DNA of 64,000 nt. It comes from Polytrichum commune. Lineage: Eukaryota; Streptophyta; Polytrichopsida; Polytrichales; Polytrichaceae. Below are positions 1-64,000 of the stretch, piece after piece. The first letter of the stretch is position 1; each line of letters starts with the position of its first letter. The DNA is taken from assembly GCA_950295325.1 (NCBI GenBank), contig OX485803.1:53211554-53275553 (forward strand), read 5' to 3'. The notes under the pieces are model-generated. The model worked only from the letters and a program-made list of their open reading frames with translations, was not told where the DNA came from and made no database searches. The position numbers and the translations under genes were made by a program.

Positions 1-2035
1 TTGGATATGCTCGTTCCCCAATGCAAGTGTATCGACATGTAAAGTTTATGAAGGGATTGAGCAAATCCGAGTTACAGATACAGTTAGTCCAGGAGGAAAT
101 TATATATGAATCTCATATGAATATAGGTACTAGAGATTCCAAAGGTCAATTATATGACCCTCAGTGTGCAGTCAGTGTGTACAATGAACTTACTGGAGGA
201 TGTCATAGTTTGTAAGCTTCAAAACATGAAGTCTCTGAACAGAAATAGTTTGGAACGTTGATTATCTGTTTTGTTCTCTGTCATACATGTGCACATCTTC
301 ATCTAGTACTCTACCAGCAATTACTAGAGCACCTTAACACGTGAAGTACTATTTTAGAGGGTGATGAGGTTTGAAAACAAAGTTACAAGATACCTTTAAA
401 TGTTAGTAAGTTAGATCAGTGAGGAGGCAATCGTTTCATTGTTGGCACCTCAACTGAGATAAGTTGACTACTTGTCTCTGTTGGGTGACACCAACTGTGT
501 TGCCAAAGTTTCAGAAATAAAGATCACAACATTCAACCATGACTGAGGTTATGTAGGTGTTGTCTGGTTCATTTTTCTTGTTTTCCAACTTCTACCAATT
601 AGATTTACACAATAGAACTCGTGTTTCATTAGCATTATCTAAGATGAAACATCAACAAAACCAGATTGAAAAGCATACCTCTCCTGATTTTCGTATGGTT
701 ATTGGAAGTGCATGTTTGTTAGTTTCTAAACTGAATATATAGGTCCTCCTAATTGTGTTCACTATTGAGTGTAGAGTAGTTTTTAATAATTGAATACGCA
801 GTCCAATCTCTTCTAAACATGTGTCGTTATGATGTTTGCTCTCTTATCTTCACTGAACCACATACCAATCAAATAAAGGAGTCCGATTAAGAAGGTGAGC
901 CACTTAAGACCCATCTACCTTGACACCTTGATGAAAGCATCACTTTTAAACATACTACAGAGCACACACATTCAGGGGCCAACTGTAGACATAACATTCA
1001 GGTTAGTGGTCATTGAAGGTCGATACACCTTAACTATGATTACACTTTGAAGGCATGGCACATTCAACTTGGAGAATTCTGCTTGTTGTGGTTGGATGTT
1101 GATTGGGGATATTGTGGGTTGTTACAGGTCAGTGCTTGTGATATTGAATTCTCCAACAACTTAATCTCTTTGAGGATTGTTGATGGCAACTTTGCTCTTT
1201 GAAATGTTTTGTAAACGGCATTGAATATTGGATAATTGAATATCAATAATATTATCATATGATAGTCTTACTTGTAATTTGTATCTTTATTTTGAATATT
1301 GTGGTCAAATTGAAGGTCCCTTCTTTGTGGTGTCCGGCCCTCTCTTCCAAATATTCCCATATCTTGTTTCTTTGGAAAGCATCGACCGTAACTTCTCTCT
1401 TTATAATGATAGCTTAGAAAGAAAGAGGTTGTTGTTGTTGAGAAAAATTCAAAGAAGTCCATGAGCACTTTAAGAGCCTCTAGTATGTAGATACTAAAGA
1501 TGTCCTAGAACCCAAATGGACAAAATGGAAAATATTCCAAGTATTTGTTTTATGATTTGTTCATTTGAAAATAATCGTAATTAGTAACACTATATTTATG
1601 GGAAACTCATATTCTAAGGGCCTTGATTAATAAGACAATTCAAGATTTATCAAATTGAGGAAAATAATAAAAATTGAAGATGATATAAGTTGAGTGCAAA
1701 TTGAGTGCAAAACCAAGGCTGGCAAACTACCCTCAAAGAAAAAAATGATCTATAAGTTCCAAAACATGTTGTATTGAGGTAACTTCATTTGTGCGTGCAA
1801 TACTTGAAATAAAATAATAAATTCAAGAAGTTTTGTGACACAGAAGAAAATTCAATTCAAAAAATTCAATGATAATGATTCAGTAATAATGAAGAAAGGA
1901 ATTAAAAAAAATCAGTAAAAATGGGGATACAAACAAGTACTCATAAACCTTAATCCTAATAAACCTAGTAATGTAAAAATTAGAACACTTAAAACAGTAG
2001 AAGCAAACTCGGATGAAACAAAAGTAAGAAACTAA
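1..2035. other. Intergenic, no gene recognised
   Basis: AT-rich sequence with only short open frames, none with a recognisable domain, splice-linked continuation or codon pattern. The longest frames are about 60 residues and look like chance. I see no RNA gene or clear repeat structure here apart from short A/T-rich runs. The duplicated block shared with 23.2 kb begins near its right end (about 1.87 kb). Confidence 0.6.
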
Positions 2036-2154
2036 ATTGTCACGCGGCGTGTGCAGGGGCCCAGATACTGGTGATGTTCTTGCAGGAGGAGTCTTGAATG
2101 TTAAGCAACAATGGCCCTCGATCCTTTCCCAACACTTGAGTCTCACGTTTCCCT

Positions 2155-2378
2155 CGGTTTCCAGGCAGATTTTTGGGCATAATTGGTCAACATCCCAGTG
2201 TTTCGAAATCCAGCTGGGAACATGTTGACATCTTCTGGTTTTTCTTTGTTTGTTTGAGATGTATTCCACAGATTCTTCTGACATGATCGATAATTCTCCG
2301 AAGTCTTGAACTTCAACCAGTGTTTTCTCAAACTCAACCGGTTCATCTGTTACTACCGATTGGTCCTCCCTGTTCATT
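2155..2378 (-). mobile_element. Old MITE copy (family of 27266-27490)
   Basis: Read on the minus strand, this segment aligns end to end with the small insertion at 27266-27490: the shared landmarks are a start like AATGAACAGGGAG, an ACAGATGAACCGGTTGAG block, a GATGTCAACATG block and an end near AAAAATCTGCC. A 165-codon open frame at 1880-2377 overlaps it, but the match to a MITE and the lack of any domain argue against a gene. The same copy is present in the duplicate at about 23405-23632, so it predates the segmental duplication. Confidence 0.6.
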
Positions 2379-2779
2379 GGTTTCCTGGGCCAGCTTAGAA
2401 TGTCCTTGGGGCTAACTTACCTGATAATAATCTGGCTTCTTGTCTACCAGCTACAGGAGTTAGCGAAGAGTGATTTCTTGTAACTTTACCACTGAGTCAT
2501 TGCCAGGTGATGCATGCAATTTAGAAATATGATGCAGGTAATCCTTGTATGTAAGTTGGCATGGTAGGAGTTTCTTTGAGATGCGTAATTTGGTGATCAC
2601 ATATTGAGGCGCGGCTCATGAACTAGACTACCAGATTACTCCATGAGCGCTGCCATTTAATTTAGTCTGGATCTTCTATGTAATTGGGTCCTGCATTTAG
2701 TGATGCTAGGGTTCCATGGACCATCCACTACAGTTGGTCGTCTCTGTCACACTTCACTTGAAGCTACAAATCTCATCTA

Positions 2780-3540
2780 CTTCGATTCAATCCACCATAT
2801 GGGCAACATGTCTTTGTGTCGGTGCCCACAATGCTACATTTAGAAATCTTTTTGATGATGAACTACAATATCCTCCGGTGCAAGATGACGTGTTGTCCAA
2901 GTTATAAAATGCTTGTAGTCAAAGTCAACATAATTGGGAGGAAGACCTATAATAATGATTGTTTATTATAGAATAAATTCTTGAATGTTCACTTTGGCAA
3001 TGAAATAAGATATTCATATGGCTTCAAAGATCATGAGGTGAATGGCCACAAACACGATTTGGAAATGTTGGCGTAGTTAACCATGCTTACTAGGTCTCAG
3101 TTCAATGTCTTTGTAACATGTCTTTTTTCCATGTGTGCACTCCAAAGAGCTTCCCAAGGCCAGCTCTCTCTTTCGGATCCCCCTGGCCTCGATTACTTTT
3201 TTGACTTTGTTGTTTCACTCCATCCTTTCATTATAATAGTAAATATATTATAAGTGTCACATTCTATTAAGAATTACACAATGCTATACCCATTTATAAT
3301 AATAATATCTTTGTGAACAAAAATCAGGATTTAGGTATATTTGGATTTATGCATGAATTTTGGACAATTCCAATTATCAATATGACGTACAATACATCAC
3401 AAAACTACACAAATATGGTGGTTGGTGAACACGGAATACATCTTTACTTGGTGAAAAAAACACATTAACAATAAAAAGATATAAAATTGTGTAACTCCAA
3501 ATAGTAAGTGACAATAAATATCATATTTAGTGTAGTATTG
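2780..3540. other. Copy-1-specific spacer
   Basis: Sequence present only in copy 1 of the duplicated block; copy 2 carries unrelated DNA at 24040-24735. AT-rich, with no gene-like frame. I see no clear terminal repeats, so I cannot say which copy is ancestral. Confidence 0.5.
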
Positions 3541-5894
3541 TGAAACTTGAAGGCTTGTTATGCCAAGCCATGAGGTGGGACACAACACCCATTGCAATTC
3601 TCAGATCGAAATCAAATTAGCAGGGTCAATATAATGAATATGTTTAATCTGTCGGGTATGATATTATTTTGTGGTCGAATGGTCCCTCAGGAGACTTCCT
3701 GTAGCTCAGTTGCCACCGTGCTGTGCACTCAAAGACGACCATGACAAAGACTAAAACATGTTTTGCAATTTGATGGTAACTGGCTTAGGTGGACCCCAGA
3801 ACATGATGACATGGATATGAGTCAGCGCCACAACATGAAGAGTACTAGGCAACTACACTGATTATCCCATTTACTGTGCGTGGTACTAACCCCACAACAA
3901 GCACTATATTGCCAAATCTCAAAATTAGTGAGGGCTTAATTTCTTACTGAGTGATACTAAATTTTGGAATACAAGCTCATTTTTCGAACATTGCAAGGAA
4001 ATTAATGAATATTCTAAGTTATTTTGTAGAGTGCATTCAAAGAAGCTCCTTCATGTTTTCAGACGGCACACCACACTCCTAAGACATATCCTAACACTAA
4101 GAAACTGAAAGGAGCTTGTTGCAAGAGTTTCCCACACTTTGACACTTTGAATTCCCGAAAAAACACTACATCTTATGGTGGCACTAGTTTCACTGGGTGA
4201 AGAAATTTAGTATCACCTTCACTAATTTCCCACACGCACTATTAGCCCACCCTCACTAAGTGGGATAACCAGTGAAGTGTAAGTGTAGTGCAAGAATGAA
4301 AGTCTGTAGTTGCTGTACAGACCAATTACAGACTTTGTTGTGTCTGCGCTGCCGACATCGGAAATGGCTTCCCGACCTTACCCATGCGGAGTCGGTATCA
4401 TCCTGGATCGCAGCAGAATAACACTGCCAATCATTTGTCAGTTTCTTCTTCAGATTCGTTAGAGGATGGGCTTTCAGTCAGTGGCAAATTGAGGTAAACC
4501 TTATATCTCCAGCAATCATCTTGACGGTTTGTAGGTCTGAATCAGCTTTCCTTACATTCTGCTTTTCGGAAGCTCTTCCTTGCTGGCTGCCAGAAATTAT
4601 ACTGTGTTGCCCAGTGTTCCTTCTTTTATTCTCGTCTCTACATTGTTGTTTTGTCCTAAATGTGAGTTTCCGGTCTTGCGCAAGTGCCTGCCTAATTTCC
4701 TGTGCCAACGGTATTTAGTACGTCTTCGATCCTAAAAACAGAGAATTACAGTTTCCGCTGTATGTACGAGCTATGCAGATAATCGAGGTTTCTTTAAAGG
4801 AGAAAATACGGTTGAGCGAATCCATAAACTACAACTTCTGGGCACACCTTCTCTTCTGTTATGGTTAACAACAACATTGTGGTGTTAAGAAGAGCTGGGA
4901 GATGCAGCCAGCCAAGAACGCAAATCTTTCGTCGATTTTGTGTGCCACAGATAATATTATGCATCATGAGGTCGATGAAAAATATCTTTCGGCTCAATTT
5001 GCGAATGTCTTTCTGTACGCCTGCCTACTGCGTTAAGAGAGTCAGGGTGTACGCTCAATTATCAAGATGAACGAATTTTTCATCACTCCGCAGCGCATAA
5101 GTGGCTTGTTGTTCTCGATGTAACTTGGTGCTGTTTCTTGGTTGTCACGCCTTCGTCTCGGGCAGAGGCTAGAGTGCTGAACAGGATACCTACCATGTAA
5201 ATCATAACCTGCATAGCCAGTCGTCGTGGACTTCTGTCTTCAGGTTTAGGGTTCTTGCAGGGAATCTACCGTTTTTGACGGTTTCTTTTTGGGTTTCTTT
5301 TATAATAAAAAACTTGATAGTTGCAGTAACCGTGTACGTTACCTGTTGAAGGTTCTTAATACTAAAAAGGTGAGTCGGTAGAAGCCTGTCGGAGGAGCAG
5401 GTAGGTATTGAAATCAAGTAGAAGGCTGCAAGAGCCGGCAGGGAACCCAAGCGCCAAACGGCAGGCTGTACCACATTTGTGGCATCGCCTGTCGATTGCC
5501 TGATTTTTCTGATTTTCTTCTTCAACCAAGGCTTTAATGTCATATATTTCCTTTTGGTAAGTGTTATCCCTTTTTTTTCATTCTAACGCCCACTCTGAAA
5601 AGGAGGCACAACCATGTCATACAGCACAATGGTCCCAATCCCTACTTGTCCACAGTTTACTGATGAGTTTGTGTTGCAAATTGTTTTTTGAAGAGTCTGG
5701 AACATCGATTGATGCATGCAGAGCTGCAGATACGGAGCGAATGCGCAGATTTGCTGGGATGTCAAGTGCGTTGCAGCTCTCGATCCAGGTTTCAACTTGA
5801 TCTGAAAACTGAATCCAACCTAAGTTGCAAAACCGAATATGCTTCTGGTCTTGCAGGTATGACAGGAATTCTGTCGCATGAACTCACACCAGTT

Positions 5895-6081
5895 CACTAA
5901 ACATCTGGTTTAGTATGACCCACCTATTCATCAATGACCCACTAATTGTCTTGCAATCACTGGTTGGCAACTAGGGAGGGCGGGTTCCAAATGACACTTG
6001 GTGCTACATGAAAGTCACGTAGAGCACTCTAATGAACATGGCGCACCAATTCTAATGCCATACTAAATCAGATGTTTAGTG
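5895..6081. mobile_element. 187-bp MITE with CACTAAAC ends
   Basis: The left end reads CACTAAACATCTGGTTTAGT and the right end, reverse-complemented, reads CACTAAACATCTGATTTAGT, giving terminal inverted repeats of about 20 bp over a 187-bp non-coding body. The same element sits at 28223-28409 in the duplicated block with the same length, so it inserted before the duplication. It lies about 350 bp upstream of the F-box start and could carry promoter sequence, which is inference. Confidence 0.7.
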
Positions 6082-6430
6082 TAGCTGACAGGATTTCAAA
6101 GGCGTCCTGTCAAGACACTAATCAAGATACATCCAGCTGATGACCCTGAAATGGCAGGCATGTCAATTCCCTCTATGGAAGGTGGTTGCCAGCCATGGTT
6201 AGGACACTAGGTACGGACATTCCTAGTCGTCAAATTGCAAATTCATGAGCGCGAAGGATAGGATTTTCCGGTAATTTTCCCCTGACGACCTAACCCTCGG
6301 AATCGGAATTGGTAGGCAGTTTGATGTGTGAATACGCTCTGAGGCCTTAAAGCATCGAGGAAGAATACATATGGCGAAATAGATACTCTCAGAATAAGAA
6401 TCGACTTGCATCTTGAAGTTTAATCTTACC

Positions 6431-7726
6431 ATGTTCATGTCAGAGTCGATTATGGAGATAAAAGGGCCACCATCATCAAACGAAACCATCAAGAGTGGGG
6501 AGGAGATGAACGATTTGGCAATGAATGCCGTTGATGTAAGAATTTTACCCACATGCGATGAACATGATAGTGAATCACTCAAAAGCCAGGGGCTCAAGTG
6601 GGACGCACTTCCGAATGACGTTCAAGGATCTATTCTGAGGAAGCTGAAATATGAGGACTTATTCCAATTCAAAAGGGTATCCAAAAGTGCGAGGGATTTT
6701 ATAGAAGATTCAACCCCATTTCTTTCGTCTCAAGAAGAGTCTGTTTCCCAAGAAGGTTCACTGACCTCCTTGTATTTTTACATTAAACATGGAGAAGTAC
6801 AGTGGTCAGGGTTTGATTTGCTGTTGAAGAAATGGAGGCCACTGCCAACATTGTGGTGCCTCCCACCTCCAGATATGTTCAAAGAGTACCTAGTGTGCGC
6901 AGGGAATGGGCTTTTGTGCGCAAATGTCTCCAAGTCTCTTAAAAATGAAAAACTGGTAGTCTGCAACCCTATGACACAAATCAGTAGGGTTTTGCCACCT
7001 CGCAACTTCCCACGGAACCCTGTGCTCATGCACATGGTGACAAATGCAACCTCATACAAGGTGATTGTTGTCGGGAGCTCAGGAATGTTGGGAGGAGAGA
7101 TTCTGTCAAGGAAAACTGAAGTTTATGACTCACGCACATCACAATGGGAAGTGACTGGTGACATGCCTGGGGTGGATTTTAGCTTGAACGAGTATCAGAC
7201 GGGAATTTTCATAAACAGAATATTATACTGCATTACGTTTCTACAAGATGGGTCTGGCAAAGGTGTGGTGGCATATGACATGGACGCAGGTAAGTGGTTG
7301 TTGGACTGGAAATGCCCTCTACCTGCTCTGGGAAATGCCATCTCATGCTCAGCTCAGCTGGTGGAGTGCGACGGTGAAGTCTACCTGTTCCAAGAACGAG
7401 AGACTGGTTGGACTGCAGAGCATTGTATTGACAAACTTGAGAATGTAACACTTGGAGGAGGGTCCGGGAAATGGAAGAATATTGTCAGAGAGCGGCAGAC
7501 AGGTGGCCGGGGACTATTGTTTCACCCTGAACTTGTGTGCGTCAGTTTCGGTGAAGGAAAGTTATGTATATTTAATTCAATCAGGCTTACAGGCAAGGTG
7601 TATGACATCCGCAATGGTGGCTATTTGGGGCCTCTTCCTTTGAACCGAAAGGGACACAAGGCGTTTCATATTAGCCTCAATCCACTATCTTCCACATTTG
7701 AGCCCAATTTTAAGAGCACAATTTGA
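6431..7726 (+). CDS. F-box/kelch-repeat protein (copy 1)
   Basis: A 431-residue protein, probably the substrate-receptor subunit of an SCF ubiquitin ligase. From the first AUG (6431), an F-box lies at about residues 55-94 (LKWDALPNDVQ, then a pattern like KRVSKSARDFIE). Plant kelch-type blocks follow: a CNPMTQISRVLPP block, TEVYDSRTSQWEV, VAYDMDAGKWLLDW and FNSIRLTGKVYD. The open frame extends six codons upstream only through a non-AUG codon, so 6431 is the preferred start; no intron is needed. It is the tandem paralogue of the gene at 29136-30659. The two are nearly identical through the kelch region but differ around the F-box and N-terminus, suggesting diversification of the N-terminal part or sequence exchange in the C-terminal part. 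Similarity ends just after the stop codons. Confidence 0.9.
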   Translation: MFMSESIMEIKGPPSSNETIKSGEEMNDLAMNAVDVRILPTCDEHDSESLKSQGLKWDALPNDVQGSILRKLKYEDLFQFKRVSKSARDFIEDSTPFLSSQEESVSQEGSLTSLYFYIKHGEVQWSGFDLLLKKWRPLPTLWCLPPPDMFKEYLVCAGNGLLCANVSKSLKNEKLVVCNPMTQISRVLPPRNFPRNPVLMHMVTNATSYKVIVVGSSGMLGGEILSRKTEVYDSRTSQWEVTGDMPGVDFSLNEYQTGIFINRILYCITFLQDGSGKGVVAYDMDAGKWLLDWKCPLPALGNAISCSAQLVECDGEVYLFQERETGWTAEHCIDKLENVTLGGGSGKWKNIVRERQTGGRGLLFHPELVCVSFGEGKLCIFNSIRLTGKVYDIRNGGYLGPLPLNRKGHKAFHISLNPLSSTFEPNFKSTI

Positions 7727-8439
7727 ATGTGGACAGCCTTGAGACTTTGCAGGAGAACTATATTTTTGTGTATAGAGCTTGGCATGCGTACGTTACTCCT
7801 GTGCACCATAGGCGAGTAAATATCAGTTCAGTAGGAAGGTCGCAAAGTGCTTGTAGAGTAATCAATGCAAAAATGTATACTATTTAGAACTATGCGGGCC
7901 ACTGTCCATATGTTGAGTACAATTTATCAAGTAGAAAAATAACAGACATTCAATTCTGGCAGGTTCTTATAGTGCACACCTGGTTTCTAGAAGTTAGCTA
8001 GCAGAATGTGGTGAATCACTTGAATCATTAGTTGTTGCAATCTATGTAGAAATGTGCACGCGTTTCTTGGATGTAAGTTTGGTGGGACTTTAGACATAAT
8101 TTCATAATTTAGTGATCACATGAGGCTCACGAACTGCACCATGAGTTTGCTCCAGCTTATGTCGATGTCTCGAGCTCCATGTCTAGATATACTACATGAT
8201 AGCTCCTGGATGCATTAATCCCAGGGTTCCATGGATCTCCTGAACTTGATCATCGAGTCTGCTCCAAATTGCATCTGCGCCTGAGTAGATTTCATTCGCG
8301 ATCACCACCAGAACAATCAATCCTTCAGGGGTGACAATATCTTAAGTGCAGGAAGATAATCTGAATGACTTGGTGCTCTATAGTCGTCAATGCTGAGGTG
8401 GCCTAATTTGTGTCTGTAATTAAGAACATATTGTAACTC
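7727..8439. other. 3' flank of F-box gene 1
   Basis: Contains the probable 3' UTR of the F-box gene. From about 7960 to 8240 the sequence resembles, at lower identity, 2440-2730 and 23700-23960 (shared landmarks include ATTTAGTGATCACAT-like and CAGGGTTCCATGGA-like strings). This indicates that the 2.4-kb and 23.7-kb blocks derive from the 3' flanks of former F-box units. No gene seen. Confidence 0.5.
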
Positions 8440-9945
8440 AGTGGCCTCTTGCAAGATGCAGAAGTGACCAAAATTTGAAGGATTGTTCAGTGCAGACCAT
8501 GTTGCGGTGTTTCCAAGATGACGAGGTTTGAGGGCAGGAGGTCGGTAGGCCATTGCACTCTGACTTTGACGACAGAAGACACTGGACTCCGACCTTCTTC
8601 GATGCAAAGGGACATGACCTGCAAGTCACTAAACACCCCCCAACGAGCTCTGGCCGTGGGTGTCAGACTGTATAGTCAGCCCCCCGCAGCTTAAGCAGGG
8701 CTGCAGCTGCCTGATCTTCCCTCCTCTCTCGCTCCTCTACTTTTCCTCCTTTCATGCTTGAGATTGAGATTCACATTGAAATCCTACTTTATACCCTCGG
8801 AAGTGAAACTGGATATCGGATGTAAAGACATTTCTAAGTTTTCAATCTCTAATATTTCACAGCACGTTCAATTGCTGACTTGAAACAGCCTGATCTTCCC
8901 TCCTCTCTTGCTCCTCTCACTCTTCATCCTCCCATGCTTGTACTTGAGATTCAGATGGAATCCCTACTTTATACCTTCATAGCGAAACTGGAGATCAGAT
9001 TTACAATTGTTTCTAAAATTTCAGTCTAAAATATTTCACAGCAAGTAAAATTGCTGGGTTGGGACATATAATTTATCATACACAAGGAAAACATTGGGCT
9101 TTAGCTGAGTTTTGGCATTGAATCTCTCCACCCCCCTGCACTGCAGTAGCTTGTAAACTTAGACGTTGCGACTTTCAGTGCAGCTCAAACAATTTGATCT
9201 GATCAATGTCCATTGAAGAAGCTCGTTCGGCGCTTTTCTTCTCTCGGAAGCGGTCATTTGGAATTTATAGTCGTGATTTAATTTTTTACGTGACTCCTTT
9301 GCGTGGAGAATGGATCAGACTCAACACACAGCGGAAGTTACCATCAAGACGGGAGAGACCATGCAGGTGTACTTCAGTATAAGCATTTAGGGTTAGAAGA
9401 GCTGATGGACGTTACGGCGATGGCAACACAAATTTGATTTCACAGTAAGATTCTTCTCAATACCATATTCGAAATCGTCCTTCCTTCGTCGATGCCTAAA
9501 AACCCTTACCAAACAGGTCCAAACATATCTAGAACTTGGAAATTCAAGTTCTGGTCCAAGTGACTTGTTTAGGGACATGGATCAATGCCTCGACAATCTA
9601 TTGTTTACCAATTTGTTGAGCACACCTACACCATATCAGTTGTTCAGGATGAGTGAGAGGACGAGGAGTGGAGAGAAAGGAGGGAAGATCGGGTAGCTGC
9701 AGCCATGGCCAAGCTGCGGGGGCTCTCACCATAAAATATACAGTCTGTTGCAGGTCTTGTTCCTTTGGATCGAAGAAGGTTGGGGTCCAGCATCTCCTTG
9801 AGTCAGAGTCAAAGTGCAATGGCCGACCGACCTCTTGTGCTCAAAGCTTGTCATCTTGGAAACACTGCAATTAGCGACATGGAGTGCACTGATCAATGCT
9901 TCAACTTCTGCTTTCACTTCTGCAACTTGCAAGGACCCAGCAGTT
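8440..9945. repeat. Large imperfect inverted repeat with internal tandem repeat
   Basis: The arm at about 8440-8760 is the imperfect reverse complement of about 9655-9940: both contain a CTGCAGCTGCCTGATC-like or reverse block, a CTCCGACCTTCTTCGATGC-like block and a TTTCCAAGATGACGAG-like block. The spacer is about 900 bp. Directly next to the left arm, about 8700-8880 is repeated in tandem at 8885-9060 (both begin with GATCTTCCCTCCTCTC). Short open frames here are shadows of the repeat. It could be a foldback element or an inverted gene fragment; I recognise no product. Confidence 0.65.
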
Positions 9946-9962
9946 AAACCCTAAACCCTAAA
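9941..9962. repeat. Short telomere-like tract
   Basis: Two to three tandem CCCTAAA-type units at the outer edge of the right arm of the inverted repeat. Too short to be more than an interstitial motif. Confidence 0.5.
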
Positions 9963-10573
9963 ACCTGGAGTGCCCATGATTGTTAGTTTCCCAAACGAAC
10001 TGCCAGCTGAAACAAGTGAAAGTCAGCCATATGGGGAGGCATAACATTAAGTAAGCAATGCTGGCAGGGTACCCTTTGAGTACCCACAATATTATCTCAA
10101 CAAGAAAGGGAAAGGTTGCAAAGCAAGGGTGAATGAATGGATAATTAATCAAATATAGTAGCTTCATGAATATACTTATCAAAGAGGTTTCCAATGCGGT
10201 TGCCGGGAGACTTTTTCAATAAGTGCAACTACCTTTTTAACCTCATCAACTATCCCATTGCTTTATGGCTATTTAGATTTGTTTAGATCGTGATTTAGCC
10301 TTGATTAGTACATTTATCACCACTTGGCATTAGTTTTGTCCTAGAAACTTACTTAATTAATTCTAAGCATGGAAAGTAACTACGCAAATAGATTAAAAGT
10401 AGCCTGAGTAAAACTCAAAGGTAGCGCAACCTTTGCTCTTGAAAGAGCATCAAACCAGCACGCACAAGTTTGATGTTCTTTTGAGAAAGTCATTCGGGGC
10501 TTGCTACTTAATGTTGTGGGAGCAGGGGAGGAGCAGTGGCCTTGCGATTCTTGCGTCATGTCGACGCAAGCCC
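9963..10573. other. Intergenic, nothing recognised
   Basis: AT-rich sequence with short frames of no recognisable content. Confidence 0.5.
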
Positions 10574-11115
10574 ACTACACCGTTTTTGGTACTTCGTGTC
10601 ACATGTGTAGTAGTGTCACCCTATTTTGAGGCGAATGCTACGTTACATTAATGATCAAAAACTTCACCATAAGTGTCACCTCATGACACTCAATGTTCAA
10701 GTGTGCTCATTAATATCTTGGCATGAGCATGTTCAAGAGTGTAATGAAGTGCATGCCTATGTTACACAATGGTCCATAAGTTGACTAAAGTATACACAAA
10801 TGCCACATGCCATTAGTATGCTCAAGAATACCTTCCTCTTGCATACTAAAATATAAACACATGACACTTGTCATAAGTCCGCTCAAAAATATCTTCTCCT
10901 TGCATATCAAAACGCAAGATTATCATCCAACATATCCCAATGTGCTACTCTAAATGTCATAATGTAGATTTTTTTTCACTTAAAGAAATTACTTATGTTG
11001 TCAAATGGAATTACATTGGCAAGTAGGGAGCGTGACACTTTGAAACCTCTAGGCATCTAGTTTTAGGCCCTTCGCAAAGAGTGTACGTGACACTAAATAC
11101 CATAAACGGTGTAGT
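10574..11115. mobile_element. TIR element, about 540 bp
   Basis: The left end begins ACTACACCGTTTTTGGTA and the right end, reverse-complemented, begins ACTACACCGTTTATGGTA; both continue with a GTGTCAC block. The body is non-coding. Part of the interior (about 10670-10800) matches the reverse complement of about 62735-62870, so the family is dispersed. I cannot see a convincing target duplication. Probably a non-autonomous DNA transposon. Confidence 0.6.
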
Positions 11116-12693
11116 CAGACTGTGTTCCTGAGCCATATCCGAGATTGCCTACAAGCATATATCCTCACCTCTTGATATGGAGGCTTAGAAACAGTATAGC
11201 AAACGAGTCAAAAGATAGCTGTAAAATATTGATCAATGCAAGAACGCTTCGTGGTTTGAGGTAGATAATGTATGATACCACACATAAATTAGTTGCAACT
11301 CATACATAAATAGTAATATATCTTTACATGTGCAAGAAGGACGTCTATTTATTATCCTTTGGGATTCTTGATCATAACATGACCAACGGGCTCATATTCA
11401 CGTTGGTGACAACACTAATGTTAGTTTTCTCTTTTTCTTTTTCTTTGGCACCTTATATAATTGTTGCAAGTCATCAAACTTCTTATCTGACCTCCATAAT
11501 GCATAAATGTGGACAACTGCATCGATGTTTTGTGAAAACAGAATACTTTTAAAGACAAACAAAATCAACATGTATAAGTTGATCGATTGGAAAGATGACC
11601 ACTTCCGAAGGTACATTAAAAAATCCTATTTGTGTGAGTGAAATATTAGAATAAAAATATCTAGCATATGCCATACTAATTTGCTAGTCAAGGTGGAATT
11701 AGCGTGGGTCCAAGACCCTGGGTCTACCCCTCAGTCTTCATGAAGACTTTTGACCAACATGTTATAAGTTACAAGACAAAAGTAGTAAAGTATAGAGTAG
11801 TCATCTACATTAACTTTCTAGTAGGAAAAATTAAAATGCCCATGCTAATTAATGTGGCCCACAATAATAGAACCATTTGGTGTGATACAACCTTACTATG
11901 ACGCTTGATAAAACATGCTTAGAGTACCCAAAAAAAATGTCATTTATTCATGTCAGTGCAAAAAACATCAACACCCCATCAAATTGCCCATATGAAAGGC
12001 TCTCTTGTATACAGATTGACCGTGAGTTTTTCTTGATATGATCACTTGAATGAAATGAAATTGATTTCAAATACAAATAAATGATCTCTACAATTACATA
12101 GAAAATACTAACAAAAAATATTAGAGTTGACCATGAGCAAGCATATTCAAAAAATTATACTATTGTTGCGATGCCAAAAATAACCTCAATTATAAATGGT
12201 GGGCACAAAGATCGAGGTGTTCAAATCTTGTGTGAATTAGTCCAGATGACTCATGAATATCCTCACAAAATCACTACAAATATATGAATCCTATGCAATC
12301 ATCTTGCATTAATGTGATGAAACAAACATTTGATCAAAAGGTTAGAGAAATATTGAAGCAAACTTCACACCTCAAATAGCAACTAACCACAACGAAGAAG
12401 ATGGACGAGAAGGCCAGCACCCATGAGCAAGAGAAGAATACACAGAGAACATGAAGAGGCCGAAGTGGAAAGCGGCCACAAAAATAAGTATTCGGCCATG
12501 GAAATAGGTATCCAACCATGGAAATACAAAAAAGATGTGTATTTATAGGGGGTCAAATCCACGGGAATAGATATTCAATCACAATAATACAATAAAGACA
12601 CGCGGTTCTATGAGGGATAACCCATGGAGATGGGTTAGGCAGTGGCTTTGATGAAAAATATCATAAATACATAAGGAGGATTATTAATATTAA
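11116..12693. other. AT-rich intergenic region
   Basis: No coding signal above chance. The largest frames (about 60-75 residues) are low-complexity or hydrophobic with no motif. Confidence 0.5.
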
Positions 12694-13634
12694 CACTACA
12701 TTCGTTAAATTGAGACTTTTTTTTTGTCTCAAATTGATATATGGACCACAACAACATGAAGTTGCCCAAAACTATATTGTCAACAATCCCAAGATAAATC
12801 ATTGGCCAACATAAGCACATTGGGTAGAGCGCTAGACACCAACTTCATCTACAAAAACACATTGGGTAGAGCACTTGAAACCAACTTCATAAAAGAAATC
12901 ATATAGAATGTTTTCTAATATTAGTATGACCAATAAAATATATACACTACGACCTCCATAGCATCATGTAATAAATGCATATTTATTCAACCCTACAATT
13001 TAGTCCCCCACATAATAATAAGATAAAGTTCATATTTGTTGTGAAATATTCTATATGGATATTCATCCAACCCCAAACTATATAACATTCATAAGTTCAA
13101 CCCAAACTCTACCCTTATTTTAAAGAACACATATATGACTAATATGTGTCTACTATATGAACATTTGAAATTATAATCATGATAACACAATCCTACCAAC
13201 TTCTCATTCAATGTGGCTTGCTCCTTGTGTGATCCAAGCAAGGTTGTCTTTTGCAAAACTTATGTACTTTTGAAGGATGGACATTGATCCACTATGTTTT
13301 TTCCGTGGTCTTCATGTTATGAATATGAAATTTGTATCTATCCAACATGGACCGTGCTCAGAATCCATCTTCCACCAAAAGTTATGGTTTGTATCCCAGC
13401 CTGTGTAATGCTGAATCACATCTTCATTCCGTGCCGTCGGTTGGTAGTATTTCACTTGCATCTGTTAAAAATGAAGGCTAGAAGTTGCAAAATTTGGTTT
13501 GGATAAAGCTCTTACCACCCACAAGGGCTTTACATATCTTTCATCTCGAGGACGCAAAATGAGCATATAACCTTCATGACAATCCATTGCAATACGGAAA
13601 GATGGGGGGAGACGGTTAGTAGGCCGGATGTAAT

Positions 13635-14572
13635 TGTCGCGCACCTCTCCATGAGGAGTGCCCGCAACACCATGGGCACAAGGGGGACCCCGGAGTGACA
13701 CCCGGGACTTGTGGCGCCATTGGTGAGAGGGCCCAAGTACTCTTAGTGTGGGTGAGGGCCCCGGGCATTGAGAACGCCTCTCACCCACGGAGACTAAGAG
13801 TCATGAGGGTAAGGCCATGAGTTATGAATAGCTTATGGCGGCGGAATTCTAGAATGCTAAGGAACACCTCAATTGGAGGTGCAAGCTAGGAGATATGGCT
13901 ATTTGAGTGGGGCGCTGTCCCGGGACAGCACCCTGGGACAGAAGTGACCTGGGAGTGGTGCCCGGGACTGCCAAGGTTTGAAGAGCCATAACTTCCTCAA
14001 TACTTGCCCGAATAGGGCAAGTGAGGGGTCCATCGACATCTACACAAAGAACAGATGATGATAGAGTGGTTGTTTGATAGCATCAGACATCATATGTAGA
14101 AGTTATGGTGGTCTGAAGCTGCTGGGGGGGTTCTAGCCCCAGCGGCTAAAGGAAAATGTCCACTTGGCCCCAACCCTTGTAGAGAGACAAAAGGATACTT
14201 GATGGTGGGGTAAGGGCCCCACCCAAAGTCCTAGAGGCCTATATGGGTGAGGCGGCTTAGCCGACCGACCCCCCCGGAGCATACTTGGCAATGTGCTCCG
14301 GGTAGTTGTAGTGTTGTTTTGGCAAAACGATGATCAACTCAAGAGTGGACTTCCATGGATGGAAGTCCACCTTAGCCATTGGCTACCTACTAAGGGGAGA
14401 GTCCCGAATGTATGAGTAGGAGGGTTTGGTGACCAAGCCATGAGCTTGGAGGTCCGCGATTTTGGAAGCTAACCATGCATGTGCGTGGGATATGCAGGTT
14501 AGTGCTCGTGGCACTTGTTAGGTTGGAAAGGCGGTCAAGCTAAGTTAAGGAAAACTAGCAAGGATTGCGACA
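13635..14572 (+). mobile_element. Solo LTR (chromovirus family), forward
   Basis: 938 bp starting TGTCGCGCACCTCTCCATGA and ending GCGACA, the same termini as the 974-bp LTRs at 42959 and 49273. It is flanked by GTAAT (13630-13634) and ATAAT (14573-14577), a 5-bp target duplication with one change. It interrupts the DUF7869 pseudogene, whose sequence resumes on both sides. It is diverged from the young LTRs, so it is an older insertion reduced by LTR-LTR recombination. Confidence 0.85.
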
Positions 14573-15126
14573 ATAATGGTCATTCATTCAAACTCTTTAC
14601 GAACCTCTCCATTTTCCAAAAGGCTAGCCTCCGAAACTTGTACATCGACACGAGTTTTTGGCCAAAATCCATACCTCAAAGTAACGGGGGTATCATGGTG
14701 AAGGTTTGCCAAGGCAGCATGAACACGTGTCCAAAACTGTATCCAACTCCCGTAACGATGCCAATATGATCCACCAACACCCGCTATCTTCAAAGTCTCC
14801 CAATATTGTATGAAATATGATATGCATTTTATAATATTCTCCAAATTCTTCATGGGTATTGGTTTGCAAGGCCTAGGTTTCCCGTCCGGTAATATCGTCT
14901 TTCCATCCACATCAACATGCCATACAATGAGACCCTCCGGTGGGCTCCAATCTTATATCGTGCACATCAACTTGTATTACATGGCAAGGATATCATCGTC
15001 ACACACGTACAACCAGAATTGTTGTGTCTTTGTATGCCCGATCAACTGGTAAGCTCCACTTCGAATATACGGTTCTATAAATGCCTTGAAGTCGGGCACG
15101 TCCTCGATCATATGGGGGATGACGGA

Positions 15127-16099
15127 TGTCGCAACCCTTGCTAGTCCCCTTAAAAATCTTACCAATTTCCCTTTCTAGCAAAGGTTACGAGTGCTAACCC
15201 TTCTCATACCGCCATGCTAATGGTTAGCTCCTCCTACCCCAGACCTTATAGTTCATAGGAGGGGAACCAACCCTCCTACTTTGCTTTCAGGACTCACCCC
15301 TTAATCGGTAATCCATTCCTAAGATGTGGACTTCCATCCATGGAAGTCCAATCCCATGTTGATCATCGCGTTGCCGGAGCAACACTACAACAACCCGAAC
15401 CATACTAGGCAACTATTACCTCACATTGGGCCAATGCCCATGGACGCCGTGCGTTCGGCCTCGGGTGGGTGAGGCCACACCACCCCACCCATGTAAGCCT
15501 CTAGGACTCTACGCGGGGCCCCTACCCCACCGTCAACCAACCTCTTGTCTCTCCACCAAGAGTTGGGGCCAAGTAGACATTTTCCCTTAGCCGCTGGGCC
15601 TAGAAGCCCCCAACAGCTTCAGACCATCATAATTTCCTTGTATGATGTCTGATGCTAGCAAGCAACCACTCCATCTTCATCTACGCTTCACGTAGATGCC
15701 GCTGGACTCCTCACTTGCCCCATTCAGGCAAGTATTGACGAAGTTATTCCCTTTTGAACCTTGGCAGTCCCGGGAATCACTCCCAGGCACTGCTGTACCA
15801 GGGCGTTGTCCCAGGACAGCGCCCCACTCAAATGGCCATAACTCCTAGCTCACACCTCCGATTGAGGTGTTCTTGAGCGTTCTAGAATCACCACGCCATG
15901 AGCTACGCGTAGCTTTTGGCCTTATCCTCATGCCTCCTAGTCTCCGTGGGTGGGAGGCGTTCCCAACGCCCGGGGCCCTCACCCACACTAGGATCACTTG
16001 GGCCCTCTCACCAACGGCGCCACAAGTCCCGGGGGTCACTCCAGGGTCCCCCTTATGCCCATGGTGTTTCAGGCACTCCTCATGCAGAGGTACGCGACA
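15127..16099 (-). mobile_element. Solo LTR (chromovirus family), reverse
   Basis: 973 bp beginning TGTCGCAACCCTTGCTAG and ending GCGACA, the reverse orientation of the same LTR family. Flanks are ACGGA (15122-15126) and ACGGG (16100-16104), a 5-bp target duplication with one change. The interrupted DUF7869 pseudogene continues on both sides. Open frames inside it (for example 15867-16328) are LTR shadows, not genes. Confidence 0.85.
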
Positions 16100-16254
16100 A
16101 CGGGAATGTTCACCAAATTCATGTATGACTTCATCAACAATGGGATTGTTGGAAAATCCTCCTCTCACAACTTTATGCTCCACTGTCCAAAAGATGCATC
16201 AATATCATCGTGCATGTGGCCTATCAAAGGAAAAGATACAAACACCTCATTGTC

Positions 16255-16680
16255 ATGGTCTGCGGCGTTGGCAGCCGCACCTTATTAGTAGGATTTCATC
16301 CATTTGGATTTGGATGAATAAATTTTAGAAGTTGGAGAGATGTTTTTAAGTGAGGAGCCTCCTCCTTGGTGTGGCATTTTTGCCAAGTCAAGCATTATAA
16401 GTGAATGAGTGGAGAGAGCTTGTGTGAGGTGAAGATTGCATGTTTTTGTAATAAATTTTGAGTTATTCTTCCCCTACTTACACTTTTGGATTTTTCGTGG
16501 TAGAGTGAGAGATAACTTGACTCATTGTGTGCATTTGAAGAGAGAATTAAAGATCTTACAAGGGTTTGACTCTCTTCCTTTTCTGTGAAGGTGTGTTGTT
16601 TATGTGTGTTTTTGCCATGTTTTAGTTGTATTTATTAATGTTGATTGGTACTCGAGATGCAATGACACACGATCGCTATT
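16255..16680. mobile_element. Unclassified insertion in pseudogene
   Basis: Comparison with the intact homologue (around 33590-33610) shows that about 425 bp interrupts the pseudogene here, between an ACACCTCATTG block and the sequence beginning ATGAAATCCTTAAAAATGCC. The insert is T-rich and non-coding. It could be a fragment or solo LTR of another family, but I cannot identify ends or a clear target duplication. Confidence 0.5.
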
Positions 16681-18749
16681 TACATGAAATCCTTAAAAAT
16701 GCCTTTCGCAACCAACAATGACCAATATGCAAAATTATATATATTTTTATTGTCTTTTGCACAATTGTCCAATTGGACACGCATAATTGGGGGTAATTTC
16801 ATGGCAAACACGGGTTCATTAGGTGGCTCCGGCAACGAATGCAAGCATACATCTTTTTCATCCAACACCGCTTCATATAGAGGTATTGGCCTTATATTTT
16901 CAAATAACAATCTTAACAAATAGGACGGCGGTTTCTCCAAATCACGTAAAATCCTTGCAAATGACCCTATCATGTGGTTTGAATCTGCCGGATACAAATC
17001 TAGAACATATTAATGAGCAAACTTGACATCTCCGTGTCCATGTGCAATCATTCCAGCAATGCCAACCCATGGTATTAATATTCATCTATAAATATTCCAT
17101 TTTATGAACATCTATGTCTCCAAGTACAACATGGAAAAAACAAAGTTATGTTTAGGGTAGGCGACGAAATTGTTTCCAAATTTACTTGCGATCGATACAA
17201 GTAACTTAATTCATGAGTGGTTTTTATTCGATTTGCAAAACATGATGAGGTTGTTTTGTCATGGATGATTGTAAGGACCTCCAAGGGCCTTGAGATGGAC
17301 AAAGCTCTATTTGTGTAGTAATCATTACGGTGTGCCTCTTGTATGTTCACATGCTTGAAATAGTTCAATTGATGTATTGCATAGGACTCGGTACCCATCG
17401 TGTGTGCATACCAAAGGCGCTACAACTTCTCGCAATTGGAATACCGGACAATTTTTTTGCCCCATCTTTTGGTAATGTATTGGTTAAAATTTGCTTTCTT
17501 GATTGCACTCGATTTTGACAACGAAATTGGCTCCAAACCGGCCTTCTCGCCAACTACATTTGCATCCAACAATATGTCTTTCCATTTTGTGTCTGTGGGA
17601 AGAACCTTCTCCACAACCTTTTCACCGGTTGCGAGTGTGTGTGTTTTGTGCGGCATTGCATCGGCAAGGGGAACAATAATGGTCGCTAGAGTGGCAGTTG
17701 TTTGCCTTGTGGCTTCCCTAGGTTTCTTTTAACCCATGTTCTCATGGTGACGAGACTAACGGCCTTCCTTGGCATATGCGGCTTGTCTATAAAATTCCAT
17801 ATTCAACACACTGTGAATGATGTACCATGTTGTATAACACACGTCTGTTTTCAAGGGTGATTACCTTGCAATCCGTCCTGTTCAAATGTATTGTCCTATG
17901 GACATCAAGTGTTTTAGTGGATCTTAGACGGAATCCCCTAAGCCATATTTCTTTGTGGATGGCCTTCATTTTATCCCTTGGGAATAATTGGCAACAACGA
18001 TGCACACAACAATCCTTTGTGGCAACTTCTCTAATAACTCTTCATAGAACAACCTTTGACGTTTACATTCATTTGCAGACGCAGTAGGACGTGCCAATGT
18101 CTCGTACTTTCGTTGACCTTTGCGTGGCCGCATGTTTGTTTGAAGCTCCTTTTGGATTTGCATGTGTCATCGCTCCTGTTCACCCAAGCTAACTCCAATC
18201 GTGACAATCCTCAATGGCCACCTGCGGAGGGAGAACCTATGAAGGATCCACCTCGGAATGAACGAGTGACTCCAATATGACAACCTCAACATCCTTGATG
18301 CCAAACGGGTTTTCATCAATGCAATCTTATGACTGGGTATTATAACAAATACCCTCCGCCACAACAACTCCACTATCATTAACAATCATCCCGCACATTC
18401 AACAATGAGACACAATGGTACGGAAGTTGAAGGTAAATCCAAATGATCTTCCTTTGTAATGTCCTTCATTGTAGCCTCCCCAACATTGTCTAGCTTATCC
18501 TTAGATTCAGATAGCCAAGTGGCCATGTCCTCAGAGGAGAAATCTCCTCTTTCACTAAATCCATGCATGGTGCTTATATACATGCACATTGAACCTTGTC
18601 AAAGATTGGACACAATTTTATGGTTCAAATGTAAAATATTGAAAATGTATCATGTAATGACCAATCAGAACCCTAAACCCTGACACATGTCTATATGACT
18701 ACTATGTCATTGCAGATCGTAAGGATTGGGTCATGTGATGGACACACTG

Positions 18750-19150
18750 TCATTACAGTGCGGCAACAATGTGGACAATGGGTTTGGGTCGACCGATCCA
18801 AACCCTGTGGCAGGACAGGTTCAAGGTCATCCTTAGTATGTCCCCATTGCGGGAAGGGGTTCGGGTCGACTGACCCAAACCTTGTGGAAGGATGGGTTCA
18901 AGGTCATCTTCAGTGCATCCCCATTGCGGGAAGGGCTTCGGGTTGACTGACCCAAATCTTGTGGCAGGATGGGTTCAGGGTCATCTTCAGTTTATTCTTA
19001 GTGTGGGAAGGGGTTTGGGTTGACTGACCCAAACCTTGTGGCAGAATGGGTTCAGGATCATCTTCAGTACATTCTTAGTGTGGGAAGGGGTTTGGGTTGA
19101 CCGACCCAAACCTTGTGGCATGATGGGTTCAGGGTCATTTTCAATACGTC
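18750..19150. repeat. Minisatellite, about 78 bp x 5, with internal dyad
   Basis: Five imperfect units of about 78 bp. Each carries a GGGTTTGGGTYGACYGACCC-like palindromic core followed by AAACCTTGTGGCAGGATGGG-like sequence. Lies in element A, just upstream of the DUF7869 pseudogene. The open frame running through two units is low-complexity and not a gene. Confidence 0.8.
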
Positions 19151-19957
19151 CCCCCACCTAAGCAAATCTTTCGTCCCTCACTGTCCACGTTCCCACTCAA
19201 AAGGGTCACTTGTGCATGCAATTATGGCCGAGACTCCCCTTCTTGGTCTTGCGGAGACATGGCACCTCACCATCGGCTTAGATGGATGTTTAACTGACAC
19301 TAGATGCGACCATCCATGTTACCCCATGCGACCCATTGCTCATCCATGTCGATTATGCCCCAACTGTCCTACGTTCCAACATACGCTAGCCTCCACCAAG
19401 TTGCATTTCCCTTCCTATGTTTATCCATCCCTTTCTCTCCCTTGTTTTGTCCATTTGTAGGTTGCATCCAATTTGATATGAACTCATTATGAGCCCAAAA
19501 TGGTTGCTCATATTTGTTTTATGCTTAGGATATACTTAGAATTGCATTTGGAGTGTTATTGAAACAATTAAAAGTATAAAAAGAGTGAGGCTTGGTGTGG
19601 ATTTATGTTTAGGCCTTAAGCCATTTTGTGTGGTTAAGTAGAGGATTAGTGGCATTAGGGAGTGTTTTGATTAGAGGAGTAGTGTTTGATGAGGCAAGGG
19701 GAAAGGCCTTGGGTTTAAATGTTTGAATTAAAACATGTTCTTGTTGGTTTAGGGGGTGAGGTGTTAGTGGATAGGATAAGGTCCTACTAAGTAGGAAAAT
19801 GTTAAGGGGGTTGTGGTTGTGGGATGCCCTCTCTCCTTCCTTCCCCCTCTCTCTCATTTCTCTCTCTCTTTTCTCTTGTGGGTGTGTGTGGGTGTGTGTT
19901 GTGTAGTGTGGTAGAGAATGTAGTTGATTAGAGGGAGCTTAGAAAATTAGTTTATTA
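19151..19957. other. Element A interior, nothing recognised
   Basis: No gene seen. Contains TC-rich and GT-rich simple stretches around 19825-19910. Confidence 0.5.
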
Positions 19958-20002
19958 AGGGGACTAAGGCAGCAGCTCACTAAGGTTAGTTGTGACAGCA
20001 AC

Positions 20003-21712
20003 CACTAGTAGAAAATTTTGCGTCCGGATCAACAAAAAAGTGTTGGTCGCGGTTGTTACTTAGGACGCGTTGACCTGGACACTCTGTAACACGGTTTTGT
20101 TGATCTGTTCTGTTGATCTGGTCATCAAAAGTTTACCAACAAAATAAAAATAAAAATAAAAATAAAAATCAATTTTTTTACTTTCCGGATTTTCCGGAAA
20201 ATTTTATATTTTACGGCCTGGATGTTCGGGCAAAAAAAATTAATTTCAGACTACTACCACAGCACAAACTACGTCCCCATCAACTCCAACATACTCGCCT
20301 AGGCTTGCTAGGCTAGGTTAGAGGTCATAGTTGCGGGCCAAGGGATTGGAACCCCCAACCTTGGGCTTCCCAACTTGGTGGTTCTAACCACCAAGTCAAC
20401 ACACTTTCTTGATATAAAGGGAGTGCTTTAAACCCTTTTATAGTGCACCCTCCATAAATGTTACACCTATAAGTGTTAACCCTCTCTAAATGTTAACTTT
20501 CTTCTACTCCCCACATATTGCACACTATAAATGTTAAACGTGTTAATTGTTAACAAAATGGTACTCCCTTCTTTGTAAATTTAACTTTATAAATGTTAAC
20601 AAATGAAATACAACCATGAGGTGGATGATAAAGACTACACATTCAATTACCAAAGAACCATTGATTCATACTTTACCCATGATATGTAAACTTGATATTG
20701 AAATAAAGTTTTAATTGGGTTTGCAATTTTATGAATGGTATTCTCTCACAAGCACTCTTCACAATTGCTTATATTTATAAATGTTAAGATTTGTATATTG
20801 CTCAAAAAAATAATTTTATGATTGTTAGATGTTAACACCTTTATAAATGTTAACTTTGATCCACTCCCGGAGGTTAACATTTATAGAGGGTAGACTGTAT
20901 GTGAGGAACACTTCAAACCTATTTACAATATATTTTGATATATACTATTTAAATAAATTTTTAGTATATACGTATATCCTAAAATAGATTATTTATGTAT
21001 ATTATGAAATATACTATTTATGTGTTTTTGACACATACTATTTACGTATATTTTGACATGTTCTATATACATATATTCTGAAATGTAGTATTTACTTATA
21101 TTCTAAAATATAATATTAACATATCTTCAAAAATATACTAAAAATAATATATTGCAAGTTATACTATAAATAATGTATTTCAGAATACACTATTTATAGT
21201 ATAATATATCATATCATATTTTTAATATATTGCAGATTGTACTATTTATAGTATATTTTAAACTATACTATTTTAAGTATATTACAGATTATACTATTTA
21301 TACTATGTTATGTAATATACTATTTATACTTTATTATGTAATATACTATTTATAATATAATCTGCATACACTATTTATAGTATACCCTGCACTATATTAT
21401 TTATAGTATAATCTGCAATATATTATTTACAGTATTTAGTAGTATTCAAGATTCCAAAAGATTCCAAAGGTTTAAAAAGATTTCAAAATACTCGAATTTT
21501 TTTCCAAAAGGATAATGGAATATTCTAAAGATTCTAATTTTACGTGAGTTTTGTTGATTTGGCCATTGTACTACTCGAATCAACAAAAAGTAGGCACCAA
21601 ACTGTTGGTTTTGGCAAGAAGTTACAAATTCAGTGAAATAGGTCATTGCAGTGCCCAAATCAACACAAATCTGTTGATTTTCTGTTGATTTGGTCATGAT
21701 TTTCTAGTAGTG
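20003..21712. mobile_element. Non-autonomous CACTA-type transposon, 1.7 kb
   Basis: The left end starts CACTAGTAGAAAATTTTG and the right end, reverse-complemented, starts CACTACTAGAAAATCATG; both are typical plant CACTA (EnSpm/CMC) termini, and both have an ATCAACA motif inside. The flanking target duplication is AAC (20000-20002 and 21713-21715), the 3-bp size expected for the superfamily. There is no transposase. The interior holds an A-rich tract (20138-20175), TAAATGTTAAC-type repeats (20440-20890) and a long AT-rich run of TATACTATTTATAGTATA-type palindromic repeats (20920-21440). Confidence 0.85.
20278..20405 (-). repeat. tRNA-like/SINE-head-like sequence
   Basis: On the minus strand the segment reads as a tRNA-related stretch: a GACTTGGTGGTTAGAACC box resembling an A box and a GGGGGTTCCAATCCC box resembling a B box, about 35-40 bases apart. 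This may be the head of a tRNA-derived SINE nested in the CACTA-type element. It does not fold convincingly as a functional tRNA by eye. Confidence 0.35.
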
Positions 21713-22321
21713 AACTGGGACGAAGGGTAGCCGAGACAGCAACTGGGACGAAGGATGGTTGAACCAGCAGCTTGCTAAGGGTCATGCGACAGTAGCTTAG
21801 ACGAAGGATGGCTGAACCAACAGCTTGCTAAGGGTGCTGCGACAGTAGCTTAGACGAGGGATAGCTGAACCAGCAGCTTGCTAAGGGTGCTGCGACAATA
21901 ACTGGGACTAAGGGTGTTGCGGCAGTAACTGGGACTAAGGGTGTTGTGACAATAACCGGGACTAAGGGTGCTGCGACAGTAACTGGGACTAAGGGTAGTC
22001 GAGACAGTAGCTGGGACTAAGGGAAGCTGAGACAACAGCTATACTACGGAGCAGCTGGACTAAGGGGTAGTTAGAATGATGGGTTAGCTAGGTAGTTAGC
22101 TATCCGTGTAATCGGGGGTGTAATCGTGTGGGAAGTTGATAGAGGGTGTGAAGATAGTACCAATAAAGAAAAGCGTTTATCAACGCTTGTACTCATAATA
22201 TGGAATAAATTGGTGTGACCCAAGTTATGTGTGATGTCATGGGGATGAATGACGGAGGAAAAGTAAACTAGGATGAATATGAATGTGATCGCCATACCCT
22301 CACCCGGACTAGGACGCTTAA

Positions 22322-22664
22322 GGGTGGGCGGTTTGGCCTCACACTCATTCCAAAAGGCTCCTTATTCATCGAATTGGAGCATTTCAATGCACTATGTAGA
22401 AGTGTGAGGCGATTTTCTTCCCAAATGACATCTTATAAAATTTGTCCTCCTATAATGCGGGTTTTTGTTGGCCTCCTAAATGTATCATGGTGGGCCCTCG
22501 TCCCAATCTTGGCTACAGCCGTGAAGCAAAGATTTTCCAGAACATGGAGGGGACGCGAGCAAAAGAAGTGGAGGCGAAAGAAAAAGAAACGACGGTGAGA
22601 GAAATAAAAGCGGCGGCCAAAGGCAAGAAGGCCACCATCAACATAGAAATGATTGCACATAAGT
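22322..22664 (+). pseudogene. Relic of the right-end gene of element A
   Basis: Corresponds at nucleotide level to the last exon of the element B gene at 61763-62083: both contain a GGCTACAGCCGTGAAG/GGATACAGTCGTGGGC block followed by a GATTTT...ATGGAGG block and a lysine-rich tail ending in a stop. Here the frame shifts between its two halves and no upstream exon is visible. Its position about 320 bp from the right TIR mirrors element B (about 390 bp). Confidence 0.5.
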
Positions 22665-22980
22665 AGGCTTAGATCAGGTCTCACTATCCAACAATGATTA
22701 TGTAGTGCTCGTTTGCTACTTAATTTCTTTGACCAAACCTTTTTTTTTCTATTTGTATGAATATATTTTTTCTCCTTCAATATTGTCTCCGGTTTCGGTT
22801 GTCCACACAAACCATCTTAATTGGGTTATTATTTTTATTGTGCCCTTCATTCGCCAATCTTAAATGTGCGCATGTTTGAGTTTCACACACTAGTCTCCAA
22901 TGTTTTTTGATTCATCTTATGTTCTTATACATATAAATGTCTCAAAATGCTCAAAAAGTCTCAAATTACCGAATATAGTG

Positions 22981-23149
22981 TTTGTTAAAATTACGTCATG
23001 ACAAATGGGTGTCAAGCATATACGGGTGGACAAGCGAATATCTAAGTCGGTTAGAACTTTGCAAAATACTTGTAGAAAATTCAATTCAACAAAATGTGTA
23101 GAAAAGTATGCCCACATGTAACATGCGGAGTGGAAGTTAGTATCCATCA
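22981..23149. other. Spacer between element A and duplicated block
   Basis: Short AT-rich junction sequence with no features. Confidence 0.4.
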
Positions 23150-23404
23150 TCAACTTGAAAAAATGAATAAAAAAAGATTCAGTAATAATGGAGATACAAA
23201 AAAATAGTCATAAACCTTAATCTTAATAAACCCAGAAATGTAGAAATTAAAACAATTAAAACAGTAGAAGAAAACTTTGATGAAACAATAAGAAAATAAA
23301 TCGTCACGAGGTGTGCACAGGGGCCCGGATACTCGTGATGCTCTTGCAGGAGTCTTGATTGTTAAGCAACAATGGCCCAGGATCTTTCCCAACACTTGAG
23401 TCTC

Positions 23405-23632
23405 ACGTTTCCCTCGGTGTCCGGGCAGATTTTTGGGGATAATCGGTCAACATCCCAGTGTTTCCAAGTCCACCTGGGTACATGTTGACATCTTCTGGTT
23501 TTTCTTTGAGATTTATTCCACAGATTCTTCTGAAATGATCGATAATTCTCCTGAAGTCTTGAACTTCAACCGCTGTTTTCTCAAACTCAACCGGTTCATC
23601 TGTTACTACCGATTGGTTCTCCCCGTTCATTG
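23405..23632 (-). mobile_element. Old MITE copy (duplicate of 2155-2378)
   Basis: Duplicate of the MITE relic at 2155-2378, with the same CGGTTGAGTTTGAGAAAAC and GATGTCAACATGT landmarks on the minus strand. The overlapping 75-codon frame is not conserved as protein in copy 1. Confidence 0.55.
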
Positions 23633-24039
23633 GTTTCCCGGGCCAGCTTAGAGCGTCCTTGGGGCTAACTTACCTGATAATAATCTGGCTTCTTGTCTAC
23701 CAGTTACAGGAGTTAGCGAAGAGTGATTTCTTGTAACTTTACCACTGAGTCATTGCCAGGTGATGCATGCAATTTAGAAATATGATGCAGGTAATCCTTG
23801 TATGTAAGTTGGTATGGTAGGAGTTTCTTTGAGATGCGTAATTTGGTGATCACATATTGAGGCGCGGTTCATGAACTAGACTACCAGATTACTCCATGAG
23901 CGCCACAATTTAATTTATTCTGGATCTCCTATGTAATTGGGTCCTGCATTTAGTGATGCCAGGGTTCTGTGGACCATCCACTACAGTTGGTCATCTCCGT
24001 CACAATTCACTTGAAGCTACAAATCTCATCTGCTTAGAT

Positions 24040-24735
24040 TCAATCCTCCTGACCTATAATCCTCCAGGGAAGATATGATTTCTTAATGAGTGCAGATTTG
24101 GTTGCTTTGATTAATCAAGGACTTGGTTGCAGCTTGCTCTATTCCTCGTGAGTTGTGACTGCTGAAGTCCAGGGGCTAAAGGGGGGCTAAAGTGGCCATG
24201 TAAGTAGAGTCTTAACTTGCTGTTGGCTTCTTGAAGTTGAGTGAAACCCGAATTGGAAGGAAACGTGATCAGTGCAGATCACCGCGTTGTCTGGGTTTCG
24301 CGCGGGGTTTACTTTTTTAGGATGTCATCCTTCGATCAAACCCTAGTTGTGACGCTACAAATCGTGGTGTCAATCTCTCGAGTCGGAAGCCCTAAGTAAC
24401 GGTATCCACGAGCTGATCGCTGGCTATCGATGGGAGATTGGGCGGGATGACAGTCTGGGACGAGATCACTGAAGAAAACAGTTCTCATGTTTTGAGCCTG
24501 GACAACCAAGGTTGCTGTCTGACTAAGACTGAAGCCTGCCCTCCGGCTGGGGTATCGAGGGCCCCTCCCCGGCCCCTAACCGGATTTTCTAAACCCTGCT
24601 GGGCTCAGAGGGGGATCCAATTTGGATAATTGAAAAAAAATTAAAGTCGTCCGGCTGGGCCTGTTTTTTTTGTTGTCAGCAGTCAGCCCGACCTGACTGG
24701 CCAGAGGCAGTAGGTAGGCTGCAAGGGGGTTGTGA
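24040..24735. other. Copy-2-specific insertion or divergent spacer
   Basis: Sequence absent from copy 1, locally GC-rich around 24280-24620, with a short A/T-run end near 24630-24680. A 63-codon frame at 24438-24629 has no recognisable domain. It might be a truncated retroelement, but no ends or motifs prove it. Confidence 0.4.
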
Positions 24736-25125
24736 ATCTTGAAGGCTTGTTATGCCAAGCCATGAGGTGGGACACAACACCCATTGCAATTCTCGGATCG
24801 AAATCAAATTAGCAGAGTCAATATAATTTTGTTTAAACTGTCGGGTATGATATAATTTTGTGGTCGAATGGTCCCTCAGGAGACTTCCCATGACTCAGTC
24901 GCCACCGTGCCGTGCACTCAGAGACCACCATGACGAAGACTAAAACGTGTTTTGCAATTTGATGGTAACTGGCTTAGGTGGACCCAAGAACATGACTCAC
25001 ATGGATGTGAGTCATTGCCACGACATGACGTGTACTAGCTAGGCAACTAGTACTCTAATTATCCGATTTACTGCGTGTTGTACTAATTCCCACAACACTC
25101 ACTATATTGGCAAATCTCAAAATTA

Positions 25126-26069
25126 CCGTAGTTTACTAGCAGGTTAGGCAACTTGGTGCCTAATATTTAATTAAAGTTCAAAAAGTAGGTTCGGCACCTA
25201 AAAATAGTATATTCATATTTTCGGCAATTTTCTCTTTTAATTTTTAAAAATTCGGCTTACATTCATTTTTAATTTTCTATTTCAACTTATATCTTGTACA
25301 TCTCTCTTGCATTGAATGACAAGTAAGATGTGAGTGAATAGTTGAGAATGCTCTGTGCTTTATGCAAGTAGAGTGGAGTTGTGTTCAACAATGCATATGG
25401 GATATGTAAACTTTGAGGTGAAGCACCTAGTTAGACGTCATTTTTATAACACGCATAACTTTTGCATAGAGTCTTCAAATGACATAAAATTTGTTGGAGG
25501 TGAAATATTACTTGATTTCTAAACTTTTCTTAGACCAACAAAATTCCAAAAAAGTTGATCTTCTATGCACAAATGAGCTCCAAAAAACTGTTATGAACGC
25601 ATTTTAATTTTTTGATCTTTACACGGCTGCAATGTTTTGTCCATATCTTTTGCATAAAGACTTATTTTGACACAAAACTTGTTGGAGGTGGAAGAAGGAT
25701 TGATTTCTCAACTTTTGTTAGTTGGACAAAATTCTATAAAAACTTCATCTTCTATGCTCAATTGGACTCCAAAAATTTGTGTACAACACATTTGAAAAGC
25801 CTCCCCTAGAGTCTTGCTACTTCTTAACCCATATTCTTTGTGGACTAATGTACGTGAGCTTGATTACAAAAGGAGCACCTTCTCTCCTTTAAAATTCACA
25901 TATGCTTCCACTGTAAGTAAAACCCTAGTGAGAAGTACAAATTTCTTACTTTTAGGCAATTTTGAAAAATAATTAATTTTATATTCGGCAAAAAATGCCC
26001 ATAATATTCCAAAATTTTAGGCATCTATTTGTAGAATTATTTTGTGCCGAACCTGCTATTAAACTACGG
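25126..26069. mobile_element. 944-bp TIR element with TA target duplication
   Basis: The left end CCGTAGTTTACTAGCAGGTT and the reverse complement of the right end CCGTAGTTTAATAGCAGGTT match over more than 20 bp. It is flanked by TA on both sides, and the copy-1 empty site (around 3925, AAAATTAGTGAGGGC) has a single TA, proving insertion. A TA target suggests a Tc1/mariner-type (Stowaway-like) element, though the termini are not the usual Stowaway sequence. Inside, two imperfect direct repeats of about 170-180 bp (about 25445-25605 and 25625-25800) share TTTTGCATA and TTGTTGGAGGTG blocks. Non-coding. Confidence 0.88.
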
Positions 26070-27265
26070 TATCGAGGGCTACATTATTCTACTGAGTGAT
26101 ACTAAATTCATGAATGCATGTTCATTTATTGAACATTTCAAAAAAATGAATACGTGTTTTAAGTTATTTTGTAGAATGCATTTAAAAAGGCTCCTTGTTT
26201 TCAAATAGCGACGCACACAGTTTCCCACACTTTGGCATTTTGAATTCCCAAAACCCTACATCTTATGGTGGCACTAGTTTCACTGGGTGAAGAAATTTAG
26301 TATCACCTTCACTAATTTCACACACGTACTATTAGCCCACCTTCACTTAAGTCGGATAACCAGTGAAGTGTAAGTGTAGTGTACGAATGAAAGTCTGTAG
26401 ACTTTGTCGTGTCTGCGCTGCCTACGTCGGCAATGGCTTCAATGGCTTACCGATCTTACCCATGCGTTGTCGGTATCATCTTGGATCGCAGCAGAATAAC
26501 ATTGCCAATCATTGTGTCAGTTTCTTCTTCAGATTCGTCAGAGGATGGGCTTTCAGTCAGTGGCAAATTGAGGTAAACATTTTATCTACAGCAATCATCT
26601 TGACGGTTTGTAGGTCTGAATCAGCTTTCCTAACATTCTGCTTTTCGGAAGCTCTTCCTTGCTGGCTCCCAACAATTATGCTCTGTTGCCCAGTGTTCCC
26701 TCTTTCATTCTCGTCTCTACATTGTTGTTTCGTCCTAAATGTGAGTTTCCGGTCTTGCGCAAGTGCCTGCCTAATGTCCTGTGCCAACGGCATTTAGTAC
26801 GTCTTCGATCCTAAAAACAGAGAATTACAGTTTCCGCTGTATGTACGAGCTATGCAGATAATCGAGGTTCCTTTAAGGGAGAAGACACGGTTGTGCGAAC
26901 CCATAAATTACAACTTCTGGGCAAACCTTCTGTTATGGTTAACAACAACATTTGTGGTGTTAAGAAGAGCTGGGAGATGCAGCCAGCTGAGAATGCAAAT
27001 CTTTCGTCGATTTAGGGTGCAGTTGCAAGAATAGTTTTGTGCCACAGATAATATTATGCATCATGAGCTCGATGAAAAATATCTTTCGGCTCAATTTGCG
27101 AATGTCTTTCTGTACGCCTGCCAACTGCGTTAAGAGAGTCAGAGAGTACGCTTAAGTATCAAGATGAACGAATTTTTCATCACTCCGCAGCGCATAAGTG
27201 GCTTGTTGTTCTCGATGTAACTTGGTGCTGTTTCTTGGTTGTCACGCCTTCGTCTCGGCAGAGGC

Positions 27266-27490
27266 AATGATCGGGGAGAACCGGCAGTTACTTACAGATG
27301 AACCGGTTGAGTTTGAGAAATAACCGGTTGAAGCTCAAGATTGCCGGAAAATTACCGATCATTTTAGAGGAATTTATAGAATATACCCCAATTTAAAAAA
27401 GGAGAACCGGAGGATGTCAACATGTAACTGGTTGGACTTGCAAATACTAGGATGTCAACCAGTTATGTCCAAAAATCTCCCCGATCTGTG
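27266..27490. mobile_element. 225-bp MITE with 9-bp target duplication
   Basis: Flanked by GGCAGAGGC at 27257-27265 and 27491-27499; copy 1 has a single GGCAGAGGC at 5161-5169, the empty site. The ends share an inverted GATCGGGGAG core. A 9-bp duplication points to a Mutator-like (MULE) family, with hAT less likely. Older relatives lie at 2155-2378 and 23405-23632. Confidence 0.88.
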
Positions 27491-28222
27491 GGCAGAGGCT
27501 AGAGTGCTGAACAGGATACCTACCATGCAAACCATAACCTGCATAGCCAGTCGTCGTCGACTTCTGTCTTGAGGATTAGGGTTCTTGCAGGGACCTACCG
27601 TTTTTGATAGTTTCATTTTGTGTTTCTTTTATAATAAAAAACTTTATAGTTGCAGTAACCGTGTACGTTACCTGTTGAAGGTTTTTAATACTAAAAAGTG
27701 AGTCGATAGAAGCCTGTCGGAGGATCAGGTAGGTATTGAAATCAAGTAGAAGGCTGCAAGAGCCGGCAGGGAACCCAATCGCCAAACGACAGGCTGTACC
27801 CCATTTGTGGCATCGCCTGTCGATTGCCTGATATTTCTGATTTTCTTCTTCAACCAAGGCTTTAATGTCATATATTTCCTTTTGGTAAGTGTTATCCCTT
27901 TTTTTTCATTCTAACGCCCACTCTGAAAAGGAGGCACAACCATGTCATACAGCACAATGGTCCCAATCCCTACTTTTCCACAGATTACTGATGAGTTTGT
28001 GTGGCAAATTGTTTTTTGAAGAGTCTGGAACATCGATTGATGCATGTGGAGCTGCAGATACGGAGCGAATGCGCAGATTTGCTGGGATGTCAAGTGCGTT
28101 GCAGCTCTCGATCCAGGTTTCAACTTGATCTGAAAACTGAATCCAACCTAAGTTGCAAAACCGAATATGCTTCTGGTCTTGCAGGTATGACAGGAATTCT
28201 GTCGCAGGAACTCACACCAGTT

Positions 28223-28409
28223 CACTAAACATCTGGTTTAGTATGACCCACCTATTCATCAATGACCCACTAATTGTCTTGCAATCACTGGTTGGCAACT
28301 AGGGAGGGCGGGTTCCAAATGACACTTGGTGCTACATGAAAGTCACGTAGAGCACTCTAATGAACATGGCGCACCAATTCTAATGCCATACTAAATCAGA
28401 TGTTTAGTG
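28223..28409. mobile_element. 187-bp MITE, duplicate copy
   Basis: Same CACTAAAC-ended element as at 5895-6081, in the same place relative to the F-box gene, with the same length. Confidence 0.7.
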
Positions 28410-29135
28410 TAGCTGACAGGATTTCAAAGGCGTCCTGTCAAGACACTAATCAAGATACATCCAGCTGATGACCCTGAAATGGCAGGCATGTCAATTCCCT
28501 CTATGGAAGGTGGTTGCCAGCCATTGTTAGGACACTAGGTACGGACATTCCTAGTCGTCAAATTGCAAATTCATGAGCGCGAAGGATAGGATTTTCCGGT
28601 AATTTTCCCCTGACGACCTAACCCTCGGAATCGGAATTGGTAGGCAGTTTGATGTGTGAATACGCTCTGAGGCCTTAAAGCATCGAGGAAGAATACATAT
28701 GGCGAAATAGATACTCTCAGAATAAGAATTGAAATTTTCACCTTGAAGTTTAATTTTTCCATGTTGATGCCAAAGTCGATTATGGAGATAAAAGGGCTCC
28801 CATTGCCAGGTCATGTTTGAGCGTCGTGCCGATTGGAAAGCGAGAAGGTGATAAGCACAATTTGATGATGTACAAATTTTGATGTGCGTTGGGCATCAGG
28901 AAGCGAATGTTTTGGTTTTAATTTGGACAATGTAGTACAGTGATCTGAACTGGTTGGTGTAAATGATTTATCTTCAGATCACCAATTTTATCGCAGCATT
29001 TTGATTTCGAACATATTCAAAAGAATCGGGCAGGAAATTCAATTATGTCTTTTTTTCCAGGGGTTCAAGGACTGTAGTGACTGTGATCAGCAGCTGCACA
29101 TCTGCTGTTCCAAACTCGGACATTCTTTCAAACGA

Positions 29136-30659
29136 ATGAAAATGGCTGGAACTCAGATGTCATTTTGTGTGCACAAAGAAAACCTTCAAATTGAGTCTGC
29201 CACTTGCAGCTCTGAAGCATCATGTGTTCAACCTGGCTTAGATGAACCTATCCTACCATGTCTTTCGAACCAGGACGCATGCCCACAATCTCACCAGAGT
29301 AGTGTGGTTGATATTCACATGACAAAATTCCAGGTCCAGGGAACTGTAAATAAACAACCAGGCGTTGCTTCAGTGGAGCCATCACTGGAAAGTAGATCTG
29401 GAGAGGACATGGAAAGCTGGGCAATGGGTGCCCTTGATGTAAAGATCTTACCCACATGTGATGAATATGATGGTTTATCACCCAAAAGCCAGGAGCATGT
29501 TCCCAAGGTTGAGGAGCTTAATTGGGAGGCACTTCCAGATGACATCAAAGGATGTGTTCTCAGGAAGGTGGATTATGAAAATTTATCCAAAGTCAAGATG
29601 GTATCAAAAAGCATGAAGACTTTCATACAATGTTCAGCGTTTCTTTCGTCTCGAGGGGCATCTGTTTCCAAAGAAGGTTCACTGACCTCCTTGTGTTATT
29701 ACATTAAACATGGAGGTTTACAGTGGTCAGGGTTTGATTTGCTGTTGAAGAAATGGAGGCCACTGCCAACATTGTGGTGCCTCCCACCTCCAGATCAGGA
29801 TCTGTTCAAAGAGTACCTAGTGTGCGCAGGGAATGGGCTTTTGTGCGCAAATGTCTCCAAGTCTCTTAAAAATGAAAAACTGGTAGTCTGCAACCCTATG
29901 ACACAAATCAGTAGGGTTTTGCCACCTCTCAACTTCCCACGGAACCCTGTGCTCATGCACATGGTGACAAATGCAACCTCATACAAGGTGATTGTTGTCG
30001 GGAGCTCAGGAATGTTGGGAGGAAATATTCTGTCGAGGAAAACAGAAGTTTATGACTCACGCACCTCAAAATGGGAAGTGAAAGGTGACATGCCTGGGTT
30101 GGAGTTTAGCTTGAACGAGTATCAGACGGGAATTTGCATACATGGAATCTTATACTGCATTGCATTTTTGGAAGATGGGTCTGGCAAAGGTGTGCTGGCA
30201 TATGATGTGGACGAAGGTAAATGGTTGTTGGACTGGAAATGCCCTCTACCTGGTCCGGAAAATACCAGCTCATCCTCCGTTGCTCAGCTGGTGGAGTGTG
30301 ACAGTGAAGTCTACCTGTTCCAAGAAAGAGAGACTGGTCGGACCGTGGAGCACCGGATTGACAAACTTGAGAATGACACACTTCGAGGAGGGTCTGGGAG
30401 ATGGAAGAATATTGTCAGAGAACAGAAGATGGGTGGCCGGGGCCTGTTAGTTTACCCTGAATATGTGTGTGTCAATTTTGGTGATGGGAAGGTATGTGTT
30501 TTCAATTCAATTAAGCACACAGGCAAGGTGTATGACATCCACACTGGTGGCCATTTGGGGCCTCTTCCTTTGAAATTAAACCACACGGGAAGCGAGGCAT
30601 TTCATAGCCTCAATCCACTGTCTTTCACATTTGAGCCCAATTTTAAGAGCACAGTTTGA
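29136..30659 (+). CDS. F-box/kelch-repeat protein (copy 2)
   Basis: A protein of at least 507 residues from the AUG at 29136, ending at the same place as its paralogue. The F-box follows LNWEALPDDIKGCVLRK and ends near SKSMKTFIQ; kelch-type blocks follow as in copy 1 (CNPMTQISRVLPP, TEVYDSRTSKWEV, AYDVDEGKWLLDW, FNSIKHTGKVYD). It has about 75 extra N-terminal residues not found in copy 1. The frame is open upstream to 29001 without an AUG, and a polypyrimidine tract with CAG at 29060 looks like a splice acceptor, so an upstream exon (near 28760-28805, matching the copy-1 start) is possible; a simple join there does not keep frame, so the true 5' end is unresolved. Likely role: SCF ubiquitin-ligase substrate receptor. 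Confidence 0.88.
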   Translation: MKMAGTQMSFCVHKENLQIESATCSSEASCVQPGLDEPILPCLSNQDACPQSHQSSVVDIHMTKFQVQGTVNKQPGVASVEPSLESRSGEDMESWAMGALDVKILPTCDEYDGLSPKSQEHVPKVEELNWEALPDDIKGCVLRKVDYENLSKVKMVSKSMKTFIQCSAFLSSRGASVSKEGSLTSLCYYIKHGGLQWSGFDLLLKKWRPLPTLWCLPPPDQDLFKEYLVCAGNGLLCANVSKSLKNEKLVVCNPMTQISRVLPPLNFPRNPVLMHMVTNATSYKVIVVGSSGMLGGNILSRKTEVYDSRTSKWEVKGDMPGLEFSLNEYQTGICIHGILYCIAFLEDGSGKGVLAYDVDEGKWLLDWKCPLPGPENTSSSSVAQLVECDSEVYLFQERETGRTVEHRIDKLENDTLRGGSGRWKNIVREQKMGGRGLLVYPEYVCVNFGDGKVCVFNSIKHTGKVYDIHTGGHLGPLPLKLNHTGSEAFHSLNPLSFTFEPNFKSTV

Positions 30660-32034
30660 ATGTGGGTGGAGGCCAAAAGCCCCATGTTACAATGTGCACA
30701 TAGGGATGCAGTGAGAAGAGGGTTTCTTAACTATGTCGATCCCTACATTTTTTGATTTTGGAAATAGTTCTGAAAACCACCCTTTTCAGGTCATGGCTGT
30801 TTCTGTTCCATAGTTGTGAAACAGTTCATTCACTGGATGCTTTTCATTTGAGCTGCTTGCTTGAGATGAGCATATGAGGTATTCAGGTTCTTCAGGTTTT
30901 AAAATTTGTGTTCAGGTTCTATATTTTACTTCAGAATAGAAATGAAGGGCAAAAGCTGAAGCTGACAACCGTTGTGTCCAAACTGTGACTGGCAATTCAT
31001 GGTTGGAAACTACAGCCACAGCTTGAAAATCACAACAGTTGCTGAAGGTGTCATAGAATAGGTGATCTTAGTATGCATTCATTGATTGTTTTTGGGTCTG
31101 ATCCCACCTTATGTCGAATAATGCAGAGGATGATACTGACATTTTCTGAAAACTTTGTAGATTCTAATTTCATTTTGCAAGCTAATCAACTTAGTATACA
31201 TGATGACAATTTTCATATGGAGTCACCAGACTGTAAATAGACTTGCACAATGACCATATTGCACAATGAAGGTGCATTAAAATAATCCCTAAAGGGTGTG
31301 GACAACTCCCATGACATTACTCGGCACATGTTTGTTTAGTGGGCCCGTGGAATATAACCGTCAAAAGCTTGAAAAGTTGAGTAGGATACTCAGTTTTTCA
31401 AGCATTCCACTGTTATAATATGTCGAAGGCCCACTATACAAACAGTGGGTGCTGAGTAATGTTATGCCCAAAATCTTGGTTATAGGGGCGTGGTCATGGT
31501 CATGGTCATGTCAAGTTAGCATCTCTCATTATGTGATGAATGGCATTGGCTTGCCAATCCGATTGGATTTTCTGTATCCTAGCGTCCAATGTCCTCATCT
31601 AAGGTTTAAGATCCACTTGCTTAGAGCTAGAAGTAATAATGTATGGCACAAGCACTGTGTTTAGCCAATCCTTAAAACCATCATCTTGCATGTATAAAGG
31701 ACAATGATTCTATAATAGAGGCGAGGTTACATGTAATGTGAGGTTACAAATAACATGAATATGACATTGATAATTCAAAGAGAGGAAAGGGCATATGTAA
31801 TGATAATGGGGTTGAGTAAGGTTGTGCGGGACAATGCCTTGTTCTCATTGGTTGCAAATATTGTTATGTCCACAAAGCCTAGGGTGGCCTCACCTAGGAT
31901 TGTAATGTAGAGTTATTAAATTGTATATCACTTTATAATGGTATCATTATGATTATTAACTTAGCATTCTTTGTATGTTGATAAAAATAAAGTCAAGATG
32001 AATTCATTGGTATCAAAAAAATTTGTAAATAAAA
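30660..32034. other. Intergenic, with one foldback
   Basis: 3' flank of F-box gene 2, then AT-rich DNA with no gene-like frame. The only structure I see is the foldback at 31312-31463. Confidence 0.5.
31312..31463. repeat. 150-bp foldback hairpin
   Basis: Near-palindromic: the left half (ACATTACTCGGCACATGTTT ... AAAAGTTGAGTA) pairs with the right half (TACTCAGTTTTTCAAGC ... GTGCTGAGTAATGTTA) across a loop of a few bases. The arms are about 70 nt with several mismatches. Most simply a foldback MITE; a transcript through it would form a miRNA-precursor-like hairpin. Confidence 0.7.
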
Positions 32035-32437
32035 CATTATATTCGTTAATCGGAGACTTTTGAAAGTCTCAAAATAAAATATGCCCATAGTTTGGGATGC
32101 CAATATTGTGGGCATATGGAATGTTGGGAACATCAAGAACATGACAATTTAAAAATTCGCACGTAAAGAATATTCCTAATACTAAAAATAGAAAATTGCA
32201 ATTATAATGAAAACGTGAACTCCATGTGGAAAATAACAAGCGAATATAAAAAACAAATGGTTTATGTCATTATAGAGTTTGGGGTGCGCATCCCATAAGT
32301 AAGGTTCTTATGGTTTTGGATGGCACATCCCAAACGTATACCACAATGGAGTGTGACAAGTCTACTAAGTCTATTAAAAACCAAGACTACTAAGTACTAA
32401 TGTTTTTTCCCGCCGTTAACTTTCACCTATGTTATGT

Positions 32438-35400
32438 TTACTCATCTCCATCTTCCGCTTCATATCCATTCTCGGCGTCATTTTCCGCAGCTGCAATACG
32501 TGCCAAGTTGTCTTTGGCAAAATGTATATGTTTTTGGGGGATGGTCATTGCTTCTGTGTTGGAACCTTTGCGCGGCTTCCAAGCACAAAGTATAGTATCC
32601 GTGTTTATCCAAACCGGTGTGTACGCTGAGTCCACTGTCCACTTAAAATTCTTTTTGGTGTCCCAACCTAAATAAGTGCGGAGCACGTTGTGGTCTTTAG
32701 TGCTTGGACGACAATATTCCACCTCAATTTGACGAAAGTTGGGGCTAGTTCGAACAAAATTGGGTGAAGACAATGCTTTTACCAACCAAATTGGCTTGGG
32801 ATGCTCCTCATCCCCAGCTCGTACGAGGACCAAATACCCTTCATGGCAATCAACACCTACACGAAACGACGGTGCCGGTCGATTGCGGGCAGGGCCAACG
32901 TAATGCTCGTCCATTGCGAACTCTTCACGAACGTCTCCATTGCTGAAAAACATAGTATCGGACTCCACAACCGTCAAACGACTTTGTGGCCAAAATCCTT
33001 GTGTCAAAGTCGTACGGGTGTCGCCACCAAGTGTCATCAAGGCTGAGCGAATGCGATCCCAATACGCGATCAACGGTTCATGGGTATCTCTAACACGTCT
33101 TGTGATGTCCTCCTCGCACAACTCTTTCCAATATTCAATGAATCCGGATATGCCTTTGATGATTTCCGGCCCATTCCTCATGGGTTCGGGTTTGCAAGGC
33201 TTTGGTTCCCCATCCGGGACCAAACATTTCCCATCATTGTCTTGACGCCATACGAGTATACCATCATCCGGGCCCCAATTAGGAGATGTGCACAAAAGCT
33301 TGAATTGCATGGCCGGGAGACCATCGTCCCTCATATAAAATCGGAATTGTTGTGCTTTGGTATGCCCCACCAAACGGTCCCCTCCCTTCAACATGTATGG
33401 CTTGATGAAGGCCTTGAAATTTGGTACTTCCTCAATCAAGTGCGGAATTACTGGCATATGGTCCAAATCCATATACGATTTCATAAGAAGAGGTATGGTT
33501 GGAAAATCTTCTTCATGCAACTTCATGCTCCACCGTCCGAATGATGCATCAATGTCGTCGTGTGTATGTCCCACCATCAAGAAAGACACAAACACCTCCT
33601 TGAAGATTCCTTTCGCCACGAGCAATGACCAAAAACAAAATACGTATCGACATTTGTTGTCCTTCGCACAATTATCAAGTTGAACGTGGAGAGTTGGAGG
33701 CAATGGTTTTGCACAAATGGGCTCTCCGGGTGGTTCTGGCAATGACGACATACAAACCTCCTTCCCCAAAAGCACTGCCTCATAAAGGGATGTGGTTCCA
33801 CAACCATCAAAAAGTGCACGGGAAGAATGTACCGGTGGCTTCTCAAGATCGCGCAACAGTTTTGCAAATGAACCCACCGTGTGGTTAGCATCGCCAGGGT
33901 AAAAATCCAAACCATAATGGGCATACTTTACGTCCCCATGGCCGTGGGCAATCATACCTGGAAAAAACAAACGATGCGTGACCAAAATAATCAAATAACC
34001 ACTAAACGGATGTATGGAGTTGGACATTTGCCAAACACACCCAAGAAAATTGGATAGACTTTAAACACGTAGTTGTGATTTCATACAAACCTGTGACAGC
34101 TACGGGCAACTTGAAGAGACCATCCGTGGCCTTTATTTTGCGTGCATAACAAGGGCATGCGGTTTTGGCGTGGTCCATTTTATCATGGATGACTGTTAGA
34201 ACCTCTGTGGGCCTCATTATGGATAGAGCACGATTCTTATAGTAATCTTGACGGTGTGCCTCTTGATTGTTGACATGTTCAATATATTTTTTCTGGTGTC
34301 TGGAATGAGATTCAGTGCCTATGGGGTGGGCGTCTCGAAGACCTTTGTATTTTTCACACGTCATACATCTAGCGAACTTGTCCCCGGGTCTTTTCAGAAT
34401 GTATTCCGCAAACTGCTGGTTTTTAATCACACTCAACTTGGACAAAGAAATGGGCCCACATCCCGCTATGCGACCCACTTCATTGATGTCCGTTAAGATG
34501 TTCTTCCATTTTGTGCCTGTGGGCAACACCATTTGAACAACCTTCTCCCCTGACGACAATGTCCTCGTCTTGTGGGGCATTGCATCGGCCAATGGCACTA
34601 TGATGGTGGATAGTGTCGCGGACGCTTGCAGTGTAGCCTCCCTAGGTTTCTTTGTGCCCGAGTTGCCATGAAATCGAGAGCGGCGACCCAACGATGAATA
34701 TTTTCGAAACCTATAAAAGTCAGCCTTGGAGACGGCGTGGATGGTATACCACGCTGTACAACACACATCAACATTCTCAAGTGTCACCACCTTATGCCCA
34801 TGGGTATCAAGGTGCAAATTTCTGTGGACCTCGAGTTTCTTAGCCGACCTCATACGAAAATCCGCAAGCCACATCTCTTGACGCAGAGATCTAATTTTCT
34901 CCCGCGGGAAAAATTGGCAACATTTCCTCGCGCAACAATCCTTGCCGGACACTAGACGGATAGATTCATCCCCCAAAAGCCGATCCCGTCGACGCTCCTT
35001 ATCTCCGCGAGGCACACGGTTTGAATCATATCTACGGAGGCCTTTGCGAGGACGTGTTGTGGCCAACAAAGCTAATTGTGTTTGCTTATGCCGCCGCTCA
35101 TGATCCCACAAACTCACTTCCTCATGTAGAACTCGACGAAGCGGCCATCGACGCAAGGAAAATCTCCATGTCACCGGGAACTCTACCGGAAGCAAAGAGT
35201 TCAAGATGCACACGCCAACATCATCGAGACCTAGGGCGTTGGCATCGACACAATCACGGGGATTGGAGTTTCTACATATACCATCTGCCACCGGGACACC
35301 AACCTCGTTGAGTAGAACGACATCAAGGCCAACCCATTGCTCCCTCCCGAAACCGGCACACAACGGAATGTCATCGTGGTCATCTCCGGAATGCAGAGAT

Positions 35401-35567
35401 TGTTCGTGGACTTCCAAAGATTCATGGGAGGATGTATCCACAAACACCCCCCTCACGTTTGGCACACCATTACTATCTGCCGACGGGGAAGACAGTTCAC
35501 ATTCAGCATCGGATGACGATGCATACGTCGACAACTCCAATGAACTATAACCCACATGCAACGCCAT
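32438..35567 (-). CDS. DUF7869-type putative transposase (two exons)
   Basis: Exon 1 is 35567-34091 and exon 2 is 33957-32438, joined by a 133-bp GT-AG intron (ACAG/GTTTGT ... TTCCAG/GTATG); the phases fit and give 998 residues with no internal stop. The start is the first sensible AUG at 35567. The N-terminal third is acidic/Ser-rich and ends at RFSLRRWPLRR. Next come a CCARKCCQFF Cys cluster with a basic helix, a Cys/His region (CMTCEKYKG ... GTESHSRHQKKY), HDKMDHAKTACPCY, then LDNCAKDNK and VGHTHDDIDASFGRW, hallmarks of the DUF7869 family seen in transposon-derived proteins. Acidic residues of LDN and HDDID suggest an RNase-H-like nuclease, which is inference. A broken relative occupies the same site in element A, supporting a role as the element's transposase. 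Confidence 0.8.
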
Positions 35568-35787
35568 ACAGCCTAGACCAACCACCAGAACATGATCAAC
35601 CCAACCACCACCGCAATGCATACAAGAGAGGATAGAATATATGTGGAGATAAATGGCCCAAAATTGACAAACAAATTTTGGTGCACCATTGGAGAACCTC
35701 ACGCACAAAGACGAACGCGCGTCCCAAAAAAACGTTTTAAGCATACGTCTAGGTTGTTCACTAATGTAAACAATACATGGACAAAGA
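35568..35787. promoter_or_regulatory. Upstream region of DUF7869 gene
   Basis: About 220 bp between the AUG of the leftward gene and the relic of the rightward gene's 3' end. It would hold the promoter and 5' UTR of the DUF7869 gene. I see no distinct motif. Confidence 0.3.
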
Positions 35788-36250
35788 GGAGAACACTCGT
35801 TAGTCGTCCAGGAGGGCCCTGCTGTTCGGACCAGCGCCTGTCCACATACAACCGACGACGAAATCAGAAATCCGAGAACGCCACATGCATTTACGAACGC
35901 GCGTTCGTGACCTCAGTAACTTCTCCATGTACATCCGGCGGCCTTCGAGATCCCTCAAATGAGAGCACCCTGAGGAATATCGGTTTTGTAGGTCAAAGTA
36001 CCATGTTGACTTAGGAACCTGCGCGATATACTATCACAAGAGAACACTTGTCCATACGCACAAAATTAGCAAATCTGCAGATGATGCCTGAATCAACTCC
36101 AACAATATTTTGAACACTGAGCACCTCCATATTGTGAATTTGATTATGTTGACTTTTGCGTACCTACCCATTTACGAACGGACGTTCGTAAATGGGTGCG
36201 ACCCCGTGTTCACATCCTTCACGGACGAGCGATGAGCATATTTTTCTTGC
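35788..36250 (+). pseudogene. Truncated relic of the ParB-like gene 3' end
   Basis: Matches about 59514-59990, the last coding part, intron and 3' flank of the large ParB-like gene. Shared blocks include GGAGGGMCCTGCTG, GACCAGCGCC/GTCCAGCGCC, GGCCTTSGAGA and GGTTTTGTAGG, and palindromes occur at the corresponding places (about 35890 and 36171). The frame is disrupted. It indicates that the element once held, or recombined with, a second copy of this gene. Confidence 0.6.
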
Positions 36251-36970
36251 TATTCTGTGTTCGTAAATTACTGCCATACTGATGTGCATGAATGAAGATG
36301 TGTTGCTGGATGCGTAGACAATAATGACATGTATTTACGAACGAACGTTCGTAAATTCCCGACCATCAGGTAACAATAGATACGGGTCAAATAAGTATGT
36401 ATGATCCTCGAAGGCATATTTACGAACGCACGTTCGTAAATGACTGTCATGGATTAAGTGCATGTGACTAACCATATGAGTACCTCAATCCAGAACATGC
36501 TCTCATGTGGGATTTACGAACGCACGTTCGTAAATTACCGACCAACAGGTACCAATAGACAAGGGTCAAATATGTATGTATGAAACTCGAAGGCATATTT
36601 ACGAACGCACGTTCGTAAATAAATGCCATGGATGATGTGCATGTGACTATCCATGAGTAGCTCAATCCAAAACATGATCTCCTGTGGGATTTACGAACGC
36701 ACGTTCGTAAATTACCGACCATCAGGTACCAATAGATAAGGGTCAAATATGTCTGCATGGTCCTCGAAGGCATATTTACGAACGCACGTTCGTAAATAAC
36801 TGAGATGGATTACGTGCATGTGACTATCCATATGAGTAGCCCAATCCAGAACATGCTCTCATGTGGAATTTACGAACGCGCGTTCGTAAATCCTTGCCAT
36901 GTCCAGGTCCGAATCGTTTGTCTAAACCTGAAGCTCTTCATCTTTACGAACGTGCGTTCATAAAGTTCCG
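35889..36970. repeat. Palindrome array I (ACGAACG-NN-CGTTCGT)
   Basis: Ten palindromes at about 35890, 36171, 36331, 36417, 36511, 36596, 36689, 36773, 36868 and 36941. The core is ACGAACG, a variable dinucleotide (GC, GA, AA, CA, TG) and CGTTCGT, usually extended by TTT and AAA to 22 bp. From 36331 to 36890 the spacing alternates between about 85 and 94 bp because the spacers are themselves a tandem repeat of about 179 bp (three units) containing two palindromes each. Spacer blocks include GGTACCAATAGA and GTGCATGTGACTATCCAT. One strand reads the repeat as recurring YERAFVN peptides, but these are repeat shadows. Confidence 0.92.
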
Positions 36971-37495
36971 GTATTTACGGCGGTATATGCGGTAGGTACA
37001 GCCTGTACTGTACCTGGGTGGTGTAGGGTTGGCGCACACGAAATGGCTTGAGCGCGTTCGGTGAGGTCTGTAGAGCGCACACTTGCATGTGCCGCTGAAA
37101 AGAGCTTTGTTGTGGGGGGAAGAGCTTTAAGTACTTCACCCCGCTGGTTCAAAATCCCTTGGATGCTCTTTAAAAAGCAGATTCCCGCCGCCTTCTTTGA
37201 CCTAACAATCTCCCATTCCATCCATGCGGAATTATATAAATAGCATTGTCATGTATGGAACATGCCTTGCATGCACGCCAACATATTGAAAATATATAAA
37301 TCGGTTGCACACCTTAGTTGTGACCAAGGTCTCATCGAAATATATGTATATACGTATATATATATATATATATACACATAATGTCTAAATATGGAGATGG
37401 TTAACATTGAATATTTAATGATTTGCGACTAAGGTATGAAGTCCAAGTTAATTGACAATTGATGCCTAATAAAGTTATGAATGTCGAAGTCATAG

Positions 37496-37534
<39 letters not shown>

Positions 37535-39130
37535 CAATGAGGTCAGAGTGGCTAAGAAACATGTTGCGGACGCCCCTAAAATTATAGGTATCATATGTTT
37601 CACATCAAAAAATGACCGTAATATGGTCACCAAGTGCATGAATACAACTAAAAAATCGGGTTAATCCATAATGGCTTGCACTAGGGTAGATTGAGGACAC
37701 TATGAACTAATTATACCTAATAATATATGTAAGTTAGGTCTTCTTTCAAATGGTATCTAGGTGTGAAAATAAGGAATTAAAATGGCATGAGTAGGAAGGA
37801 TTAATCAATTTGTAATGCTGCATAGTATGATAGCATAATGATCATTGAGACTTGAAACCATACTAGCTACCGTAACGTTGAATCATAGTTATAATTATTA
37901 TGTGTTTGACGTCCTATTGGAAATTGAATTTTCGTCCACTTGTTGTAAGGGTACGGATACACATTGGTTAAATGTTTATTAGATCATTGGTGATATTTAT
38001 AGTGGAATGCATTGTTCGATTGTTAGTTTAAGTTGACACATGATTAAATGAGTTGAGGTCCTATTGGAAATAGACTTTTAGGGTTTGGGGAAATGCACTA
38101 TTAATTTGGAATGGTGCATACAATAGTATGTACTTACAATTAATATATGTTTTGCATCCTATGAGAAGGACGTGCATCATCATAGCTTAAAGTGTTGATA
38201 TAAATTGAAGTCTTAAGACATGCATGTTATTATAATAAGATCGTGGATTGTGTGATGAAATTTCACTCAGAACTATTAAGGTGAAAGTGGGAATATTTGA
38301 AATTTCACTTATCACTTAAACCAAAGTTTTATCTCAAATCTATTAATTTGGAATGTGAAATTGACAATTGCCATCATTATCAATTATTATAGTTGTTATG
38401 AACGGAATTAAGCATTCTCCATCCAACCAACATTGGTAGACCAATTTGACCTGCCCTCAGAAAACAACATGGCCACATATAAGAAAGGTTGGTAAGATAA
38501 AAAGATGCAGGGATGTAGGGTTTAGGGTTTGCGGTTAGGGTTTAGGGTAAGGGTTTGGGGGTAGGGTTTAGGGGTTTAGGGTTTGTGAAAGTTGTGTATG
38601 TGGTATTTGGGTTTAGGTTTTAGATTGTTACTAGGATACATTACACACACAAACAATATTGACTCCTCAAAAACCCTTGTAATTGCATTAACTTCATTCA
38701 TCGCAAGCTCGTAGTTGATGCTAGCAAAATAGTTGACCACTCCAGAAATGCATTAGTTCAAGCTAACACCTAATATTAGAACTTGAATTGACATCCTATC
38801 GTATAGCAACTCTGTGCAATCTCATATTATTATGAATTCTTTTTTGCATGTAATATTTATTTGAGGAACCATCGAATTAATTGAAAGATATCTAGCTCTT
38901 ACATAAACTATATTTTAAAACACCATATATATATCTTTGGGGGTGGATTCTACATTGACAACCTAGGGAGTGACATGCATTGTTTATTACGAATTAACTG
39001 AGCATATTTTCCTAAAATATGTTTACAAGGAATCCAAATGTAGAGGTACTAAGGAAATAAAACGAGTAAAATTCATGTATTTGAACTAAGCTTGTCAAGT
39101 TAATGCCTTAAACGCGTCCATTACATATAA
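36971..39130. other. AT-rich spacer inside element B
   Basis: No gene-like frame. Contains TA microsatellites at about 37345-37375 and a TA/CA microsatellite at about 37495-37535. The 36958-37243 frames on both strands carry no domain. Confidence 0.5.
38513..38588 (+). repeat. Interstitial telomere-like tract
   Basis: About ten degenerate TTTAGGG/GTTAGGG units in a row. This is the plant telomere unit but irregular, so it is an interstitial tract rather than a chromosome end. Confidence 0.8.
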
Positions 39131-39174
39131 ATATGTCAAAGCATGAGAATAACATGAAGGGTTCCAATATACAA

Positions 39175-39250
39175 CCATCTCCCATCTCCCATCGCATCCC
39201 ATCCCATCCCATCCCTTCCCATCACCTCCCATACCATCCCATCCCATCTC
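39175..39250. repeat. CCCAT microsatellite
   Basis: Short run of CCATCCCATC-type units. It lies just before a GC-richer segment (39270-39400) with a CT-rich to GA-rich switch that could mark a transcription start for the gene downstream. Confidence 0.7.
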
Positions 39251-39419
39251 TCTCCCAACCCTAGCCAGTGGAGTTGTGCCACGTGGCAGGTGCTGGGAAA
39301 CCCTAGCGGCGCACCTACCTCCCCGCGCCCCTTCCTCTTCTCCTCATTTGTCATTTCGAGGAGAGGAGGAGCGGAGCGTTTAGAGAGCGAAGCTCTTGCT
39401 TTTTTTAGTCTTGAAGTTT

Positions 39420-39775
39420 TAAATTAGTTTTGTTGCAAGTTTTGAGAGATTTCAGATTGAGAGCTTGTGTGAAAGCTTTTGAGTTTGTGAAAGCTTGTGA
39501 GTTTGTGAAAGCTTTCAGTGTGAGAGTTTGTGAGTTTCAAAAGCTTGAGTGCTTGAGTAGGAAAGCTTCAGAGTTTCGGATTGAGAGCTTGAGGGTGATC
39601 TTTAGAAGCTTGAGAGTTTAAGGAAGCTTCAGAGTTGAAGCTTGAGAGTTTAATGAAGCTTCAGAAGTGAAGCTTGAGAGTTTAGGGAAGCTTCAGAAGT
39701 GAAGCTTGAGAGTTTAGGGAAGCTTGAGAGTTTAGGGTTTGCTTAAGAGTTCAGAAGCTTGAGAGCTACAAGGTT
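39420..39775. repeat. AAGCTTGAGAGTTT minisatellite, possible 5' leader
   Basis: Imperfect short repeats built from GAAGCTTCAGAAGTGAAGC and AAGCTTGAGAGTTTAGGG. Lies between the putative promoter region and the first coding exon of the ParB-like gene, so it may be in its 5' leader. Confidence 0.65.
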
Positions 39776-40163
39776 GTGAGTTTTGTGTACATAGGAGTAT
39801 ACTAGGGTTTGTATATAAGCTGTGAAGGCTTGAGGTCTGCATTAGAGAGTTATCTGAGTGTGCATTTGAAAGGCAATTGAATGTGCAGTTGTGAGGATTT
39901 CTGGGATTTTCAGAAAGAGAAGAAGCAGGGATTGCAGTGTGCAGCATTTCAATGTAATTTGTTATCCTTTCCAACTCCTCTCACATTCTGAAAATGTTGC
40001 TTCTTGAATTCAATTTCTTTTGTTACATGCAATGTGAACTATCACTCTTTTCTTCATGTTTCATTCTGCATCTCATTCTGCATCTCAATTGCTTTATGAT
40101 TGAAGAATTGCATCATTCTGACCAAAATTTTGCAGGCACGGCTGCAAGCAGAGTAGCTAATAA

Positions 40164-40925
40164 GTGAGTTATATACATATACGTATATATACATATACGT
40201 ATATATACGTATTCGTATATACACGAATACATATATGTACGGACAGGGGATCCCAAAACCATCACATATACGAACGCTCGTTCGTAAATGGACATACACT
40301 GCATACCACCTCCATTTACGAACGCTCGTTCGTAAATGGACATACACTGCATACCGAACCTCCATTTACGAACGTGCGTTCGTAAATACGCACTCCACGT
40401 TCTTTGAAATGATCTATATTTACGAACGCACGTTCGTAAATATACTCAAAATATCACTCAGAAGGAACCTTAACTTAAATATGAACCTCTATGAATATCT
40501 AAAGAACAAATACAATTTTGCGAACACCAATAAGACAAATCACATGTACTTACGAAAGATAAATCAACCAAATATCCGAAAAGATAGACCAAATGGACAT
40601 ACTTATGAACGCACGTTCGTAAATGAATCCAAACCTATAAAACCTATATCTTTTACGAACGATCGTTCGTAAAAATAACCAAATATATTACAAACACATT
40701 CATGACGAGTAGTCTCTTTGATCTTCATATCTTTTACGAACGCTCGTTCGTAAACTCAATACTAAAAATTTATATGATCTTGCAACCCCTCATTTACGAG
40801 CGAACGTTCGTAAATATAATTACATCAATTGCAAAGACGCATTAACACTGCGTAGTCTGTGGGATATGCATGTCACTTACGAACGTTCGTTCGTAAAGTC
40901 ACTAATTGTTTATATTCTGTTGCAG
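40164..40925 (+). other. Candidate leader intron with palindrome array II
   Basis: A GTGAGT donor at 40164 and a TTGTTTATATTCTGTTGCAG acceptor ending at 40925, directly before the AUG at 40926, outline a 762-bp leader intron; a TTTTGCAG at 40128-40135 would define a 28-bp leader exon before it. The intron holds nine palindromes at about 40267, 40313, 40365, 40419, 40602, 40652, 40731, 40792 and 40873, plus a TATACGTATA-type tract at 40170-40240. The splice sites are predicted by eye only. Confidence 0.55.
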
Positions 40926-42221
40926 ATGGCAAGATCAAGCAGAAGCGCCATTGAGATGTTCGCGGTGAAGGTCGATGGCCTCCCAGAGTTGGTGTTAGAC
41001 GATAACGGCAACGACAACTATGTCCCCAAGGAAGACTTCATGGGGGAGTGGACGGCACTGCCAGAGAAGATCGGGGACGGCCTCTTCTGCATGCGCTTCA
41101 CCTACGAGCTGGAGACAAGACCGGACCAGCCCGAACAGTGGGTTCAAATGAAGACGTGGGAGATAGAGTCCATAGAGGCCCAGGGGGAGTATGTAATTCT
41201 GGACATGAAGAACAAGAAGGATCATATCAACCTCTTGTTGCATTTTCAAAAAAATACCTTCTCCTACCAATACGCCACCAATAACGTAGCGGAAGATGCC
41301 AAGCACTTCGACCTGGACGGCCTCTTCTCCAAATATGCGTTGAGCCCATACTGGACTGCAAGGAAATTGACCGCCCTTGCATTGAACATCTCCAAATACA
41401 ACAGTGTGGTCACTGAGGCAAACAAGAAGAAGAAGAGCCCCAGGAAACCATCCACATCAGGGGCAGGAGGATCTAGAAGTGCACCCAGGCCTGTGCCTTC
41501 CGCTAGCAGGGCGACGGAGGGCCCCAGTAGACACTCCACGCCATCGAAGAGGACAAGGGAGGAGATGGAGAAATCGGGAGTAACGGAGACCGCAGAGGTG
41601 ACCTCGCCTGTCGTAATGCCCACCCCCTTGAAAAAGGGTGAGAACCCTGACGCTGTGAAGGCCATGAGGATCCTTCGAGACTTCAACAACTACTCGAAGG
41701 ATTGCTGGCCCATGGGACGCCACTTCACATTCAACGTGGACTGCTTCAAGTGCGAGATGTCCCCCAACAAATGGGTGGTTCGCTCTCGCGAAAGCGGTGG
41801 TGTGAAGTGGCAGATAAATAATCTAATGAACAACGTCAAGTGGGACAGGCAGACCGTCTGCGTCATGCCGAAGGGGCTGACATCCCGTCCGACGGAGAAG
41901 GACTGGCCACGGATCCAGAATGGAGAGTTCTGGATCATAGACGGCCAACACAGCTTGGAGGCGTCCCAAATAATTCTCAAGGACGACAACTTCCAGCATG
42001 AGCTGAAGGAGGACTTGCGCTACTGGAAGGCGTTCTTGGTGTGGTCGGACGATTGGGACAAGCTGCGGAAGATATCCACCTTCCTCAACTCCGGCAACAA
42101 AATCAAGGCCTTCGAGGCGTCGTGGGCAGCCAACATAGTGGCTGCAAGGGACGTCTGGGTCGCCCACGGGTGCCCCCCTAAAGAAAGGGAGAACGCGAAG
42201 ACGCCGTCTCCACAATGGAAG
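40926..42221 (+). CDS. ParB-like (DGQHS) protein, exon 1
   Basis: First coding exon (432 codons) of a large gene carried by element B. The AUG directly follows a splice-acceptor-like CAG. Residues 1-150 are of unknown type. About 160-250 is a low-complexity Ser/Pro/Lys linker (KKKKSPRKPSTSG). About 260-370 resembles the ParB/sulfiredoxin-like fold: a stretch with QINNLMNNVKWDRQTVCVMP in the place of the ParB 'SI...G...P..V' region, then FWIIDGQHSLEASQ, the counterpart of the ParB GERR/DGxHR box. In other proteins this box binds nucleotide or DNA. The exon ends at TGGAAG/GTGAGT and is GC-rich compared with the F-box genes. The domain call rests on motif pattern only. Confidence 0.75.
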
Positions 42222-42342
42222 GTGAGTTTACGAACGAACGTTCGTAAATATCTTTGACATTCAAATTTTCAAGTTCTTTGACATTCAAACTTACGAACGT
42301 GCGTTCGTATTTTGTGCGTTACTGATGTTTTTCTTGCTGCAG
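42222..42342 (+). other. Intron 1 with two palindromes
   Basis: 121-bp GT-AG intron (GTGAGT ... TTGCTGCAG), phase 0, joining codons for W-K to A-F-C-D. It holds palindromes at about 42228 and 42289, the first immediately after the donor. Confidence 0.85.
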
Positions 42343-42958
42343 GCATTCTGCGACGCGATGGTGGACAAGTTCTCCTCCATCGACATGAAGTCTACAACAA
42401 CCAAGTCTGTCTTGGAGCTCAAGGGTGAGCTCCGCCTCATCTGTTGCAACAGGGACACTTGGGAGTTGTGGACACAATTTTTTGATGCGCACAGCTCGGG
42501 CGATCTGGTCAACCCCGACACCGAGGAGAAGTACAGCGCGGAGAAGACCGGGGAGGCCCCTCCACTACTGAGGGAGTTCTTCAGGTCCCTTCAAGGGTTA
42601 ACAGAGTCCGAGTTGCAGAGGTGCGCGGTGCATCTTCTTGGGAACACTGTGGGAAGAACCATCCCATACCCGAAGATATTTTTGAAGAGGCCAAGACACA
42701 AGCCCGGCACGTATTCCATCAAGGAATGGTGCGAACACCGCAAGCTGAAGACTGCTGCAATGAGGGAGTTGAGCGCCCTAATACCAGAGTACGCACTCAT
42801 CCTAGCCGACGGGGACATTAATTGGGCCAGCTGGAAGATGTTCAAGGTCGACTACAACATCTCCGGACCCTCAATGCGTTGTCTTGTCAAGGAGCACGCC
42901 TCCATTTTGAAGCAGAAGGGGAACAAGAGGACAAAGAAAACCGAGACGGATCCCCAGG
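42343..42958 (+). CDS. ParB-like gene, exon 2 (5' part before LTR insertion)
   Basis: Continues in frame from exon 1 with 616 nt of coding sequence, helical and charged with no recognised domain (for example LRLICCNRDTWELW and YSIKEWCEHRKLKTAA). It is cut at CCAGG (42954-42958) by the retrotransposon starting at 42959; the open frame then runs into LTR sequence and stops. The other part resumes at 50252. With one CCAGG copy, 616 + 710 nt gives an exact multiple of three without a stop at the join, so the gene was intact before the insertion. Confidence 0.8.
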
Positions 42959-43932
42959 TGTCGCGCACCTCTCCATGAGGAGTGCCCGAAACACCATGGG
43001 CACAAGGGGGACCCCGGAGTGACACCCGGGACTTGTGGCGCCATTGGTGAGAGGGCCCAAGTGATCCTAGTGTGGGTGAGGGCCCCGAGCGTTGGGAACG
43101 CCTCCCATCCACTGAGACTAGGAAGCATGAGGGTAAGGCCATGAGCTATGCGTAGCTCATAGCATGGTGATTCTAGAATGCTCAAGATCACCTCAATCGG
43201 AGGTGTGAGCTAGGAGTTATGGCCATTTGAGTGGGGCGCTGTCCCGGGACAGCGCCCTGGTGCAGCAGTGCCTGGGAGTGACTCCCGGGACTGCCAAGGT
43301 TCAAAGAGGCATAACGTCCTCATAACTTGCCCAAACGGGGCAAGTGAGGAGTCCATCGGCATCTACGTGAAGCGTAGATGAAGATGGAGTGGTTGGTTGT
43401 TATGATCAGACATCATACAAGGAAGTTATGATGGTCTGAAGCTGCTGGGGGGGTTCTAGGCCCAGCAGCTAAAGGAAAATGTCCACTTGGCCCCAACTCT
43501 TGGTAGAGAGACAAGAGGTTGGTTGACGGTGGGGTAGGGGCCCCGCGTGAAGTCCTAGAGGCTTATATGGGTGAGGTGGTGTGGCCTCACCCACCCGAGG
43601 CCGAACGGCACGGCCTCCATGGGCATTGGCCCATTGTGAGGCCATAGTTGCCTAGTATGGTTCGGGTTGTTGTAGTGTTGCTCCGGCAACGCGATGATCA
43701 ACATAGGATTGGACTTCCATGGATGGAAGTCCACATTGGGGAAATGGGTTACCGATTAAGGGGTGAGTCCCGAAAGCAAAGTAGGAGGGTTGGTTCCCTC
43801 CTATGAACTATTGGTCCGGGGTAAGAGGAGCTATCCATTAGCATGGCGGAATGCGAATGGTTAGCGCTCGTAACCTTTGCTAGAAACGAAAATGGGCAAG
43901 ATGGTCAAGGAGGGCTAGCAAGGGTTGCGACA
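42959..43932 (+). repeat. 5' LTR of copy 1
   Basis: 974-bp terminal repeat, ends TGTCGC and GCGACA, matching 49273-50246 wherever I compared them. Contains short dyads such as GCGCTGTCCCGGGACAGCGC. Frames on its minus strand (for example 42852-43191) are shadows. Confidence 0.93.
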
Positions 43933-44612
43933 CGTGGTATCAGAGCAGGGTTCCAATATTTGAGCTAGCACTTTGAGGGAAGCATGGCTATCATATAAGC
44001 GGGTTATGATGGTGACCCGGGGTTTCCAAAAGGTTGTGAGGCTCAAATTGGAACAAAGATCATGTGTAAATGGAATTTGACCATACCATTGGTTCTAATG
44101 ATAATGGTGGGCATGAGGGTGGATTCAGTAAGGAAAATGGTGGAGTCCTTTGAAAGGGCTCCCGCAAACCTCAAAAAAACATTTGGGGCCTAGAATACCG
44201 AAAGCACCCAAAAGCTTGGAGGGCATTAATGTTGGATTGAAATTCCAATTCGAAATGCTTGGAAGGTATTGATTTTGGAATGAATTTGGTGCTAATGAGG
44301 CACCCGGGGCCTCTTAAGGCCTATGTGCGCTATTCAAACGCACAAATGAAGGATACACCTAAAACGGACGAACTTTCTAAGAAATGCATCCTTTTAGGTG
44401 GGGTTTTAATAGCGGGTGGTGGATGCCTTGTTTAAGTCCCCAAGGCTTCTTGAGAACATGGTGGGGACCATCAAGTTTGCAAGAGCATTGAAGCCGATGG
44501 TCCCAAAGAGAAGTTTGGCGGCGCATCACCACAAGTGGCTTTAGCAAAAGTAGGTCCCAAAGAAATGAGTGCAAATTGTTTGGTCCATTTTACTTAGGCA
44601 AAACATGTTGGT

Positions 44613-44890
44613 GCCGCGGACGGAATGTTGAAAGGTGGCTTTATGCTTCCAAAGCAAATCATACTTGTGCCGCGGATGGAATGTTGGGAGGTGGGTTTGT
44701 CCTACCAAGGCAATTCATGTTTGTGCCGCGGACGGAGTGTGGGAAGGTGGCTTTGTGCTACCAAGGCAAAACATGTTTGTTTTGCGGACAAACTATTAGA
44801 AATTGGTTTTGTGGCACCAAACCAATTTGTCCCGCGGACGAAATGTTTGAAGTTGGCTTTGCGGACCAAGCCAAGCCAAGTTACGGAGGA
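44613..44890 (+). repeat. About 55-bp tandem repeat in the retroelement gag region
   Basis: Five imperfect units starting near 44613, 44669, 44724, 44780 and 44831, each with a GCCGCGGACGGA-like core, CCAAGGCAAAACATG-like sequence and room for a Cys-containing repeat peptide. Present in reverse in copy 2 (about 56860-57100). No zinc-knuckle pattern proven. Confidence 0.65.
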
Positions 44891-45549
44891 CCAAATGTAA
44901 GACGATGGCATTGTGGCCAAGGCTAGTAGCCTTAAGCCGAGGCCAAGTCTTTTGTACCTTGAGGCTCAAATGAATGGGAGATATGTCTCATGAGTTGACA
45001 AAGAGGCAACGGACTCTTTCATGAGCCCAAAGCTCACAAGGGAGTTGGGGCTTGCCAATTGATAGAGCGGGCAAGCCCACCAAGGCGCGGTTTGAAAAGG
45101 GCGATCCGCATGAGACAAAGGAGCCCGCGATGCATGTAACCTTTCAATGTGGGACATTGGTTTTTTGTCAAAATTTCACACCATGTGAAATAGATGAAAT
45201 GCATGTCATTGTGAAGGCCGCCTCTTTGAAACTCACATGATAGATGTGAGGTGCAAGCCGGTGTGCTTGCGGTGCATTATGATGTGTCATAATGGCAAAG
45301 AATTGAAGTTCAAATTGACAAGGACTCCTATGGTAGGAGGATCTAAGTTGAATTTGGTTTTAATGGACCAAATGAAAAATAGAAAGCATAATGGTCGTGG
45401 TTCAATTGGAGCAACTCCAAGGAACGTATGGGGAGGCTAGGAAAGATGGGCCTCCCCCAAACAACATTGGTGTGATGTTGGTGAGATACAAGGATGTATT
45501 CACCAATGTGTTGCCCAAAAAAATTACCGCCAAGGAGTGAAAAAAAAAC

Positions 45550-48470
45550 TTTGCTCAATGAGAGATTGAGCTCTTGAGGTATGTGGTGACAAAGGAAGTT
45601 GGTGGACGAACATGAAGAATGTCAAGGCAATCCAAAAGGAGAATTGGCCCTTGATTCAAAAAGGGCTTAGGTCATTTGTTGGCCTAGCCAATTAGTACCA
45701 CCACTTCATTCGAGAGTTTTCTAAGGTTGCTAGGACCTTATTCAACTTATTGAGGAAAATGGCTATCCCAAGAGTGGGATGAGCCTTGTCACCAAGCCTT
45801 TGGGGGGCTCAAAAACAAGTTCTCTTCGCCGCCCGTGCTTAAGTTCGCGGACTTTGACAAACCTTTTGAGGTGCATACGGGGGCGAGTGACTTTAGCATT
45901 GGCGGATGTTGAGGCAAAATGGATGACCATTGCACATAAGAGCATGAAGCTCAATGGTTGTCCGACCTTGTCCAACTTATGCAAGAAATGACTATCCCAA
46001 AAGTGGGTTGAGCCTTGCCACCAAGTCTTTAAGGAGCTTAAGACCAAGTTTTCTTCGCCGCCCGTGCTCAAAGTTTGCGAAATTTGACAAACCTTTTGAG
46101 GTGCATACGGGGGCGAGTAAGTTTACCATTGGCGGATGTGTGATCCAAGATGGATGCCCATTACATATGGGAGCATTAAGCTTAAAGGTTGTCAAACCTT
46201 GTGCGACTTGTGAAAGAAATGGCTATCTCAAGAGTGGGATGAGCCTTGCCCCGAAGTCTTTGGGGAGCTTAATACAAAGTTGTCTTTGCCACCCGTGTTC
46301 AAGTTCGCGGAGCTTGACAAACATTTTGAGGTGCATACCGGGGGGCGAGTGACTTTGCCATTGGCGGATGGTTAATGTAAGATGGATGGCCATTGCATAT
46401 GAGAGTGTTAAGCTTGATGGTTATCCGACCTTATCCGACTTGTGGAAGAAATGGCTATCCCAAGAGTGGGATGAGCCTTACCACCAAGTCTTTGGGGAGC
46501 TTGAGAGCAAGTGTTCTTAGACGCCCGTGCTCAAGTTCGCGGAGCTTGACAAACCTTTTGAGGTGCATACGGGGGCGAGTAACTTTGCCAATGGTGGATT
46601 ATGTGTAATTGGATGGCCATTGCATATGCGAGCATGAAGCTCGATGGTTGTCAAAGAAGACAACCAACTCATGACAAAGAACTTCTTTGCCGTAGTGCAT
46701 TGCTTGAAGATGTGGCGACACTATTTGGGGTCGCACAAAGCAAAGGTCTATATGGACAATGTGTCCTAAAAGAATTTTGACATTCAAGCGCAAGTGAGTG
46801 CCAAGTCATTACGGTGGCATGATAGTTTGGCGCTTATGAAGGTGGATTTGATCCACAAACCGGACCATCGAAATGTGGTGCCGGATGCGCGAAGTAGACC
46901 GGAAGAGTTCCAAGCAATGAGAACCATCCAAACCTTGTGGCTAATGTGTGCCGGCAAAGGAAACTTGTGATGCAAGATACGGGAGGGGTAAATTAACTAC
47001 CCCGAGGCACAAAAGCTTTTAGGTGAGCTTCGCAAGAGCAAGGTGCTCAAAGAGGTTAAGTTGGTGGATGGATTGTTCAAGTGTAAGCAAAGTCGGGTGT
47101 ATGTGCCTCAAGGCAAGTTGAGGCTATCGGTTTTGAAGGAAGAATGTGATAGTCCTATTGCCGGCCATAGAGGAGAAAGAAAAAACCGCCATAGAATGGT
47201 GTCATGGAGGTACCATTGGCGGTGCATAACGGAGGATATAACCCACTTTGTGAAGGCGTGAATAAAATACCAAGTGAACCGAGCCTCTTACCAAAAGCAA
47301 GGCGGTTTCTTGCAACCGTTGCCTATCCCGTCGGCGCCATGGCATAGTATGTGCATGGACTTGATCACAAGTTTGTTGGAGTCACATGGGTATGATGCCA
47401 TCTTGTTGATGGTTGAGCGGTTTGCCAAGTTGGCACACATGGTGCCGATTGTGGGAACCGCCACCGCGTTGGAGACCGCATAGCCTTTTCTCAAAGCATG
47501 GTTGAGGCACCACGGGTTGCCAAGAGTGATTGTGTGGGATCAAGATCCAAAGTTCACAAGTGCATTTTCAATGCATTTCTCTAAGGAGGTCGGAATGAAA
47601 CTAAGGTTTAGCACGGCCTTGCATTCCCAAGTGGATGGGAAAGCGGAGGATGTGAATGGAGTCTTGAAGCAATACTTGAGGAACTTGGTGGGGGCGGACC
47701 AAGGAGATTTGGCGGACTATGTGGGTCGAGCGGAGTGTAATTGCAATGTAGCCACGCACTTGGCTACCAAGGGGTGGTCTTTCGTGGTGGCTTATGGAGT
47801 GGATGCGCTCCAACCTATTAACCTAGCTCTCGAGGGGGCACATTCAACACTAGAGTTCAACCAAGATGGTGAGGACTTGGCCAAGAAGCGTGAACAAGTC
47901 TTGGAGATGACCAAGTTGTTGGTGGAGAAAGCCCGAAGGTGCTACGGAGTGCAAATCAATGCCGGAAGACGCGAAGTGGAGAATGAGGTGGGCCAAAAGG
48001 TGTTGTTGAATGTGAACAACTTCACTTAGCCGGAAGGCCTCACTCCAAAGTTCATGTCCAAAATTGGAGCTCCGTTTCCCATTGTGGAACAAGTGGTCAA
48101 GGACATATATAAGTTGGAATTACCGCCGGAGATCAAAGTGCATCCGACATTTCATGTCTCATTACGAAAGTCATTTTAGGACGACACCTTGTGGCCCGAT
48201 CACAAGCAAGTGATTAGGCCACCTCCCGACCTTGTGGACGTCATTTGGAACATGAGGTAAGAGGGCATCCTCAAGTGTAGGAAGCCCAAGTGAAAAGGAA
48301 AGAAAAAGTACAAAGGAATACTTGGTGAAATGGTGAGGATACCATGAGAAAGAAACCGCTTGGGTGGCGGCAAGAGACATGGTCAACACCAATGAATTGG
48401 TGAAGCACTTTGAAGAAACTAAGGCTAGACATTCCAATAAAATGAAGCGTAGGCATTGATGAGGACATCA
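45550..48470 (+). pseudogene. Broken pol: RT, RNase H, integrase and chromodomain remnants
   Basis: Recognisable pieces in order: an RT-end motif like LRSFVGLAN followed by a stop and HHFIREFSKVA (about 45665-45740); the RNase H start (KPFEVHTGAS and GGCVIQDG, about 46095-46160), tandemly repeated; the integrase zinc-binding region (AGHRGERKN, about 47160); the integrase core (PWHSMCMDLITSL and DAILLMVERFAKLAHM, about 47335-47450, then RVIVWDQDPKFTSAF and ALHSQVDGKAE, about 47525-47650); and a chromodomain (EYLVKW, a stop, GYHEKETAWVAA, about 48320-48375). Stops and shifts occur throughout. No active polyprotein is possible from this copy. Confidence 0.85.
45757..46620 (+). repeat. Four-fold tandem repeat of the RNase H junction
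   Basis: Four imperfect copies, starting near 45757, 45985, 46217 and 46447, of a roughly 230-bp segment with GGGATGAGCCTTGCCACCAA, CGCCCGTGCTCAAGTTCGCG and TTTTGAGGTGCATACGGGGG blocks. The reverse-oriented retroelement has three copies (55360-55940), and the internal regions differ by 241 bp, about one unit. Confidence 0.85.
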
Positions 48471-49272
48471 ATCTCCTTTAGTGGGGGAGAGACTCTAGTA
48501 GCAAACATAGCTTCGAGGTTAATTGCTCCACAACATGCACTTGTTCTTTGGCTTGAGGGAATAAAGTCCAAACTTTAGTGGTGCAAAGAGAAAAGTATGA
48601 GATGAGGTCCTAGTCTTGTACTTGTGCTTGGTTAATGGAAGAGGGGGAATAGACATGCCAAACTAGGTTGGGTAAGCCGAGTAATTGGGGTCATGGCTTG
48701 GAGGGGCCTTGGATAAAACCAAGAAACTTCTTAGTTGTGGGCTTGTCCGGGCGGGGACAAGGTGATGGCGCGTGCTCATAAAAGTGCTACCCGCGAGCTA
48801 ACGAGAGTTGGCGCATGGGAGTCATGAACCCATGTCTCGAAAGAGCAAAGTGGGAACCAAGTCGGGCGGGACTTGGCATCACCCCCGTGCGATGGAGGCG
48901 TGGCTTAACAATGGAAAGCCATCTCGGAGTTGCAACCGAGACAACTTAGTGGAAGCGTTGAGGTCTCGCCTAGATGTGTCACGTTAGGCTAGTGGAGCCT
49001 AACGGGGGAGGCCCCAAAGGAGGGGCAACCCAAATGAGCCCCAAAGTAGGTGGGTCTAGTATAGGTTAAGTCCTTGGATGAGAGATCCAAGGTCGCTAAC
49101 GGACCACCTAGGAACGACACCTTTGGGACTATGCCAAATTTGAAGATGCATTGTGGGGGTCGCGCCCTAAGGTAAACACAATGCCGCACCATAGAGGATG
49201 GCAACTTGAGAATTGGTGTGCCGACTAAGAGTATAGTCGATGAGGGCATCGACTCCGTTTGGTGGGGGTGAG

Positions 49273-50246
49273 TGTCGCGCACCTCTCCATGAGGAGTGCC
49301 CGAAACACCATGGGCACAAGGGGGACCCCGGAGTGACACCCGGGACTTGTGGCGCCATTGGTGAGAGGGCCCAAGTGATCCTAGTGTGGGTGAGGGCCCC
49401 GAGCGTTGGGAACGCCTCCCATCCACTGAGACTAGGAAGCATGAGGGTAAGGCCATGAGCTATGCGTAGCTCATAGCATGGTGATTCTAGAATGCTCAAG
49501 ATCACCTCAATCGGAGGTGTGAGCTAGGAGTTATGGCCATTTGAGTGGGGCGCTGTCCCGGGACAGCGCCCTGGTGCAGCAGTGCCTGGGAGTGACTCCC
49601 GGGACTGCCAAGGTTCAAAGAGGCATAACGTCCTCATAACTTGCCCAAACGGGGCAAGTGAGGAGTCCATCGGCATCTACGTGAAGCGTAGATGAAGATG
49701 GAGTGGTTGGTTGTTATGATCAGACATCATACAAGGAAGTTATGATGGTCTGAAGCTGCTGGGGGGGTTCTAGGCCCAGCAGCTAAAGGAAAATGTCCAC
49801 TTGGCCCCAACTCTTGGTAGAGAGACAAGAGGTTGGTTGACGGTGGGGTAGGGGCCCCGCGTGAAGTCCTAGAGGCTTATATGGGTGAGGTGGTGTGGCC
49901 TCACCCACCCGAGGCCGAACGGCACGGCCTCCATGGGCATTGGCCCATTGTGAGGCCATAGTTGCCTAGTATGGTTCGGGTTGTTGTAGTGTTGCTCCGG
50001 CAACGCGATGATCAACATAGGATTGGACTTCCATGGATGGAAGTCCACATTGGGGAAATGGGTTACCGATTAAGGGGTGAGTCCCGAAAGCAAAGTAGGA
50101 GGGTTGGTTCCCTCCTATGAACTATTGGTCCGGGGTAAGAGGAGCTATCCATTAGCATGGCGGAATGCGAATGGTTAGCGCTCGTAACCTTTGCTAGAAA
50201 CGAAAATGGGCAAGATGGTCAAGGAGGGCTAGCAAGGGTTGCGACA
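49273..50246 (+). repeat. 3' LTR of copy 1
   Basis: 974 bp, same length as the 5' LTR and with no difference that I could see. Followed directly by the second CCAGG target copy (50247-50251). Confidence 0.93.
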
Positions 50247-50251
50247 CCAGG

Positions 50252-50961
50252 AGGTGGAGCAATACAGAAGCTTTTTGACGCGGAAGAGGTTGGCCACATT
50301 CGAAGGAGTGGCCAGATTTTGTCTGTTGACAAAAGGAGTGGAGAGGGTGACATTTTCCAAGTGGGACCGGACCATGAGCAGGGCCGAGGTCAGGGAGGAT
50401 CGACGGGGGTGCCCATTTGCCCTGATCGATTTCAGGGGGATCCCCGGTGCGTCGAGGCAGGGGGGGAAGGACATACCTTTCTACGACCCCTTCATGGCCA
50501 AGTTCAAGGAGCACAAGTCTCCGGACATGAGGGAGCCTCACGTTTGGCTGTGGATAGTCGAGCAGGAGAAGCTCTCTGCTGTAGTCGACCTGTACGAGAA
50601 GTCGATCAAATTTGAGTACAGCATCTTCCACAGCACTTACGTGCCCGCCAAGACGGAAGGGATCGTGGCCATCAACGAGGCCAGGGGGAACAAACAGGTG
50701 GGGGCGGTCAGCCTCGTCTTCTTGACGTACAACGCGCTGCGGAATGGGCGAGCCCCTGTCAAGGCGAACACTACGTTCAAGAAGATCTACAGCATCCCCC
50801 ATCCCCCTCCCAAGGATCTGCTACAGGAGACCTTGTACACTGTCTTCCCGGCGATGGAACTCAGGTTGGAGTTCTACGTCTCCGTTTTGCAGAGCGTGGC
50901 AATAAGCGGAGAGACCGTGTACAACGTTTGTGGCGGCAGCAAGTTCATGTACGCTGCGATG
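50252..50961 (+). CDS. ParB-like gene, exon 2 (3' part after LTR insertion)
   Basis: Resumes the frame cut at 42958 with E-V-E-Q-Y-R-S and runs 710 nt to a donor at ATG/GTAAGC. The region is globular. Its end, GETVYNVCGGSKFMYAA continuing as MLGLVVNSF in the next exon, resembles the 'VLDPFAGSGTT..AA..LGR' segment of N4/N6 amino-methyltransferases, but the canonical Asp and DPPY/NPPF motif are not evident, so a degenerate methyltransferase fold is only a possibility. Fusions of ParB-type domains with DNA methyltransferases are known in phages and bacteria, which makes the combination worth testing. Confidence 0.75.
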
Positions 50962-51101
50962 GTAAGCTCTCCAACTAATATTTACAAACGCTCGTTCGTA
51001 AAGTTCACCTCAACTTGTCTTGGGTTTGATGACATTGTTTCTCGTCGTTGATGTTTACGAACGCACGTTCGTATTTTCTAACGTATTTGCTTGAATCTCA
51101 G
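50962..51101 (+). other. Intron 2 with two palindromes
   Basis: 140-bp GT-AG intron (GTAAGC ... TTGAATCTCAG), phase 0. Palindromes lie at about 50982 and 51053, again one near the donor and one near the acceptor, as in intron 1. Confidence 0.85.
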
Positions 51102-51706
51102 ATGCTAGGGCTGGTCGTCAACAGCTTCATTGAAGCCATCGACGAGGAGGACTTCCACGTGCACAGGGCGAAGGCCTCCACGATGGACCTGGAGGACATG
51201 TCCCTCCCGAGGACGGACATCAACATGCCCGTCGACGAAGGCATGCCCGCCATGGAGACGGACGACGACAAGCCCGCGCCCTCCTACAACGTCGAGGCGA
51301 TCCTCCGATCCTTGGACGTCACTCCTCTCCGCATTTTGGCGCCGTCGGGAAATCCATCCGACGTGCAAGGGACTCCGGGTGGATACACGGGGTCGTCGGC
51401 GGGGACAACCCAAGATGTCCTCCCCGCGAGAACGTCTGGAGCGGAGGCATTCGGCACTCCCGGGGGATGCTCGACATCCGTGTCGCCCAGGCCGATCGTG
51501 GTTCCCAAGATGGAGAACCTCGACCTTATGGACCAACGGTCCCGACCGACGTTGGACCAGTACCGCAACACGAGGCGGAGGATGAAGAAGACCCCCTACG
51601 TGGAGCTGCCTCCGGGGGCAATCATCGAGGTCTCCGATGAGGACGAGGGCGACATGGAGATCATGGTCGAGCTGGGGGTAGACTTTGACAAAAACAAGAG
51701 GGTCAA
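51102..51706 (+). CDS. ParB-like gene, exon 3 (5' part before second LTR insertion)
   Basis: 605 nt. Begins MLGLVVNSFIEAIDEE, then an acidic, Pro/Ser/Thr-rich and probably disordered stretch (ETDDDKPAPSYN, TPGGYTGSSAGTTQD), followed by PYVELPPGAIIEVSDEDEGD. Cut at GTCAA (51702-51706) by the minus-strand retrotransposon. Joining to 58757 with one GTCAA copy gives 605 + 829 nt, an exact multiple of three with no stop. Confidence 0.8.
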
Positions 51707-52679
51707 TGTCGCAACCCTTGCTAGCCCCCCTTGACAATCTTTCCAATTTTCAATTCTAGCAAAGGTTACGAGTGCTAACCATTCGCATTCCGCCATGCTA
51801 ATGATTAGCTCCTCCTACCCCGGACCTTATAGTTCATAGGAGGGAACCAACCCTCCTACTTTGCTTTCGGGACTCACCCCTTAATCGGTAACCCATTCCT
51901 AGATGTGGACTTCCATCCATAGAAGTCCAATCCCATGTTGATCATCGCATTGCCGGAGCAACACTACAACAACCCGAACCATACTAGGCAACTATGGCCT
52001 CACAATGGGCCAATGCCCATGGAGGCCTTGCCGTTCGGCCTCGGGTGGGTGAGGCCACACCACCTCACCCATATAAGCCTCTAGGACTCTACGCGGGGCC
52101 CCTACCCCACCGTCAACCAACCTCTTGTCTCTCTACCAAGAGTTGGGGCCAAGTGGACATTTTCCCTTAGCCGCTGGGCCTAAAACCCCCCACCAGCTTC
52201 AGACCATCATAACTTCCTTGTATGATGTCTGATTCCAATAACCAACCACTTCATCTTCATCTACGCTTCACGTAGATGCCGATGGACTCCTCACTTGCCC
52301 CATTCGGGCAAGTGGTGAGGAAGTTATGCCTGTTTGAACCTTGGCAGTCCCGGGAATCACTCCCAGGCACTGCTGCACCAGGGCGCTGTCCCGGGACAGC
52401 GCCCCACTCAAATGGCCATAACTCCTAGCTCACACCTCCGATTGAGGTGTTCTTGAGCATTCTAGAATCACCACGCCATGAGCTACGCAAAGCTCATGGC
52501 CTTACCCTTGTGCCTCCTAGTCTTCGTGGATGGGAGGCGTTCCCAACGCCCGGGGACCTCACCCACACTAGGATCACTTGGGCCCTCTCACCAACGGCGC
52601 CACAAGTCCCGGGTGTCACTCCGGGGTCCCCCTTGTGCCCATGGTGTTTCGGCCACTCCTCATGGAGAGGTGCGCGACA
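51707..52679 (-). repeat. 3' LTR of copy 2 (left on plus strand)
   Basis: 973 bp, reverse orientation. Frames inside it (52447-52963) are LTR shadows. Confidence 0.92.
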
Positions 52680-53299
52680 CTCACCCCCACCAAACGGAGT
52701 CGATGCCCTCATCGACTATACTCGTAGTCGGCACACCAATTCTCAAGTTGCCATCCTCTATGGTGCGGCATTGTGTTTACCTTAGGGCGCGACCCCCACA
52801 ATGCATCTTCAAATTTGGCATAGTCCCAAAGGTGTCGTTCCTAGGTGGTCCGTTAGCGACCTTGGATCTCTCTTCCAAGGACCTAACCTATACTAGACCC
52901 ACCTACTTTGGGACTCACTTGGGTTGCCCCTCCTTTGGGGCCTCCCCCGTTAGGCTCCACTAGCCTAACGTGACACATCTAGGCGAGACCTCAACGCTTC
53001 CACTAAGTTGTCTCGGTTGCAACTCCGAGATGGCTTTCCATTGTTAAGCCACACCTCGATCGCACGGGGGTGATGCCAAGTCCCGCCCGACTCGGTTCCC
53101 AGTTTGCTCTTTCGAGACATGGGTTCATGACTCCCATGCGCCAACATTCGTTAGCTCGCGGGTAGCACTTTTATGAGCACGCGCCATCACCTTGTCCCCG
53201 CCCGGACAAGCCCACGGCTAAGAAGTTTTTTGGTTTTATCCAAGGCCCCTCCTAGCCATGGCCCCAATTACTCGGCTTACCCAACCTAGTTTGGCATAT

Positions 53300-56200
53300 C
53301 TATTCCCCCTCTTCCACTAACCAAGCACAAGTACAAGACTAGGACCTCATCTCGTACTTTTCTCTTTGCACCACTAAAGTTTGGACTTTATTCCCTCAAG
53401 CCAAAGAACAAGTTCATGTTGTGGAGCAATTAGCCTCAAAGCTAAGTGTGCTACTAGCGTCTCTCCCCCACTAAAGGAGATTGATGTCCTCATCAATGCC
53501 TACGCTTCATTTTATTGGAATGTCTAGCCTTAGTTTCTTCAAAGTGCTTTACCAATTCCTTGCCGTTCATCATGTCTCTTGCCGCCACCCAAGCGGTTTC
53601 TTTCTCATGGTATCCTCACCATTTCACCAAGTACTCCTTTGTACATTTTCTTTCATTTTCACTTGGGCTTCCTACACTTGAGGATGCCCTCCTACCTCAT
53701 GTTCCAAATGACCTCCACAAGGTCGGGAGGTGGCCTAATCACTTGCTTGTGATCGGGCCACAAGGTGTCGTCCTAAAATGACTTTCGTAATGAGACATGA
53801 AATGTCGGATGCACTTTGATCTCGGGCGGTAATTCCAACTTATACATGTCCTTGAACACTTGTTCCACAATGGAAAACGAAGCTCCAATTTTGGACATGA
53901 ACTTTTGAAGTAAGGCCTTTGGGCAAGGTGAAGTTGTCCACATTCAACAACACCTTATTGGCCCACCTCATACTCCACTTCGCGTCTTCCGGCATTGATT
54001 TGCACTCCGTAGCACCTTCGGGCTTTCTCCACCAACAACTTGGTCATCTCCAAGACTTGTTTACCATCCTTGGCCAAGTCCTCACCATCTTGGTTGAACT
54101 CTAGTGTTGAATGTGCCCCCTCAAGAGCTAGGTTAATAGGTTGGAGCGCATCCACTCCATAAGCCACCACGAAAGACCACCCCTTGGTAGCCAAGTGCGT
54201 GGCTACATTGCAATTACACTCCGCTTGACCCACATAGTCCGCCCAATCTCTTTGGTCCGCCCCCACCAAGTTCCTCAAGTATTGCTTCAAGACTCCATTC
54301 ACATGCTCCGCTTTCCCATTCATTTGGGAATGCAAGGCCGTGCTAAACCTTAGTTTCATTCCGACCTCCTTAGAGAAATGCATTGAAAATGCACTTGTGA
54401 ACTTTGGATCTTGATCCCACACAATCACTCTTGGCAACCCGTGGTGCCTCAACCATCCTTTGAGAAAAGGCTATGCGGTCTCCAACGCGGTGGCGGTTCC
54501 CACAATCGGCACCATGTGTGCCAACTTGGCAAACCGCTATACCATATACAAGATGGCATCATACCCATGTGACTCCGGCAAACTTGTGATCAAGTCCATG
54601 CACATACTATGCCATGGCGCCGACGGAATAGGCACGGTTGCAAGAAACCGCCTTGCTTTTAGTAAGAGGCTCGGTTCACTTGGCACTTTATTCACGCCTT
54701 CACAAAGTGGGCTATATCCTCCGTTATGCACCGCCAATGGTATCTCTTTGACACCATTCTATGGTGGTTTTATTTTTCTCCTCTATGGCCGGCAATAGGA
54801 CTATCACATTCCTCCTTCAAAACCGATAGCCTCAACTTGCCTTGTGGCACATACACCCAACTTTGCTTGCACTTGAACAATCCGTCCACCAACTTAACCT
54901 CTTTAAGCTCACCTAAAAGCTTTTGTGCTTTGGGGTAGTTAATTTACCCCTCCCGTATCTTGCATCACAAGTTTCCTTCGCCGGCACACATTAGCCACAA
55001 TGTTTGGATGGTTCTCATTGCTTGGAACTCTTCCCGTCTACTTAGCGCATCCGGCACCACATTTCCACGGTCCGGTTTGTGGACCAAATCCACCTTCATA
55101 AGCGCCAAGCTATCATGCCAACGCAATGATTTGGCGCTCACTTCCGCTTGTATGTCAAAATACTTTTAGGACACATTGTCCTTGTAGACCTTTACTTTGT
55201 GCGACCCCAACTAGTGTCGCCACATCTTCAAGCAATACACTACGCAAAGAAGTTCTTTGTCATTAGTTGGTTGTCTTCTTTGACAACCATCGAGCTACAT
55301 GCTCGCATATGCAATGGCCATCCATCTTACACATAATCCACCATTGGCAAAATCATTCACCCCCGTATGCACCTCAAAAGGTTTGTCAAGCTCCGCGAAC
55401 TTGAGCACGGGCGTCTAAGAGAACTTGCTCTCAAGCTCCCCAAAGACTTGGTGGCAAGGCTCCTCCCACTCTTGGGATAGCCAATTCTTCCACAAGTCGG
55501 ATAAGGTCGGATAACCATCAAGCTTAACGCTCTCATATGCAATGGCCATCCATCTTACGTTAACCATCCGCCAATGGCAAAGTCACTCGCCCCTATATGC
55601 ACCTCAAAAGGTTTGTTAAAGTCCGCGAACTTAAGCACAGGCGGCGAAGAGAACTTGGTCTTAAGCTCCTTAAAGACTTGGTGGCAAGGCTCATCCCACT
55701 TTTGGGATAGCCATTTCTTGCATAAGTTGGACAAGGTCGGACAACCATCGAGCTTCATGCTCTTATATGCAATGGCCATCCATTTTGCCTCAACATCCGC
55801 CAATGCTAAAGTCACTCGCCCCCGTATGCACCTCAAAAGGTTTGTCAAAGTCCGCGAACTTAAGCACGGGCGGCGAAGAGAACTTGCTTTTGAGCCCCCC
55901 AAAGGCTTGGTGACAATGCCCATCCCACTCTTGGGATAGCCATTTTCCTCAATAAGTTGAATAAAGTCCTAGCAACCTTAGAAAACTCTCGAATGAAGTT
56001 GTGGTACTAATTGGCTAGGCCAACAAATGACCTAAGCCCTTTTGAATCAAGGGCCAATTCTCCTTTTGGATTGCCTTGACATTCTTCATGTTCGTCCACC
56101 AACTTCATTTATCACCACATACCTCAAGAGCTCAATCTCTCGTTGAGCAAAGTTATTTTTCACTTCTTGGCGGTAATTTTTTTTTTTGGGCAACACATTG
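53300..56200 (-). pseudogene. Broken pol of copy 2
   Basis: Chromodomain (about 53480-53640), integrase (about 53955-54640), RNase H with three tandem junction units (55360-55940) and an RT remnant (about 55960-56100), all on minus and interrupted by stops and shifts. The domain order and many defects parallel copy 1, so the two descend from an already damaged parent. Confidence 0.85.
55360..55940 (-). repeat. Three-fold tandem repeat of the RNase H junction
   Basis: Three units of about 230 bp, the counterpart of the four units at 45757-46620 in copy 1. Confidence 0.8.
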
Positions 56201-57778
56201 GTGAATACATCCTTGTATTTCACCAACATCACACCAATGTTGTTTGGGGGAGGCCCATCTTTCCTAGCCTCCCCATACGTTCCTTGGAGTTGCTCCAATT
56301 GAACCACGACCATTATGTTTTCTTTTCTTTTTTTATTCAGTCCATTAAGACCAAATTCAACTTAGGTCCTCCTACCATAGGAGTCATTGTTAATTTGAAC
56401 TTCAATTCTTTGCCATTATGACACATCATAATGCACCGCAAGCACACCGGCTTGCACCTCACATCTATCATGTGAGTTTCAAAGAAGGCGGCCTTCACAA
56501 TGACATGCATTTCATCTATTTCACTTGGTGTGAAATTTTGACAAAAATCCAATGTCCCACATTGAAAGGTTACATGCATCGCGGCCTCCTTTGTCTCATG
56601 CGGATCGCCCTTTCCAAACCGTACCTTGGTGGGCTTGCCCACTCTATCAATTGGCAAGCCCCAACTCCCTTGTGAGCTTTGGGCTCATGAAAGAGTCCAT
56701 TGCCTCTTTGTCAACTCATGAGACATATCTCCCATTCATTTGAGCCTCAAGGTACAAAAGACTTGGCCTCGGCTTAAGGGTACTAGCCTTGGCCACAATG
56801 CCATCGTCTTACATTTGGTCCTCCGCAACTTGGCTTGGCTTGGTCCGCAAAGCCAACTTCAAACATTTCGTGCGCGGGACAAATTGGTTTGGTGCCACAA
56901 AACCAATTTCTAATAGTTTGTCCGCAAAACAAACATGTTTTGACTTGGTAGCACAAAGCCACCTTCCCACACTCCGTCCGCGGCACGAACATGAATTGCC
57001 TTGGTAGGACAAACCCACCTCCCAACATTCCGTCCGCGGCACAAGTATGATTTGCTTTGGAAGCATAAAGCCACCTTTCAACATTCCGTCCGCGGCACCA
57101 ACATGTTTTGCCTAAGTAAAATGGACCAAACAATTTGCACTCATTTCTTTGGGACCTACTTTGGCTAAAGTCACTTGTGGTGATGCGCCGCCAAACTTCT
57201 CTTTGGGACCATCGGCTTCAATGCTCTTGCGAACTTGATGGTCCCCACCATGTCCTAAAAAAACCTTGGGGACTTAAACAAAGCATCCACCACCCGCTTT
57301 TAAAACCCCACCTAAAACGATGCATTTCTTAGAAAGCTCGTCCGTTTTAGGTGTATCCTTCATTTGTGCGTTTGAATAGCGCACATAGGCCTTAAGAGGC
57401 CATGGGTGCCTCATTAGCACCAAGTTCATTTCAACATCCGAACCTTCGAAGCATCTCGAATTGAATTTCAATCCAACATTAATACCCTCCAAGGTTTTGG
57501 GTGCATTCGGTATTCTAGGCCCCAAATGTTTTTTTTGAGGTTTGCGGGAGCCCTTTTCAAAGCACTCCTCCATTTTCCTTACCAAATCCACCCTCATGCC
57601 CACCATTGTCATTAGAACCAATGGTATGGTCAAATTCCACTTGCACATGATCCTTGTTCCAATTTGAGCCTCACAACCTTTTGGAAACCCCGGGCTCACC
57701 ATCATAACCCGCATTTTTGATAGCCATGTTTCCCTCAAAGTGCGAGCTCAAAACTTGGAACCCTGCTCTGATACCAAG

Positions 57779-58751
57779 TGTCGCACCCCTTGCTAGCCCC
57801 CCTTGACAATCTTTCCAATTTTCAATTCTAGCAAAGGTTACGAGTGCTAACCATTCGCATTCCGCCATGCTAATGATTAGCTCCTCCTACCCCGGACCTT
57901 ATAGTTCATAGGAGGGAACCAACCCTCCTACTTTGCTTTCGGGACTCACCCCTTAATCGGTAACCCATTCCTAGATGTGGACTTCCATCCATAGAAGTCC
58001 AATCCCATGTTGATCATCGCATTGCCGGAGCAACACTACAACAACCCGAACCATACTAGGCAACTATGGCCTCACAATGGGCCAATGCCCATGGAGGCCT
58101 TGCCGTTCGGCCTCGGGTGGGTGAGGCCACACCACCTCACCCATATAAGCCTCTAGGACTCTACGCGGGGCCCCTACCCCACCGTCAACCAACCTCTTGT
58201 CTCTCTACCAAGAGTTGGGGCCAAGTGGACATTTTCCCTTAGCCGCTGGGCCTAAAACCCCCCACCAGCTTCAGACCATCATAACTTCCTTGTATGATGT
58301 CTGATTCCAATAACCAACCACTTCATCTTCATCTACGCTTCACGTAGATGCCGATGGACTCCTCACTTGCCCCATTCGGGCAAGTGGTGAGGAAGTTATG
58401 CCTGTTTGAACCTTGGCAGTCCCGGGAATCACTCCCAGGCACTGCTGCACCAGGGCGCTGTCCCGGGACAGCGCCCCACTCAAATGGCCATAACTCCTAG
58501 CTCACACCTCCGATTGAGGTGTTCTTGAGCATTCTAGAATCACCACGCCATGAGCTACGCAAAGCTCATGGCCTTACCCTTGTGCCTCCTAGTCTTCGTG
58601 GATGGGAGGCGTTCCCAACGCCCGGGGACCTCACCCACACTAGGATCACTTGGGCCCTCTCACCAACGGCGCCACAAGTCCCGGGTGTCACTCCGGGGTC
58701 CCCCTTGTGCCCATGGTGTTTCGGCCACTCCTCATGGAGAGGTGCGCGACA
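57779..58751 (-). repeat. 5' LTR of copy 2 (right on plus strand)
   Basis: 973 bp, reverse orientation, followed by the second GTCAA target copy at 58752-58756. Confidence 0.92.
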
Positions 58752-58756
58752 GTCAA

Positions 58757-59585
58757 AGAGGAGGCGTTGTCCGTCGCCGAGCTTAACGCCAAGCTCGAGC
58801 AAAAGATGAAGGAGGACATGGCGAAGGCGGCAGAGGAGAATGCCAAGAAAATGTTCGCAATTCAGGAGGAGCTGAGGCAGTCGAACGAGAAGACGGACGC
58901 CATCCTCGCCATGCTCCAGCGTATGCAGAGCTTCTCGGCGCCCCCCCAGCCGGCCTACCCCTTCACTGGAGGATACCCCTCCCAATCCCCTCCACTGGGC
59001 ATGTTCACCGGAGGGCCTTCCCGCCAGCAGGCGCCCCACCCCACGCCTGTTGGCACTCCTCCGCCACCAGAGGTTCCCTCGACCACCTCCCACGATGCTG
59101 TGGCGGCGGCCATCCAGGAGGACGAGGATTTACGAACGCGCGCTCGTGAATCTTCAGGTCCTCCAGTCCTCACCCCTCCCCCTTCAAGGGTAGGACTGCC
59201 CTCATACACCGATGCATTGTCTTTCACCGTCGTCCCCAGGGTAGTAGACAGACATGGCGATGACTCTGCGCGACACACTGACATGGTCATTGTGGAGGAC
59301 ACGCAGGGGAGCCCCAATGACGCACCAGGGGTGCATGGGATGGACGTGGAAGAAACCCATGCGGCGTGGATGGAGGATGTCAGGATGGACGCGCTCGACC
59401 TGGGCGCCGAGGAAGAAGACGCGCTGCGCATCCAGGCGACACAGGCCTCTCAACCGGAGCGTGAGGCAGAGGCCATGGAGACAGAGGCGGCTGCAGCTGT
59501 GGAGGTTACGAACGCGCGTTCGTTAATCGTTGAGGAGGGACCTGCTGCTCGGTCCAGCGCCGCTACCCCTCCCCCCGATGACGAG
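58757..59585 (+). CDS. ParB-like gene, exon 3 (3' part after second LTR insertion)
   Basis: Resumes in frame directly after GTCAA. Begins with a predicted coiled coil (about 60 residues, ALSVAELNAKLEQKMKEDMA and on to LRQSNEKTDAILAML), followed by a Pro-rich, disordered region and an acidic tail. Two palindromes lie inside the coding sequence (59129 and 59506), where they are translated as LRTRARES and VTNARSLI; both are imperfect, as expected under coding constraint. Ends at a donor GACGAG/GTAACT. The open frame at 58650-58756 that precedes it is LTR sequence and not part of the gene. Confidence 0.8.
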
Positions 59586-60203
59586 GTAACTCTCCTCTGA
59601 GAATACCATTTTTTAACGAACGCGCGTTCGTAACCTCTCTAACATCGCGATGTTTTTCTCTTCATCGACATCCAGTGGCCTTGCGAGAGCCCTCTTCAGC
59701 GGTCCCCCTTAGGGCCGAACAGTTTTGTAGGACACGGCATCATTTTGCCTTAGGAAAATGTGATAGACTATCACGTGAGAAATGTAAATATTCAACGGAT
59801 TAATATATGAGCCTATGTTATCTGCATCGCGTTGCTTCAAATTCTCTGCCCTCGACCCCTTCTCGTATGTTGTATATGTTGATGAGATTATGTTCATTCT
59901 TGCATACCCACCTCATTCGCGAACGCTCGTTCGTGAAAGGCTGCGACCCACTGTCCACCTCATTCGCGAACGACCGCTCGTAAATGTACGTGTAGCCGCG
60001 CTCACGAACGAGCGCTCGTAAATGATGCGCACCGCCCCCGCAGCCTTCATTCACGAACGCTCGTTCGCAAGTGTGCCCTTGAGCACATTTTCCTTGCACT
60101 CTCCTCACTTCCTCGTCTTTCCCCATAATGCACCGTCTTCATTTTCTACGCAAAATTTCATTATTGGATCATAGAATTAAACTAGTCGAGTTGTTCATCA
60201 CAG
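59586..60203 (+). other. Last intron region, alternative ends, palindrome array III
   Basis: From the donor at 59586 two phase-0 acceptors fit. The near one at 59675 would give a 90-bp intron and a short terminal exon (59676-59753, 25 residues then stop). The far one at 60203 (TTCATCACAG) leads into the FCP1-like exon. Palindromes lie at about 59612, 59917, 59965, 60000 and 60049; the last four are degenerate (CGCGAACG, GCTCGT variants). The relic at 35788-36250 includes the equivalents of 59514-59990. Confidence 0.6.
59676..59753 (+). CDS. Alternative short terminal exon
   Basis: In-frame alternative C-terminus beginning WPCESPLQRS and ending in TAG at 59751-59753. Similar nucleotides occur in the relic near 35940-36012, but there the frame is broken, so conservation does not decide whether it is used. 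Confidence 0.35.
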   Translation, partial: WPCESPLQRSPLGPNSFVGHGIILP

Positions 60204-60971
60204 GACCCCCCGGAGATTGGTCGCAACCCCTCTACCAGTGGACCTCCCACCCGGAACAAACCTTTCATCGTTTTTGACCTCAACGGGGTGTTGTGTCACA
60301 CCCAACACATCCCAAGGGTCCCCACGCGTCCCTTCCGTCACCCCGACGAAAGGGACTACGACGGCGAGCTCGACACCCTCATTAACCGCAAGGCTGTCCG
60401 CGCCCGTCCCGGCCTGCGGGACTTCCTTCGCGAGGTGGTCGAGTTCGCCCACGTCGTTGTGTGGAGCTCCATGGTCATGGACAACACGGAGCCCATCGTC
60501 CACTTCTTATTCCGTGATCTCCCGAGCCCTTGCCTCGTCCTCGGCCAAGAAGACTGCGACGAGCTGCTCGACGAGAAAGGCCGACCGGTGCCCAAGTTTG
60601 GCGGTCGAGGCGGAGGACAACAGTTCCTCAAGGTCCTCCGTTCAAGACTCTGGCAAGGCGTCCCCCGTCTGCATGGGACGCCCCACGGGTGGTGGCCGAC
60701 TCCTGAGAACACCCTCCTCATCGACGACAGCCCCACCAAGAGCGTGTTGAACCCCCCGGGCAACGTCATCTTCCCGGACACATGGACCGGCGATAGGCAA
60801 GACACATTTTTGGTCGATAGGCTAGCCCCCTACCTTAGAAGGCTCGTGCTCCACGCCGGTAGCATCCCATTTTTTGTTAGGTCCAACCCCTTCGGCAATG
60901 CGGCGCTAAGCCCCCGCGATAATGTATTCAAGAGCATCATGAGGCTCGCCAAACTCAATAAATTGATTTGA
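60204..60971 (+). CDS. FCP1/HAD-type phosphatase domain exon, probable C-terminus of the ParB-like gene
   Basis: 768 nt encoding 255 residues, then stop. It contains FIVFDLNGVLCHT, the HAD motif I position (DxNGxL here, where FCP1/SCP phosphatases have DLDxTL or similar), RPGLRDFLREV and VVVWSSMVMDN (motif II, with Ser in place of the common T/S), and TLLIDDSPTKSVLNP (motif III, DDS). The family removes phosphate from proteins such as RNA polymerase II C-terminal repeats. The third motif-I residue is Asn instead of Asp, which would weaken or abolish the usual acid/base step. The frame has no AUG before motif I and is closed upstream at 60183, so it needs splicing from an upstream exon; the phase-0 acceptor at 60203 fits the donor at 59586. 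The joined protein would be about 1607 residues. Confidence 0.75.
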   Translation, partial: DPPEIGRNPSTSGPPTRNKPFIVFDLNGVLCHTQHIPRVPTRPFRHPDERDYDGELDTLINRKAVRARPGLRDFLREVVEFAHVVVWSSMVMDNTEPIVHFLFRDLPSPCLVLGQEDCDELLDEKGRPVPKFGGRGGGQQFLKVLRSRLWQGVPRLHGTPHGWWPTPENTLLIDDSPTKSVLNPPGNVIFPDTWTGDRQDTFLVDRLAPYLRRLVLHAGSIPFFVRSNPFGNAALSPRDNVFKSIMRLAKLNKLI

Positions 60972-61082
60972 AATGCCTCCATGTCTTTGCTTGTATCATG
61001 TGGTTCACATTTACTAATGCTTGCTTCGTTTTTGGATGTCTTTTGTTGTTGTGATTGTTGTTGTTGTTGTTCTTGCCCATAG
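60972..61082. other. Short spacer between FCP1-like exon and right-end gene
   Basis: T-rich spacer of about 110 bp with a TTGTTG repeat and a possible acceptor (CCCATAG at 61082). It could be a UTR, a promoter or an intron end. Confidence 0.4.
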
Positions 61083-61175
61083 TCTGCCCCCATATGCGAC
61101 GCCCCTGTGGTCGACGGCCCTTCCCGTCCCCTCTCGCCCCCTGCCTCCCCTTCCCGCGACGTCACGGGCTTCCAA

Positions 61176-62083
61176 ATGCCATCCCTCTACCAGTTCTCGG
61201 CGGTCGACGCGGCCTCGGCCGTGGATTACTCCCGCGACGTCGGCATCGACGACGGCGTCGTCAACAGCCCGCCCCCACCACTTGTCGCCCGCGCCTACGC
61301 CCCGTCGCCCTCCCCCCTCTCCAAGGAGAAACGGACGCTCGTTCGTTTGGGACACCTCTCGCCCTCGAGGGACGACGCCGTCGCTCGTCGCGGGCCGAGC
61401 CGGCGTCTCCGCATGGAAGGCCCCCGTTGCCACACCTCCCCCGCCGACTCCGTTCCTCCCCCCGCAACGTCCTCCGCGATCGTGGGCCCTCCACGCCTCG
61501 ACTCCCCCCCGCCATCCAACATAATTGCAATAGTTCCATCGGCTCCGGATGCTCCCGTCGACGCCCCCCTCGTTCCCACCGTTCCCCGCATGGACGTCCC
61601 CAAAGCCAAGGTGCCCTCCTCAACCCTGAACCCCTTTCTCGCTTTTGCTTTCCTTGTCTTCCGTTTGCGTGCCATTCTCTTTACGAGCGCCCATCCCAAA
61701 CCGCCCTCATTATTTTCCCCACTCCATTCCTATTCTTATCTTCCTATGACGTTGTTTCGCAGGTGGTTACCCGCTCGCTTGGTGCCCGGCCCTCCTCCAC
61801 GTCCTCCTTGGATAGGCACGCCCTCAAGGCCACATCTTCCGAGTCCGATCGTTGTCTGGCCCTCCGGAGAAGCGCAAGATGTTCCCTTTCGCAAACACCC
61901 TCGCATTCTACTTATAATACCACCTCTTACAATTCGGGAGCGCGTCCTGAAACATGCAAGAACGACACATATTCCTGTCCAGGCAACACACAAGGATACA
62001 GTCGTGGGCCTGAGATTTTTAGAGCCATGGAGGCCGCCAAAAAAAAGGGCTTAGCCGCAAAAAAAAATAATGGGTCGGACTAG
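61176..62083 (+). CDS. Pro/Ser-rich two-exon gene at the right end of element B
   Basis: The model is exon 1 61176-61610 and exon 2 61763-62083, joined by a 152-bp GT-AG intron (GCCAAG/GTGCCC ... TTTCGCAG/GTGG); both phases are 0 and the product is 251 residues. The frame also runs upstream to a possible acceptor at 61082, so more exons may precede it. The protein is disordered, Pro/Ser/Ala-rich (SPPPPLVARAYAPSPSPL), with a Lys-rich tail (EAAKKKGLAAKKNN). One degenerate palindrome lies in exon 1 (about 61329). The last exon matches the relic at 22322-22664 in element A, which argues that this gene is a core part of the transposon family. I recognise no domain. Other long frames here are arginine- or serine-rich shadows of GC-rich DNA. 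Confidence 0.5.
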
Positions 62084-62473
62084 TGTGACGTCTAGAAGCG
62101 TACTAGTGGGACGGACTCCCTAAATGGGCTTAGGTGTAGAACATATTTAAGTGCTTACTTTCTATGCTATTCCAAGTTACTCAAGACATTGATGGTATTT
62201 CCATTATAATTGTATTTCAATCCCAATTAATTCATTCAACTTCCATTCATTCTTCGCACCTTCCCTTCCATTCATAACGAGTTGTGATTTCATACGCAAC
62301 TATTTTCATGTATGCCTCACATTTTTGTTCACTTCCATGCCTTTATGTATAATAATAGTAGCATACCATTATACATATGGAATTTTTAGTCGTCATTACT
62401 GGTCCAATTTTGAAAGGTGCATCCTTATATAGTCTCATAATCAACAAAAAGTCTCCAAATACCGAATATAGTG
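62084..62473. other. Right subterminal region of element B
   Basis: AT-rich non-coding sequence between the last gene and the right TIR, comparable to 22665-22980 in element A. Confidence 0.5.
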
Positions 62474-62913
62474 TTAATTTGTAGGTTGGGATTGGGTCTC
62501 GGATGGTTACAGACTGTCATTTGAGGTGGAGGGTTTAGGGGTGGCTTAGATTTCATGTTCGGTATCGGCATGGCCACTTTGGACAAGGCCTAGGGGTTTT
62601 ATGTTTGATTTGAGGTCAAGTATATGGCTTCAGGTTGAATGTGGGCATGCCATGTTTGGGTTTCATGCTTAGCTACATTCAACCTGACTCCATAAATTTG
62701 ACCTCAAATCATTGGTTTCGGGTTTAGTGTCGTTGGTGTACACTTTAGTCAACTTGTAGACCATTGTGTAATATAGGTGTGCACCTCATATCATTGTTGA
62801 ACATACTCATGCAGAGATATTAGTAAAGACACATGAATGCCAAGTTTCATGAGGTGACACTAATGGTTTAGGGTCATTTATTCAACCCAGCATTCGCCTA
62901 AGATCGCAAGCAA
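62474..62913. repeat. Flanking repeats: foldback and dispersed element fragment
   Basis: A foldback with arms at about 62607-62643 and 62675-62711 (GATTTGAGGTCAA ... TTGACCTCAAATC) lies next to a fragment (about 62735-62870) matching the reverse complement of 10670-10800. Both are non-coding repeat remnants. Confidence 0.6.
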
Positions 62914-63121
62914 TCATTGAAAAAGTGTATGAAAACGATAATAGAAGCCAGAACCATTATCATCAAGATTGCCTTCTTCATCTGCATCACTATCACCAAG
63001 GATAGTAATTACGCCTGCCAGGTTCTCAACCTGTATGCCTTCCTCTACCCCCAAGGCTTCCTCCACACTGACAACATTATCAATGTCTTCCTCCTCCACG
63101 TCATCAACCTCAACCTCATCC
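62914..63121 (-). CDS. Acidic terminal exon of an unrecognised gene
   Basis: An acceptor-like TTTCCAG precedes RDEVEVDDVEEEDIDNVV, and the frame ends at a stop at 62914. The protein is strongly acidic and of unknown function. It could be joined to the Ser/Asp-rich exon at 63435-63740 through a CAG/GTGATC donor near 63460. The model is tentative. Confidence 0.35.
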
Positions 63122-63434
63122 CTGGAAACCCTTAAATTTAAAAGAGAAGGGTATGAACTAATTGGCCGATTATGGAATTCAGTGATGAACAATCGAATTA
63201 ATCGTAAACTCAAACATTAACAAGTAACAAAGTGGTGTTCGAAAATATTTTAAACAATATCAGAAAATACAAAGTCAAAAGTGAACTTAAATATGCAATT
63301 TCATATATGCAATCCCATAAACTCCGAAAGTAACACACATACAATGAATTCCATGCGGATGAGTGCACAAAATGAAAAACCAACGGAAGAAAAAACGGTA
63401 TATTTGATAGTACACAGACATTCACATGAAGATA

Positions 63435-63740
63435 TTACATCAGATCCGAATCACTGTGATCACCTGATGATGAAGACATTGTAGGATCACCAATATCGGC
63501 ATCAGAGGAGGCCTGACCATCAGATTCTAAAGCTTCTATATCCAAAAATTCTAAAACTCTTCCCGGACGATATTTAGATGTAAAAGTCTGATAAGAACCT
63601 CCAGCTAGTTGATTAGCAATATCATTTGCATATGTAGGAAGTTGCCAAGACTTTGGAGGGCTGGGATAGAATTTAGGGTCACAAAAAAAAGGCCGGTGAA
63701 TAGGATAGCTCAATTTATCGCATCTGCAAATGCCAATGGT
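63435..63740 (-). CDS. Unrecognised exon, possible 3' end of a gene
   Basis: Open on minus from an acceptor-like CATTTGCAG through CDKLSYPIHRPFFCDPKFYP and LPTYANDIANQLAGG to an acidic Ser-rich end (SSSSGDHSDSDLM) and a stop at 63435. The mixed composition looks coding. I do not recognise the family; a transposon-related origin is possible. It may be spliced to the exon at 62914-63121. Confidence 0.4.
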   Translation of the reverse strand, partial: TIGICRCDKLSYPIHRPFFCDPKFYPSPPKSWQLPTYANDIANQLAGGSYQTFTSKYRPGRVLEFLDIEALESDGQASSDADIGDPTMSSSSGDHSDSDLM

Positions 63741-63816
63741 ACCATGTTCATAACTCAACTTTAGAAGAAATGACATCAAAAAACATAACACTGGTAAGAG
63801 TATTTGTGGACCTTAT

Positions 63817-64000
63817 TCACTTAGTAAAGCGAGATCTCTTCACAATCCTCTCTACGGGGATATCTTCACCCTCAGGATCCTCTAAACTGGTGACACGGTC
63901 TTCAAGAGTGACTTCAGAGGCTGCTCTAGAGACAATCAATGGAGCAAGTAAGGCCTCAAAGATATCAACATCAGCCTCTAATGCCGCAATGTGACGGTGC
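63817..64000 (-). CDS. Partial coding exon at window edge
   Basis: Open on minus from the window edge with HIAALEADVDIFEALLAPL and EVTLEDRVTSLEDPEGEDIP, ending RSRFTK and a stop at 63817. Helical, coiled-coil-like and acidic, probably the C-terminus of a gene continuing beyond 64000. Not recognised. Confidence 0.4.
   Translation of the reverse strand, partial: HRHIAALEADVDIFEALLAPLIVSRAASEVTLEDRVTSLEDPEGEDIPVERIVKRSRFTK

Follow-up and report, generated by a model that had tools for sequence, protein, structure and literature searches.

A Sola-like transposon family of the moss Polytrichum commune with a ParB-like cargo protein and lineage-specific palindromes

The window, a stretch of 64,000 nucleotides of the Polytrichum commune genome, contains two units bounded by inverted termini, and the larger one, unit 2, is best explained as belonging to a Sola-like family of DNA transposons, about 16 kb long, that transpose by cut and paste and have been mobile recently. 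In addition to a putative transposase gene of the DUF7869 family, unit 2 carries a cargo gene with ParB-like and FCP1/NIF-like domains as well as arrays of a palindrome. The palindromes differ with the lineage of the ParB-like protein, a pattern suggestive of self-recognition, and we consider it somewhat probable that this protein binds the element's own palindromes and thereby de-silences the element's own genes.

The original prediction placed termini at positions 12694 (+), 22980 (-), 32035 (+), and 62473 (-), and sequence matching supported all four places and orientations. Three of the termini match a 20-mer with 0 to 3 mismatches (0.01 expected from shuffling), the fourth, at 32035, differs from a 23-mer at 4 positions, and each has a GAGAC followed by the predicted second GAGAC or GTCTC. 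In a genome-wide count, the 20-base terminus was present 2203 times in the window's own genome, versus once for the reversed control. Identical 4-bp flanks, i.e., target duplications, were found in 17 of 21 terminus pairs, whereas shuffled partners gave a mean of 1.05 such pairs and none of 2000 shuffles reached 17. By class of copy, matching flanks were seen in 8 of 10 short copies, in 8 of the 10 near-identical copies of 16 kb, and in the single divergent large copy examined, and the duplicated sequences vary (AGTG, ATGA, CAAG, ACCT, and others). The duplications of the window units, read by eye, are imperfect, namely, TATT/TGTT for unit 1 and ATAA/AATT for unit 2. With ends placed by the target duplications, the outermost bases of the element are AA or AT, ahead of CACTATATTCG. 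The terminal inverted repeats (TIRs) are about 25 bp long, inside the Sola range of 11 bp to 1.1 kb.

Between the copies of about 16 kb, the cargo exon is 99 to 100% identical, and the DUF7869 gene was present in all 8 perfect near-identical large copies tested and in one divergent copy. Together with the genome-wide inverted termini and the 4-bp duplications, these data bear out the reading of the units as transposons. The expectation that TIR pairs bracket DUF7869 genes held for the eight perfect large copies and failed for short non-autonomous copies of 246 to 257 bp, which account for 20 of 34 termini in the 20 genome stretches sampled; with many termini on such copies, a DUF7869 gene is not to be expected between every pair of TIRs.

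Unit 2 (32033..62475) has the same structure as its near-identical copies, with TIRs at its left end (AACATTATATTCGTTAATCGGAGAC, 32033..32057, +) and its right end (AACACTATATTCGGTATTTGGAGAC, 62451..62475, -). Two very young LTR elements nested in it bring its length to 30.4 kb and split its copy of the cargo gene, element A in exon 2 and element B in exon 3. Element A (42959..50246, +) is flanked by the target site duplication CCAGG, has identical LTRs (0/976 differences), and has an empty site in copy L079; element B (51707..58751, -) is flanked by GTCAA, shows 2 differences in 977 between its LTRs, and has empty sites in L015 and L079. Without both elements, unit 2 measures 16,104 bp, close to the predicted 16 kb. 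Unit 1 (12692..22982), predicted to be decayed and 10.3 kb long, proved to be so; it lacks a cargo match and has termini of the 257-bp short-element type. Its DUF7869 gene (13207..18035, -) is broken and contains two solo-LTR-like inserts (13635-14572 and 15127-16099), and a 77-bp tandem repeat upstream of the gene (18780..19153) holds decayed TTTGGGTCGNNCGACCCAAA-type palindromes, one of which passes at 1 mismatch, the others being read by eye. A related terminal exon claimed near both right ends was not recovered: seven DUF7869 relatives used as queries gave no match there, and a self-comparison of the window (matches of at least 60 bp) revealed nothing common to the two right ends.

As predicted, the DUF7869 genes lie near the left ends and read leftward, and that of unit 2 consists of two open exons. 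Exon 1 (34086..35744, -) encodes the N-terminal part with the first conserved Asp, in HDKMDH; its 5' limit is that of the ORF, and homologues match from about position 35375. Exon 2 (32438..33970, -, with approximate exon-intron limits) contains conserved Asp residues in QLDN and GHTHDDID and matches Pfam PF25273 with an E value of 3.8e-40. The predicted structure, in which conserved aspartates lie in an apparent RNase-H/DDE-like core, fits DDE transposases, the fold matches being weak (best Foldseek E value of 0.035, and a structure comparison barely above the Z score that the tool calls common). No piggyBac, hAT, or MULE structure appeared in the structural-neighbour table (VIA) of this model, an absence that excludes nothing, and a search of solved structures by sequence gave nothing useful. 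Relatives of the transposase were found in Physcomitrium and Ceratodon, and a literature search for DUF7869 returned no paper. We infer that DUF7869 is a DDD transposase that would cut at the element termini.

The cargo gene reads rightward (+). Exon 1 (40926..42221) encodes a domain with the ParB N-terminal fold (about 41724-42107), preceded by a weakly matching N-terminal PH/FERM-like domain, and had no Pfam or NCBIfam match; in bacterial ParB, this type of domain is followed by a DNA-reading helix-turn-helix. Exon 2 runs up to element A (42344..42958) and continues behind it (50247..50961), a site across which the relative P0150 reads without interruption. Exon 3 is likewise divided by element B (51102..51706 and 58752..59586), and its second part holds two weaker palindromes in coding sequence. 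The last exon (60204..60971, 5' limit approximate) encodes the FCP1/NIF-like (HAD phosphatase) domain (PF03031, E value of 7.9e-13). Motif I of FCP1 is expected to read DxDxT/V, and the presence of DLNGV in its place makes phosphatase activity doubtful. The structure model of the cargo protein is middling overall (pLDDT 71.9, pTM 0.44), and a sequence search of solved structures with the FCP1-like piece gave nothing useful. In the Pfam scan, which covered 8 unit 2 ORFs, just DUF7869 and NIF exceeded the cut-off. P0150 (863 amino acids), the sole long cargo relative found within the protein length range covered, has sub-threshold matches to DUF6551 and DUF1015.

The predicted palindrome arrays of unit 2 were recovered as 30 sites with up to 5 mismatches, all within this unit and none elsewhere in the window. 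The palindrome, TTACGAACGNNCGTTCGTAA, is located upstream of the transposase gene (35889..36965, 10 sites, some of them within 179-bp tandem repeats) and of the cargo gene (40266..40898, 9 sites), and the latter sites are present in six other copies (L065-L070). Further sites lie in cargo introns, namely, a pair at both ends of intron 1 (42226..42312), a pair between exons 2 and 3 (50980..51076), and five weaker sites in the last intron (59612..60072). One or two of the intron 1 sites were seen in L071-L075, and they also occur in the read-through of homologues. A second cargo lineage, about 44% identical to that of the window, has TTACGGACGNNCGTCCGTAA in place of the window palindrome, with both arms changed.

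In the mechanism that we propose, the fast-evolving ParB-like protein would bind the palindromes of its element as a dimer, and this binding would mark the noncoding DNA of the element's own copies. The bound protein may then activate or de-silence both its own gene and that of the transposase, so that the module would serve as an anti-silencing self-recognition system working like VANC of the VANDAL elements, perhaps with loading and spreading of the ParB type. A version modeled more closely on ParB-parS is advanced tentatively: the protein might load at the CpG-rich palindromes, which have the centre CGNNCG and paired arm changes, spread from there along the element, and protect its own copies from methylation and silencing by the host, while the transposase chassis is conserved and cargo and palindromes would be exchanged, or would evolve, as matching partners.

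Relatives without a cargo match possess another palindrome type, and the binder could therefore be the transposase or a host factor. It is rather unlikely that the palindromes are bound by the DUF7869 transposase, which would regulate its own promoter in this way, and that the ParB-like cargo has another role; this reading draws on L025, in which no cargo was found and 8 sites of the other type lie directly upstream of the transposase gene, on the decayed array in the same place in unit 1, and on the comparison of the window with L076, where identity is 65% over the 168 residues at the N terminus of transposase exon 1 and 79%, 89%, and 85% over later pieces, but 62.5% over one exon 2 piece (residues 5-88). 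However, 20 of the 30 unit 2 sites belong to the cargo gene or to the region upstream of it, the transposase intron and the surroundings of the termini have no site, and the termini remain alike while palindromes and cargo change between lineages. Sites for a host transcription or chromatin factor, or RNA hairpins that control splicing at intron ends, with an unrelated cargo, are unlikely. The former would agree with the TTTGGGTCGNNCGACCCAAA array between genes of an apparent other mobile element (L014/L078), and the latter with palindromes at both intron ends that could pair in RNA. Besides L025, two further relatives without a cargo match have the other palindrome type, L022 with 2 sites and L014, perhaps an element of another kind, with 7. 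Yet no site was found in flanking sequence of the window (21.7 kb) or in 12 of 18 sampled 10-kb loci, a small part of the genome; the compensated arm changes track the cargo lineage; and the upstream arrays lie outside introns.

Clustered palindromes beside ParB are the layout of parS, and the moss element combines such palindromes with a ParB fold. A ParABS-like partition or tethering function in an extrachromosomal or replicative phase is nevertheless very improbable, given that no ParA-like or replication domain was found by Pfam among the 8 unit 2 ORFs, that the sites lie upstream of genes and in introns, and that perfect target duplications imply chromosomal integration. The reading as a CACTA (EnSpm) element that has captured genes is hardly tenable and was rejected: the termini do read CACTA after two extra bases, but the true ends, AA or AT, lie two bases outside this motif, the 17 matching pairs have duplications of 4 bp rather than 3, and the scanned ORFs match DUF7869 and no CACTA transposase model. 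The varying duplications do not fit the TTAA target of piggyBac and Kolobok, and, unlike in VANDAL/VANC elements, neither a MULE transposase nor a DUF1985-type VANC was found by Pfam among the 8 unit 2 ORFs. Scans of viral_contigs for a virus or provirus origin gave no relative of DUF7869 or of the ParB-like exon.

If self-recognition by the ParB-like protein is true, sequence-specific transposon self-recognition would have arisen a second time, in a moss element other than a MULE and by means of a ParB fold of bacterial type. The idea is directly testable thanks to the near-identical copies, the presence of two pairs of protein and palindrome in one genome, and the cargo-free relative. Even without anti-silencing, the window gives a record of a 16-kb Sola-like family that has amplified recently, and it connects DUF7869, a Pfam family of unassigned function, with target duplications, defined termini, and a core resembling that of transposases.

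With bacterial ParB, Noc, and KorB, the moss cargo shares the N-terminal (CTP-binding) fold and clustered palindromes, but it belongs to a eukaryotic transposon, has an FCP1-like domain in the same gene, and is not accompanied by ParA in the scanned ORFs. We know of no earlier example of a ParB/FCP1-like second gene with lineage-specific palindromes, which seems to be the new part, and the literature listings on ParB with CTPase, eukaryotes, transposons, or moss contained nothing of this kind. En/Spm encodes TnpA, which binds repeated motifs of its own element and counters methylation; its sites are, in contrast, subterminal and non-palindromic, and the target duplication is 3 bp. Sola elements, in the excerpts of PMC10741241 and PMC9033089, have 4-bp target duplications, a DDD transposase, TIRs, and lengths of 2 to 9 kb, some exceeding 15 kb, and occur in moss, Sola1 being reported from Physcomitrella. 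Given the 4-bp duplications, the DDD-like core, and this report, the transposase probably belongs to a known class and fits Sola, so that the original view of a gene set without a described plant counterpart is narrowed to the ParB/FCP1-like gene, which seems new. The likeness to Sola in duplications, TIRs, and a putative DDD-like core is one of description, the Pfam label being just DUF7869. Fanzor1 cargo is described for Sola2 in the excerpt of PMC3627910, whereas these Sola descriptions, as excerpted, mention no ParB/FCP1-like gene or palindrome arrays. According to the excerpts of PMC5735166 and PMC10398659, VANDAL21, a MULE of Arabidopsis with VANC, contains tandemly repeated short motifs, located in introns and upstream regions, that differ between related lineages, and a fast-evolving second protein beside a more conserved transposase. 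The moss family likewise has lineage-specific motif arrays in the element's noncoding DNA, but its transposase, second protein, and motifs are unrelated and the motifs palindromic; by analogy with VANDAL/VANC, they may serve anti-silencing.

In the window (G000:C1:53211554-53275553, from a 408-Mb genome of 64 contigs), all four termini lie at the positions given in the original prediction, delimiting unit 1 (12692-22982) and unit 2 (32033-62475), with two extra bases counted at each end. The DUF7869 genes of both units read leftward just inside the left end, as had been claimed; that of unit 2 comprises two open exons, and that of unit 1 is fragmented and carries two solo-LTR-like inserts. The related exon proposed near both right ends was not found in the window. 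Among the best 120 of 268 relatives of the DUF7869 transposase, the named ones are moss proteins of Ceratodon purpureus and Physcomitrium patens, and on this basis the genome is taken to be that of a moss. Unit 1 sits between two copies of an F-box/Kelch gene segment of several kb (1890-7732 and 23156-30665, 84-97% identity in pieces) and contains an AT-rich tandem array of 25-26 bp with inverted structure (20919-21435). A short stretch of TTTAGGG-like repeats, of the plant telomere type, is present within unit 2 (38516-38585).

Both units belong to a transposon family. When up to 2 mismatches are allowed, the genome contains 1093 and 1110 occurrences of the 20-mer terminus, as compared to 1 for the reversed control. 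Twenty stretches around termini, two of them picked for closely spaced termini, contained 34 termini, 20 of which form ten short pairs of 246-257 bp. With the element start set two bases before CACTA (AT or AA), the 4-bp flanks were identical in 8 of these 10 pairs. Small stretches were also fetched at the expected ends of 14 copies (from 97) with a 99-100% identical cargo exon; both ends were located in 10, and the flanks match in 8 of them (AGTG, ATGA, TAGT, AGAG, ATGT, ATAA, CAAG, and ACCT). The two mismatched copies are C4:4672180 (ATGA/AGTT) and C5:2357407 (TTTC/AGAG); since the right flank of the latter is the same as that of C5:2597583 (16 bases compared), a rearrangement between copies is suggested. 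A divergent large element of 17.4 kb (C1:31277626-31295073) has TAAA on both sides, as judged by eye. Overall, 17 of 21 pairs have identical 4-bp flanks (mean of 1.05 for shuffled partners, 17 never being reached in 2000 shuffles), which bears out the transposon interpretation initially proposed. The flanks of the window units are imperfect (TATT/TGTT for unit 1, ATAA/AATT for unit 2), as are those of 4 of the 21 pairs above.

Published accounts describe Sola elements as having DDD transposases, 4-bp duplications, TIRs of 11-1124 bp and lengths of 2-9 kb, sometimes above 15 kb, and as being present in Physcomitrella (PMC10741241, PMC9033089). The features tested here agree with these published descriptions, by which the moss family is Sola-like. 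CACTA elements were excluded because of the duplication length (4 bp) and the true element ends. In the open-licence literature, a search for DUF7869 gave nothing, nothing comparable appeared among the entries listed for ParB paired with transposons or moss, and the combination of a Sola-like transposon, a ParB/FCP1-like gene, and matching palindromes was not found described.

The palindrome arrays predicted for unit 2 are present: the window has 30 ATTTACGAACGNNCGTTCGTAAAT-type sites (up to 5 mismatches, two central bases variable), every one of them in unit 2 and outside its nested elements. Ten are upstream of the transposase gene and 9 upstream of the cargo gene, 4 are close to both ends of two cargo introns, and 7 weaker ones are in and around the last exons. 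Outside exons are 28 of the 30, coding sequence making up 47.5% of the 16,104-bp element (binomial P of 1.5e-6, or 2.7e-5 after collapsing a tandem repeat, with sites treated as independent and exon limits partly approximate). In other copies, palindromes were found upstream of the cargo gene in 6/6 fetched stretches (from copies 88-99% identical), with at least 5 sites in 5 of them, and 5/5 fetched stretches of cargo intron 1 contained one or two. A second copy of a cargo exon/intron piece (59520-59976) lies upstream of the transposase gene (35797-36231, 65% identity) and may have seeded the array there.

Palindromes and cargo also differ between lineages. In L024, a divergent cargo-bearing element, cargo exon 1 has 43-46% identity to that of the window and the palindromes are of the type TTACGGACGNNCGTCCGTAA, with both arms changed and a few sites mixed or window-type; transposase exon 2 has 84% identity, and the termini are alike. 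In the cargo exon, synonymous sites approach saturation (pS 0.77, pN 0.38, 423 codons), whereas the transposase has a dS of 1.0; cargo and transposase may therefore have different histories. Of 29 homologue proteins read through past cargo exon 1, 19 had at least 6 readable residues, and 16 of these give a palindrome reading: window-type near the window, and in the 42-45% group the types GGA (5) and GGC (2). These palindromes are deduced from protein letters, and only the window and GGA types were also seen in DNA. No palindrome was read in the other three, namely, P0121 (one residue off) and the two most distant, P0148 and P0149.

The most likely explanation is that the ParB-like protein would recognize its own palindromes and that this recognition would keep the noncoding DNA of the element active. 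Arrays in relatives without a cargo match count against a binder that could be supplied by the cargo alone. L025, a unit-1-type element of about 7 kb (an estimate, its right end not being found) in which no cargo match was found, has 8 TTTGGGTCGNNCGACCCAAA sites, 4 exact, immediately upstream of the transposase gene; a decayed counterpart of this array is present in unit 1, and L022 has 2 sites. Rival explanations are that the transposase is the palindrome binder, that host factors or RNA hairpins account for the palindromes, or that they serve a partition function.

The L014/L078 locus (L014 4568-8028 and 8316-8594, L078 998-4000) has a TTTGGGTCGNNCGACCCAAA array between two genes, with 7 exact sites in L014, mostly 32 apart. 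The match of one flanking gene to a DNA methylase is weak and sub-threshold (E 0.05), and the long ORF on the other flank has no family match; the locus is perhaps a different mobile element that shares this palindrome type. Palindromes were absent from 12 of 18 fetched 10-kb loci and from 21.7 kb of window flanks. All types have a CGNNCG centre, for which the survey of fetched loci itself searched, and TTTGGGTCGNNCGACCCAAA first surfaced in a search not requiring it. Another kind of repeated palindrome, AGGCCTCGGATCCGAGGCCT, is found in L016 (1998-2381 and 8568-8840), on the inner side of a right terminus (at 201) and near repeats of 43 bases that also occur just outside the right end of unit 2.

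For the proposed recognition of the palindromes by the ParB-like protein, the closest model system is VANC from VANDAL elements. In published accounts, VANDAL motifs sit in tandem repeats, located in introns of VANC and VANB as well as upstream of VANA, and differ between lineages; the transposase, VANA, is far more conserved (PMC5735166, PMC10398659). The moss element resembles VANDAL in layout and evolution, with unrelated proteins.
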